Source: Antedon mediterranea
Lineage: Eukaryota; Echinodermata; Crinoidea; Comatulida; Antedonidae
DNA length: 64,000 bases
Reading direction: 5' to 3'
Assembly: GCF_964355755.1 (NCBI RefSeq)
Contig: NC_092671.1
Span: forward strand, 20,052,001 to 20,116,000
This document shows positions 1-64,000 of this stretch, in pieces. The notes under the pieces were generated by a model that worked only from the letters and a program-made list of their open reading frames with translations, ran no database searches and was not told the origin of the DNA. How positions within the stretch are numbered: position 1 is the stretch's first letter; every line of letters begins with the position of its first letter. The position numbers and the translations under genes were made by a program.

Positions 1-259
1 ATTTAATACAAGGAATGGCCTGGTTTAATGTTTTTAAAGTAATATATATACATTGTTTAAACAAAAAGTTGTAGAGAATGGGTCTTTAATGTTAGATTAG
101 CCAAGCCAATATCATCAATTCATTGTACATGTACGATGACAATATGTACGATGACAATATATATATTGTATTCATATTGAATTTTAAATTAGTTGTACTT
201 ATATTGCTTTAACTTCCTTCCTTCCTTTAACAATTCGTTATACATTTAGGCATACTTAC

Positions 260-3200
260 TTGATATTTAGTGCCTGAATCTGTGTATAGTTTATAGGGAT
301 ACATTTGTCTTTCAGCTTCTCCCATCGGTAGTTCATCAACCATATTTTTAATCTTACTATCAGGCACAAAACTATTATTTACGAACACCACAAACGCTAC
401 ACTTGTAATGACGTTTCTAGAACGAAACACAGTACAGATAAATACAGATGAATTGTATATTTATTTTACTATATAATTATAACTATGTATTCCTACATCC
501 CATCCATGTCGTCCACAAACTTAATAACACATTATAAGTTGTTTAAAGCAACAACAAATGTTGTAAATCCTACTCTTATGTTATCACGGTATTTTAACAA
601 ATAAACTTTAAAACATGCTATATATTACAACATTCAAAATGCTTACGATTGGTCATTTAAACTTGTTGAGATAACTATGCATTCCACCTTTGTAGCGCCA
701 TCTATATTGTTATTTTCACTAAGTAACGTCGCGAATTTTTCCTCCAGTTCGTTTGTGTTAATGGCAGATCCTTCTATGTCTATTTTATATCCATTTTTCT
801 GCGAATCTTAAATAAAGAACAGAAAATACGTATGTTTATAAAGTACGCTACCCTTTATGCCATATACGATGGTCATACAATATGGTCAAATCAAAAACTA
901 TTATAAATATTACTTATAAGGTATATGCATTCACATTGTACGAACTATTATAAATATTAAATATTCTAGTGATAGCGTTTATTGCGTCGCATTGTTGTAA
1001 CCTGTGGCACTTTGTAATTACTCTTGTCGCACAAACAACATAATTGGTTAAAATGAGAAAAATGTTTACCAATTTGGCAGTTTCCCCCTGTGAATATACC
1101 AGTGCATTCGCATTGGTATTGATTCACCAAATCAGCACACTTTCCTCCATTTAAACACGGATGACTAATACATTCATTCACGTTTATTTCACAAAATGTT
1201 CCATTGAACCCATTGACGCAAATACAGTAGTAACCGTTTAAAATATCGATACAGATACCATGATAGCAGGGGTTACTATCACATTCATTGATCTCGACAT
1301 CACATGTTAATCTATGGTAGCCGGACGCACATTCACACGTAAAGTAGTTTATATGGTCATGACAAGTTGCATTGTTCACACAAGGATTACTAAAACATTC
1401 ATCGATATCTATTTCACAGACGTCACCTGAATATCCCGAAGGGCACAAACACAAAAATCCATTTACACGATCATGACAAACACCGTCATTTTGACATGGG
1501 TTACTTAAACACTCGTTAATATTGTGTTCACATCTTGTGCCATTGTAGCCTGGTTGGCACAGGCAATTGAACGCTCCGTGACCATTTACGCACGTGGCAT
1601 TATTCTGACATGGATTACTAAGGCACTCATTGAGGTCAATTTCACAGTCTGTACCGTTAAATCCCTGTGAACAGTCACAATAATAATACGCTATCTGATC
1701 GTTGCACGTTCCTCCATGAATACATGGTGAACTAGAACATTCGTCTATTTCTACTTCACATAAGTCACCACGAAAACCAGTTCCTCCACAATAGCATTCG
1801 AAATGGTTGATCAAGTTCCGACACTGCCCATGGATACATGGTGAAGAGGTACATTCATCAATGTCATATTCACAATCACGTCCATAATAACCTGTGGTAC
1901 AGTTACAAATATATGAACCAATAAGGTCAGTACACTGGCTTCCGTGCTGACAGGGGTTACTATCACATTCATCTATCTCGATCTCACACAGTGTTCCTTG
2001 AAAACCAAGTGAACAAAAACATTCGAAATAGTTTATTCTGTCATGACAAATACCATTGTTATGACATGGACTACTTTCACACTCGTCGATATTAGTACCA
2101 CAATGGGGATCGGTGAATCCTGGAGAACAGTCACATTTGAAATGATTGATTCCATCTATACATGTTGCATTATTGACGCATGGATGACTGGTGCACTCAT
2201 TAACGTCGTTTTCACAGAAGATTCCGTCAAAACCACCGCTACAATCGCAGTTAAAGTAGTTCACAAAATCAAAGCACGATCCGTTATTTCTACAGGGCGA
2301 GCTTTCGCATTCATTTACATCAATTTCACAATGATTACCTTTATAACCACTTGGACATAAACAAACGTATTCATTTATGTGGTCCGTACAAGTACCCTTA
2401 TTAACACAAGGGCTAGATAAACACTCATTGATGTCTACCGCACAATATTTCCCTTTAAAGCCATCTGCACAAATACAAGAATAATCACCTATGCCATCTA
2501 CACACGTTGACTCGCTCGTACAGTTATTACTAATACATTCATCAATGTCAATATCACAGACTTCACCTGTATACCCTTTTGTACATGCACAGTTGTACAT
2601 TCCTATGAGGTCGATACAAGTAGAATCATGTTTACATGGATTACTATTGCATTCATTTATTTCGTTTTCACAAAATTGTCCATTAAACCCGTCTTTACAG
2701 GTACAATACACATGGTTAATTTTATCTGTACATGTTGAGTTGTTTGCACATGGATTACTTAGGCACTCGTCAATATTTTGGTCACACAGTTCTCCGTTAT
2801 AACCAGGCATACAGTTGCAACTGAAATCATTGATTCCATCCTCACAAAGACCTCGTTTGCAAGGAGAACTAGCACATTCATCAGTATTTGTTTCACAGTG
2901 AATCCCCTCATAACCTCGAAGACATGTGCAGTAATATCCAGCAATTTTGTCCAGACACGTTGCGTTGTTGTGACATGGAATGCTCGCACATTCGTCAATA
3001 TTGTCACCACATTTATCGCCATCAAAACCCTCAGTACATGTACAGGTATAACCGTTTAGTTTGTCGTTACAAGCTCCTCCATTCAAACATGGTTTTACTT
3101 CTTTGGTGCATTCATTTATTTCAGTTTGACAGAATTGACCTGATAAAATAAATTGCATTACATTATGCTACAATAATTATTCACAAAGAAAACTGTAGGT

Positions 3201-6200
3201 ATTATAACTTTCAACCTTAAAATTGATAATAATTTGTTTATAGTATTAATATCAACACAATGTCATACCTTCATAACCGGGTGCACATGTGCAATAGAAA
3301 TGACCAATTTGATCAGTACAAGAACCATTGTTTTGACACGGTGAACTTTCACATTCGTCAATATCGGTTTCACAATTTGTACCTATATTCAGTAATAAAC
3401 AAAAATGAATATATGTTTACTACATAAGCTGATTTATTTTTTATTTTAAAAAAATATGTTGGTGCTTTCATCTGTCCCATGCTTTAAATAAATAAATTTA
3501 AAAACGCTTTACCTTCATATCCCTTTAAACATTTGCATATGTAGCTGTTTTCCTTGTCTTCACATGTTGCTTCATTTTTGCATGGGTCACTGCCGCATTC
3601 GTTGCTTTCTTTTTCACAATTCTTACCTAAAGCAAAAATAGTTTATTAAAGTACGTTATTAAAAGCCAAGAATCAAATATTTGGTGGTACTGTAGATGTA
3701 AAAAAATGGATTTCTCTCAAATTTTTACCATGGATAGGCACTTCAATAAAAAGCATATCAACAACATTCATTTTAATTTTTAGCCTTCATTGCCATGTCA
3801 ACGATCAATTTTCCAAATGTTGATAGGTTTCCTATAGTGAAAAAGCATAACTTGTATACTTATTTTAAACCAAAGAAAACTTACATTATACAGTTTTTGT
3901 TTATAGCAGTGTAGACAAAAGTATTGAGAGTTCATTTAATGCAGAAAAAAAATTACAAAATGTAGTTTGGTTGATACCACTATTTTAAAAAGGGGTGCTT
4001 ATTTTTTTTAAAGTATATACCTCAAGGACAGGTGTTCACTTTACTAGTAATGTTTTATCGAAATTGACAATAGTTCATAACAATTCTCAACAAATCTCAT
4101 TTTTTACCTTAGCAACGATTTCTATGTGTAACTAAGAAAACTAATTTTATAAATAACAACATTATGGCGATTTTATGAATACAAACAATTGATTGCATTT
4201 GCACTTCTACTTTTTCTCAAGTTTACTTCTACTGCATTCTAATAATCACAGATAAGTGAAGACAAATATGACCATGTAAAAGGGTCATTTTATGTAAAAT
4301 GAGGTAGTAACTGTTTCTAAGCGTAACTAAGGAAAATATTTTTAGACTAAGGGGTTTTCATAAATACAAATAATTTATAACATGGTTTTACATTTCTACT
4401 TTTTCCCAAATTTACTTTACTGAATCCTAATAATCACAGTTATCTTAAACCTGTTTCTGTACATGGGTAACTAAGGATAATTTTTATAATAAAATATGAG
4501 ACTTTCAGGAAAAAAAATAATTGAATAAATTTTACATTTGAGGTAAAATTGAGGTTAACCTTTTTCCTATAGTGAACCGTAGCAACTGTTTCTATGCGTA
4601 TTAAGTACAAGTAAATTTTTGTTAAATATTTAATTACGGGGTTTCATGACTACAAAACATAGTTTACACTTCTAACTTTTCTCAATCTCAATATGTGAAT
4701 AGGTAATTTGGAGTCAAATTATGTCAACATTTATTATTTATGTTATTTTAGAACCTGTTTCTATGCGTAACTAAAGATAATTTTTCTTTTAATAAATAAT
4801 ATAGGGAGAAATAATATAATTATTATTATTACTTGTATAGCGCACATTTATACAACATTTAATTATAATCAGCGGCGCTTCACATCAATTATTATCGTAA
4901 CATTGTTTGAAATATAGTGCTTTTAAATGTTTTTTAAACTGATTATAGTCCTCTAATATTTGTATAAAATAGTATGAAAAATCTACATAATATCTAAATT
5001 TTACTTGTAATGACAATCAAATAATCAAAATCTGGGGTTTTCATAAATACAATTATTAATCAATTATAACACTACTGAATTGAACAATCACAGTGAAAAC
5101 AATTGGTAATTTGAGGTCAAGTAAAGTTGAAATACAACTTTTCTAGAAACAAAGTCAGCGTAGAAGTGTTAATTGTTTTTTTTTAGATTTAAAGGGGTAA
5201 TATTATTACAGTATAAACTATAAACCAATATTTATTATAAAATGCGATATTTTACGTGCTGACCTTAAATTAAATTAAACTTTTTAATTTAAAGAGTAAA
5301 AATGCATTTCACGTCAGGGCTTCAATTTTTGTTATGTAGCATTATAACATACCTGAGTATATCATTGACATTTGATTGGCTAAATTTAAGGGAGGGGGAA
5401 GTGGTGGAGACAGGATTTTAAAATAGTTAGGAGGTGGGTGGATGAGAGGGTCTAAAAAATAAAGACCCGAACTTAACTTTATGTACTATCTTTTGCATTG
5501 CAATTTTGAAACTTGTGTTTTATGAGGGGGTATTGAGAGGGTGTTGGTGGAGCTTGAATTCGTCTATTTGTTGGGAGGACGATGGTAGCGGCAGTGTGGT
5601 AGTTTTGTGAAGAAAGAAGGGTGGTGCTTGGTTGCATGAATTTGACACTCTAAAGTGCGGGACGATCGACACAAGTAGAGTAGTAGTAGTTAGTTTGTTA
5701 TCTTTTTGTAGTTGTGTGTGATCTGCTTAGGTAAGCAAATAGAAGAAGTAAAAAATGAAAGAGGAGCTTCAAAATAAGAGAGGAGTAATCTATTGCAAAT
5801 ATTAAAATTCACAACGATCTGGTATAATTTAATACAATTTTCAGAGGATATAACGTTGAAAATGACACTAAAACTGGGAATTACAGAATCTATAATTACA
5901 AATATTGTATAAAACATTAATAATTGTTCTGACCAATGGGTTTGTAATCAGATAATCAAAGAAAATATATAATAATTTTGCTAATATACCGTACCATGTT
6001 TTGGTTTTTTTTTTACCTCAGTATTGAAACTACCTATTTGTACAGTAATAAATTAGCTTAAAATACACTCTGGGCGTCATGATTAAGTTAAAAATACCCC
6101 CTTTTAAAATATGAATTCAAAAATATAAAAAAGTATGAAATAGGTATAATGCATTGTTATTAAGCATACACTAATTATTTGTTATAATTAAATGAACACA

Positions 6201-7652
6201 AAGTCACTCGACTCAGTCAGTTGAAAAGTATCTTGTTTGACGTTACATAGTAATGAAATTCAATATAAGTTAATTGTGTTCTTACCATAGTAACCCAAAC
6301 TGCATCTACATTCATACCATCCTATATGGTCTATACACATTCCATTCGTATAGCACTCAGTATTCGCATTCTTGCATTCGATTATTTCAGTACTACAGTT
6401 AGGTCCTTCATAACCAGTAACACATTCTTCTTCACCTGTCTCAATGTTGCAGACAAAATTTTCTGGAGGAACACAACGCTTTGAACATGTTGGTCCGTAA
6501 AAATCATCGTCACAGTATACTGCCACATCAATGGTTGTACTACTTTTAGGTTTCCTGTGAATATGAATAATGATCAAAAGTAAACACAAAATATATAAAG
6601 TATTATTTATTTTGATTAATGATTATTCGCACATTTTTGTTGATATAAGATATAAAATATAATTAATTCTGAGTAAATCGTCGTACTTACTGAAGTGGAC
6701 CTTCCCTTATTACGTAACGGGAAGTTTGTAAATCTGACTTATTTGGTTGCAAATTAAGATCATCTAGATGATAAAAAACATTTGCTACCAAGTCATCGGG
6801 ATTCCTTCTGTCCTCATCCCATATTGTAAGGTTAAGCCAAATGCTTCCCTGGTTAGGAATGAAAGAAAATAGTTTAATTTAGTTTATTAGTTTAATATCT
6901 ATATATAAATTTACGTAAGGGCAAAATTCGGTAAATCGCGCGTTACCTTTAGAATGTTTACTAGATGGTATATAAAGTTGGTTTGTACTTTCGGTACACA
7001 TTTTAAGCACCTGATGGGTAATCTGTTATTAACAATTAAAACGAATTTAGGTTCAACGATTTGCCATATCTTGATTGACGACATATCAATAAATAACAAA
7101 CTAATTGTTAAAATGTTTTAGTTTTGTTGTAGCTAGCTTTAATAAATAAAAACTGGAATGGTTTTGATCAACGCGTTTTTAAACCCAAAAACTTACATGC
7201 CATTGCTGTAATTTGAATACCAATGGATTTTCAAATATTATTTCTCCAGATTCATTTTTTAACTGATTGGGAAAACTGAATTTATTCTTATTAAAATAAA
7301 TGACAGGAGTGCTTATACAAGGAGGGTCTGTCTGTTCCTGCTTCCATCTGAAAAAAATAATAAAATAGTCGTTGTAAGCTTAGTGTCATAATTTTACACT
7401 GGACAGTTAATTTGATTATACTAAATCGTACCACATTTCTTATCAACAAACCTAATAAACCTATATATAAACAATAACTGTATGAATGCGAATCAATGTG
7501 GGACACACTCAACAAAGAGAACAAGAATATCAATGTTGTTTTATTTAACTTAATTTTTACTTTATTCAATTCCCAACCAACAGAGATAAAACAAAACAAG
7601 AACACAATAAACATTAAATAATAAAATAAATAAATAAATAATGAAATGATAA

Positions 7653-7685
<33 letters not shown>

Positions 7686-10600
7686 GGTTGTTGTTTAAAC
7701 AAATTAAATATAGTATTGGAAAAAAACGATTATAGTTAAGATTATATATGTATTTAATTTGTTACCAAAATTACTAATGTATTACAATTGAGAAAAATGT
7801 TGCTTTTAAGTCCGGATAAGGATAATGTCATTGTCGTATGAATATTGTTTTTCAAGTATAATATATTTTTTTAGTCCCTAAGTTTCAACTAATTATGTAA
7901 AAATGTTTAAATATCGTTAATTGTTTGTTACTAGAGGGTGAGCTCGCTTCGCTCGCTCTCCCTCTAGGAAGTGTAGACGATGGTTCTCGGAATGATAATG
8001 TTCTCCTTGTACGTTTTCTGTCGGTTACCATTATGGAAAATGCTTGACATTCGTAAAACTAAACTACTCTGTTTCACAGTGTCTTAGATGATTAATAACA
8101 TGTTAAAGTATAGTGTTTATTGTTTGGTAGGGCCCTTATAGGGCGGAGGTGGGGAGGCGGAGTTCATTTGAGGGAGGTGCTTATTCGAGGGATATATGTT
8201 TAGTTTGTTTAGTGTTACTAATAATGGTAACATTTATAATCAAATGAAATCCTCTAGTAGATATGAAAAGTGGTAAAAAAGAATAACAAATGCTTGGTAA
8301 ATTGTAGATAAAATAATATGGTAACATTTTTAATAAAATGAAATCCTCTAATAGATATGAAAAGTGGAAAAAAGAATAACAAATGCTTGGTAAACTGTAG
8401 ATAACAGTGCGATGAATTCTACTACAAATAGTATAATTGTGGAGGGACGTTTATTAGATAGTTGGGTTGGGGGCGAGGGCGATAATTATTCAAAGTGATG
8501 TTTTATTGGAGAGGCGTTTATTCAAATAAATACCATCCTAATAATTATTAATATTATTTAATTTAAACATCTTTTGAAACTAACTGCCGTTACAGAGTGG
8601 GCCCAAGAAAGGAGACATTACGGCTTAGAACATGGGCAGACATCTCGGTCCTAACGGGACACAGATAGCCTACAGTTATTCCTGCCAGCTTACTCAATAA
8701 AACTCAGCTATCGGGATTTCACTCGATTTTAAACAAAATGTCTTATCATCAAATCTCCCTATGTAATTTTATAATACTATTCCCCACAATATATTTGGAT
8801 TCTTTATGGCGCATATTTAATTTGATCTTTATTAATTTACAGTATAATTTTTTATTTTTTTAACTACTGTACCTTCACACGCGCGGTCCGTTCCTAAAAT
8901 AAAAAAAAAAACCTTAAATGGCTATGACTAATGGCCAGTCCTACTATCTGTTTTTTTCTTCCGTCTTCCAAAGGGACACTGTATTGATTGATGGAAAGTG
9001 CCTGTTTCCAGTCACCTTTAGGGTCAAATCTATTATTTTGAACTGCTCCCTTGTGTATAAAAGAGAGAAAATAGTTGAAACCAGGTTGTTGCAAGGTGAA
9101 CTCATCGTAAACTCGGAAATTACTTTGACCGCGAAGAATTGAAATTGAGTTAAAAATCTACTGTTGAAATCATAAATTTTGTTAAAAAACTCTTTATAAT
9201 ATCTTCCTAAGATAGAAATCTGGAACAATATCGTCGAACTGAAAACTAATGTTAACAAATCTACTTTTCGCGGTACATCTGAGATAGATAAGATAGGTAT
9301 CCAAGGCGGAGATTTCTACCGAAGTTTTTCCATTGTGCTCGCCTATGTCAGAATTAACCATAATTTATATATAGATTGTTTGGAAATATATATTTAATTT
9401 AGATGATAATAAGCTTAGAATGGTTAAATTAGCTATGGATAACACATTTTTTGTAAATTATTTTTTATTTTACTGTTTTAACAGCATTGACATTTTCGTA
9501 TCATACATACCTATTTCCATTATGAAGACAAATTGAAAATTTGTTATCACAAGCAGATTTATCTTCGCATCGAGGACCGTGTTTAAGTCGCCCTGTGCTA
9601 TCATACAAAATCAATCCAACCTGAATACTTGCTGTCGCATTTACTTTCTGGAATTATGAAATATATCACTTGGAATATTGGTATTACGATTTTATTTTAA
9701 AGTAACATTCATATAAATGGATATAATTACAAAGAGTGCAATGATGTAGTGCATAGATAACATTTAATATAGCCTGAACTTGAATAATATTTAAGATAGA
9801 CAGACTTAAAGTGAGTATGACAGGTGTTCTTTTAACAAGATCATAATAGTAAACCTCAAAATTAACATAGCATAATTTGTGTCCTTGATAACAATACGTA
9901 TATTTCCTTGAAGCAGTATTTCTATAGCATTGTACTACCACATCCGTAGATCCTTCCTAGTAGATTATAGCCAACAGAAAGTGTTACTGTTAATGTTTTC
10001 ACTTTTCTGGTTTTAAATATTACGTTTTGATTACTATTTAAAGAGAAATTCGATGTCAGAATGATCTTTTTTCTCCCCGAGAGTTGGGATGGGTTTTCTG
10101 CCCTTTTGTCAATTTGTGTGTATTTTCAAAAACCTACCAATATTTGTTTGATTCTTCAAATTTTCAATGATTGTTCTATGCCAAAAAATAAACTCATTTT
10201 AATGTGGTCTTTTGTATTTATTTGTACATATATCAATATATATATAACACCTAAATAAATTCCTGTCAATTGATTGGACGAATGTGGGTCACACGGTGTG
10301 CAATAGTATACAAATAATGAATGTTTATGAGTGTAATGGTACAAATAATGGAATGAGGTGAATGAAAAAATGTTATATATCAAAAAGGCGACAGCCGAGT
10401 TGATATTTAACCTTCCATCATTTACCAAATGTGAAAAACATAAACATTCATTATTTGTTTTATATAACATCTAAATAGATTCCTGTCATTTGAATCAAAT
10501 TAAAGGTAGGCCTAGCCAATTCCTATATTTGATTCACATAATAATTACATTAGATATTATTATTTATTATTGATTTAATAAATGCACAACTGTTAGTGTT

Positions 10601-11628
10601 AATTATGTCAACAAACGACCAACAAGCCTAGGCCTAATTTTTACAGGCCTAGGACTACTACTAGGCCTCGCTAGGCCTAGGCTGAAAGACAGCACTATCA
10701 AACTTCGACAGGGAACTGAAACTTATCTAGGCTAATTATAAGCTTCCCACAAGGAGCAGGGGAGGTTAGGACCTGTACATGAAATTAATTTACTAGTAAA
10801 AAGTGGGTATAAAAAAACTGTTTAGATTAAACAAATGATTACTTTAGTCCTACATTTTTAAATTCGTATTTACTTGGCACCACGGATAATTTACTTGTTT
10901 CTTAATTTGGTAGGATGTTTGTATAAAGATAAAAATATAGATAATTTCTTGTTTATTTTTCCCATTTTAAAAAGAAGATTTAAAAGAATAAAATTGGTCT
11001 ACGGAAAATCAATTATTCTAGTTTGTAAATGACTTGCAATATAATAATAACAATGATATTTGTATCATTATTTCAGTGTATATTTATTCATGTAAATCCA
11101 CTTTAAAATAGGTGCGCCTTATTTAAATCCAAAATCTATCACTTTCAATGCTAATGTGATTGCTAACTAGAAATGAATGGAGCTGTTTCAAGTAAAAAAT
11201 AAAGATAATATAATTATAATAATGGTGGTGATCTCAAATAAACTCGCATGATTGAAGATCCACTAGTGGTATATTATTAACATACACCGTGGTTATTCTA
11301 AATGAAGTTTTAGTTCAAACTAACCAAACATATATTAAAATGTTATATCTCAATAATGTCTTTGTTGGCCTAGAAACCTGTTATTGGTTATTTATAATAC
11401 TATACGGGTAAATCATAATTGTGCATACTTTAATTCCATTTCTGATCTGGTTGATTATAAACATGACAATAGAATGTAGGCCTAATCATTGTTTAGCAGT
11501 AAAATACATTCTGTACCACCTTCAACGATATCAGATAATAATTTAACAATTTATATACAATTACTTACCAGGATAACTTTGAATGAAAGACAGACACATA
11601 ATAATAACAGTGAGACAAAATTCTTCAT
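260..11628 (-). CDS. Notch-ligand-like DSL/EGF membrane protein, gene A (3' end beyond window)
   Basis: Spliced model read by eye on the minus strand. Coding exons: 11569-11628, 9511-9647, 7197-7347, 6691-6848, 6286-6554, 3513-3626, 3269-3382, 1070-3139, 647-806 and 260-416. All have GT-AG borders and compatible phases, giving 1130 residues so far. The start ATG has A at -3 and begins a hydrophobic signal peptide ([20 protein letters not shown]). Residues about 21-168 are MNNL-like with paired Cys. A six-Cys DSL domain lies at about 181-222, followed by 21 EGF repeats to about 1024, mostly of the calcium-binding I/V-D/N-E-C type. Residues 1025-1130 form a juxtamembrane domain shared with gene B. 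The last intron donor is at 259-258, so the transmembrane and cytoplasmic exons lie beyond position 1. DSL plus MNNL defines the Delta/Serrate/Jagged family, which acts on Notch at the cell surface; a ligand role here is inference. Canonical Delta or Jagged proteins have fewer EGFs. A divergent ligand or decoy is possible. Confidence 0.88.
1070..3139 (-). other. Single 2070-bp exon encoding 18 EGF repeats (gene A)
   Basis: One uninterrupted exon, phase 1 at both ends, encodes 18 consecutive six-Cys EGF modules of about 38 residues. The start is set by an acceptor at 3142-3140 and the end by a GTAAAC donor at 1069. Most modules begin I/V/L-D/N-E-C, the calcium-binding form, and carry the C-x-S-x-P-C O-glucose consensus. 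Roughly half also carry Ser/Thr before the third Cys, the O-fucose consensus. Modules are diverged from each other, so this array is old compared with that of gene B. The three preceding EGFs are split among the DSL exon and two separate 114-bp phase-1 exons. Confidence 0.9.
3627..6285 (-). repeat. Gene A intron with diverged tandem repeats and a SINE-like tail
   Basis: No exon is visible here. At about 4090-5110 a unit of roughly 150-190 bp recurs about six times in diverged form. Each carries 'ctgtttctatgcgtaactaa', then 'gggttttcataaatacaaa', then 'cttctactttttctcaa' or variants. At about 4815-4890 an ATT-rich tract with 'agcgcacatttatacaacatt' looks like the reverse-oriented tail of a tRNA-derived SINE. 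Confidence 0.6.
6898..7080 (+). mobile_element. Helitron 5'-end fragment in gene A intron
   Basis: Begins A|TCTATATATAAATTTACGTA followed by AGGGCAAAATTCGGTAAATC. The same terminus occurs, inverted, in the complete element at 31026-32223, and part of the adjacent sequence recurs at 55285-55435. Homology fades around 7080 and no 3' hairpin follows, so it is truncated. Confidence 0.6.
7931..9375 (-). mobile_element. Non-autonomous Helitron-like element in gene A intron
   Basis: On the minus strand it starts A|TCTATATATAAATTATGG at 9375 and ends with a long hairpin followed by CTAG|T at 7931. The hairpin arms are CTAGAGGG and CCCTCTAG around GAGCGAGC/GCGAGCTC. 5'-TC, a 3' hairpin plus CTAG and A|T insertion are Helitron hallmarks. 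It contains a 94-bp tandem duplication (about 8221-8314 and 8317-8406) and no transposase ORF. Confidence 0.6.
9648..11568 (-). other. First intron of gene A, no gene seen
   Basis: AT-rich intron between the signal-peptide exon and the first MNNL exon. It holds a 35-bp direct repeat (about 10245 and 10465), a cluster of AGGCCT palindromes near 10625-10685 and no recognisable coding sequence. Confidence 0.6.
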
Positions 11629-11737
11629 GGTTTTAACAGGTATTAATTAAAGGGTGTGAAGTTTACCGGATCGTATTTTCAACTACCTTAAACCATAGTT
11701 TTATTGACCTCTTATTGAGTTCATTTGTGAAAAACCA

Positions 11738-12768
11738 AGTTAAAGGATTTCCTAAATACTTCCGCTTCGGAAAAGAAATCAAACACCTTTTCATACAAGC
11801 AAACGTTGCGGAATGCTATAGGTATATAGTTTGTTACTAATATTAAATCATTAACCTTTAAGTATTTATTGGTCGTGATTGATTCTAATAAATATATCAT
11901 TATACATTATTCTGAACGTATAAATTAATACTTATTTTAACAACAACAACAAACTATCGCTTTCCAATATACACTCCCTAGCTTTTGGTCGGACATTAGT
12001 AACTTAATTCACTTAATGAACCAAATTGAGGTATTTTTGAACTATTGATTCTGGATTCCATAGTTCAGAATCTATGTAACTATGTAAAAACAACCAATTG
12101 TACAAACAAACGTCCGCCGATGGATTTTTAAAAGTAAAATTTAAAAAAAAAACGTCTTCACCAAGTTAAACGATTTCCTAAATACTTCCGCTTCGGAAAA
12201 GAAATCAATACACCTTTTCATACCAGCAAACTCTGCAGAATTCTATAGACCAAAAAATGTATATATTTTGTTACTAATATTAAATCATTAACATTTAAAG
12301 ATGTATTGTCGCCCTGAAAAATTAATTTTTTAAAAATGTTTTATGTTGAATATGCCATTTTAATGTCACCAAATTAGTTATCCACTTTGACTAAAAATTG
12401 GATCGAAAAAAAAAGTATTTACCTAAAAAATGTAATTTAAGGGAAAATATAGTCAAGTTGGCTGCCAGCCAATGGGTTTTTGGTTGAAATTAACCATTTT
12501 TTTTGTATTGAAAACATTCATATTTTCCAGTTTTTTCCTACAGAAAAATTATTAATATTAATTAATAATTAACTTTATAAAAGCTGCAAAATAATCTATT
12601 TAAAGTCTGATTTCATTAATCTTTATTTTTCATGTTTTTGGGGGACAATACATCTTGTATAGTATTTCTTGGTCATGATTGATTCTATCGGAGGTTTTGT
12701 TGATAAAACATATCATTATACATTTTTCTGAACGTATAAATTAATACTTATTTTAAATTAAAGTTTAT
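11738..12768. repeat. Duplicated ~200-bp segment upstream of gene A, second copy split by a MITE
   Basis: The segment 11738-11940, starting near 'cctaaatacttccgcttcgg', recurs at about 12165-12297 and resumes at 12657-12768. The interruption is the MITE at 12298-12656. The first copy therefore shows the pre-insertion state. Confidence 0.75.
12298..12656. mobile_element. MITE with AAGATGTATTGTC termini
   Basis: A 359-bp element with terminal inverted repeats AAGATGTATTGTCGCCC / GGGGGACAATACATCTT. Related sequence occurs at about 34235-34460 and a start-like copy at 35427. It lacks coding sequence. Confidence 0.7.
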
Positions 12769-13288
12769 GATTCATTCATTTGGTATAAAAAATGCACAAT
12801 AATAATAACAGTTTCACGAAAAAGCTTTAAAGAAGAAAATAGAGTTTGAATCTTGCTTCATCTGGCATGGTTCGGAATTAACTGTTAAGGATAAGTAAAA
12901 ATATAAAAAAAGTATGGATAAAAGATTTTAATCAGAAATTCAAATGTAGATGATATAATAATTAGTTTAATACTTTTTAGGTTTGTAAATAGTAATTTTT
13001 CTTAACGTGAACCGTCCGAATCGGCAAGAATTCTTTCTCGACCTGATTTCAAGAGTTCCCTCCACGTTTATCGCCTGATCGGCAATGTCTCTACAACATC
13101 ATATAACAAAACAGTTTTATTACAAAATACGAGGAGGTTTATTACAAAATAATACTATTTTAAACACGAGTTTGTAGAAACCTAACAATTTTACCAGATA
13201 TTCGGCATCTCCCGCTCACATTATTATTTGCCTTATTTGCAATAAGGCAGAAATCATGAATAATTCATTAGAATAATTATGAATTAAT

Positions 13289-13700
13289 ATGGAACATTAT
13301 AGAGGCGCTATTACGCATGGATCATTACTAAGCGTCCCGAAAAAAAGACTGAGAGTAACAGAAAGGGCAATGGAAAGAGTACTAATAGGTGTCACAAAGA
13401 AAGATAAATTGTCAAATACAAATAAGATTAAAATTAGGAGTTCAGGACATAATAATCAGCATAAAATCAAAGAAATGGAGGTGGGCAGGACATCTGGCCA
13501 GGAGATATGACAACTGATGGACAGTCAGACTGACAAATTGGATTCCTAAAACAGAGGCAGAGGGAGACAAAAGATGATATGGACTAACAACACATGGTGG
13601 CATTGCATGACAAAGAGTAGCTAGAGACAGAATTGAATGGTCAAAAGGTTAATAGGCATTCGTCGTCCTGCAGTGGAAAGAAATAGGTTACAGAAGAAGA
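13289..13700 (+). pseudogene. RTE-type LINE reverse-transcriptase C-terminal fragment
   Basis: The frame from 13289 reads R-V-T-E-R-A-M-E-R-V-L-I-G-V-T, followed by an I-K-I-R-S-S-G segment. After frame breaks come W-A-G-H-L-A-R-like and R-D-R-I-E-W residues. This order is characteristic of the C-terminal tail of RTE-like endonuclease/reverse transcriptases. It is truncated at the 5' side and frameshifted near 13480. Confidence 0.65.
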
Positions 13701-13734
13701 AGATATAAGAGATTAAACAGCGGTTGCCAACGGA

Positions 13735-13800
13735 AATGTTTGGTCTAGTGGTAAAGGTTCTAACCTATTACACTGGAGCCCTTGCTTCGAGAACATTTTT
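13735..13800 (+). repeat. tRNA-like SINE head fragment
   Basis: 'tggtctagtggtaaagg' resembles an A-box region, and a degenerate B-box-like 'gcttcgagaac' lies 45 bp on. A poly-T tract follows. It does not fold as an intact tRNA, so a tRNA-derived repeat is likelier than a gene. Confidence 0.4.
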
Positions 13801-14205
13801 TTTTTTTATAGTTGAGAGAGATTATTTAGAGAGTTAGGATTAGTATATTTAAAAAGTAGATCAGCTATCTTGCAATTCTTTATAATAGAAAATAATTAAG
13901 CTAATGAATTATTCATGATTTCTGCCTTCTGGGAAAAAAAATAATGCCTCCCGCTCTCCTGCTATAAAAAAAAACCATTTCTACTACTTTATAGACAGAT
14001 GGTAGAACATGCTAAGATCGGTCCGAAAGTTTATAATAAATGCATGCATTATTGACTTGGCACCGTTTTCCGCATTTGACACGTCTGACGTTTTAGCTAC
14101 CCTTAAACAGATGTTACAGACTTCTCCTATCCTTTCTTACTCGAATCCAGACACTGAATTCATTCTGGACACAGATGCTAGTAATTATGCATTAGGTGGT
14201 GTGTT

Positions 14206-14350
14206 GAACCCCCAAATGCGAAAACAACCACAAATGTGAAAACGTATCACCCACAAATGGGAAAACAACCACAAATGTAAAAACGCATCACTCACAAATT
14301 AATGTGAAAACAGCGCCCACAAATGTGAAAACGATCATCGCCCACAAATG
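14206..14350 (+). repeat. Short minisatellite 'cccacaaatgtgaaaac'
   Basis: A unit of about 17-25 bp, variants of 'cacaaatgtgaaaacg', repeats about seven times just after the broken RNase H domain. Confidence 0.8.
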
Positions 14351-14478
14351 TAAAAAAAATTCAAATCAAATTTATTGCTAGGTCCAAACAATTTTGATTG
14401 AGTTAATGTTAATGTATTTATACATTGTATTGAGTTGTTTCAATAAGTGTGTGTTCACGATACGTCTGAGTCGTCGTC

Positions 14479-15005
14479 GTTAACTCGTTGGATTATTACC
14501 ATTTGCTGCTCGTGCGCGCTATATTTGCATTGTTAACTCGTTGGTTTAATGTACGTAATAGTTCAAGACGATATTTGTTATTTGCTGCGCGCGTGCACGA
14601 TAATTCAAGGTCAAGGTCATACTATATCATTGTTGCTTGTAGTGTGTGGTTGTTAACTCGCTGGCTTACTATTATGTACATATAGTTCCAAGTCGATGTT
14701 CGATGTTTTTTGCGTGCGCACATGATACTACAAGGTCAAGGTTAAATTGCTACTTGTAATGTGTGGTTGTTAACTCGATGGCTTACTGTTATGTAGGCCT
14801 ACGTATAGTTCCAAGTCGATGTTCGTCGATGTTTTCTGCGCGCGCACACGATACTATAAGGTCAAGGTCATATATAATATTGCTACTTGTAGTGTTTGGT
14901 TAACTCGGTGACTTACTGTTATGTACGTATAGTTCCAAGTCGATGTTCGATGCTTTTGCGTGCGCACACAATACTACATTGTCATATATATACTATTGCT
15001 ACTTG
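14479..15005 (+). repeat. Tandem repeat of ~110-130 bp with TCAAGGTCA sites
   Basis: Five diverged copies, each starting 'gttaactcg(t/c/a/g)tggcttac'. They then carry 'agttccaagtcgatgttcg', a GC-rich 'tgcgcgcgcacacga' and, in three copies, 'caaggtcaaggt'. The sequence is GC-richer than its surroundings and has no coding potential. Confidence 0.8.
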
Positions 15006-15055
15006 GCCTCAAATTCACCTGGACGTACGAGCACAAGAAAGTGTGGTATGTGCTA

Positions 15056-16232
15056 AACAAAAGATCACGAAACCTAAGATCACGAACGCTAAGACCCCCT
15101 AAGACCTAAGATCACGAAACCTAAGACCCAAGACCTAAGATTACTAATAGTTCTCTTTCGCCCCTGCCTCCCTACCACAACTTAGAATTAGATGAAAAAG
15201 AATCAATAAAATAACAATTAATTCTTTAAATAAATTATATTTTACAGACGTTTTTCTTATGCGAATTTCGCATACTCTGTGTTCAATATTTTGTTTCTAT
15301 GGAATGCCAAAAGAGCAACATTAATATAGGGTAAAAAACTATTGGAAATCCATCTATTTAACTAATTTTTTGGTGAAAATCATTTTCAATTTAATATATT
15401 TTGTCACTGTCAATACAAATAAAATGTTACCGTTGATAGTTTACACGGTTTCATTAACTTTAAGAATAGAATAGACAAATTCATCATATCCCTTTAGGTC
15501 GCCCTTATGACTAGGCCTAGGGTAAGTAGTGATGCTGATTTTAAGGTCGATTAATATTCTTTGAAAATAGAGAAGTATCAGCAGTAATATATTACAGCAT
15601 TTTTATTGACAAATTGACAAAATATATTGAACAAATTAAACCTGAATTTCACCAATAAATATATTAAATGTAGACGCATTCCTTCGAGTTTTTAGCCCTC
15701 TATTATTGTTGCGCTCCAAAGAAAAAAAAATTTAAAAGTTGAGTATTCGAAAGTGTGCAAGAAACACGTCTGTAAAATTACCAATTTTTATTTATAGATA
15801 ATACCAAGTATTTATTTGTTACTTTTTATGTGAATCTCTTTCATAAAAGTACTTATAAGGGCTAATTCTAAGGTGTATTAAAAATAAAGTTAGTTGACTT
15901 AATTTGGAGTCAAAATACAATGCAGGTGCGAAAGGGAAACAACCCCTGAAACCAACACAATGGAGTAAATATATATCAACCAACAAACAGTCCAGTTTGT
16001 TTGTTGTGAAACAAAGGTATATATTTACGCAATTGGGCGAAATTGTGAGTTTATTTCTGTTAGTGATAAGTATTTTAAAATTAAATTTATGGTAAAAAGC
16101 ATTAATAAATGAAACCTACTATGTTTAAAATTGTGTATAGATAAACAATTATTTTTTTGTAATTTTGTAATCTTAGGAGGTCTTGCGTCTCAGATTCCGT
16201 GATCTTAGGTATTAGGGGATCTTAGGTTTCGT
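15056..16232. mobile_element. TIR element inserted in the Gypsy integrase
   Basis: Ends are inverted repeats of about 80 bp built from the sub-unit 'gatcacgaaacctaa': left about 15056-15150, right about 16165-16232. The flanking Gypsy integrase reads through if the element is removed. No transposase was seen and no clear target duplication, so it is non-autonomous. Confidence 0.7.
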
Positions 16233-16349
16233 GACACCTCCTCAACAGCAGTGCATGAACCAATGGAACAAGTGACAATGGACATTCTGGGGCCCCTGCC
16301 TCAGTCAACTATATGCAACAAGTACCTGCATTATGTTGGACGTTCGACT

Positions 16350-16692
16350 ACTGATGGTGAGATCAAGGTTTGAATCCAATTATCGCCGCATTGCTTGTAT
16401 ACTTAGTATAGATAATTTACTTACGTTTGCCTCTCTCCAGCCAGATGTTTACATGGGAACCCAGTTATATCTAGACACTGATTACTATAGCTGCATCATG
16501 GGAGCATGTTTCCATACGTGTTTAATCAGGAAAAAATGACTGGGGTAATAATGTTCAGCGCTTAGAGGTTTTACAACATTAGGATATTATTATCATTATT
16601 ATTATCGTCATCGTCGTCATCATCGTCGTCGTCATCGTCATGGGGATAGTCATCGCCGTCGTCATCTTCATTTCATCATCATTATTTTTATT
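16350..16692 (+). repeat. tRNA-derived SINE with (ATC/ATT)n tail
   Basis: A B-box-like 'ggtttgaatcc' lies near 16368, followed by a body containing 'atgactggggtaataatgtt' and 'cagcgcttagaggttttaca'. The tail is a long trinucleotide tract (about 16582-16690). It splits the Gypsy integrase core. Confidence 0.65.
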
Positions 16693-16929
16693 ATGGAAGC
16701 TTATTCGATTTCTTATCAATGTGCGAACACAGTGGCTAACCAGTTTTTGGAGGAGTTCGTGCTTCAATACGAAGTACCTAAACAACTCCGACTAGTAGAA
16801 ACTTTGAGATGTGCAAATTGCTTAGCACCGACAAGACCAGAACGACGTTCTATAATCCGAAGTCCGATGGCAGAATTTAACGATTTAATCGGACACTAGT
16901 CACGGATGTGGTAGAATTCATGACGCAGC

Positions 16930-17991
16930 GGTCCTTCAGAGGCAGTGGTCGTTCAATAGAAGTGGTCATATTACCTTACGAGAGATGGTCGATTATTAAA
17001 AGCTGTCCCTTAACAGAGATGGTTGCTTACGATGTGTGTTCGTTTTAGAAAGTTGGTTGCTTACGAGAGGTGGAAAGATAACTAAGTAAAGATCGATGCA
17101 TTTGCACATGATTTAGACATTTTTGTAAAATATATAATATTTTCTACATTAGCTGGCGATAGTAACTACATAAGCTGGGAGGCAATTTTTGTTACTACAT
17201 AAGCTGTTGACCGTTTCTAAATTAGCGGGTGTTGATTTTTATTTACTACATAAGCTGTTGGTGTTTCTACATAAGCTGGAGGTTTTACTACATAAGCGGT
17301 GGATTGTTCTACATTAACGGTTGTTTCGACATTAGCTGGCGTTTTCTACATTAGCGGTTGTAACAAGCACATTCCATACCTCTTTTTAAGCAATTGTTGA
17401 TTTTAGATGTTTTTAGTATGAGTTGCATGAATTGCTTACATTTATCAACGAATTATTTTATTCTAGATTATCGCAGGGTGTTAAACAATACTTTCCCCTA
17501 ATACAATAGCAAGAAAATGAGAAAAAAAATAATAATAACGATTCATATTATTGAAAGTTAAAAAATAATGTCAGCTGTACTGCATTAAACTATAATAATA
17601 ATATTAAGTGCAATAAGATTGCAACACGTAAAAGACGACGAGTTCTTTTAAACTGCGCCAAAAATATGGCTGTGGCGGGGGCCTTTCTAAACCGGTCAAG
17701 CACCTCAATATACACCCACTTTCTGATGTACTTTTTAAGAAGTTTTAATTAAGGTAACATTAAATGAAAACCTTGTTTTTGTCATTAGTACATGCTTCGT
17801 AATTCTTCCACTAAATATAAAATTGCTTTGTAGGCCTAATTCTTTCAAGTATTCGACTTTTCTTCCTGTTTTTATCTTCTCTTTTCTTTCAGATAATAAT
17901 GTTGCTTGGACCACACGTTAGATCTTTCCTTTCCATGGGTTACAGTTTTAAATTCACGAAATGAACAACGTTGCAAATAGATTATGAAGAC
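16930..17991. other. Intergenic region 3' of gene B
   Basis: Apart from the minisatellite, nothing coding is visible. The 3' UTR of gene B must lie in the right part, but no clear polyadenylation hexamer could be assigned. Confidence 0.4.
17160..17360 (+). repeat. Minisatellite 'ctacataagctg'
   Basis: About nine diverged copies of ctacataagctgg or ctacattagcgg with spacing of 15-30 bp. Confidence 0.75.
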
Positions 17992-20900
17992 TTAAACACT
18001 AGTTATATCTTGACCTGCCCCGTCCATTTTGACAACCGAATCGTCTACTACTGAACTTGATTTTTCTTCAACAATATAATTTCCCTTTCTCCATTCCCTG
18101 TAAAACATATGTTCAAAGTTAATGACATGCCATATGAGATCGCTAATGATGTTAAAAAGGGCATAATACTTACTTTTGAAACAAAAAATCTATTCATGTC
18201 TTTTCATCTCATTTATAATTTTATAAAAGCAATTACGTTACCATTTTCCAAGTAAAATTATTTTTCATTATAATAACACTATTAGGTCTAATTCAAATGC
18301 TAATGAATAAATAAGTGGGCAGAGTGGATTTGCACATAACGTCAAAGAAGGTCGTGTAAAAAAATATTGATTAATGTCACTTTTTCGACTAAAACCTCAA
18401 ATCATTTTCAACATACATTCAAAAACGATTTGCTAAATCAGGTATCTCTTATCCAACGTACTGTAATGAAAATATATATATATAAGGTGTCTTCCTGCTT
18501 TCTGTGGATTCATATCATTCATGCGAAATCTCAGTTTTAATATTTGAATATCAACACAATTGTCCTGCATTTTGTGAAATGTAAGGTACGGTATGGTACA
18601 GTAACATATACGACAGCGCCTGTGATGATGATAATAAACAACAATGAAACTTCCTTTAAAATGTCGATACATACCGGAAATAACCCAACGTAATGACACT
18701 TGCAACAAGAAAAGCTAATCCAGCTCCGATTGTTAAATATACCCAGTATTCGTGTATCCAAATCTGAAACAAATTATATTTTGCGATTTTCAAAACAATA
18801 ATCAACACTACGTCATGTTTTATGGAGGTTTAATGGCAATAATCAATGTCTATTTAGGCCTACCTTTGTATGATGTGTTTCACTCGTATTTAGTTCTTCA
18901 TCATATCCATCAAGGTAATAGGGCCTCAGTGCCATATGTAACTGTTCTGTTGGTACCTTTTCTAAAAATTCACGTATTTTTTCTGCTGGTATTACGGTAT
19001 TGTTAATACGTGTGACAAGTAGGAAGCTGCCATATAATTAATAATATATAATATTATTATTTGCATTATTAAAAAAAAGCAGAAATGTTCATATATGAAG
19101 TATGGGACATTGTACGTACTTTGATTGGCCGTCTGAGTTGGATGACGCCATTGGGATGAACTCTACATCAATGTTGACCATGGTTTTCTCTTCTTGTAAA
19201 ATTATTTGAATCAATGATATCACACGATGCTTAACATCAGTTTTATCAAACGTTGCACCGTCATTAGAATTAACCTTAATGCCATCCTCCCCAGCATCTT
19301 CGATAACAAAATAAATCAATAAGTAGGGCTAAATTAAACGTATAAGAAATAATAATACTTAACGGATTTAATTTTTCTTAAATTCAGAGAAAACTCGCAT
19401 CAATTATTACACATCGTCAATGTTTTTTATAGAAGAATCTTGCAGGGCTAAAGTTATATTAGGGGTGATTGATTTAGAGATTATAAAGGCAGATATTTTG
19501 TTCTGTTGAATCAAACCACAATGTTATTATTACCGTATAATTATTATAATAGTACCTATCTGACAATCACTACCGTAGAACCCATCTCGACACCGGCACT
19601 TGTATCCATTTCCAAAATTGAGACAGACACCTCCATGAAGACAGTTATTCTTTGAGCAATAATTGCACATGTCTCTTTCGTATCCATCTTCACATAGACA
19701 GCCATAACTAGCAACACTATCGTGACAGGATCCTCCATTCAAACACGTTACATCAGCACATTCATCAATATCATTGTCACAATTACGACCATCGTAACCG
19801 TCTGAACATTCGCAGCGATAACCTAATGTTTCACTAATGCATTGTCCATGATAACAAGGGTTACTGAAGCAATGATTGACTTCTTCGCAATTAATGCCAC
19901 TATACCCAATGCCACATTTACATGTATACTTATTTTTTCGATTTCGGCATGTCCCATTATTTTTACATGGACTACTAACACATTTGCTAATTTCAAACTG
20001 ACAATTTGTTCCATAATACCCAGGGCCGCAAATACAATTGTACCCATTAACTGTATCATTACATTGTGCCTGATTATCACACGGATTTGATTCACATTCG
20101 TCAATTTCAAACTGACAATTTGTTCCATAATACCCAGGGACGCAAACACAATTGAACCCATTAACTGTATCATTACATAGTGCTTGATTATTACACGGAT
20201 TTGATTCGCATTCGTTAATTTCAAACTGACAATTTGTTCCATAATACCCAGGGACGCAAACACAATTGTACCCATTAACTGTATCATTACATAGTGCTTG
20301 ATTATCACACGGATTTGATTCACATTCGTTAATTTCTAACTGACAATTTGTTCCATAATACCCAGGGACGCAAACACAATTGTATCCATTAACTGTATCA
20401 TTACATAGTGCTTGATTATAACACGGATTTGATTCACATTCGTCAATTTCAAACTGACAATTTTGTCCATAATACCCAGGGACGCAAACACAATTGTACC
20501 CATTAACTGTATCATTACATAGTGCTTGATTATTACACGGATTTGATTCGCATTCGTTAATTTCAAACTGACAATTTTGTCCATAATACCCAGGGACGCA
20601 AACACAATTGTACCCATTAACTGTATCATTACATAGTGCTTGATTATCACACGGATTTGATTCGCATTCGTTAATTTCAAACTGACAATTTGTTCCATAA
20701 TACCCAGGGACGCAAACACAATTGTACCCATTAACTGTATCATTACATTGTGCTTGATTATCACACGGATTTGATTCACATTCGTTAATTTCAAACTGAC
20801 AATTTTGTCCATAATACCCAGGGACGCAAACACAATTGTACCCATTAACTGTATCATTACATTGTGCTTGATTATCACACGGATTTGATTCACATTCGTC

Positions 20901-23900
20901 AATTTCAAACTGACAATTTGTTCCATAATACCCAGGGACGCAAACACAATTGTACCCATTAACTGTATCATTACATTGTGCCTGATTATCACACGGATTT
21001 GATTCACATTCGTCAATTTCAAACTGACAATTTCTTCCATAATACCCAGGGACGCAAACACAATTGTACCCATTAACTGTATCATTACATAGTGCTTGAT
21101 TATCACACGGATTTGAGTCACATTCGTAAATTTCAAACTGACAATTTGTTCCATAATACCCAGGGACGCAAACACAATTGTACCCATTAACTGTATCATT
21201 ACATAGTGCTTGATTATCACACGGATTTGATTCGCATTCGTCAATTTCAGACTGACAATTTTTCCCATTAAATCCATCAATGCAATTACATGTATAATCT
21301 CCAATGCCGTCAATACACGGGGCGTTATTAAAGCAAGGTCTACTAGCACATTCGTTTATGTTATTACCACAGTCTTTTCCTGAATATCCGGTTGTACATT
21401 CGCAGTTAAAATTGTTTACCAAATCATTGCATGTGGCCCCGTGAAGGCACGGTGAATTTTCGCATTCGTTTATATCGTTTTCGCACAAAAGTCCGTCGAA
21501 ACCCTTTGAACAATTACACGTGAAATGGTCACGTCCGTTGACACAGACACTGTTGGAATTACAAGGATTACTTTCACATTCGTCAACATCATGCTCACAC
21601 ATGGGCCCATAGTAACCACCAATGCAATCACAGCGAAATTCAGCGATCAAATTGATACACTGGCCTGAATGTATACACGGGTTGCTGTTACATTCATTGA
21701 TTTCTAATTCACAGAACTCGCCCGTGTATCCAGATGTACAATTACAATGGAATCCGTTTAAGATATCCTGACAACTTCCTCCATATTGGCATGGTAAACT
21801 TGAACACTCGCTTATTTCCTTTTCACAGTGTAATCCTATAAAATTATATTTTAACATCAGCAGAAACACAGCAAATGACAGTCAATTAAGATTTATTTAA
21901 ACACAATATATTCGATTTTAGCAGCAAAATGGGGTTAGTCAAATCATGGAGTAATTAATACTCTATGGTCAAATACGGGGTTAGTAAAATATTTTTATAA
22001 TTATTAATATTGACATCTTAAATATCTGTACCAGATAGACCTATAAGCAAGTTACTCAATACCTTTTGTTCCGTTTTCACATTTGCATTTGAAGCCATCC
22101 GTTTGACTGATACACTCAGCATCGTGTTTACACGGGTTTGGGGAGCAATGATCAACACTTTCTAGACAATCCAATCCGGCGAATCCCGCAGAGCAAATCT
22201 TCTTTCCAGACAACTTGTCACATCTGTAATTATCAGTCTCTGGTGGTTCACATGATATATTACAACGTGAGGTGTAATAGTTATCATCACAGTAAACGTT
22301 AGCATCAAATTCAATTCTAAAATAATAACAACTTTAATTCTTAATAGTATTAATTTTATGTCGGAATTCCATGTGGAATTTCTCTTGTGGGAGTCACTCT
22401 GCGCCATCACACTCGCACGCCCTCGTGTGTTGTTGTTGCAGTGCGCCACCTTGCGCCCTATCGAGTGAAATTGTTGTCGCCATGTGCGCCACCAGAGCCA
22501 TATATATGGCTCTGTGCGCCACCACACTCGCACGCCCTCGTGTGTTGTTGTTGTGCGCCACCTTGCGCCCTATCGAGTGACATTGTTGTCGCCATGTGTG
22601 TGTTGGTTCTAGCAAAGATAGTGTAGTAGGCCTATAGTGTCGATTGATATTATTTTGGTTTGTTTATTAAAAGTGTTCATATCTCCGTGAAGTTGATTAG
22701 TCTTTATTGCCGCTGAACCTATAATAGTTGTAACTATATATTGAAGATGTTGAATTACGATGTTACTATTAAGTTTAGTTTTAGATTTATCTATTTGCGA
22801 TTACAAACAAATTTAGGTTAATCGATTCGCTCCGATGCTGAAACATAGAATAGGCCTACCCGCACAAAACACGAGAATGCTTTGTATTCACAATAATTGT
22901 TTTTAATTGCCGAAAACCGGTTAATACAGCAAAAACGACAAAAATACTATTTTTAAATCAAGTGTAGCTTCTCAATAAATTTCAAGACAAGTTTGCAATT
23001 CAGTTTTTTTATTGCGGTTCCTCATCGAACGCGTTCACACCAAGCCCGGATCCGGTCCGGTGGCCGGAGAAAAATTCGTGGAATAGGTTAAAGAATAGAA
23101 GCGTTCACATCAAATCCGTTTGAATTTTGTACGAATTTTCTCCGGTAGACGGATTCGGATTGATGGATTTGGAAGCCATTTAATTTGTAAAATCGTACGG
23201 ATTTTCTTCTCTACCTAGGCCTACATAATTGCGTCTAATGTTTCTATGCAACCTAAAAACAGACGACATAGGCCTACCTACACCCGTTAGGCGCGCTACG
23301 CAATTTGTCCCCTTTTTGCGCCACATTCAGCCTACTAAATAATTATTAACGACAGGCCTAGGTTATTACTGAAATACACCGGGCGTGAAGTGAAGTTGGT
23401 TACTTTTACCTTATTCGATATTCAAATTTTCCTTAATTTAAGGCCTAGGCTATCCTAATTAACTTTATTTAACAGCCTACTGTTATGTTACAATTATAAT
23501 ATTATTTAGGCCTATTATTATTATTATGGCTACTAGGCCTAGGCTATACTAGGCGTTAGGCCAGTGCTATGCTAGCCTAGGCCTAGTTGGAATTGTTTAC
23601 ATGTTTTACTGTACTGACCAGTTATGTTTTTTTATAGAAAAATGGACGATCAAACGATAGAACGTCTTATTACTTATGGAACAAAATTCATTACTATATG
23701 ATTTAAGTGACAAGGGGTACAAAAAATCAAGAAGAAAACTAGATGTGTGGAATGAAATTGCATCTAAAGTAAGATTGGAGTCTGGTAAGTATCACAGCCT
23801 ACTTTACTTGTTGTCATGCTTTTTCGCTGTTGCACCCTGTCTACAATTCCTGAAAGGATTAGGTTATCTTCATACATTAATTCTTCTATTTAAAAAAAAG

Positions 23901-26900
23901 TATAAATTACAAAAACAAAAACACAAAGTGGGAAACGACTTCGGGGTAAATGCCACAAATATAAATGGGCCGATCAAAAGCAATTTTTAAATTTATTTTT
24001 GTTACCACTAGGAGGTAAGGTATTATATTAATACAATTCTTCAACATGAAGTTAATTTGTTCTTGTCTATTTTCGTATAATTTACTGGTAGAGATTGGCA
24101 AGACTTTACCTACAACCTTGCACATTCAAACATGATGCTGAAGCTGCCAAAAATATAACTGTATTTTGTGTCTCAGAGCAAACACAATTTCTATGTATAT
24201 ATTTTGTTTTACTGTATATGCAAATGACAATAAATAATGAATAATGATTTCCGCTAATGAAATGAAATACTTCACTTTAGAGTTGGTCTCTACATTGGCA
24301 GCAGCTACTTAATTTTGTAATTCACATTTATTTACTCATCGTTTATAAATACAGTTTCATAGCATAAATGATGGCAAGGATCCTGCATAGAGAAGTTTAC
24401 ACTTCTGTTTTCGCAGGACCCTTTTACATAAAAAACATAAAACAATAAACACAACATAATAGATACAAAATTTTCAAAAACATTTCCTATATACATTTTA
24501 GAGTTGTTCATCATCAAAAAGCATTAGTGTTTTTATAATATCATTATTTATACATTTTTTGTAATGGGTGTTTGGTTTGAGATAAAGAAACTTTACCATA
24601 TACTGGATCGTCGCTTTCTGGGCCTCAGTTTTACCGAATTCCACAAGTTTTAAATTGAATCGGTTTACTTTTTTCAGCTTTACATTTGTAGACATTACGC
24701 CACCATCTATCTTGTAAATTGAATGAAAGCTTTGCCACAATACTATAGCAAAGTCAACTAACGACTTCGGATCATCCGAACGGATCACAGGCCACTGGAA
24801 CAGATTCTTGATGAAGGTTTAGTGACATCATGGATTAAAGAATCGACGTGAGATCAATGGTTCCTTGACTCTCGCCGACAGACCGCGGACCGCCCACAAT
24901 GTTATCAGTTTAATTAATTAACCGCATGGTAACAACGAAACGGTCGCGTGCCTAATATATTGTTTACTGCACATGTGCAACGATATTTAACCTTGTTGGC
25001 TACGCTTCTTTCGCGCGTTCTTTGGTGGCATGATGTTTTAGCGCTAGCAACAATGGCGACGAACAATTTATACGACGACGAATTTAGTTATAACCTTTCT
25101 GATGAGGAATTGTAGATGCTATAATTGTAATTAGTATAGGTTTCTGCCGCGATTGATCTACGCTAATGTTTTTACAATAACTATTTGTTGTCTCAGCCTA
25201 GGCCTACATGTAAAATTACAAAATCAGCAAGGATACTAGGCCTAGGCCTTCTAGGCTTACCATATGATTTGCCGACATTGATACTTCGTAGGTAGGCCTA
25301 GGCTAATCTTAAGTGTAGTAGATACAACGTGTAATCATGATCTATATACTCACCGTTGTCTTACTTCTTGTGTGAATAATAATAGGTACTGTACTTCGTT
25401 TGTTCGTGATTAAGTTTGCCCTGCGTGTACTTTTTAAAACGACCGCTAGGTAACGAATCGCAACTATACATAGCCAGCCAATCCCGGATCATGGATCGCT
25501 GTTTTCATTCAATTAGACCCGGTGATTGGATGTGATGTGGATGACATAACCACTAGCCAATCACCAGGCACTACAATTTAAATATAATCACATCGATAAT
25601 TAAGGAGATTTATGAAGAAACCACTGCTTAGCCATATATTAAAAACACGATTGTTGTATGAGTGAACACCGGCCACGCTAACAACATACATGGTCAAATG
25701 CATAATTTAATATTCTATAGATTAACGCAATTTTTAATGACAGAAGATGGCAGGCAAATAATGATAATTCAAATATAAAAATTGCATATTTTATTAATAT
25801 TACCAACTACTTAAAATTACCAGTCGTAAGAAAGTGAACTTTTCGTAGTCCGATTGTGATGAAACTAAAACAGAATTATTCAGCAATATATTTTTGTTGT
25901 CAATTAATCATCGACGCAGACATGTCAATAGAACATTCAGACTGCGCATACGATTTCTACATGGTTACGTTTTGGTCTCAAAAAATGTAACAGTTGATTC
26001 GCAGCGTTTTACAGAGGGCCACGGTTAGAGACACGGAGTTCAATGAGCGTGTTTGTTTGATTGGCAACAGTGCTTTAGTATAGGCAAGCGCGTCGTAAAA
26101 TCGTTTGATGTCACCGTCGATGCATATCCTTCTATTCTTTAATCCATGGTGACATCAGCCGTTTTCACCGGAATGAAGAAATAAAGACCAATGTATGGTG
26201 AGAGAGAAGGAGAGCTTTAATTCTAAACATAACCATTATATACAAATTGTCTTACGCAGCAAACAAATGTCAAAAAGGAACTAATTATACATCATATAAA
26301 TATCAGATTGTGCATATAAAAATTAATATAAGGCTTTACTTCTTTAACAAAATATCAGTTTAGGTCACTACAGTAGCTCCCCTCTACTGAGATTCGGCAG
26401 AAAGGAACGAAAATAAAGTTTATAAATAAGTTAAACGTCTTGGGTAGTGAACCTATCTCCCTGAACGTGTTGGCTGGTCTGGTAACAGAAATACAGAGTA
26501 CTCAAAATACGCGACTTTCAGTCGATCAATAGAAATGACGTCTTCTCGGCCATTCCTGTCAATGGTAAAATGCTTATCATCCCTGCGTACAACACGATAT
26601 TGAAGTTGCAGTGGTTTGCGAACAGCATCAGTACAAACAAACATGAGCCTAAGTTAGATGGTATATTTGATGTACGAATACCTGGTCGTGGTGAAACAGG
26701 ACGCAATGATCCCATGGTAATTTTCAGACGGTGAACGTAGTTCGCTACATCCAATGAACTTGAAGAGTGTTGAGTCCACAAATTGAGCTGGCAAGCGCAA
26801 TGTAGTTCCATAGACCAATTCAGCCGAGGAGTGTCCTATATCAGCGTTGATGGTAGTGCGAATAGATAGTAGAATTAACGGTAAACTTTCTGTCCACCTC

Positions 26901-29900
26901 ACTTCCGCTCGGGCCTTTAGAGAAGACGTCAACTGCCGATGGAAGCGTTCAACCATACCATTCGCACATAGGTGATATGATGTCGTACGGATACGCTTAG
27001 TGCCAATTATACAGTACTTGTAAGTTCTTTGAACAAGGCAGATTCAAATTGACGTCCACGATCAATTGTAAGTTAGTGTAGAAGGGGTACCAAAATTAGA
27101 AATCCAATTAGACACAAAAGCTTTTTCTACTGTTCGTGCTGTAATATTCGATATTGGTACCGCAATAGGCCATCTAGTAAATCTATCTACACATGTCAGT
27201 AAATATAAAAATCCATCAGATTGTGGTAGTGGTCCCACGATGTCTATATGAATATGGTGGAATGTTCAAATTTGATACAAGGTGTGAATTTTGATTCCGC
27301 TGACATGGAATGCATAATTGTACACATGTATGTATGTTCTTCCTCATGCCTGGCCAAACAAATCTATCGCCTATTAAACGTTGCGAAGCTCGCATACCTG
27401 GATGCGATAAACCATGAAGTTGATCAAACACCGTGTGCGTCGAAGAGGTACAAGAACGGAAGGACGAGTACTAGCAGTTGAAATGTCCCACACTAACATA
27501 GAATTTGACTCGGGTAACATGCATGTTTCTAGATTTAGTGAAGTAGATACCCGTTTTAGTCTGGTAAGTTCTTTGTCATTCTGCTGATATCTGGCCATCA
27601 CGCTAAAGTCAACTGGTGAGTAACTTGTCCAATGCGTTAATATTACTGCAAGATAAGGCATCAGCAACAACATTCTCCTTCCCCTTGATATGACGAATGT
27701 CTGTGGTGAACCTATAAATAAAGTTCAAATATCGAATTTCCCTTGGTGAGTATCTAACTGGACCAGACTGGAAGGCATTGACGAGTGGCTTCTGATCTGT
27801 AAATACCCGAAAACATCGACCGTCTCTGCTGGGCGTAGTGAGCGGGTGAAGAAAGCTATAGGTTGCCATTGCTCATCAGTTTTGATTCCTTGCTGTAGAA
27901 CGTCACCTACACCAACATCAGATGCATCAACTGCAAGGCTGAGCTGAGCATTTGGATGTAGTATTAGTAGAGTAGTTTCCGCTAGTGCAGCTTTTATAGT
28001 TGTAGGCCTAAAGGCATTCTTGATAGCATCATCAAGGTCAAAGCTGCGAATTTTGTTTCGTTTTGTAGAGAGTAAAGATGTTAGAGGAAACAGTATATCT
28101 GCACAACGTGGAATGAATGTGGTTGAATACTGTTAAAGTCGATGTGATGTCCCAAAAACGTCAATGACCAACACCAAACACACATCTCGTGGGGTCGATT
28201 ACTACGCCGTAATGTTCTAACCTCTCAAATACTTGATGCAAATGATCAATGTGCTGATCCTAATCATCACTGGCAATTAAGATGTCGTCGCCGTATGCAT
28301 AACAGAAGTTCAAACCACGGATGACTTCATCCATGAACCTTTGGATAGTTTGGGTTGACGATGCTGAATGTCGAGAATTTTTATCTTTGACAGAAAGGTT
28401 GGTAATGGATTGGTATCACACGGAATGTGATTTTTAACGTCAACTAACAATCCAAACGGCTGTGATACCTCGTGTAAGGAACTGTGCCTCTAGCTGAGCA
28501 AACCAAATGGTAGGGTCGCCAGGCCAAAATGGAAGCGTTTTCACCGGAATGAAGAAATAGAGGACAATGTATAGTGAGAGAGAGCTTTAATTCTAAACAT
28601 AGGCCTAACCATTATATACAAATTGTCTTACGCATCAAACAAATGTCAAAAAAGGAACTAATTAATTATTCATAAAATAAATATCAGATTGTGCATATAA
28701 AAATTAATATAAGGCTTCATTTCTTTAACAGAACATAGTTTAGGTCACTACAAAGGCCTTGGCAATAATCTCTGGATCCCCATATCTCTCCGTCAGTTCC
28801 TTAATTGCTGTGGGATACCCCACATTAGCATCTAGATAGGACGACCTATAAGGTTAGCCTCCTCAACTTTATACTGGTCCAAGTACTGCATCAAGTAATG
28901 CATACATTCATCTTTGGAACATCGTACCTCTATCCAGGACTTCGAATGCCCTAAAAATCGTTTAAATTCTAATGCATGACCAGCAAATTTCCTTATCTCT
29001 GTTTTCCGTTTCTGCATGGTAACTATTACTTGTTTTATGCTTGTTCCCTCGTCTACAGTGGTAGGAACAGGCATGACAGACTTAGCAGTATGAGTAATTG
29101 TAGGCATAGAAGGCAACGTCATAGCCGGTAAGTGTATTAAAATGTTACGTGACCTTCAGGAGCGTCGGCTATCTCCATTGACGTCACACTCCCTTGACTA
29201 CTTTCTTCTTGTCCTCTAGTAGCCTACTTTAAGACGAACCTCCATCAATTTTTCTTGTAATGCAATTATTATCTGCAGCTTTAATTCTTCTTGTTGAAAA
29301 ACGTTTTCTCTTCCTATATACTTATAGTTCATATGCGGTACCCTTTTCCTTTTTCTAATTTTACTTCTGGCGACTACGTCATCTTAACATACAGGTTGCT
29401 TTTTTAATACTCTTTGTCAATTATTGTAGCTGCTCAGTAAACTTCAAAACAAGTTTGTAATTCAGTTCTTTTATTGCGTTTCATCATCAAGGCCTTATTC
29501 CTGAATCTTGATCGACTGTAATAAACAAAATAAATGTTGAGTATTAACATGCAATACAGTATATTAATAGTATAGTAGTACCCCTATACATAAGACTATA
29601 ACCTAGCCTATCAGGCCGAACTACTACTGCGATCGAAAGCAAGCTTATAGGCCTAAGTCTTATCATACGTATTAAGGTGTATATAAATAAAGTAGTGTAT
29701 AAAACAGTAAGCTACAGTACTAGCTTATGCTAGTTAAAAGCATAGGCTACAATCTAGCCTCTAGACAGACAGCACTTAACACTACCAACAGTCTACTGCT
29801 CAAGATAGCATACTAGGCAAGCCTAATTTGCATTAAAAATTACTTGGAGCACCAGGTGAGCTAAAGCACAATTCTAACTTGCACAATAAACTTTACCTTT

Positions 29901-32900
29901 GTGTGCACTGACAGGTACAATACAGCATACGTTTATTCAAATGTATTGCTTGACAGCGATGAATGGAACATTCCAATCCCTCTTCCAAGTGGCCAATCCC
30001 GCAACTACGGCTCTTCCGGACATACAACAAAGTTTAACCATCGGTGAACAAGGGGAAAGTATACAATTGTATAATTCCCTGTAAAAATTACTCCAAATAG
30101 TATACCTATTACAAGTACAGTTTCTATAAATACCCAGTCTTCCGCAACCCTTAGAAAGACCATAACAATTTAACGAAAAATCAACCATTATTTTTTTAAT
30201 GTGGTAGGCCCCTTATGAAAAGTACCGTTGCCTTAGATAGGCTATTTTGTTTGCAAAAATAACACCATTTTAAAATGAATAATATTATTTTCTCATAACT
30301 ATTTTAAGGAGTAACAAATATAGATAATTACTTGATTTTGTTGCTTCTCTTGCCAACAAGGACGCTTCTCGATAATTTTTCTCTTGGGTCCAGTTCAAAT
30401 TCTTTACGTAGTACATCTACCCTATGTTTCTCATTATTTTGAACTTCCGATACCACAATCTTTAATCTAAATACACCCTGGATATGATAAGTGTACTACT
30501 ATTAGCAAAATTTCTCTCGAGCCTTTACAAAAGAGAGAAAAATCAGCTTTTAAAAAAATGGAAGCATTTTCTATCTTTCAATTTGATACTATAAATACAT
30601 TAAATTAGGCTAGCATAGTCAATTATTTGGCTGAATGGCTAGATAGTGCTTTACTTTCCAATTAGTAAACTTTAGTTCGAACACTATCGTGGAGTTAGTA
30701 AAGAGTTATTTCTAGGTAAAATACTATTTATGTGTGAGGAATGGGCATTATATATCAGCAGATGCGATACTGTTTATTGTCGCTAGACATTATATACCGT
30801 CTAAGAACTGGACAATAAATAGACCTACCTGCCAATATGTAACGTTGAAGAGGAAAGGATTTGAAATTGATTTCACTTCATTTGTATTTTCTGTAACTTG
30901 TAGAACATCTGGAAATCTCAAATTGTTCCCTTTTGTTTTCATTGGCAATGTTTCAAACCTATACATATCCATCCGGGGCCTAAAACGATGAAACAACAAA
31001 TAATAGATTATTATTATTATTATTACTAGATGGTACGCGAGCGTACCATCTAGCTGGTCGTGTCCACAGATGGTTCTCTAATACACAGTAATTTCAGCGT
31101 AAAAAATGTACGTACCGCAGGACTATAGTACATTGTCGTTTACAAATAAATAGACACGATGATTTATGTAAAATTAGCACCGTGGGAATTAGGCCTTGTC
31201 TTAAAAATGAGTCCGATTTTTTTATCTGAACTCATTTAAACAAACCTAGTTTGTGTTTTGTATATAACATTAGAGTGGAGGGATGGGGAAGAGGATGGGA
31301 AGAACAATTTTTAAATATATTCTCTATCCACTTAGTAACGAAATATTGTTTTAATATTAAATGTTTTATAGGCCTATCAATAATATACCACTAAACACAG
31401 TAAACAAGTACGATTTATAATACTTTTTTAAAACTGTCCCTGTTATAGTCGATTGTACAGTACATATAACGATACACTACTACGACGTTTATATTTGTTA
31501 TAATTATTAATTAATACAAACGTTGAGAAGCAACTGTCAGTAACAGTCACAGTAATAAATGTTCTTTGTATATCTTGTTTATATATCTAACAGTAACCAC
31601 ATTCACAGTAAGACAATTTTGATTCAAATGGCAAACAAAATGGTTAATATGTACAGTATTTACAATATTGTCAAAGTATTGCAATATTATATGTAAGTTT
31701 TATTCTCCAAGGGCCCATAAATTAAACGTATATTAAATCTATCAAAATAGGTTTTTTTTTTAAAGAAAATCGGCCTGTCTTCAACATTATGATACTGTAC
31801 TCGAGCTGTTCAACCGGTTTTCAGCTATTAAAAACAATTATCGTAGGAGGAGATAGGAAAATGCGAAGTATCCTCGTTTATTGTGTGCAGGTATTTTTTC
31901 ATGAGAACATCCATTAGACAGTGTATAAACAGGGTTACATCAGGTGGTTAAAATCAGTACCGAGATTCTAACCAACTTTATATACCATCGTGTAAACATT
32001 CTAGAAATAACGCGCGATTTACCGAATTTTGCCCTTACGTCTAAATTCGTTTTAATCGTCAATAACTAATTAGTTAACTAAATTTAATTAGTAAACAGGG
32101 TTACATCAGGTGGTTAAAATCAGTACCGAGATTCTAACCAACTTTATATACCATCGAGTAAACATTCTAGAAATAACGCGCGATTTACCGAATTTTGCCC
32201 TTACGTAAATTTATATATATAGATTCTTTATATTTGGCCCAATATAAACAAATACATCAGAAATTCCTCTTATATACACTGCAGAGATAATAAAAAATAT
32301 ACATACAAAATACAAATCTATATAAAATCAAATATAGGCCTAAAATATCAAAAAGTCTATGATCCATGAATTAGCGTTGGACAAATGTGTTATAGGTGAC
32401 AATAGACTGTGGGATAAATGACTTTTTATGGCGTTTAGTACGGCTTCAAAGCAGACGTATACGAATATTAGATGGAAGAAAAGTGTATTCCTTATGGAGT
32501 GGGTGGTCTGTTTGGGAGAGTATACTTTTAACCAAAGAGAACACACCTGCATCATAGTTGAAATTAAGTACGGATACATGAACTCCAATAACCCGCACGG
32601 CCCTTCTAGTAATTTTATTTAATAATACCTTATCTTTTTCATATAAACAAAGCCTCCCAGATAATTCTACAAAAAGATATAACACTAAGTATCGTCGACT
32701 GGTAGAACAGTATAAGAATTTGCTAGCATTAAATTTCCTAAGTTGTCTTAACAGATATAGCCGTTGTTGTCCTTTTTTATAGAGTTTTTTAATGTTAATA
32801 CACCAGTCCAGCTTTTCGTCTATTATAGTTCCTAGATATTTATGCTCTGGGACAACTTTAATTAACTCATTTCCTATATTAAGGGGCTCGTGAACCTATT

Positions 32901-35753
32901 TCCCTCCCTAAACTATATTTAAGGAAATGGTCTTTACATCAATTAGTGAAATGGTTTACAACATTATAGTAATTGTTAACAGATTTATTTATAAGATTAT
33001 ATCTGTTAACATGCAACAGACGGCAAATAATAAATGACGGTATGTTACGGTACTGATGGTTTGAATTCAATGATAAATGCAAATTATTGCATTGGAGTTT
33101 ATTACATAAAAAAATCAGTATAAGGCTATATTTTATATTGTTAAAACTTCGTTTCCATTAGAACGCCAAAGAAAAGACGTTAACTAAATGTACTGTCTTA
33201 CCGTAACTGGCGAATGGAGACTTCAAACGTAACGTCACAACCATGTCGTGCTCCTACCGTAGTTGTACAGTTCGTACCGTCTGCTTGAGGATTCAAGTAC
33301 TTCTTTAAGCGAAGTGAAAATGTTGCCGTCGAATGACAAATGTCCTGAAATATCATAATAGTGAATAATGCTGACCCTAAAGAGTCTCGTTTTATGTATA
33401 TTTAACATTAGGCCTAATCACATATTAACATTTTTTTTAGAAAAGCGAATTCTAAAATAGATTACATTAATTAGAGAGGTATACAAGGATAAATAGAACA
33501 TCTACATTCATTAGGGGAAAGAAAAACATTTTTAAAACATTGTACACTTGGAGTCATACGCACATTATTAGGTAAATTATTCCATAACTTAGATCCAATA
33601 AAAGAGAATGATCTATCACCAAATAGTCTACTAGTTTTAGGAACAGCAAGACGAGTAATATCTTGTGTGGATATGAGTCCCTGGCGACCAGGGTTATACC
33701 AGAGTTATACTAAAATGAGTTCCTGTAAATAGACGGGTGCTGAACCATTGATGCAGTTGTACCAAGATCTTAAATTCAATCCTTTGCTGGACAGGCAGCC
33801 AGAACGCAAATTTCATTTTAGCGTCAAAATGCTCAGAACATATTATATTTCTATTCATTCTAATACAAAATGTTGTCAGAAAATGTTTGTGACTTTTGAC
33901 CCTAGTATGCTCATATCTTGATAACTACTTGTAGTAGATGACATGCAATTGGTCTTAAATTGTTAACGACATAATGTTAATATTTATTCTAATGAAATAT
34001 TTTGTCCTAAAGTGACCGGAAACCACAATATTGATAGTCTCAAATTTCGGTAACCAAAGGGCATAAAATCGTAATATTGGGCTTAAATTTTGCAAGACGT
34101 ATATATTTATATTTGAACTAATGAAAAAAAATGTATTTAATTGTCTGCCTTTTTGAAGACCGCTTTTTGATATCTATATTTTCTTACTGTTGCTGAACTT
34201 CCAATGGCAATATGCACAATTTTCCAGTTGTTAAAGATGTATTGTCCCCTTTAAAAAAAATAATTGTTAACATTTTTGTTAAATACGCCATTTTAATGTA
34301 ACTAATAGTTATCTACTTTGACCAAACATTGAGGGTAAAAAATGTATCCTGAAAAAAACTGAAATTTAAAGCAAAAAATGGTCAAATTAACAGCCAGCCA
34401 ATGGGTTTTTGATTCAATTTAACTATATTTATTTTGTCATTTTATAAAAGCATTCTAAATTATGTAAAAATGATTCGTAATTGATTAAATCATTGTAATG
34501 TTAGTGTTTATTATTCTTATATAGAAACTATTATAACAAATATTGTAATTTTTTTGGATTGGTCACTGGAATGATAGCTAAATAGATTGGGTCGAATAGG
34601 CAAAATACTGCGACTCTCTATGACCAGTAGTTGACATTGTTTGGGTCAAAAGTCACTATCATTACTTCAATTCATCTCAAATATAAATATGTATATACTT
34701 ATAAATGCCTAACATCACAATTGTATGCCCATTAATTACCAAAATGTGAGACTACCAGGTCAAGGGTCAGTATGGTTTCCGGTCAATTTAGGACAACAAA
34801 ATTAATTATACCAAACATTAACACATTTTTGTCATTAGTTCAAATATAAATATACGTCTTGCATAATTTAAGCCCAATATTAGGTTTTTATGCTCGTTGG
34901 TTACCTAAATTTGAGACTATTTTTGTCATCCGTGTACGATTCTGACCCTAAGGCACCCCGCTAAAATAAAGTGCGCCTGTTGACTTGATTTTGAATAGTC
35001 TGCCATCTTTGGATATCTGAGATTGCTAAACCATCAAGCAGAGAGTCCAAACGAGACAGAATTAAAGATTTGGCTGGGTAAGCGCACGGAGAACGATCTA
35101 TAAAATAACGGATTCTACTTAAATTACGGATATGAAAATTAATACTTCTAAACAGTGAGCTTACTTGATTTTGGTCTATACCGGTATGCTAGCTATACAA
35201 AAATAAAGTAATCAAATTTATTTTATCTTGAAAAAATTAAACAATAAGAAACTACTGTACTGACTTCAAATACTAATGCTGAAAGATTATATTTTGCAGC
35301 AAATTTTTTATTATCACTGTTCTGTTGTAATTATAACTTTGATGAACGGTTCAATCAACAGTCATGTAGGCCTACTTTAAATCTAATAACAACATTATTC
35401 ATAATCATAAGCACTGTAAACTTAAAGATGTATTGTCCCTTTGACTACTGTAATTTCAAAAATATTTTATTTCGAGAAAAGGTGTCATTTTCAAGTATCA
35501 TAATAGTTAATATAATAACTTTTCAATATTACTTTGATATGGCCAATTTAAATTTAGAATATTTACATAAGTTTATGATTATTGTTATCGTCGTGATGAC
35601 TCCTCCTGCTCCTCCTCCTCCTCCAATTGAGTATAAAACAAATTTCGATAAAATGTTCACTAACACTAATATTATGTTAATAATATTTTCACTACTTACA
35701 AAATTGATTAATACAATAAAAGGTAATATCCAAAAATGGCCGTATGTCTTCAT
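17992..35753 (-). CDS. Notch-ligand-like DSL/EGF membrane protein, gene B (complete)
   Basis: Spliced model by eye. Coding exons: 35700-35753, 33202-33344, 30829-30979, 30332-30477, 22063-22316, 19556-21835, 19120-19297, 18864-19026, 18675-18763 and 17992-18097. They total 3564 nt (1187 residues plus TAA), with GT-AG borders and unbroken phase. The signal exon ([21 protein letters not shown] with A at -3) is the least certain, being 2.4 kb from the next. MNNL-like residues run about 19-164, DSL about 172-215 (six Cys), then 21 EGFs to about 1009, a juxtamembrane domain about 1010-1123, a transmembrane helix about 1131-1152 and a 34-residue tail after Arg1153, ending ITSV. The tandem position and shared exon order with gene A indicate local duplication. 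It probably acts as a cell-surface Notch-family ligand (family knowledge); its receptor is unproven. The introns hold about 8 kb and 2 kb of transposon debris without breaking the frame. Confidence 0.9.
18675..18763 (-). other. Transmembrane exon of gene B
   Basis: An 89-bp exon, phase 0 to 2, encodes a hydrophobic helix from V-Y-L-T-I-G through V-I-T-L-G-Y-F, followed by Arg. It is the only membrane-spanning segment besides the signal peptide, giving type I topology. Confidence 0.85.
19556..21835 (-). other. Single 2280-bp exon encoding 20 EGF repeats (gene B)
   Basis: One phase-1 exon between an acceptor ending at 21836 and a GTACTA donor at 19555. It encodes 20 EGF modules. Modules 1-5 and 17-20 are diverged; modules 6-16 are near-identical copies. 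Module 17 begins I-S-K-C, and modules 19-20 have a shortened linker (CNYC), so the C-terminal part has drifted from the calcium-binding pattern. Confidence 0.9.
19992..21245 (-). repeat. Eleven near-identical 114-bp tandem EGF repeats within gene B
   Basis: Exactly 1254 bp, i.e. 11 x 114 bp, with no indels and in frame. The module core is ESNPC, then D/N/Y-NQA-L/Q-C, then NDTVNG-Y/F-NC. Copies differ at few positions: I-D/N-E at the start, L or Q before Cys3, and T/Q/R in the G-x-NCQ linker. Every copy keeps the O-glucose consensus C-E/D-S-N-P-C, the Asx-hydroxylation consensus between Cys3 and Cys4, and an N-D-T glycosylation sequon. None has Ser/Thr before Cys3, so none matches the O-fucose site. 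High identity implies recent expansion or gene conversion, and copy number may vary between alleles or be mis-assembled. Confidence 0.95.
22405..22600. repeat. GC-rich tandem repeat with central dyad
   Basis: Two copies (about 22412-22493 and 22526-22598) of a unit with 'ccctcgtgtgttgttgttg', 'gcgccaccttgcgccctat' and 'gttgtcgccatgtg'. Between them is the perfect dyad CAGAGCCATATATATGGCTCTG. Confidence 0.85.
23642..23784 (+). pseudogene. MADF-like DNA-binding domain exon, frameshifted
   Basis: ATG at 23642 opens [12 protein letters not shown] one-base shift then leads to [24 protein letters not shown] and a consensus donor GTAAGT at 23785. L-Y-D, spaced Tyr and W-x-x-I-A are MADF hallmarks, found in transcription regulators and in PIF/Harbinger accessory proteins. 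No continuation was found, so it is probably a transposon or gene relic. Confidence 0.5.
24498..24835 (-). pseudogene. BEL/Pao gag fragment, downstream piece
   Basis: The minus-strand frame reads [15 protein letters not shown] then L-V-D-F-A-I-V-L. This matches the central gag (DUF1759 type) pattern of Pao retrotransposons. It continues the piece at 28753-29122 once the two inserted elements between them are removed. Confidence 0.6.
24818..26158. mobile_element. TIR element between Pao gag and Gypsy
   Basis: Left end GTGACATCATGGATTAAAGA is inverted at the right end as TCTTTAATCCATGGTGACATC. The interior is 1.3 kb, with a short ATG-initiated frame at about 25053 ([10 protein letters not shown]) but no transposase. 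Confidence 0.5.
26160..28752 (-). mobile_element. Gypsy LTR retrotransposon, internally deleted and decayed
   Basis: Two LTRs of about 215 bp (26160-26372 and 28536-28752) share 'ttttcaccggaatgaagaaa' and 'taggtcactaca'. Between them on the minus strand lie a gag start ([15 protein letters not shown], about 28460-28530) and RT with Y-A-Y-G-D-D (about 28290). RNase H follows (V-D-A-S-D-V-G-V-G, about 27930), then integrase zinc and core regions (27480-26660) and a pol C-terminus at about 26455-26600. Most of gag and protease is missing, and many stops and shifts are present. Confidence 0.85.
28753..29340 (-). pseudogene. BEL/Pao gag N-terminal fragment
   Basis: The minus frame reads [15 protein letters not shown], then S-K-D-E-C-M-H-Y-L and, after a stop, [17 protein letters not shown]. 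This is the DUF1759-type gag core. A coiled Gln/Glu-rich N-terminal piece starts near 29336. It ends abruptly where the Gypsy LTR begins at 28752. Confidence 0.65.
29428..29490 (-). repeat. Possible BEL/Pao LTR remnant, paired with 22966-23028
   Basis: About 63 bp, 'tgtagctgctcagtaaactt' onwards, recurs at 22966-23028 in the same orientation. It contains AATAAA on the minus strand and sits just upstream of the gag fragment. The two positions could be the LTRs of the broken Pao element, but the homology is short. Confidence 0.35.
31026..32223 (-). mobile_element. Non-autonomous Helitron in gene B intron
   Basis: The minus-strand 5' end is A|TCTATATATATAAATTTACG (32223). The 3' end is a perfect hairpin with arms AGATGGTACGC and GCGTACCATCT followed by CTAG|T (31026). 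The 5' region contains two 112-bp direct copies (31929-32040 and 32095-32206) differing at one visible position. A second member with the same hairpin starts at 50000. Confidence 0.75.
32330..32900 (-). pseudogene. LINE reverse-transcriptase C-terminal fragment
   Basis: The minus-strand frame reads [30 protein letters not shown], then [12 protein letters not shown] and S-F-I-P-Q-S-I across frames. This is the post-YADD thumb and C-terminal order of CR1/L2/Jockey-like elements. Confidence 0.7.
33465..33700 (-). pseudogene. LINE C-terminal tail fragment
   Basis: The minus frame reads [19 protein letters not shown], the G-x-R-S-F-x(5)-L-W-N-x-L-P signature at the end of CR1/L2-like ORF2. It lies in the first intron of gene B, right of exon 33202-33344. 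Confidence 0.65.
33870..34945. mobile_element. Inverted-repeat element of the 'ggtcaaaggtca' family
   Basis: The left arm (about 33870-34170) and right arm (about 34590-34945) are inverted diverged copies, e.g. 'gcaagacgtatatatttata' versus 'taaatatacgtcttgcataa'. The same family forms the arms at 55441-56406 and 61266-62601 and a copy at 43560-43860. A MITE of the AAGATGTATTGTC type is inserted in the loop near 34235. Confidence 0.6.
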
Positions 35754-36480
35754 TGTAACACAAACTAAACAGACTACACCTGATAACTGAGCGTAAACTT
35801 AATGTATGATTAATTTATTTAACCAACTTCCATTTATAACATGTAATTTAACACCAAATTGGTTATTTTAAGCATAGTAATTGAATTAAGTTGATCTAAC
35901 AATAGGTAATAGGTTTTTTATTAGAACTGTACATGCTAAGATAACAGAGTAACGGAAACTTAACGGCAATTATGCAGCAATTTATGGATACTAAATGGGT
36001 TTCTTGAGCAATTTATTTTTCAACAGTCTTGTTATGAAACATTTTTAAATGATAAGAAGTACTGTTAAGGCCACCTCTGATCATAAATTGTTATTGTAGG
36101 TCGATACAAAAATACAGCATGTAGGAACCGAAATTAAATTAATTGTACACACGTCTTTTCGAAAAAAAAAATGAACAGTAAAAAATGAGAATGTGCGGTG
36201 ACTATACACATTTTTATATACCGTATATAAAAATGTGGATATAATATGATAGGAGGTTGGCCACTGGAGGAAATATTCATTACATATACAGTGTTGGCAG
36301 TTTGTAACAGTAGGTAACAGGGGAACATTTTAGTTTAAAATTTTGTTTAGCAATTTTAATCAAACAACTAATTTTTTAGTCGAGAAAAATAGTTTTGTGA
36401 AAAAAGTTTTTGATGAACACTAACTTGAGTACGCGACTGCAGCCATGTCGGCCTATATGGCCTTATTACTGTAAAAACGC
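34946..36480. other. First-intron remainder and gene B upstream region
   Basis: Repeat-derived sequence (34946-35165), then the signal exon of gene B at 35700-35753 with a GTAAGT donor. Upstream of it, 35754-36480 shows no gene and no clear TATA. Confidence 0.4.
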
Positions 36481-36485
36481 GCCCA

Positions 36486-36650
36486 TACAAGGGTGTCTAG
36501 AAAACTCAGATCTCAGATAGGCCTATATCTGAGTTTTCTAGACCTAAGAAAACTCAGATACCTGACTTTTCTAGATCTAGAAAACTCAGATATCTGACTT
36601 TTCTAGATCTAGAGTTTTTTAGTTCCAGAATAGAACTAGAAAACCCAAAT
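36486..36650. repeat. Palindrome-rich repeat 'tctagaaaactcagat', left copy
   Basis: Multiple inverted copies of 'tctagaaaactcagat' and 'atctgagttttctaga' form nested hairpins. An inverted relative lies at about 41225-41332. Together they could be the terminal inverted repeats of a 4.85-kb element or two separate foldback elements. Confidence 0.65.
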
Positions 36651-36944
36651 GATTGGTTAATTTAAATGCATTTGCTTCTCAATTAGTGATAAAAGATGAT
36701 CACGCATCTTCTATAGTATTATTAGTAGGGCCTATTAAACGCGTGACAATTGTATTAAATTAGGCCTAAATGTAGTCACACGCGTGTGTTTGTTCAAAAT
36801 GCGTGTTTATTAAAAATCACTTTGGTAACTATGCTATTTTTATATAGCCATGCATCATAAAAATATAAATAATTGATTTATATAATATAACTTTTTTGAA
36901 ATTGTAAACTATATGTCTCGTACTTTTGGAGATGATAAATGATG

Positions 36945-39060
36945 CCTCAAATTTCACTATATTTAAAAAATTATTAATCGTAAGTGAGTCACACTCAAAT
37001 TTTAAAGATGAGGCCTGAGTAAACGGGACCAGTAGTCCCACTCTAACTTATACTGGACGACTAAGAAGATCCTAATATAATCCCACCAAGTGAATCCCAG
37101 GAACAATCCGCCATTTTCTCACAAATACAGTATCAAATGTCACTATATTTTAAAATCGTAATTGAGTTACACTCAATTTTTAAAGATGAGGGACCAGTGG
37201 TCCTAGTCTTATACTGGACGACTAAAGAGGAACAATCCGCCATTTTCTCACAGATACAACATCAATTTTCACTATATTTTAAAATATTAATCGTAATTTA
37301 GTTACACTCAAATTTGAAAGGATGAAAGCTGAGTAAACGGGACCAGTGGACCCACTCTAACTTATACTGGACGACGACTAAGGAGGTAGTATAATCCCAC
37401 CAAGTGACTCACAGGAACAATTCGCCATTTTCTCACAAATAGGCCTACAGTATCAAATTTCACTATATTTTAAAATATTAATCGTAAGTGAGTTACATTC
37501 AAATTTAAAAGATGAGGGCTGAGTAAACGAAACCAGTAGTCATACTCTAACTTATACTGGAAGACTAAGGAGGTACCCTAGTATAATCCCACATACCCAA
37601 TGTAGCGTACTACGCGAGTTCGCTTGGTGGCGTGTGTGGTCAATCGACGCAGATAACAAAAGACACTGATCCAGCAAATACAATATCTACAATTTATTTA
37701 CAATAGACCGATCTTCCGTTCTGTTCTGGTGACTAAAAGAAGATAAAGGAAACTACATTACTTTCTATAATGTGTTACAGAATACAACGTTATTCAAGAA
37801 ATTACAGCGATATTATAATGAGTTAAATGAAAAGGTGTATAAGTGTACCAATTAAAATTAATATAAACATATCAATAGAATAGCGATCACAACAATGTTA
37901 CCATTAAAGCAACAAGTAACAAACGTATTCCTTATCAATTACCACTACAAGTTAAAACGAGCCATGGGGTTCAAAATATAAACCTACTTGACTTTGACGC
38001 CTCAAATATACCAATCACAGTAAACAGATGCACTTGAACTACTCCCAGTTCAAAACAGCTGCAATATAAATAAATCGATCCTTGTTTATAATTTATAACC
38101 CATCCCCTCTCAACTATCCAGTTGCTATTGGCAACCAAAACTTAAATTGCCCTCCAATGAATCGAAATGAGGCACCACTCAGGCATTACACTTTATAATC
38201 GTTATACCTTAATACAAATGATGTATAGATTTCCAAACTACAGTAGGTTATTCTAAATAGCATACAACTGCTATAATGTATCAATAATATCATAAAAAAC
38301 ATCCTAATTAGACATATTAAATCCTTATCGCAACTGGAGAATTTAAAACAATCACTAATATCAACAAAGGCAAGAAATATATATACGGTATATAATGCAT
38401 AGTTATAGTTTATAGCCTACCTACGGTATGAACGATAATATATATGATTAAAACAACTAATGTATATCGATAATGATACAGACTCTCACGAGCCCAATAA
38501 CGTCATAATCGATTATTCAACATTATAAACATAAAGTATTCTATAAAGAAAAAATCGGAATCAAGGTTGTCGAAATCACAAATGTTGCCAAATTACACAT
38601 AAATGTTTCATACAATAAACCAAGTTGTCAAAGTTACAAACAAGTTGTAAAAGTTACAAACAAGTTCCAAATAAACAATTTGTCACAACAAAAAATTAGA
38701 AAAGTGTCGAGTTGGAGATGTGTCGCTGTTCAAACCCAAAATTCATCTCTCCTGGAATTTGGTCACACCCCTATATATTAGACCTAGGAGCAACATCCAC
38801 AAAATTATAGAGGGCGTTCTATTATATTTCAATACTTTACACCCAAGAACAATCCGCCATTTTCTCACGAATAAAGTTTCAAATTTCACTATATTTTAAA
38901 AATCGTAATTGAGTTACGCTCAAATTTTAAAGATGAGGTCTGAGTAAACATGACCAGTAGTTCTACTCTAACTTATACTGGATGACTAAGGAGGTACCCT
39001 AGTATAACTCCACCAAGTGATTTCCAGGAACAATACGCCGTTTTTTCACAAAATATTTAA
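36945..39060. repeat. Satellite-like tandem repeat, ~130-190-bp unit, interrupted
   Basis: Five or so copies of a unit running 'tttcactatattttaaaa', 'gagttacactcaaattttaa', 'cttatactggacgactaa', 'ggaacaatccgccattttct'. Copies are at about 36950, 37138, 37267 and 37457. A last copy at about 38848-39050 follows the inserted LTR. Confidence 0.85.
37601..38841. mobile_element. Probable solo LTR (1241 bp) in the satellite
   Basis: The element begins TGTAGCGTAC and ends AATACTTTACA, TG...CA as for LTRs. It is flanked by the direct 5-bp duplication CCCAA (37596-37600 and 38842-38846). The surrounding satellite continues on both sides. It contains no ORF. Confidence 0.7.
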
Positions 39061-39393
39061 AATGTATATACCATAAAATCCATAAGTAACACTGAATATG
39101 TAAAAAATACACAAACGGCGTTTCATAGTTATTGTTAGCTGGGCTGGGGAAAAATAAATGTCCAGCCAGTCGATCGATCCAGTCCTGAGGAGGAGGTACG
39201 TTTCCACACACGGGCGAAAAACCAGACAGGTAACAGTCAGATTACCTCTGTTAATTAAGGTTATTATATTAGCTCCCAGATTATCACTAGTAGTGGCACT
39301 ACTGTAGGCCTACTAGACAAATAACTGGGTTTTCGAACTTGGACTAGGGGCCTACCTATCTAGGCCTAGGTAGACTAGTATAGGCGGTGTACA

Positions 39394-40156
39394 TCGTGTT
39401 CGGCCGCAAACGGTTTCGGCCGCAATGTTTTGAATGCCCATATAAATAAGGTGCTATGTATGGAGCGCCAACGATGCATCAACTTCCGTTTGTTCTGCTG
39501 GTCTTTTCATTGGGTTATTCCATTCTAAAAATGTGGGTGCATTCTAACGTGATCGATCGAAATTGACCGACATAAAATGTACGGCGTATAATATCATATT
39601 ACTTTCTGTGATATAAGTATTATTTAGAATGCTGTGGTGTGGATATATTTGAATCTATTTTAAATGATTTAGATATACGTTTTTTTATTATTATAATAAT
39701 AATCTTAAACGGGCAATAAAACATTTACTCTTGCAGGCCTAATGTGTTCTAATAAAAACAGAAATGACCATTAAATCAGTTAATAATACATTAAGTATTT
39801 TAAAACTCTGGTTATATAGGCCTATTGTAATGTGTAAAAATGAAAACAGAAATGACCATTAAATCAGTTAATAATACATTAAGTATGTATAAATGTGTTA
39901 AGATTGTATATAATAAAATAATTTTCATTTTTCTCTATCTGTGATGAATCTAACTGTATCTAAAGAGAAATCGTAATATTATATACAATAATACAAATGT
40001 AGAGAAAAATCGGTAAAGCAATGCACCCCTATTTTTTGGATGGAATAAGCCACGGAGATCGCCAATCTAAACAATGCATTTAATATAAACAATGAAAGCA
40101 AGCCTGGCGTTCCATACTAAATACATGTGGCCGAACTCGTTGGCGGCCGAACACGA
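39394..40156. mobile_element. TIR element with CGTGTTCGGCCGC ends
   Basis: Left TCGTGTTCGGCCGCAAACG is inverted at the right as GGCGGCCGAACACGA. Similarity continues inwards for about 80 bp ('tatggagcgcca' versus 'tggcgttccata'). It has no coding content. Confidence 0.65.
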
Positions 40157-40309
40157 CGGTATTCGGCCTAGGCTAGGCCTACTTAGTACTAGCCTACTAC
40201 TACTACTATAGGCCTAGGAGGCCTACTAGCTAGGCCTAGCTCCTAGTAGGCTAGCCTAGGTCTATATAGAACTAAATTATAGGGGCCTAGGCTAGCTAGG
40301 TTTGTAACG

Positions 40310-40440
40310 GGTGCAGGTCAAGTCGGCCCCAAACAACCTCGGCCAAAGTCAAGTCGGCCCCACGTCAACTAGGCCTAGGCCTCGAGTCAACTCTGCCTCA
40401 CGGCAACTCGGCCAAAACTAAGCGGTCAACTCGACCACAA
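40310..40440. repeat. 'gtcaactcggcc' minisatellite
   Basis: About eight imperfect copies of a 12-20-bp unit with the core 'caa(g/c)tcggcc', adjacent to a TAGGCCTA cluster. Confidence 0.7.
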
Positions 40441-40847
40441 TAAAGTATGGAACGCAAAAAGTGCTTAATATTATTATGATTCTTACTATCCACGCTTTAA
40501 AAAAAATGAAGAAATAAAAAATATAATATAATTAAAATAATATATTAAAAAATGAACTCATTGCCGATATGAATAGAAGTACCCGCGTGTTACAAAAACA
40601 CGTGCAGGTACCGCATTTTAGTAAATCGAAGACGGAGGCCTACGTTCTACCATTTGACCATAGAAAAAATGATCGTACATATCGTTTTTTTCCATGATTT
40701 GCGTTTTTAAAAAAGGGGAATCCCCCGGTCAGCGAAAACGCGTAGCAGTTGTAGATATCGAAAAAGCTTCCAAAGTCGCACATGCCTCATTTTTAAGCCT
40801 ATATTTATATTTTAACGGTAACATGCACTGTATTTTCTTTATGATTA

Positions 40848-41118
40848 GAGCCTGGTTTCCATTAAAATCGCTACAGCGTTTCCATTAAAATCGCTACACG
40901 CGCAGATGTCGCCGACGCAATCGGGAAGGCTCCCCGATTCATCGCAGTCAAATCGGCAAAGTTCAACCATGTTTAACTTTGCCGATTTTGTCGGCGATGA
41001 ATCGTTACGCCGCGTACCAAAGAATATTTAGCACTCGCGTACTAGATCCCCGATAAATTCTAGCGTTTCCATAGAATCGCTACGCTCTGTCGTGTAGCGA
41101 TTTTATGGAAACCAGGCT
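40848..41118. mobile_element. Harbinger-like MITE with TTA target duplication
   Basis: A 271-bp element with termini AGCCTGGTTTCCATTAAAATCGC... and the inverse ...GCGATTTTATGGAAACCAGGCT. It is flanked by TTA on both sides (40845-40847 and 41119-41121). A 3-bp TTA/TAA duplication is typical of PIF/Harbinger. Confidence 0.8.
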
Positions 41119-41592
41119 TTAAGCCCTAGGCCGCTTCTACATGTTACAATATTAGTAAGAAAACGTACACAGTAATCAGTTTTAATAATACTCTAATATT
41201 TCAAATGACCTACAAACCAATGATGATCTGAGTTTTCTAGTTCCATTTTGGAACTAGAAAAGTCAGATATAGAAAACTCAGATATATCTGAGATCTGAGT
41301 TTTCTAGATCTGAGTTTTCTAGACACCCAGATGAAAACTGTCCACACACAATTGTAAACAGTTTAGGCCATTGTTGTAAAATTGAGCTCAAATAATTTTA
41401 CAGGATATGACTTGAATGAAATACAAAACAATTTTTAAATGAAAATATAACCTATGAGTTTATACACGAAATGGAATTTAAAGTACATCCCAGGCAAAAT
41501 TAACAGTTTATTTGAACTTTCGAAATACATTTTACTGTGCTGTCATTTAAAATATAAAGCAAAAATGAAGTTACAATTTTCTTTTTAGTGAA

Positions 41593-44417
41593 ATGTCTGG
41601 AAATCAACCTATTACCACTTTAAGATGTTTATTGAAAGAATTAAGACTTCTTCATTTGTCTGTAAGTATTATTTTCTACTGTTTTGTCATTACAATAAAG
41701 GATGAAATACTTTTGTATATTATATTGACTAATGTAACATGATAAAGACTTAGAGTATATTCTTGGTCATTCTCAAGTAATTTTCAGGAAAAACTTTTTT
41801 TTTAATTTGTAAAATTAAATAACAATTTAGTATTTGTATGAAAAACTTTTCATTTCTCATGTTTTTTTAATGGAAAACAAAAAAATGTTTAAATTTAGTA
41901 TTTCTTCCAAAATTATGATAAAGTAGAATAATAAAATCCAACTGTTATTTTTCAAAATGTGGGTCTAAAACATCTTGGCTTGTACACATGTCTGTATGGT
42001 ATTAAAGCAAACAATGCCACTTGAACACTAAAATAATTTCATTTTAGGGTACCTTACAGAGAAAGCCTTCATATCGTTATATACTAGACCAATTCAGAAA
42101 GTTTAAAGTAACAAATGAAAAAAACTGCAGAGCTAGAAATGAGGCCCACCATAATGCACATACTTACAACTGTTTGTTAAGGAGTACTAGGGAACTTGAG
42201 GTATGTAAACATCAATAATGTCACCGTAAGTTCTTTCTGGCTTCCTCTGTCTTAACTAGGCATATTAACAGGAACAAATCACTGGCCTATTTTAATTGCC
42301 CATGTGCAAATTTTGAAACAAAAGAAAAATTAAAATGCGAAAATAAAAGGGCGCAAAATATTGAGAAATGCATTATGTTGAGAATTTTGGGCTTTACAGT
42401 TAGGCAAAACAAACAAATATTGTATTGGCCCCTACCTACCTTAAACTGACAAAAAAAAGGCAGCATATTTTTTTTTATGAGTCAATTGGTGATTGCCAAA
42501 TTGGCGAATATATTTCACTTCCCTTGGACGTCAAGAGAAGCTGCAACCAACCTTGAATCGTTTTTAATACAGTACTGACTACATATCTTATAATAAGCCC
42601 ACACGTTATACATGGGTGTAATAAACGTGTGTTAGGTACTAACATTGGCAATACTGTCCATATTCACTCTGCATTGAGTAATTCAATTGCAGCGAATTGT
42701 ATTTTTAATTTGTTGATTCATAAATTATAACTGGTATACAAACACACAGCTTTTACCATTTCCCGTCTGGAGAGTTCTGTTATAGTATTACAATGCCAGT
42801 ATCATGCATGCATTTAGCCCGTTACCTAATGTACGCCCCTGCTACGGACTGGACCATTAATCACTCCACGAAACCATGTTGTAGAGTTCTTCCGCATACA
42901 GGCCGAATAAATAAAATATAAAGTTTTTACCATTTGCCGTCCATGGGAAATCAGGTCTCTTATTACAGGCCTGATACAGTGCACATGCGTTTAAGTTGAT
43001 AATGAATTAATTCCACACCTCATTTTTGACTTTACCATTTTCGGAACCTTGTTTGTTTTCATTATAAACATGGGCTGATGTCAAACAAATTCTGCTTTAA
43101 AGTTCAGCTACAGGAATGAATTTTAAATATAATATCTGGTTGTACATAAATCAAATATTTAAACAGAATTCATTTCCCTTAATATGGTCGAATGCAAAAT
43201 TCTTCCATAAAAACCAGGAAGACTTTTTTTTCAGTAGTTAGGTACTTTACCTAATGTAATAACATGACTCTCTAGAAGGTGAAAAAAGATGGTGGATATA
43301 CGGTGGATAATTTTTGCTATAGCATGAAAATAAAAATCTGAAGTTGAATAAAAATACTAGAAATGTAAAATTCAAGTTGTATTACCCATATTTAGTCATC
43401 TAATAACATTTTTTACCACATCGTTTATTTTTCATAGCTTTTTAAAATGCCTCTCTATTTACAAAATTTGTATACAAAAGAATAGAGATTTTATTGTGTA
43501 GTTTGAACTATGTCGCGGGCATCGTACCGGGAGTTCCATATTTGACCACATGTGGTGTTCTTTTAGAACTAATTATTGTGAAAATTGTCGTGCAATAATG
43601 TCAAAGGTCAAAAGTGATATTTCCCGGCAAATTTCAAAAATATGTTTCATTAAAGCTAATATAAATATGGATATTCTGAACAATTTATGACAAAAATAAA
43701 ATCTTTATGACAAGGGGTTACCAAGATGACCCTTATGTAAAAACAAGGTCAAAGGTCAAAAGTGGCATTTACGGCCATTTTGAACGAAAACTTTTCATTA
43801 TATATTATAGTAGTACATAGAAATGTGCATATTCTGAACAATTTAAGACCAAAATCAGACCTCTATGATCACTCTTTCTCAGGTACCATCTATATTTAGG
43901 ATTTTGATAAATCCAAGATGGCCACCAAAATTGCCCCCAAAAAACCCCATGGGACAATATTTCGTCTTGGGAACATCAACAAATTATAATTACATATATT
44001 CAGGATTACAAAAATGTACACTAAAAAAATACATCATGGGGGTGACCGGTAACCCCTCCTTCCTACCTTACTACATGTTTTACTGTATGTTTTTAGTGGT
44101 TGCACAGTACTTGAATTTTCTACGAAATTCTTCAACCTTAAAAAATAAATATTGTTATTTTGTTGAACTTAATTATGAAGTTTTTTAATTTTGACATTGA
44201 ATTTCACACTCATAATCAATGTTGATCGTGGCCAACCAACTTGTTTTACCAGGCAGAGGCATGTATAGACATCATTTTTTCTTTTACACATTGTAATAAA
44301 AAGGCTTTTAATCTATGTTAGGTACTGCATGCAACATTCTACAGGGGAGAACGTTCCATAGAAGAAAGTGCAAAATTAGTTGGACTTAAACTACCTGAGG
44401 CTCCTAAACCAGTCTAA
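41593..44417 (+). CDS. FMC1: FMC1-like mitochondrial ATP synthase assembly factor
   Basis: Three coding exons, 41593-41661, 42048-42200 and 44322-44417, all phase 0 with GT-AG borders. They give 105 residues ending in TAA. FMC1 proteins are short LYR-type mitochondrial proteins that help assemble the F1 sector of ATP synthase. The match rests on the N-terminal leucine-rich helix (LRCLLKELRLLHL), the central R-Y-x-x-L-D-Q-F-R-K-F and CRARNEAHHNA segments, Y-x-C-L-L-R-S-T-R-E, and the end R-S-I-E-E-S-A-K-L-V-G-L-K-L-P. All occur in the same order in animal FMC1, usually about 110 residues long. Each exon is too small to stand out as an open frame. Intron 2 is about 2.1 kb and repeat-filled. No TATA or clear polyadenylation site was assigned. 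Confidence 0.9.
42201..44321 (+). other. FMC1 intron 2: repeats only
   Basis: Holds a diverged direct repeat (about 42745-42820 and 42920-43000) and, at 43560-43860, a 'ggtcaaaggtcaaaag' family repeat. No other exon is evident. Confidence 0.55.
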
Positions 44418-46571
44418 CTGCAAATATATTTGGTAAGTCTAGTTTTTGATAAATTTGAGTACTGCAAGTTTATGTGGTTGTATGTATTATAGCAGGTGTA
44501 AACAAATTGCATGTAAGGCATAAAGGTGCAATATGCTATATTTAGTTGCACATAATGGCCACCCATTTGTTAATATCTCCCGGTAGAAAAGGAGTTTTAG
44601 CCATTTCTTGGATGATGTTACCATGCCATTGCCTAGTGGATGTGGGAACATACCCTAAATCAATACGGCGCACCTAAATTTGTTTTACTCGAAACTCAAA
44701 ATACTACTGATATAAAAGATTGTTTGATTTTTATTTGAATGTAAATATTATATTTACATAATTTCCTTTAGGTAGTTATTATTTGCATATTTTTCTATTA
44801 TAAATTTTATTTGACTTTCATTGCAGTGATCATTAGTTGATTGGTATTCTACTGATGGCTGTCAAAGTGTGTACTATCTTTGTTCTTTTTAAACTGAGTG
44901 TGTATACTTAATGTGTTTAAGTATTATGGAACATGCAGTTACCCCCTAATGTTATACCAACATTTTGATCTTAATAGGCTTTTAATTTTCTCCCGTTGCA
45001 TCTTTTTTTCGCACCGCACCTTTAGGCAGCCATATTCCCAGAGGACATATTTATTTAGAAGCTTTTTACAAAGCGAAAGCTATATATCTACGGCCGACAG
45101 TTTAGGAATTTTGTAAACTCCACTAATTTATAGGTCCATGCTGCTCGACCCAAAATACAAAAAGAAAAGAGAGTCTATGAGGTCTCACAGTTTAACGAAT
45201 TTGGATTCTCGCACTTTGATTGGTTGACGCAAATCAACACACTGCGGAAGAATTTTCTCACGTGTGCTGTAAAGTCGCGTTGTCTACGAAAACTGTTACA
45301 TACGGGAAAATAATGTATTCGTTGAATGAATTTTATAATGTTGATATACAAAATATACTACTAAAAATAGCGTAGGCCGAGTTCAGACTACTGAGGGCAC
45401 AATTTGTTTACTTCGTTCCTGGTAAAAAACGATTATTTTTCGCCATTGTTTTGGACCCTATTTTTCAAAACTGCAAGTCAGATTTTCGTAATTCTTTCTT
45501 TATTATAATATTGAAACAAAATATTAACATGCAATTTAAATGTTAATTGTTATCAATAGATAGTAGGCCTATATATGGGCTGGGTCACTAGGGAGTGATG
45601 CTCCTACCCTGGAATATGTACACTGGAGTTTAGTTTATAATTATATTTTTGTTCTGTACAGTAGGCCAGACTATGTTACACAACATGTTTACTACTGATT
45701 GTTGAGAAATTATTGTTATAAATCATTATTTCTGAAGAAAAAAGAAAACAATACGTCAAAAAAGTCAAGACGCGTTTTTTAAAAGAAATATTTCTAGTTT
45801 AAACCTTATTGTAAAACAAGCCGGAGTTTTGCCAGTGTAATTTACAGTATGTTATGTTAAACTTAAAAAAACCACAACAATCTGTTTCATAAGTCAGTAT
45901 GGCTTCTGTAGGTGTGGTGTGTTGTTAGTACCATCTTATGTAGCCTTTTTGTTTAATAAAAAACAAATTTTATTTAGTTTGTTTACGATTGAGCTGTCAG
46001 ACTTGTTACAATTTTACTGAGATTTTACTAGAGATAATTACAAATATTATCCTTATTTTTTATTTAATGCTATATTACGCTAAAAATTGTTATTGATATC
46101 TACCATTTACCAAATATATTATGATATAATTTGTTCATTAACATACCACAATTTTTTTATGATACAGTTTCTTTGCATTGTTTATTTGATGGACATGCTG
46201 CATGATTCATCAGTTTTTGTGCATTTAAAGTTATTTTAGCACCATTTTTTCCTTTTTATATACCAATTTTATTCGTTTTCAGTTTTAAAGGCTTTTTAGC
46301 GCTTTGGTCACACATTTGCATTTAGTTAATGAATTTACCTGATTTTTGGCTTTGTTGCATTGTTTAGTTAGCATGCTTTTAAGCAACATTTCACTTTTCT
46401 TCTGCTAATCTTTGCCTCTCCTGATAGTCCATTCATTAATCATTTAGATTTAATTTGAAATTTTAAATATTTGCAAATAAAATTCAATCAAAGGTAAAAA
46501 GGTTTATTCTTACTGTAATTCTGTTCTGTTTCTTTACATGCAGTTGGTATTCAATGGTGATTTCAAATGGA
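44418..46571. other. Region downstream of FMC1, no gene seen
   Basis: AT-rich with scattered short frames only. AATAAA-like hexamers are frequent and none can be tied to FMC1 with confidence. Confidence 0.4.
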
Positions 46572-47376
46572 CAATAGACACGTTTCGCGCTCGCGACCAA
46601 TCAGAAATATGGGTATAGATTTGTAAACAAACCGAACACCTCTCGCCTAGTGCGTGTTGAAGCATAGCGAAATGGCGACTGCCGAGTGCTTTTGTTGCAA
46701 GGTGCATCATAAATGTTGTATATGTTGGATAAATCGTGAATTTAACTACACAAAATCACTGAATAATATTCCTGTTTTTAATTTTCAAACACTTGCTGAG
46801 TGGTTTGCGTCGGCTCCGAAGGATAGTGGCGCAAAATCTTGGAAATTTTTCAAGGAAAGGTACGTCCACGATGTCGTCGTGTCTCTCCGCCTGCCCGGTG
46901 GCGTTGCCTGATGCGGTACTTCGTCTACTAGGCCTAGGAGGCTTGGGTGTCTGTTTAAGCGCCGAAGAACATCACATAATACATGGAAGATGCAATAGGA
47001 GCATGAAAAAGAATGAAAGATAATAATTAATATATTTACGCAACATTTGTAAATAAAATCAACAGTTAACATGTATTAAATGCACCGGAATATATATATG
47101 TGTCAAACCAAAAATGACAATACATAAATAAAGTCGATGATTCCGAACCAAATGCCCAAATAATTCTACAGTGAATATAAAACATAAGTTTAGAAAATAA
47201 ATAACAACCTTACCATGCCATTCCATCAAAGGCTAGTTTTGACGATTGCTTTTTAAGATGATCATCTCTCAGTTCTCCCATGCTTTAACATACCTCTCGC
47301 TGTGTTTGTTTACCATTGTATACCCACTAAAAGGTCAAACTGACGGTGACCTCGCGAGCGCGAAACGTGTCTATTG
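46572..47376. mobile_element. TIR element with CAATAGACACGTTTCGCGCTCG ends
   Basis: The 24-bp end at 46572, starting CAATAGACACGTTTCGCGCT, is exactly inverted at 47376. Weaker inverted similarity runs about 80 bp further in ('gtaaacaaac'). An 80-residue frame from 46672 opens M-A-T-A-E-C-F-C-C-K-V-H-H-K-C-C and ends near W-K-F-F-K-E-R-Y-V-H-D. It may be a Cys-rich fragment carried by the element; its function is not recognised. Confidence 0.6.
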
Positions 47377-48056
47377 ATGCTTAAATTTATGTGGAATTCC
47401 TCTTGAACATTAGTATTCAGTCTTGTTGCAAGTTTCTTTCCTTCATGACCTTAAGACAATAGGCCTATAATATTTCTTATTCTGAAATTTATGGTGCCCT
47501 TTGGCTTTTGAATTACACAATTCATTTAAATCTTTTGTTTTATAACATTAGCTTAAAGCCAACATCTTATTAAATATTAAAGTATTAGACTGTGGGCCAA
47601 GGCTAAAAAAGGCCTTTAGTTTTTTAGTTCCGTAGTCCACACCTGAGGGCAACAACAGTTTTACAAGAACATGTTCACTATATTACCAAATTCCAAAAAG
47701 TAAAGAGTTCCACCAAAAAACAAAAAAAGTTGCACGTTAAGGGGGTAAAGGTCATTCAAATGTCAAAAGGGATTTTTTTTTTCAATGTAGAATAATAATA
47801 GCATTGTTTTACGAACAACAACAAGAAGTTTCAATTTGTAATAGGCTCAAAGTGTAGGCCTACAATTATAAATAACATGGACGTATATTGCTTAACATTT
47901 TGTATTTTCAGTATCAACTTCTAGTGTGTTTCTGACATGATGGATTATTCGAAATGGTTATGTTTTCACTAAACTTTCCAGGTGTGGATTTTTTATTGCC
48001 AAAAAATGGGTGAATAATATGCTGTGGTGCTGGTAATGAATGCTTTCTATTTTTTT
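47377..48056. other. No feature seen
   Basis: AT-rich sequence without a supported exon or a clear repeat boundary. Confidence 0.4.
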
Positions 48057-49765
48057 TCATCTTTGGTGAAGGTGCAACAGATGTATTTGGCTCTTCTTTA
48101 GACTAGTGCTGTATGGCAATGCCATTGGTGTTATGGGTTGATCCTTTTCCAGACAAAGTCTCTTCTCCGAAGTCATTATTATCCCACACAAGGGTTTTGG
48201 AATTTGTTTTGTGAGGCATGACGGAAGTGAATTCCCTTGTTTGAGCTGCAAAGTAGCTAACGCTGTGTCATGTTGAAGAACGGATGAGTGAGAAGTGCAA
48301 TGGCCAAAGCCATTCATCAAGCCAATGAGTTTGAGACGATCCACTCAAATGGCGTAATGCCATTGAAATGGAAGTATGCTTTGGCATACTTTTTCTACCT
48401 CTTGATTCCAAGTATATAATATCTTGAGCAATAGAGAGCAATCGTCTATGATGATCAGATACTTTTACATTCTATTTCATTTGGATCAGAAGATACACCT
48501 GTTATCCATGCAAGCATGTTAAACAACTTCACAGGTATCATTTTTTGTGCTGTTCTAAATTGATATCTGTTGGCTTCGGTGGCCATGGTAAATGTTCCTT
48601 TGAGGACAGGTCATGAATTTCCATGTTTATCGAGAGAGCACATGTAAACATATCTTTGAATGTTCTCTGATGATTTATGGGTCTAATAACATTAGAACTT
48701 CCATGCATGTTTTCTGAATCAGTTGTATCAATACTGGAATCAATATCCATATCGACAATTAACATACCAGCATTGACCTCATCTACATAAAAAACTCGCT
48801 TTCATTATTTCAAAAAGCTGGGGTTATCTTTTTTTAAGTTGGCGTTTTAAATTTTATATGCACTGGCATCAACATTTTCTTGCTCACGTACAATTTGAAC
48901 AAACAATTATTTCAACTTATTCAACCTGACGATGTTTTTCTTTTGAATAAGGTCTTTATACACAATTTGACGACTTTGAATAAATTGAAATATCAGCATC
49001 ACTGGCTTGAGGTTTCCGATAAAGAACTTGTGTGTATTCCTTATGGCATAAACGGTGATACCTCAATTCAATTGCAATGCAATCTTGGTCTTTAATTTGT
49101 TGAAGCAAACGTTCATCTTGTTTTAATTCCGCTGCTTCAAGAAGGGTACCACCATTAATGTGTTCACACATCATCAATTTCTCCATGGTCCTACTCGCTT
49201 TAAATCGGTCCACTCTTCCATATCGCAGTTTTTTGCAAATAATGCATACAGCAGGAAGGACATGTTTACTCCTAGCAGGGGTACTAACACTACTAGACAC
49301 CTTTGATCTCAGACAACGAAGCCTTTTTTTTCAGTGGAACTTCATCAACATTGCCTTTAAAAAAATACCTAACAATATTTACTCGACAGTATTTTATCTT
49401 GCAATATGGATGGGGATTAAATCCTATAAAGATATGAAAACAAAGAAGCGACAGGTGATTAAAGTCAATAATTCATTCTGTAAATTTGAGTTATTAAACA
49501 AATTAAATTAGTAGACAGTGAAAAAAGGAAGATTAGTCTTTATACCATGGTCTTCCGTGTCTGATTTGGTATTCTTTATTTTTTTCTTGGCCTTCTGAAG
49601 TCTGTAGGTATCAGTAAATCGCTGATAACATCTACGCTGATATCTTCCTCCCTTATCAGGTATCGGCAGTTGGGAAATTGTATCAATATCAGATTCAGTA
49701 GATTCCAAAAATGAGGTGGAGATTTTACCCTGTTCTGTGTTATTGCAGTCTTTCCATTTAATCAC
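48057..49765 (-). pseudogene. Decayed member of a multicopy invertebrate Cys-rich ORF family
   Basis: Minus-strand pieces in order. 49765-49548: Y-Q-R-R-C-Y-Q-R-F-T-D. 49300-48956: C-I-I-C-K-K, then D-C-I-A-I-E-L-R-Y-H-R-L-C-H-K-E-Y-T, a Cys/His motif seen in large multicopy families of aquatic invertebrates. 48765-48538: acidic stretch. About 48345-48057: W-D-N-N-D-F-G-E-E-T-L-S-G in another frame. The first two pieces may be joined by an intron (donor near 49547, acceptor near 49358). Frameshifts argue for a pseudogene. The family is often dispersed like a transposon, but I cannot name it. Confidence 0.45.
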
Positions 49766-50437
49766 ATACGGTAAATGGTTTCCAGCTAGAGTCTGGTTTA
49801 TTCATGCAGTGCATGAAACATTGTTTGGTATCCATGCTTCTAAATAAAATATGACATAGTCATGTTTAATTTGAAAATAATAATAATAAAGGTAAACCTA
49901 GCCTGGGCCTAGGTACATTAAATATTATTTATAATGACGGTATTTTAAAGCATATAGGCCTATAATATACTGTTATATTTAATTATAAATTAATAATAAC
50001 TAGATGGTACGCGAGCGTACCATCTAGGTCGTGTCCACACAGATGGTTCTTGAATACGCAGTAATTTCAGCGTAGAAAAACCGGCGATTCCAATGTACTA
50101 TAGTACATTGTCGTTTACTGAAACGAATAAATAGACACGACGGCTGAACTAAAATTAGCACCCTGGGAATTAGGCCAACTTCCGAAGGAGAAACTTGTCT
50201 TTAAAATGAGTCCAAATTTTTTATTTGAACTCATTTAAATAAACCCAATTTGTGTTCTGTATACAACATTAAAGTTGAGGGATGGGGAAGAGGATGGGAG
50301 AACAATTTTTAAATATATTCTTTATCCTCTCAGTAACGAAATAGTGTTTTAAATGTTTTATAGGCCTATCAATAATATACCACTAAATACAGTAAAACAT
50401 TTACGATTTAATACTTTTTTGAAACTGTCCCTGTTAT

Positions 50438-53400
50438 TTCAATTCAATTCATCGACATTTTTATTCCATAATCAAAATAAAAACATATACAAATACAATA
50501 CAAATAATAAGATAATGGAATGGGATACAAAATAAGCACAAGTGCTTTAAGCATGTAACCCTAACAAAAAGATCAAACAATTAGTACACACAAAAAGAAC
50601 AAACCAAAATAACATAATGTGATTTACTTAACTTAAATATTTCTATTGTTATAATATTGCTTTAATCTCTGTTTAAACAAACTTAAAGTGGGGGATTGTT
50701 TTATATAGTCTGTTAAATTGTTCCAAATATGTGTTCCTTGGTAGGAAATACATTGCTGTCCGACTTTGGTGCGTTTTAGTTGTGGACAGTAGTTTGACCT
50801 GTTTCTAGTTGAGTAATTATGGAATGAGGCAGATGTACTAAATAAGTTATTAAATGATTCAGGTAATAGATTATGTTTATATTGATACATAAATATAGCA
50901 GTGTGTTTCGTATAAAGGTCAAAAATATTTAATGTTTGGGTTGAAATAAAAAGTGGATGAGAAGGATGCATAAAATGAACATGACAAATATTTCTAAGTG
51001 TTTTTTTCTGGAGAATATGTATACGGTTTAAGTTTGTAGCAGAAGTAGCACCCCATACTGTGATAGCATACGTTATTCTAGGTAATATAAGTGCATTGTA
51101 TACCGTTAACAAGATGTTACTTGATAACATAGACTTCACTTTGTTTAAGACACCAATTATTCTAGAAATACTGTTTGCTACCTCATTTACATGAAAATTA
51201 AACGATAAAGTTTCATCCAGAAATAAGCCTAGAAATTTAACTTCAGTAGCTTTTACTATACATTCATTTCCCATCCTCAATTCTAGTGAGGTAGTGTCAG
51301 CTGACTTATTTCTAGCCTTAAATATAACATATTTTGATTTGTTTACATTTAGCGTTAATTTGTTAGCAATAAACCAGTCCGAAAGTATAGATAACTCCTG
51401 GTTCATTGTATCAAAAGCTTGAGTAATATCATTGTGACTATAAAACACATTTGTGTCATCTGCATACATAATCATGTCTACATGGTTACATGCTAGACTA
51501 ATATCATTAATGAATATAAGAAATAATAATGGACCCAATATGGATCCCTGAGGAACTCCAGTGTTTACTCTCATTTTACTAGATGCAGTATTAACAATAA
51601 ATGTGTATTGTAGTCTTTTTTTAAGATAGTTTGAGAACCAGTTTAGCGGAACTCCTCTTATACCATAAAATCTTAACTTATCTAATAATATATCATGATC
51701 GATTGTATCAAACGCTTTTGATAAATCAAGGAAAACTCCTAGTGTGAACTCTTTATTCTCAATAGCGTTTGTGATTTTTTCAATCGATTGTATTAAAGCA
51801 TGACTAGTTGAATGGTGTTGTCTAAATCCATACTGTGTTTTACTCAGTACGTTATATTTTGAGAGGTAACAAATCGTTTGATCATACACAATCCTCTCAA
51901 ATATTTTGGAAAAAAAGGGTAAAATGGAAATAGGCCGATAATTATTTATATCGGAGATGTCACCATTCTTAAATACCGGGATAACTTTAGCAATTTTTAT
52001 ATCAGCCGGGACACAGCCCGATGATAATGACGTATTAATAATATGCAATAAAGGTTTTAAAATAAACGGGGAAGCAGATTTTATGAGTTGGGCACTTATA
52101 CCATCATGGCCAGGAGAAGTATTCTTTGTGTTTTTAATATAGTGGTTAAGTTCATGTTCAGTAACAGGCTTAAAAAACATTGAAGAGGTAAAATTTCCCT
52201 TTAAGAAAGTTCTGTGGGTGATTTCTTCATTTTGAGATTCATGCCTAAATTTATTATTTAGTTTTTCTCCAATATTAATAAAAAAAGAGTTGAATGCATC
52301 AGCTTTCTCATCATTATCAGAGAAAGTCTCAGTACCCAATTTTATTTTTGTAGGCAAATTGGTAGTCTTTTTCCTACCCATTATATCATTTAGGATTGTC
52401 CACGTTTTTTTAATATCTTGTTTATTTCGTTCAAACTGGACCATATAATATTCTTTTTTCCGATTTCTAATAGTAGTGGTTAACTTGTTTCTAAAATGTA
52501 TGTACGTACTTTTATTAGTAGTGGTGTTATTTTGTTTGTACTTTTTATATAATTTATGTTTTTGAGAGATAGCTCTGGCAATTTCAGCTGTGATCCAAGG
52601 AGATTTTAACTTGTTCGCCTTATTTCTAATTCGTTTTAAAGGGAAACAATTATCAATTGTTTTATTTAAAGTGTTTGTAAAATTTTGATAAGCAACATTC
52701 GCATTATTTGAGAATAGCACATCATTCCACTGATTACTTTGTAATTCTTGCAAAAAATACTCCGTTTGTTGAGGAGAGTATTGTCGTTTATATACAAATC
52801 GAGGATATTGCTTATTATGTTTTTCCAAAGTATCTACACAGAATATTGGGAAGTGATCAGAAATATCAGTAATAAGTATTCCACTTTTAAGGGACGTAGT
52901 AAAAGAATCGATGTTGCAATAAATGTTATCAATTATTGAAGCACAATTATCGGATATTCTAGTAGGACTTTTTATGATTGGCTGAAATGACTGAGAAAAT
53001 ATTGTGTCTAAGTGTGATTGGATAGTGTTGTCGGTAGATTGTTGGAGTAAGTTTATGTTATAGTCTCCCACAAGGTAAGCTTTCTTTTTTTCTAGATTAA
53101 TCATTTGCATTACACATGTTAATTCATCATCAAACTTTTGCAAGGAACGTGAGGGTGGTCTATAAACTATACCACAAATAACATTATTTCCTGATTCTAA
53201 CTCAATCTCAATAAAAATAGTCTCTGCTTCAGTCATACAAGATGACAGATCATTTCTAATAATATATGTTAGTTTGTTGGTAACATAGAACGCTACCCCA
53301 CCACCTCTCTTATCTTTCCTATCATTGTGAATCAAACTGTAGCCTGGTAACTGGTATAGATTAATATTATCTTTTTCGGTTAACCAGGTTTCACTGAAGG

Positions 53401-54458
53401 CAATAACGGAGAAGGCATGTACGAGTGAGTCTAAATAGTTTGAGATTAAGTCAAACTTATTAACAACACTACGACAGTTTAGTCCAAATATAGAAAAGTT
53501 TGATGATAAATTAGAATGTTCAAGTGAAGAAATTAAGTTATCTTCGTTAAAATATTCTGTGCTCACATTTACATTATCAAAGAGGTCACATTCAAACATT
53601 TAAATTAGACAGAAAAGGAAATGACAAATGAATAAAATTGAGCAAGCTGCTTACAGCAGAGAATAGTTAACACATAATAGCCTAAGTTAACAAGTATGTA
53701 CAATAAATTACAATATATACAATGTAATATGAATTGTTTTATCATGACATACCAACAACAACTAAACGACAGGCAGTGAAACAATAATGATGATCATGGA
53801 CGCCAATTAAGTATTTGGTTAACTTAAAAGATTTTGATCAATCTAACTCACCGATGTCCAGAATGTATTATTATGGCAAGTTATCGTTACTCACTGGTAA
53901 GTCAAACATCGCCGGTAAACAGCTACGTTGAAACGGTCTAGAACATGATGTTCAACCCAGTAACTCATCGATGAATAACCGGTAAACAACTACGTTGAAA
54001 CTTACATCGTCAACAGCCACTTAATTGTTGTTGGTATTTCTCATTATGTAACACTATCGTCGCACACCTGCCGTGGGTCACATGAATTAAAGTTTGAATG
54101 GACAGAGATATCCAGAACATAACACTAACAGCCAGGTGCGCGACATAAACAAACAAACTTCGTTTATTTACAATTTATAACGGTAGAAATACTACTACAA
54201 TCACATAATTAGTCTACGTTCTACAAGACAATGATAGACTCTGCGGTAATGTAGGTATGAAATATAATTCATAAACATTAATTAATTGTGTTCAATTGAA
54301 CATTAATTAATTTGGCTTAATGACTTAATTATAGTTATTTTAGTGGCTTGTATGGCTTACCGTCGATAAACAGTTGTCCATTTCTGAATACGGGCTTACG
54401 TTTTTCGGCATATGCCTGCGCCATAATTGTAGATAATTCTCTCTTTTTCTTCATGTCA
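50438..54458 (-). mobile_element. Full-length-looking CR1/L2/Jockey-like LINE
   Basis: Borders come from the interrupted Helitron. The Helitron sequence 'ctgtccctgttat' stops at 50437 and 'tatattcgattg' resumes at 54459. The 3' tail on the minus strand is a short GAATT repeat (GAATTGAATTGAAA). The presumed 5' UTR (53600-54458) has an internal direct repeat, 'ccggtaaacaactacgttga' and a variant. No separate ORF1 was seen. Confidence 0.75.
50633..53599 (-). CDS. LINE ORF2 polyprotein: endonuclease plus reverse transcriptase (intact)
   Basis: A 988-residue uninterrupted frame. Residues about 35-265 form an exonuclease-endonuclease-phosphatase endonuclease: L-N-C-R-S, S-E-T-W-L-T near 70, G-D-Y-N-I-N near 180, and the terminal S-D-H-F near 248. 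Reverse transcriptase spans about 510-760: Y-R-P-I-S-I-L-P, Y-G-F-R-Q, F-L-D-L-S-K-A-F-D-T, G-V-P-Q-G-S-I-L-G-P-L-L-F, and catalytic Y-A-D-D-T near 711. A C-terminal region ends G-T-H-I-W-N-N-L, typical of the group. The protein nicks target DNA and primes reverse transcription there (family knowledge). The intact catalytic residues and frame suggest recent activity. Confidence 0.93.
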   Translation of the reverse strand: MFECDLFDNVNVSTEYFNEDNLISSLEHSNLSSNFSIFGLNCRSVVNKFDLISNYLDSLVHAFSVIAFSETWLTEKDNINLYQLPGYSLIHNDRKDKRGGGVAFYVTNKLTYIIRNDLSSCMTEAETIFIEIELESGNNVICGIVYRPPSRSLQKFDDELTCVMQMINLEKKKAYLVGDYNINLLQQSTDNTIQSHLDTIFSQSFQPIIKSPTRISDNCASIIDNIYCNIDSFTTSLKSGILITDISDHFPIFCVDTLEKHNKQYPRFVYKRQYSPQQTEYFLQELQSNQWNDVLFSNNANVAYQNFTNTLNKTIDNCFPLKRIRNKANKLKSPWITAEIARAISQKHKLYKKYKQNNTTTNKSTYIHFRNKLTTTIRNRKKEYYMVQFERNKQDIKKTWTILNDIMGRKKTTNLPTKIKLGTETFSDNDEKADAFNSFFINIGEKLNNKFRHESQNEEITHRTFLKGNFTSSMFFKPVTEHELNHYIKNTKNTSPGHDGISAQLIKSASPFILKPLLHIINTSLSSGCVPADIKIAKVIPVFKNGDISDINNYRPISILPFFSKIFERIVYDQTICYLSKYNVLSKTQYGFRQHHSTSHALIQSIEKITNAIENKEFTLGVFLDLSKAFDTIDHDILLDKLRFYGIRGVPLNWFSNYLKKRLQYTFIVNTASSKMRVNTGVPQGSILGPLLFLIFINDISLACNHVDMIMYADDTNVFYSHNDITQAFDTMNQELSILSDWFIANKLTLNVNKSKYVIFKARNKSADTTSLELRMGNECIVKATEVKFLGLFLDETLSFNFHVNEVANSISRIIGVLNKVKSMLSSNILLTVYNALILPRITYAITVWGATSATNLNRIHILQKKTLRNICHVHFMHPSHPLFISTQTLNIFDLYTKHTAIFMYQYKHNLLPESFNNLFSTSASFHNYSTRNRSNYCPQLKRTKVGQQCISYQGTHIWNNLTDYIKQSPTLSLFKQRLKQYYNNRNI

Positions 54459-56406
54459 TATATTCGATTGAAATAGTAAAGTACATGTAACGATACACCA
54501 CTACGACCTTTATATTTTTTATAATTATTAATTAATACAAACTTTAAGAATCAACTGTCAGTAATACAGTTTTTATTTGTATATTATGTGTTTATATATA
54601 TCCAGAAGTAGAGCCTGTCCCTGTTATATTCGATTGAAATACTGTAGTAAAGTACATGTAACGATACACCACTACGACGTTTATATTTTTTATAATTATT
54701 AATTAATACAAACGTTAAGAAGCAAATGTCAGTAATACAGTTTTTATTTGTATATTATGTGTTTATATATCCAGAAGTAGAGCTACCCACAGTCACAGTA
54801 ATAAATGTTCTTTGTATATGTGTTTATATATCTAACAGTAACCACATTCACAGTAAGAAAATTTCGATTCAAATGGCGACCAAAAATGGTTAATACGTAT
54901 TACAATATTGTAAAAGTATTACAATACTATATCTCAGTTGTAAGTTTATTCCCCAAGGGCCCATCAATTTACCTACTTGTGTTAAACCAAGGACTCATAA
55001 ATTTACCTACAAACTGGTAGATTAGAATGTTCTATTCATCGCAAATCAATACAATTGTATAAACATATATTAAATCTATCAAAATAGTATTTTTTAAAGA
55101 AAATCAGCCTGTCTTCAACATTATGATGTTGTATTCGAGCTGTTCAACCGGTTTTCAGCCATTAAAAACAATTATCATAGGAGGAGACAGGAAAATGCGA
55201 ATCATCCTCTATTATTGTATTGCGGGTATTTTTCAAGATGGACATGCATTATAGACAGTGTATACCACGATCAGAAAACACCCCTATTTGGGGACAAATC
55301 GTTGAACCTAAATTCGTTTTAATTGTCAATAACTAATTATCGAACTCAATTTAATTAGTAACATCAGGTAGTTAAAATCAGTATCGAAAGTACGAACCAA
55401 CTTTATATATCATCGAGTAAACATTCTAGAAATACAAATGGGACTCAGAATGTTTGAATACCTACCAAACAAGAGTAGATAATTGTTTATTAATTACCAA
55501 ACCCATCTTTTATATCAAAAATCAAAAACAGTATCTATGGCACGCCCATGGTGCCTTTCAGAGGAGAACAATGAGTAATGATCTAACAGCAGATCGTTAT
55601 CAGTTGTGTTCTTCTTGCATAATCTTTTTAGCATAAAATTGTTGACCAAAAACAGAGTACTCTAGTAGCTAGATCAACTTTCGTATGCACTTTAAGGTCC
55701 AGAGAATTTGACTTCAGAAATTGGTTTAGGGTGGTCAAACAATCATTTTTGGCTTGGTTACACATTTTGAAAATGTGGCGAAAGGTCAAAAGGTCAGGGT
55801 CAAAGGTTATAAAATCAAACACCATTATGTCCTTAAATCTCGACAACCACTGGTCACAGCGAGGTAATTTTGGTCTTAAATTAATCAGAAGGTATACATT
55901 TATATTCAGTCTAATGAAACATTTTAGTCGAAAATGACCGGAAATGCCATTTCTGACCTTTGACCCATAAACCAGGGCATGTCTGTATCTCCGTAACTAT
56001 TGGCCGTAGTGACTTGAATTTGGGCTCAAATTGTTCGAAATATAAATTTAGTTATTTGTTACACATTTTGAACAATGTTACAAAAGGTCAAAAGGTCAAG
56101 GCCAGGGGTTATATGAATAAACACAAATAGGTATTTGTATCTCGGCAACCACTGGTCACAGCGAGTAAATTTTGGTCTCAAAATGTTCAGAAGGTATACA
56201 TTCATATTCAGTCTAATGAAACATTTTAGTAAAAAATGACCGGAAATGACATTTCTGACCTTTGACATACATACCAGGGCATCTTCTTTTCTCTGTAAGT
56301 ACAGGTCGTAGAAACTTAAATTTAGTATCAAATTGTTAGAAATACACATATTTACATTCATTCTAACAGAAAATTTGGATAAAAGATGATCAGAAATACT
56401 ATTAAT

Positions 56407-59400
56407 TGGGTCATTCCATGCCAAATCAACAAATTAGTTGGCAGGTAATCTCTTAGATTTTGCTGATTTTTTTTCCTAAGGTACCTCTATCTATATAATG
56501 AACACATGCAAAAAATCAGCCCTCAATTCCAAGCGGTTTCGGAAATATGGCCGTTTTAAATTTGGTCGTCTCGCCCCATTTTTCGTTCCAAAATCGCGGA
56601 GTTTAATATTTTGTGTTTTTGGAGGTTTATATTTCCACAACGGACAAATATATTAAGCTGAAAATTACTACCCATGGATAATTCCCACTCAATAAACAGA
56701 ATCTTGTGAAAAAAAAATTTGATCTCTACTACTTTGGAAGATACAGCAGTCCGAAAACCCATTTTCGTTAAGCAAAATTAGCTTTTTTCGATTTTCGGCA
56801 GCCCTGTATACCCACAATAGCATTCATAGAGTGTTCAAACTTTTTAATTCTGTTATATAAGTACATACATTTACTCTAAAACAATAATATAATATTTTAA
56901 AGCTGAAATAACAAAATAACTAGTACCCAAAGTATGGTCCGGGGGAAAAACCATGAAAATAGCCCATTTTCTCGTTGACCTTTGACCCCGTAGATGAATC
57001 TTGACATACTTCAAAATTGCGTTAATTATTAAATACATATCAGATCTATATCCGATTCAAATTTGAAATTTGCAACTCCACTGCTTCATGGTTATCTAAA
57101 TTTTATAAACAGTGCTACTTTTTCATTTTTATATACTTTTTTTATACTATAGCCGTTTTTCGTACTTTTTGAGTTCTCTAAATTGATAATTAGAACTATT
57201 AACATTTTAAAATTAATCAATTTTAGCTAACTTTTTGTGCTGATTCCAAAAATGTAAACAGATTTACCATATCTTGTTTTATTCCTATTGATACTGTAGC
57301 CTAAAAATGATCGAAAATGACATTTATAGGATTTCTTTGTACATATTGGAAACACAACTTACATGTAAACTGGATGGTATTACTTTGTATTTCAACCATG
57401 CACATGCCAATTTTGATATATATGTATGTATAATAATAGTGTTCAGCTATTTAAAATTTGGTAACAGTGCTATAATACGTTTGTGGTCCGCTTCCAATAA
57501 TTATTACTGCCGACCTTGTATCTCTGGAGTATTAATACCACAGATAATATCCTGAAACGGCGGCACATAACATTGGTTAGCTGGATTATCTGGTGGCCAG
57601 TTAAGATTGCCTGTGCGTATTGATTTTTTCATGAACTTAACATGTACATCACTGTTTTCATCTGAACGTTCATCTATAGTTCCAATGTACCACTCCTTTC
57701 ATACATACAAGCAATATATTTACCAGTCATCATTCGGAATTGAAATGTTTTCTTCTTCACACACTACCTAACTAAACACACAGTGCTGTAAAAAAAAAGT
57801 CATCTTCAGACAATCTGCGCATTTCAAGCTTTCCTGCAGATATACCGGAATAAAGCTATGATGGGAGAGCGAGTACCCATAATAGTTTTTGATGATAAAT
57901 AGCGTTCCTCTAGTTTGTAAGCTTCTGTATTTTTCTGTACATCCTTATCACTTACAAAGAAGAATTTGATGCCAGCAATATTTTTAGAGACCCAGTCAAA
58001 CATTTGAAGAGCCGTGAGGATTTGGTTTCCTTCTGTTGCCTGTAAACTTGCTCGTGCAACAAGCCTCTTCACTGTACCGCAGATACCATCACATGGGCTT
58101 TTTCCATGACTAGTGGCAAAAAAATGCCACTGGGCATTAATGCATGATCAGATTGGTGATGACATAGGTTTGTGAGGTTTTTGTAATTTTTATACTGGCT
58201 TGCTGCACCATCACTATAGTGAATTAATTTAGTTGTATGTGGTAAGATTTCTTTTAAATAAGATGCCAACACATTTAATAAATGCATGAACTGTTGATGT
58301 TGCATGTTTAAGGCAGTCCGAAATAACACAGACACTAATGCACTTGAGATCTTCATTCTCCTTATAGTATATAGCAAATGGGTGGAGTGTCGCCTGGCTA
58401 TTGTCCCAATAGAATAGTTTTCTGCAAAGTCTAACAGTACGATGACTTCATCTCCTGCTGCTAACTGCTCTAAGGTTTCGCAAGTAGGAGGCAGCCTGGG
58501 CTTTTGTTACAAAATAGTGTTGACAAAGTTTATCTAAAGCATCGCATAGTGTCTGAAGGAGTTCTTGAATTGACAGTTGTAAGTTGTGTTCTGTCTGTGT
58601 GCATCCATTGCTTGTAATTAACAGAATCCTCCATGTCAACTTCGTAGTCTGAGCACACTTGCGACATCGACAAATAGCTCATGAGGGCTATTTTACCAGG
58701 ACAGTTGGTACAAGACCGCATCATGCAGTCCCGATTACTTATGTCGCATACCATTCTTGCGAGCAGGTCTTTGTATTCTTGTTTATTAGGAAGAGCTGCA
58801 ATAAGAAGCTTCACATTTTGATGTTTTTGGCAGACATAGGTACGTATGTCCATGTTTGAAGGATACCACCCAGTGACATGTAGTTAGTGGTTTCAATAAA
58901 CAAAGAAATTCTATAAATTTCATTTTCGATCATTTTTAGGCTCCAGTATCAATAGGAATAAAACAAGAAATGATAAATCTATTTAAATTTTTGGAATCAG
59001 CACAAAAAGTTAGCTAAGACTGATTAATTTCAAAATGTTAATAGTTCTAATTATCAGTTTAGAGAACTCTAAAAGTACGAAAAATGGCTATAGTATAAAA
59101 AAAGTATATAAAAATGAAAAAGTAGCACTATTTAAAAAATTTAGATAACCATGAAGCAGTGGAGTTGCAAATTTCAAATTTGAATCAGATATAGATCTGG
59201 TATGTATTTAATAATTAACGCAATTTTGAAGTTTGTTAAGATCCATCTACGGGGTCAAAGGTCAACGAGAAAATGGGCTATTTTCATGGTTTTTTCCCCC
59301 GGACCATACTTTGGGTACTAGTTATTTTGTTATTTCAGCTTTAAAATACTATATTATTGTTTTAAAGTAAATGTATGTACTTATATAACAGAATTAAAAA

Positions 59401-59843
59401 GTTTGAACACTCTATGAATGCTATTGTGGGTATACAGGGCTGCCGAAAATCGAAAAAAGCTAATTTTGCTTAACGAAAATGGGTTTTCGGACTGCTGTAT
59501 CTTCCAAAGTAGTAGAGATAACTTTTTTTTGACACCAGATTCTGTTTATTGAGTGGGAATTATCCATAGGTAGAAATTTTCAGCTTAATATATTTGTCCG
59601 TTGCGGAAATATAAGCCTCCAAAAACACAAAATATTAAACTCCGCAATTTTGGAACGAAAAATGGGGCGAGACGCCCACATTTAAAACGGCCATATTTCC
59701 GAAACCACTTGGAATTGAGGGCTAATTTTTTGCATATGTTCATTATATAGATAGAGGTACCTTAGGAAAAAAAATCAGTAAAATCTAAGAGGTGACCTGC
59801 CCAAATTTTGTTCAGATTTGTTGATTTGGCATGGAATGACCCA
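56407..59843. mobile_element. Nested DNA transposon with ~940-bp terminal inverted repeats
   Basis: Termini are TGGGTCATTCCATGCCAAAT and its inverse. Arms are about 56407-57345 and 58890-59843. Flanks are ATTAAT (56401-56406) and ATTACT (59844-59849), a 4-6-bp target duplication. The empty site is preserved in the other arm of the host element near 61340 (complement of 'aatactattactaat'). The interior holds a minus-strand transposase-like pseudogene. Confidence 0.85.
57540..58853 (-). pseudogene. Transposase-like ORF of the nested element, frameshifted
   Basis: Minus-strand segments. 58853-58560: C-Q-K-H-Q-N-V-K-L-L-I, then C-M-M-R-S-C-T-N-C-P-G, a Cys cluster. About 58460-58420 in another frame: an acidic D-F-A-E-N-Y-S-like stretch. 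58250-58150: H-Y-S-D-G-A-A-S-Q-Y-K-N then W-H-F-F-A-T-S-H-G-K in a shifted frame. 58072-57824: K-R-L-V-A-R-A-S-L-Q. Multicopy proteins with this order occur widely in invertebrates. The spaced D-x-A-E-N, S-D-G and W-H-F-F-A motifs could be a DDE/D-type catalytic core (inference). At least three frameshifts are present, so it is inactive. Confidence 0.6.
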
Positions 59844-62601
59844 ATTACTAATCTTTTAAATGAAAAACATATCTACCTAACTTATCATTAGACAGTAATG
59901 TTATGCAATAATTGATGCTTAATGATTTCATTATACTGTAGGAATTAAAACAAATCCTTTACTGTTTGTAATAATTGTACTTTTGCTTATAATAATGCTA
60001 GAAAGTATTGTTGACCCCCGAACGTTCAAACATTTTGAGAATGCTAGAAGTAATTTACTGTAGTTACCCGAATAAAATCCTCTGGCATTTATTTATTCAG
60101 GGAAGGTGTTTATTTTGTTGGGTGTAATAATGGTAACATGTATAATCAAATAAATACACCCCAGATATATATATAAAAAAAATATATATATATAATAAGA
60201 ATAATAACGGGATTAAACCTCATTCTATCCTGGAGGAAGTACAATCATGTAATAAAAGGTATCGGAGACCACAATAATAAACCAAGTCATTGTCATTATT
60301 ACGTAACACTGTTGCATAATAGTTTTGAATGTCAACGACAAAACTTATACATACACGTCTGTTCCCAGTGTAGATAATAAAACAATATATATTTCTGGAG
60401 ATTTATTATCAATACCACTAGAAACTTTGACATGTTTTAGGTACTGAATGCATTGACAATAAAAGCATCAGAAGTTTATCATGATAAAATCATACTACAA
60501 CACTGTACTACAGTACACAAGGGTGTTTTCAGGAAAGCTGGACATATTGTACAATAGTAATGAAACTATGTATTGGCATTTAAAACTATGCAAAAGATTG
60601 TTGTTTATTTGTAGTTACAAACAAATAGATGATAGAATGAAGATCCATTATGAGTGCAATCGTGTCAGGATAATGATGTGTCATTGTTTTATATCATTAT
60701 ACTGGCACCTGGAGGAGAAGATCCATTTAATGGAATCTATCACTTTTATTTTAAAAGACAGAAACATTTCGTTAAAAAGCATAAAGAGGAAAACGAATCA
60801 TGTAAAGTACCTTTTATCAGTTGAGAAACGAAATACAATTATTAAAATTAGAGTATTCCTTCAAATAAACCCCACCATTCCCTCCAATAGAACACCATGT
60901 GGAATAAACGCCCCGCCACATGCATTTACAGAATAATTGTATGACGTCAACACATTTCATTAACTACCATAATCTACAATTTACCAAGCATTTTGACATA
61001 ATTTTATCACTTTTTGATATTAATTGTGCAGTATTTTTTTACATCTAGGTGGTATTTATTTGATTATACATGTTACCATATTATACCCCAAATAAAGATG
61101 CCTCCTTTCCCCCTAAAAACCCTTTTGAACAATAAATGCCTGGAGCGTTTAATCGGATACATATGGCAAGTTACTTCTAGCATTCTGAAAAGAACTGTTG
61201 AGCTTAACGTTTCTATCAAAATGTCCTCGGGGACAGCAATAACTTGAAATTAAAACAATTTAAAGTATCAGTTATTGCATAACATTACTGTCTATAGGAT
61301 AAGTTGTGTAGATATGTTTTTTGTTTGAAACATTAGTAATAGTATTTCTGTTCATCTTTTAACCACATTTTCTATTACAATGAATGTAAATATGTATATT
61401 TCGAACAATTTGATACCAAATTTAAGTTTCTACGACCTGTACTTACAGAGATATGAAGATGCCCTGGTATGTGGGTCAAAGGTCAGAAATGGCATTTCTG
61501 ATCATTTTTGACTAAAATGCCCCATTAGATGGAATATAAATGCATGCCTTCTGAACATTTTGAGACCAAAATTGTCTTGCTGCGACCAGTGGTTGCCGAG
61601 ATACAAGTACCTTTTTTATTTGTTCAAATAACCCTTGACCTTGACCCTTTGACCTTTTGTAACATTTTTCAAAATGTGTAACAAATAACTAAATGTATAT
61701 TTCGAACAATTTGAGCCCAAATTCAAGTCACTACGGCCAATAGTTACGGAGATACAGACATGCCCTGGTTTATGGGTCAAAGGTCAGAAATGGCATTTCC
61801 GGTCATTTTCGACTAAAATGTTTCATTAGACTGAATATAAATGTATACCTTCTGATTAATTTAAGACCAAAATTACCTCGCTGTGACCAGTGGTTGTCGA
61901 GATTTAAGGACATAATGGTGTTTGATTTTATAACCTTTGACCCTGACCTTTTGACCTTTCGCCACATTTTCAAAATGTGTAACCAAGCCAAAAATGATTG
62001 TTTGACCACCCTAAACCAATTTCTGAAGTCAAATTCTCTGGACCTCAAAGTGCATACGAAAGTTGATCTAGCTACTAGAGTAGAGCCTTTGATATATTAA
62101 ATGATATATGTGTGAATAAATACATTATCCCAAATTTCCTTAGTGTACATGGTCATAATTTAGTGGGAAATTTTTATGATAAAGCTTGAATATTTTCCAA
62201 ACATATGGTACCTTGATTAAATTATGAAAAAAAACAACCTTTTAATCACCAAACAATACAATACATTCGCATACTTATTTCGTATATTTATATACTAAAA
62301 TAAATAATAAAGCCATTTCTATATCAAGGGCTCTGATAACCTTGTTTTCTGTCATGTCAACGTTATGTTTTCCTAAATTATTATATTATGTTAAAACGAT
62401 TAAAGCAAGAAGAACACAAATGATAACGATCTGCTGATGTAATACTAATTTTAAAGGCAATATGAGATACTCTTGTTTGGTTTCAGTTTTTGTTGATAAA
62501 TCGACATAAATTTGGACGATTTTTGCTATAAAAATTGGGCTTTGATAATTAATAAACAATTATCTACACTAATTTGGTAGGTATTGCAACGTTTTGAGTC
62601 C

Positions 62602-63115
62602 TGTTTGATTCTGTTTAGTAGGATCCTCTAAATAACAAATATCCTAATAATACTAGAACAGCATCTGGGTATTTGTATTTCCTCTACTAGTATATTCATT
62701 AAATACAGTCAATTAATACAAAATATATAAAACTTCGCAGTCATAACACATTTTTATAAATTTTAAGGGAGGTTGCATGTAAACACTGTTTTTCCTTTTG
62801 ATCTACAGTATAAAGTCATTTAATTTGGTGCCGCATTATAGAATTAATAAAATAAAGTAATCTTCTCTTGTATTTATGATATTATAATAATGTTATTACT
62901 AGACTATATCATTATTTCTTAATTAATAAATACTATTTAACTAAAATGAAAAGCAAAACACAAAAAGAACATTTTATAATATTAATTATCTGTACAAAAT
63001 ATGTCATATGTCATATCATTTGTGTTGAATTCATGCATTAGGCCTAGCCTAGTCCTAGCTTCGGTCTACTAGCCTACCTAGTCGAATAATATTAAATAAC
63101 GGTATAAATACTTAC
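62602..63115. other. No feature seen
   Basis: AT-rich DNA with a TAGGCCTA cluster at about 63040-63075. No exon is supported. Confidence 0.4.
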
Positions 63116-63171
63116 AGATGTAATAAATCATTAAAATTGCCTTGTGCAGTCACTGACATCTCTAAACGCAT
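63116..63171 (-). CDS. Candidate first coding exon of an unidentified gene
   Basis: ATG at 63171 (A at -3) encodes M-R-L-E-M-S-V-T-A-Q-G-N-F-N-D-L-L-H and two further bases before a consensus GTAAGT donor at 63115. Upstream sequence (63210-63310) is relatively CpG-rich. No following exon was found in the window, where transposons dominate further left. The residues resemble the start of small conserved proteins but are too few to name one. Confidence 0.3.
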
Positions 63172-63335
63172 TCTGACCAAGCCAAGCTTAGCACACAATG
63201 TTAATAGTTCCTGGGCGCGAATTTTTTTTTTCGGAGGTAAGTGAGGAAAAAAAGTATGAATTATTCATAAGACGTCCCAACTACATCCATTGCGCATGTG
63301 CGACTCTCGCGAAGGATAATTCTTTTCTCTATGGA

Positions 63336-63590
63336 TAAACCATGGAGTTTTTTGCTCCATGGATAAACAAACTATACTTTTTGAGGACACAGCCATTCGC
63401 TTTTAGCAATAAATATAAGATACATTAATTTAGTGTATCTCGAAAATTGAAGTAATATAGTCTATTACTGTATATTAGTAAGGCCTAGAAGTAGCTGGGA
63501 CAACAGCCTAGCTAACTGCGCTAGCCTACTAGAAGGAGTTCGCGTGGATATGTGATACCATGGAGTAAATTACTCCATGGTGATACCAAG
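63336..63590. repeat. Paired CCATGGAG palindromes
   Basis: A hairpin CCATGGAG-loop-CTCCATGG lies at about 63340-63362. The perfect palindrome ACCATGGAGTAA/TTACTCCATGGT lies at about 63558-63583. Confidence 0.7.
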
Positions 63591-63868
63591 GCATTGTGTA
63601 GTGGAGAATTATAGTAATCAGAACAGTACTGTGGTTGGTCAACTAGCGTTCCAGTTATACAACAATACATCTGTAGTGAATTTATCTTAGTTGGTTCCGA
63701 GCTTTCTCAGGCGTATATATTTCCACGCGACGTACACAGCTGTCACTGAATGATAACTCATACAAAAAGTATATTTAACTCCACTAGAACTTTTATTCCT
63801 TGTAACTCGATTAATACATCTTTCTACCACTACCAGTCGAGCCTTAATATTCTCTTTATCAACTTTCC

Positions 63869-63964
63869 GTTTATCTACTCTGATCTTATTCTCTCTTCTC
63901 GTTTATCTACTCTGATCTTATTCTCTCTTCTCGTTTATCTACTCTGATCTTATTCTCTCTTCTC
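63869..63964. repeat. Three perfect 32-bp tandem repeats
   Basis: Units 63869-63900, 63901-63932 and 63933-63964, each starting GTTTATCTACTCTGATCTTA, are identical. Confidence 0.97.
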
Positions 63965-64000
63965 CTCTAATATCTATTACATTCTACTTTTATACTGGAT

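What the first reader, a model, noticed from the sequence alone, without database searches (positions are those of the whole stretch)
260..35753. Tandem pair of divergent Notch-ligand-like genes with matching exon plans
Two complete or nearly complete MNNL-DSL-EGF genes lie head to tail on one strand. They share exon order, and the exons that can be compared share intron phase, down to a 151-bp MNNL exon in both. This is a local duplication of a DSL family with about 21 EGFs each, beyond canonical Delta or Jagged. It may be a lineage-specific ligand cluster.
Basis: partly seen in the sequence, partly recalled or inferred. Interest (0 to 1): 0.72.

Follow-up and report, generated by a model that had tools for sequence, protein, structure and literature searches.

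The report
Four-gene array of decayed Notch-ligand relatives
The window holds two intact-looking genes of a four-gene row coding for long cell-surface proteins built like Notch ligands, but the part that known ligands use to grip Notch is altered and shortened in them, so they may well do something other than switch Notch on.

Summary
Two minus-strand genes (A, 11628 to below position 1; B, 35753-18675) code for signal peptide, C2/MNNL-like domain, DSL, 21 EGFs each, a two-exon juxtamembrane domain and a transmembrane helix. Predicted introns are GT-AG with matching phases, and both genes have a 151-bp second MNNL exon. Both DSL domains pass Pfam's cut-off; MNNL passes only against a profile of relatives, not Pfam's model.

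The interpretation needs changing. At least two more copies (D, C) begin about 38 and 75 kb below the window's start. The exon plan is not special to the pair: nine divergent DSL genes in this genome share it. These nine split from canonical Delta and Jagged ligands with support 100/100. Whether A-D form one clade is unresolved.

At four Notch-contact positions of DSL, A and B keep none, and A's loop is four residues shorter and B's two. This genome's own Jagged, however, keeps only one. D has lost most of its DSL. B carries eleven 114-bp EGF units that are 96% identical. One Notch gene was found.

Best reading: non-activating DSL-type surface proteins, for adhesion/recognition or DLL3-like Notch modulation. 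Function is inferred, not shown.

The parts
11569..11628 (-). Gene A exon 1: start codon and signal peptide, 60 bp
   Evidence: ATG plus hydrophobic stretch, donor score 7.1, phase 0 like B
9511..9647 (-). Gene A MNNL exon 1, 137 bp, phase 0 to 2
   Evidence: splice sites; profile match, with A in the profile and with A left out
7197..7347 (-). Gene A MNNL exon 2, 151 bp, phase 2 to 0
   Evidence: match to genes D and C, splice sites
6691..6848 (-). Gene A MNNL/C2 exon 3 with [11 protein letters not shown], 158 bp, phase 0 to 2
6286..6554 (-). Gene A DSL domain and EGF1, 269 bp; DSL loop four residues shorter than in JAG1
   Evidence: Pfam DSL over cut-off; fold match to Serrate/DLL4/Jagged DSL
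3513..3626 (-). Gene A EGF2 exon, 114 bp, phase 1-1
3269..3382 (-). Gene A EGF3 exon, 114 bp, phase 1-1
1070..3139 (-). Gene A giant exon, 2070 bp, 18 EGFs
   Evidence: Pfam EGF, open frame 733 aa; donor chosen by phase
647..806 (-). Gene A juxtamembrane exon 1
   Evidence: conserved in A, B, C, D and L017
260..416 (-). Gene A juxtamembrane exon 2; gene runs on below window position 1 (TM at -890..-987)
35700..35753 (-). Gene B exon 1: start codon and signal peptide, 54 bp
33202..33344 (-). Gene B MNNL exon 1, 143 bp, phase 0 to 2
   Evidence: profile E 0.004 without B in the profile, splice sites
30829..30979 (-). Gene B MNNL exon 2, 151 bp, phase 2 to 0
30332..30477 (-). Gene B MNNL/C2 exon 3, 146 bp; acidic DxDxxxDD motif absent
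   Evidence: weak profile match (E 8.5) in the right place and phase
22063..22316 (-). Gene B DSL domain and EGF1, 254 bp; DSL loop two residues shorter than in JAG1
   Evidence: Pfam DSL over cut-off
19556..21835 (-). Gene B giant exon, 2280 bp, 20 EGFs
   Evidence: donor chosen by phase
19989..21265 (.). In-frame tandem array inside the giant exon: 11.2 copies of a 114-bp unit = one EGF each, 96% matches
   Evidence: Tandem Repeats Finder; 11 units, mean identity 0.957
19120..19297 (-). Gene B juxtamembrane exon 1
18864..19026 (-). Gene B juxtamembrane exon 2
18675..18763 (-). Gene B transmembrane exon; cytoplasmic tail exon not settled

Best explanation
A and B are intact-looking members of an array of at least four tandem genes within a divergent third branch of the DSL family (nine genes found in this genome, beside one Delta and one Jagged). 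Each makes a type I membrane protein: a C2/MNNL-like tip, a DSL module that probably still folds, a stalk of 21 EGFs, a small juxtamembrane domain and a membrane helix. SHOWN (by prediction from sequence): architecture, array, branch, altered and shortened Notch-contact loop, recent EGF expansion in B. INFERRED: because none of four Notch-contact positions is kept and the loop is shortened, while frames, splice sites and membrane anchor are kept, they no longer trans-activate Notch in the standard way. They most likely act as cell-surface recognition/adhesion proteins, or else as non-activating modulators of the single Notch, as reported for mammalian DLL3. The EGF stalk in B has been lengthened or homogenised by slippage or unequal exchange of a 114-bp unit.
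For: Pfam DSL over cut-off in both. Held-out MNNL profile hits A and B at 63.1 and 53.5 bits against 9.5 for the best of 3000 shuffles. Matching phases; open frames of 1195 aa (A, to its possible last exon) and about 1152 aa to the TM end (B). Nine-gene branch split from six canonical ligands at 100/100. DSL alignment: Jagged1 F199/R201/R203/F207 read R/V/P/gap in A and S/E/P/T in B; the stretch between the third and fourth DSL cysteines is 7 residues in A and 9 in B against 11 in JAG1, DLL1, DLL4 and fly Delta (counted by eye). Role of these residues: PMC3415683 (passages) and Arg203Lys in PMC5538765 (passages). The DSL fold of A superposes on Serrate and DLL4 DSL at 1.0-1.2 A over 43 residues, Z 5.2. 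One NOD hit over cut-off, so one Notch found. B repeats: pS 0.049, pN 0.042 over 11 units. Precedent: DLL3 does not bind Notch in trans and inhibits in cis (PMC4391858, abstract start in the listing).
Against: No expression, binding or transcript data. The four positions are a poor yes/no mark: by the same alignment human DLL1 and fly Delta keep 4 of 4, but rat DLL4, a true ligand, keeps 2, this genome's Delta 2 and its Jagged only 1 (with a loop one residue shorter); of the other divergent genes C, L010, L015, L016 and L017 keep 1 and L014 none. Notch could be bound through the C2 site or by compensating changes. A non-binding DSL would not by itself show adhesion. The exon pieces were picked because they matched, which flatters the held-out scores, and against a profile of canonical ligands alone B (2.8 bits) and D (3.7) fall below the best shuffle (9.3).
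Confidence: 0.5

Rival explanations
1. A and B are true, if divergent, trans-activating Notch ligands: a lineage-specific ligand cluster that binds Notch through altered contacts.
For: Whole ligand architecture kept, DSL over Pfam cut-off, DSL fold predicted for A, transmembrane helix present, one lysine in A's possible tail. This genome's canonical Jagged itself keeps only 1 of the 4 DSL contact positions, so their loss need not mean loss of function.
Against: 0 of 4 DSL contact positions kept in A and B and the loop 4 and 2 residues shorter than in JAG1; neighbour D keeps only 2 DSL cysteines; no DOS-type short EGFs after DSL by eye; A's possible tail is about 32 aa.
Confidence: 0.25
2. A and B are DLL3-like modulators (a narrower form of the best explanation, so the odds overlap): kept in the same cell as Notch, they inhibit it in cis or act as decoys.
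For: Precedent DLL3 (PMC4391858, abstract start); one Notch found against eleven DSL-family genes.
Against: No residue or motif seen here predicts Notch binding in cis; PMC3415683 (passage) reports that Serrate DSL mutants lose cis-inhibition as well as trans-activation.
Confidence: 0.25
3. The array is decaying by drift; A and B are on the way to becoming pseudogenes.
For: D has lost most of DSL, B lacks the acidic C2 motif, and A, B and D have long branches.
Against: No stop or frameshift in 1195 aa (A) and about 1152 aa (B), consistent GT-AG sites; six-cysteine EGF pattern in 17 of A's 18 and 20 of B's 20 giant-exon EGFs, the remaining one intact by eye.
Confidence: 0.1

Closest known systems
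Delta and Serrate/Jagged Notch ligands (fly Delta 7alk, human DLL1 4xbm, rat DLL4 4xl1, human JAG1 4cbz)
   Same: Order signal peptide, MNNL/C2, DSL, EGFs, TM; DSL cysteines and predicted fold
   Different: None of four Notch-contact positions kept and loop shortened; 21 EGFs, most in one exon; no VWC/CRD; no short DOS-type EGF1-2 by eye; MNNL exon layout differs from this genome's Delta; outside the canonical branch at 100/100
Mammalian DLL3
   Same: Divergent DSL protein that does not activate Notch in trans (PMC4391858, abstract start)
   Different: No sequence comparison with DLL3 was made here; A and B have 21 EGFs and belong to a branch beside Delta and Jagged
DSL-family expansions in other invertebrates: 7 Delta in Lottia, 5 in a sponge (PMC2770060, passages); [quoted passage not shown]
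   Same: Lineage-wise multiplication of DSL-EGF genes beside canonical ligands
   Different: Those genes could not be aligned here; an array with graded DSL loss was not seen in the passages read

Membership tests
Canonical Notch ligand (Delta/Serrate/Jagged) | DSL domain recognised by Pfam PF01414 | tested here: met
   A 27.8-32.1 bits, B 35.2-39.3 bits, cut-off 24.2
Canonical Notch ligand (Delta/Serrate/Jagged) | MNNL recognised by Pfam PF07657 | tested here: not met
   No match in A or B even spliced; gene C matches at 49 bits
Canonical Notch ligand (Delta/Serrate/Jagged) | Conserved Notch-binding face of DSL (Jagged1 F199, R201, R203, F207) | tested here: not met
   0 of 4 kept in A and in B. 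Yardsticks on the same alignment: JAG1, DLL1, fly Delta 4; DLL4 2; this genome's Delta 2, Jagged 1 (positions from PMC3415683). So not a sharp test
Canonical Notch ligand (Delta/Serrate/Jagged) | Type I membrane protein with signal peptide and TM | tested here: met
   Read from the sequence, no predictor run: signal exon and TM exon of B in the window; A's signal exon in the window, its TM exon just outside
Canonical Notch ligand (Delta/Serrate/Jagged) | Short-loop (DOS-type) EGF1 and EGF2 | tested here: not met
   By eye: EGF1 and EGF2 of both genes are ordinary full-length EGFs
Canonical Notch ligand (Delta/Serrate/Jagged) | Falls inside the canonical branch of a tree | tested here: not met
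   Six canonical against nine divergent rows split at 100/100; A, B and D are long branches
Canonical Notch ligand (Delta/Serrate/Jagged) | Binds and activates Notch | not testable with these tools
   Needs an assay
Jagged/Serrate | VWC/cysteine-rich domain after the EGFs | tested here: not met
   Last EGF is followed directly by the juxtamembrane exons in the models of A and B, and no VWC place is listed in the window or array among 108 matches; this genome's Jagged has one
Divergent DSL branch of this genome (nine genes) | MNNL profile of the branch, with A, B and D left out | tested here: met
   A 63.1, B 53.5, D 46.5 bits; best of 3000 shuffles 9.5
Divergent DSL branch of this genome (nine genes) | MNNL exon phases 0-2, 2-0, 0-2 and DSL exon entered in phase 2 | tested here: met
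   A, B, C, D, L010, L014 fit; L015 fits with its second-ranked MNNL3 donor, L016 with its second-ranked DSL acceptor, L017's MNNL exon 2 was read by eye only
DSL fold | Predicted structure superposes on solved DSL domains | tested here: met
   A residues 14-57 on Serrate 7alt_A: Z 5.2, 1.0 A, 43 residues; the 8 best of 14 rows are all Notch ligands, next SCARF1 at 3.4. Caveats: Z under 8; mean pLDDT 73; the alignment given held Delta and Jagged rows; Foldseek alone had no match at E <= 0.001

The most novel reading that the evidence does not exclude
A Notch-ligand family has been turned into a receptor-independent surface recognition system. In one tandem array the Notch-gripping DSL module is being dismantled step by step (loop one residue shorter in C, two in B, four in A, nearly the whole domain lost in D), while the C2 tip, EGF stalk and a juxtamembrane domain unknown to Pfam are kept, and the stalk is being lengthened by a coding 114-bp minisatellite, possibly variable between individuals.
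Probability: 0.22. Interest if true: 0.7.

Novelty: new variant of a known kind. Interest (0 to 1): 0.45.

Why it matters
One Notch receptor was found here beside eleven DSL-family genes, nine of them outside the Delta and Jagged branches. The array gives a natural series from near-complete to nearly lost DSL domains in otherwise intact-looking surface proteins. That would let one test what the C2 tip and EGF stalk do without standard Notch binding, and so an older idea that Notch family members began as adhesion molecules (mentioned in PMC10970066, passage).

Tried and rejected
A recent A-B duplication: not accepted, because A and B are 25% identical over MNNL-DSL, neither is clearly the other's nearest relative (B pairs with the distant L017 at 93/89 in the nine-row tree) and the exon plan is family-wide.

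Kinship of the juxtamembrane domain with Jagged's own membrane-near region: the order of strands and helices looked alike to me by eye, but hhalign against the single Jagged sequence gives probability 0.4%, and Pfam gives A, C and D nothing better than E 0.2. Left open.

Mitochondrial code as a test of phylum: no COX1 in the assembly.

Tail exons: a comparison of frames downstream of the TM exons gave no convincing shared tail.

Literature: eight searches. In the rows shown (for example 25 of 202 papers and 15 of 406) I saw none on an array with eroded DSL domains or a coding EGF minisatellite in a DSL gene. The library holds only open-licence papers, so this does not show that none is in print. 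PMC10970066 (passages) gave no count of echinoderm DSL genes in what I saw; PMC2770060 (passages) names a sea urchin Delta numbered 3 without details; PMC5675594 (passages) was read on lysines in ligand tails only.

Full report
WHAT WAS CHECKED. The window is C2:20052001-20116000 of a 354-Mb, 18-contig animal genome. On the minus strand I rebuilt both genes exon by exon. Gene A: 11628-11569, 9647-9511, 7347-7197, 6848-6691, 6554-6286, 3626-3513, 3382-3269, 3139-1070, 806-647, 416-260, then -890..-987 and a possible last exon from -1155 outside the window. Gene B: 35753-35700, 33344-33202, 30979-30829, 30477-30332, 22316-22063, 21835-19556, 19297-19120, 19026-18864, 18763-18675. Between these exons every intron is GT-AG and every phase fits; A reads open for 1195 residues, and one search shows the stop that follows. 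Weak sites chosen by phase: A 1070 (0.2) and 647 (0.6), B 19556 (-0.4 against 1.6 for 19534). B's cytoplasmic exon is not settled: the exon I tried began one base too early and gave a stop; another start gives a different tail.

DOMAINS. Pfam DSL is over its cut-off in both. Pfam MNNL finds neither gene, while gene C of the array matches it at 49 bits. A profile made from six relatives (C, L010, L014-L017) without A, B and D finds A at 63.1, B at 53.5 and D at 46.5 bits, against 9.5 bits for the best of 3000 shuffled sequences; without C too, 53.2, 47.6 and 41.5. A profile of six canonical ligands alone gives A 14.3, D 3.7 and B 2.8 bits against 9.3 for the best shuffle. So the N-terminal domain is related through intermediates, not directly recognisable in B and D. 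Both genes have 21 EGFs: A 1+2+18, B 1+20 (one of A's counted by eye). A two-exon juxtamembrane domain follows the EGFs in A, B, C and D; L017 shows its first exon and L010 its second. Pfam gives it no family in A, C and D.

AN ARRAY OF AT LEAST FOUR. The DSL scan lists ten places, one of them 78 kb below the window (gene C). A branch-specific MNNL profile found a further copy, D, at C2:20,013,886-20,014,020. D's next exons hold only two of the six DSL cysteines, then six EGFs and the juxtamembrane exons. Single-exon searches of the whole genome: A's MNNL exon 1 hits A and D; C's juxtamembrane exon hits C, A and D; D's MNNL exon 2 hits D, A and C, plus two frames with stops on C7 and C9 that I did not follow; C's MNNL exon 1 hits C and four dispersed genes. 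None of these four searches found B, so a further copy as divergent as B could be missed. The array runs B, A, D, C on one strand. About 2 kb between C and D was not read.

THE REST OF THE FAMILY. Delta is L011 (C10:10.53 Mb), with its own TM and tail. Jagged is L012/L013 with its VWC domain and tail in L019. Five more divergent DSL genes are dispersed: L010, L014, L015, L016, L017. The nine divergent genes share the MNNL phase plan, with these reservations: L015 fits by its second-ranked MNNL3 donor, L016 by its second-ranked DSL acceptor, and L017's second MNNL exon was only read by eye; C's DSL exon end is unsettled. The second MNNL exon is 151 bp in A, B, C and L010, 142 in D, and 139 in L014, L015 and L016. 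Delta's layout differs. A tree of 15 N-termini splits six canonical ligands from the nine at 100/100; the Jagged row lacks one MNNL exon and the JAG1 row 18 residues. Within the nine nothing is firmly resolved: A-B-C-D as one clade is not rejected (p-AU 0.223 with 15 rows, 0.148 with nine rows), but appears in only 4% of 200 bootstrap trees of the nine-row set. A, B and D have long branches, so this is weak either way. Local duplication is the simplest reading of position and strand, but it would be old, and the tree does not show it.

DO THEY BIND NOTCH? Human Jagged1 F199, R201, R203 and F207 form the Notch-binding face, important in cis and trans (PMC3415683, passages). Arg203Lys impairs Notch recognition (PMC5538765, passages). 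On the alignment these read R, V, P, gap in A; S, E, P, T in B; F, D, S, Q in C; D lacks the region. Between the third and fourth DSL cysteines JAG1, DLL1, DLL4 and fly Delta have 11 residues, A 7, B 9, C 10. Against my reading: on the same alignment DLL1 and fly Delta keep 4 of 4, but DLL4 keeps 2, this genome's Delta 2 (E, T, R, F) and its Jagged only 1 (Y, R, H, S; loop of 10). So these positions do not separate ligands from non-ligands sharply; the stronger point is A's much shortened loop and D's loss of the domain. The predicted structure of A's DSL-EGF1 exon (mean pLDDT 73) superposes on solved DSL domains of Serrate, DLL4, Jagged2 and Jagged1 at 1.0-1.6 A over 43 residues (Z 4.7-5.2), the eight best rows all being Notch ligands, though Z is under 8, the alignment held canonical rows and Foldseek alone had none at E <= 0.001. 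B also lacks the acidic C2 motif DxDxxxDD of its relatives. The genome has one NOD-domain hit over cut-off and one weak hit below it, hence one Notch found.

THE EGF MINISATELLITE. In B, 19989-21265 is 11.2 copies of a 114-bp unit at 96% matches. The 11 units are exactly 38 codons apart, one EGF each, with mean identity 0.957 (0.904-0.991), pS 0.049 and pN 0.042. Near-equal values point to recent spread with little filtering so far. None of the eleven units carries the O-fucose pattern found in 10 of A's 17 scored EGFs (consensus recalled).

WHAT ANIMAL. A Hox cluster of 12 places lies at C2:7.83-8.21 Mb. One homeobox (L027) has the motif FLFNMYLTRDRR and one (L023) KWKKDNNLPNTK, which I recall as deuterostome Hox9/10-like and Hox4-like.

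VERDICT. Real, intact-looking, unusual in detail; a variant of a known kind, since DSL expansions are known in molluscs, a sponge and others (PMC2770060 and PMC8166818, passages). The most likely working is non-activating cell-surface recognition or Notch modulation; that step is inference.

Noticed in passing
window 50633-53599 (-): Open frame of 988 aa with reverse transcriptase and endonuclease domains: a LINE-type retrotransposon with a long open frame.
   Followed up: no
window about 26456-28132 (-): RNase H domain of an LTR-type retroelement (Pfam) and integrase-like frames by eye inside the large intron of gene B between MNNL exon 3 and the DSL exon.
   Followed up: no
L006:8514-8711 (-): Gene D: an MNNL-EGF protein whose DSL is reduced to about 11 residues with two cysteines; a possible tail exon listed ends in TSPV, which looks like a PDZ-binding end (recalled motif).
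   Followed up: partly
L014 and L015 (C7:0.32 and 0.55 Mb): Two dispersed relatives with only three EGFs after DSL in the exon read; possible tail exons are rich in tyrosine or acidic residues, and L014's holds NPVY.
   Followed up: no
G000:C7:25179644-25179763 and C9:20328638-20328754: Weak matches to MNNL exon 2 with stop codons; possibly pseudogene pieces or chance.
   Followed up: no
window 14208-14978: Tandem arrays outside the listed exons (units of about 41 and 117 bp) between genes A and B.
   Followed up: no
L012 (DSL exon about 6699-6848): This genome's canonical Jagged has an unusual DSL loop (CRPHNVSRHFTC), one residue short and with R203 and F207 changed.
   Followed up: no
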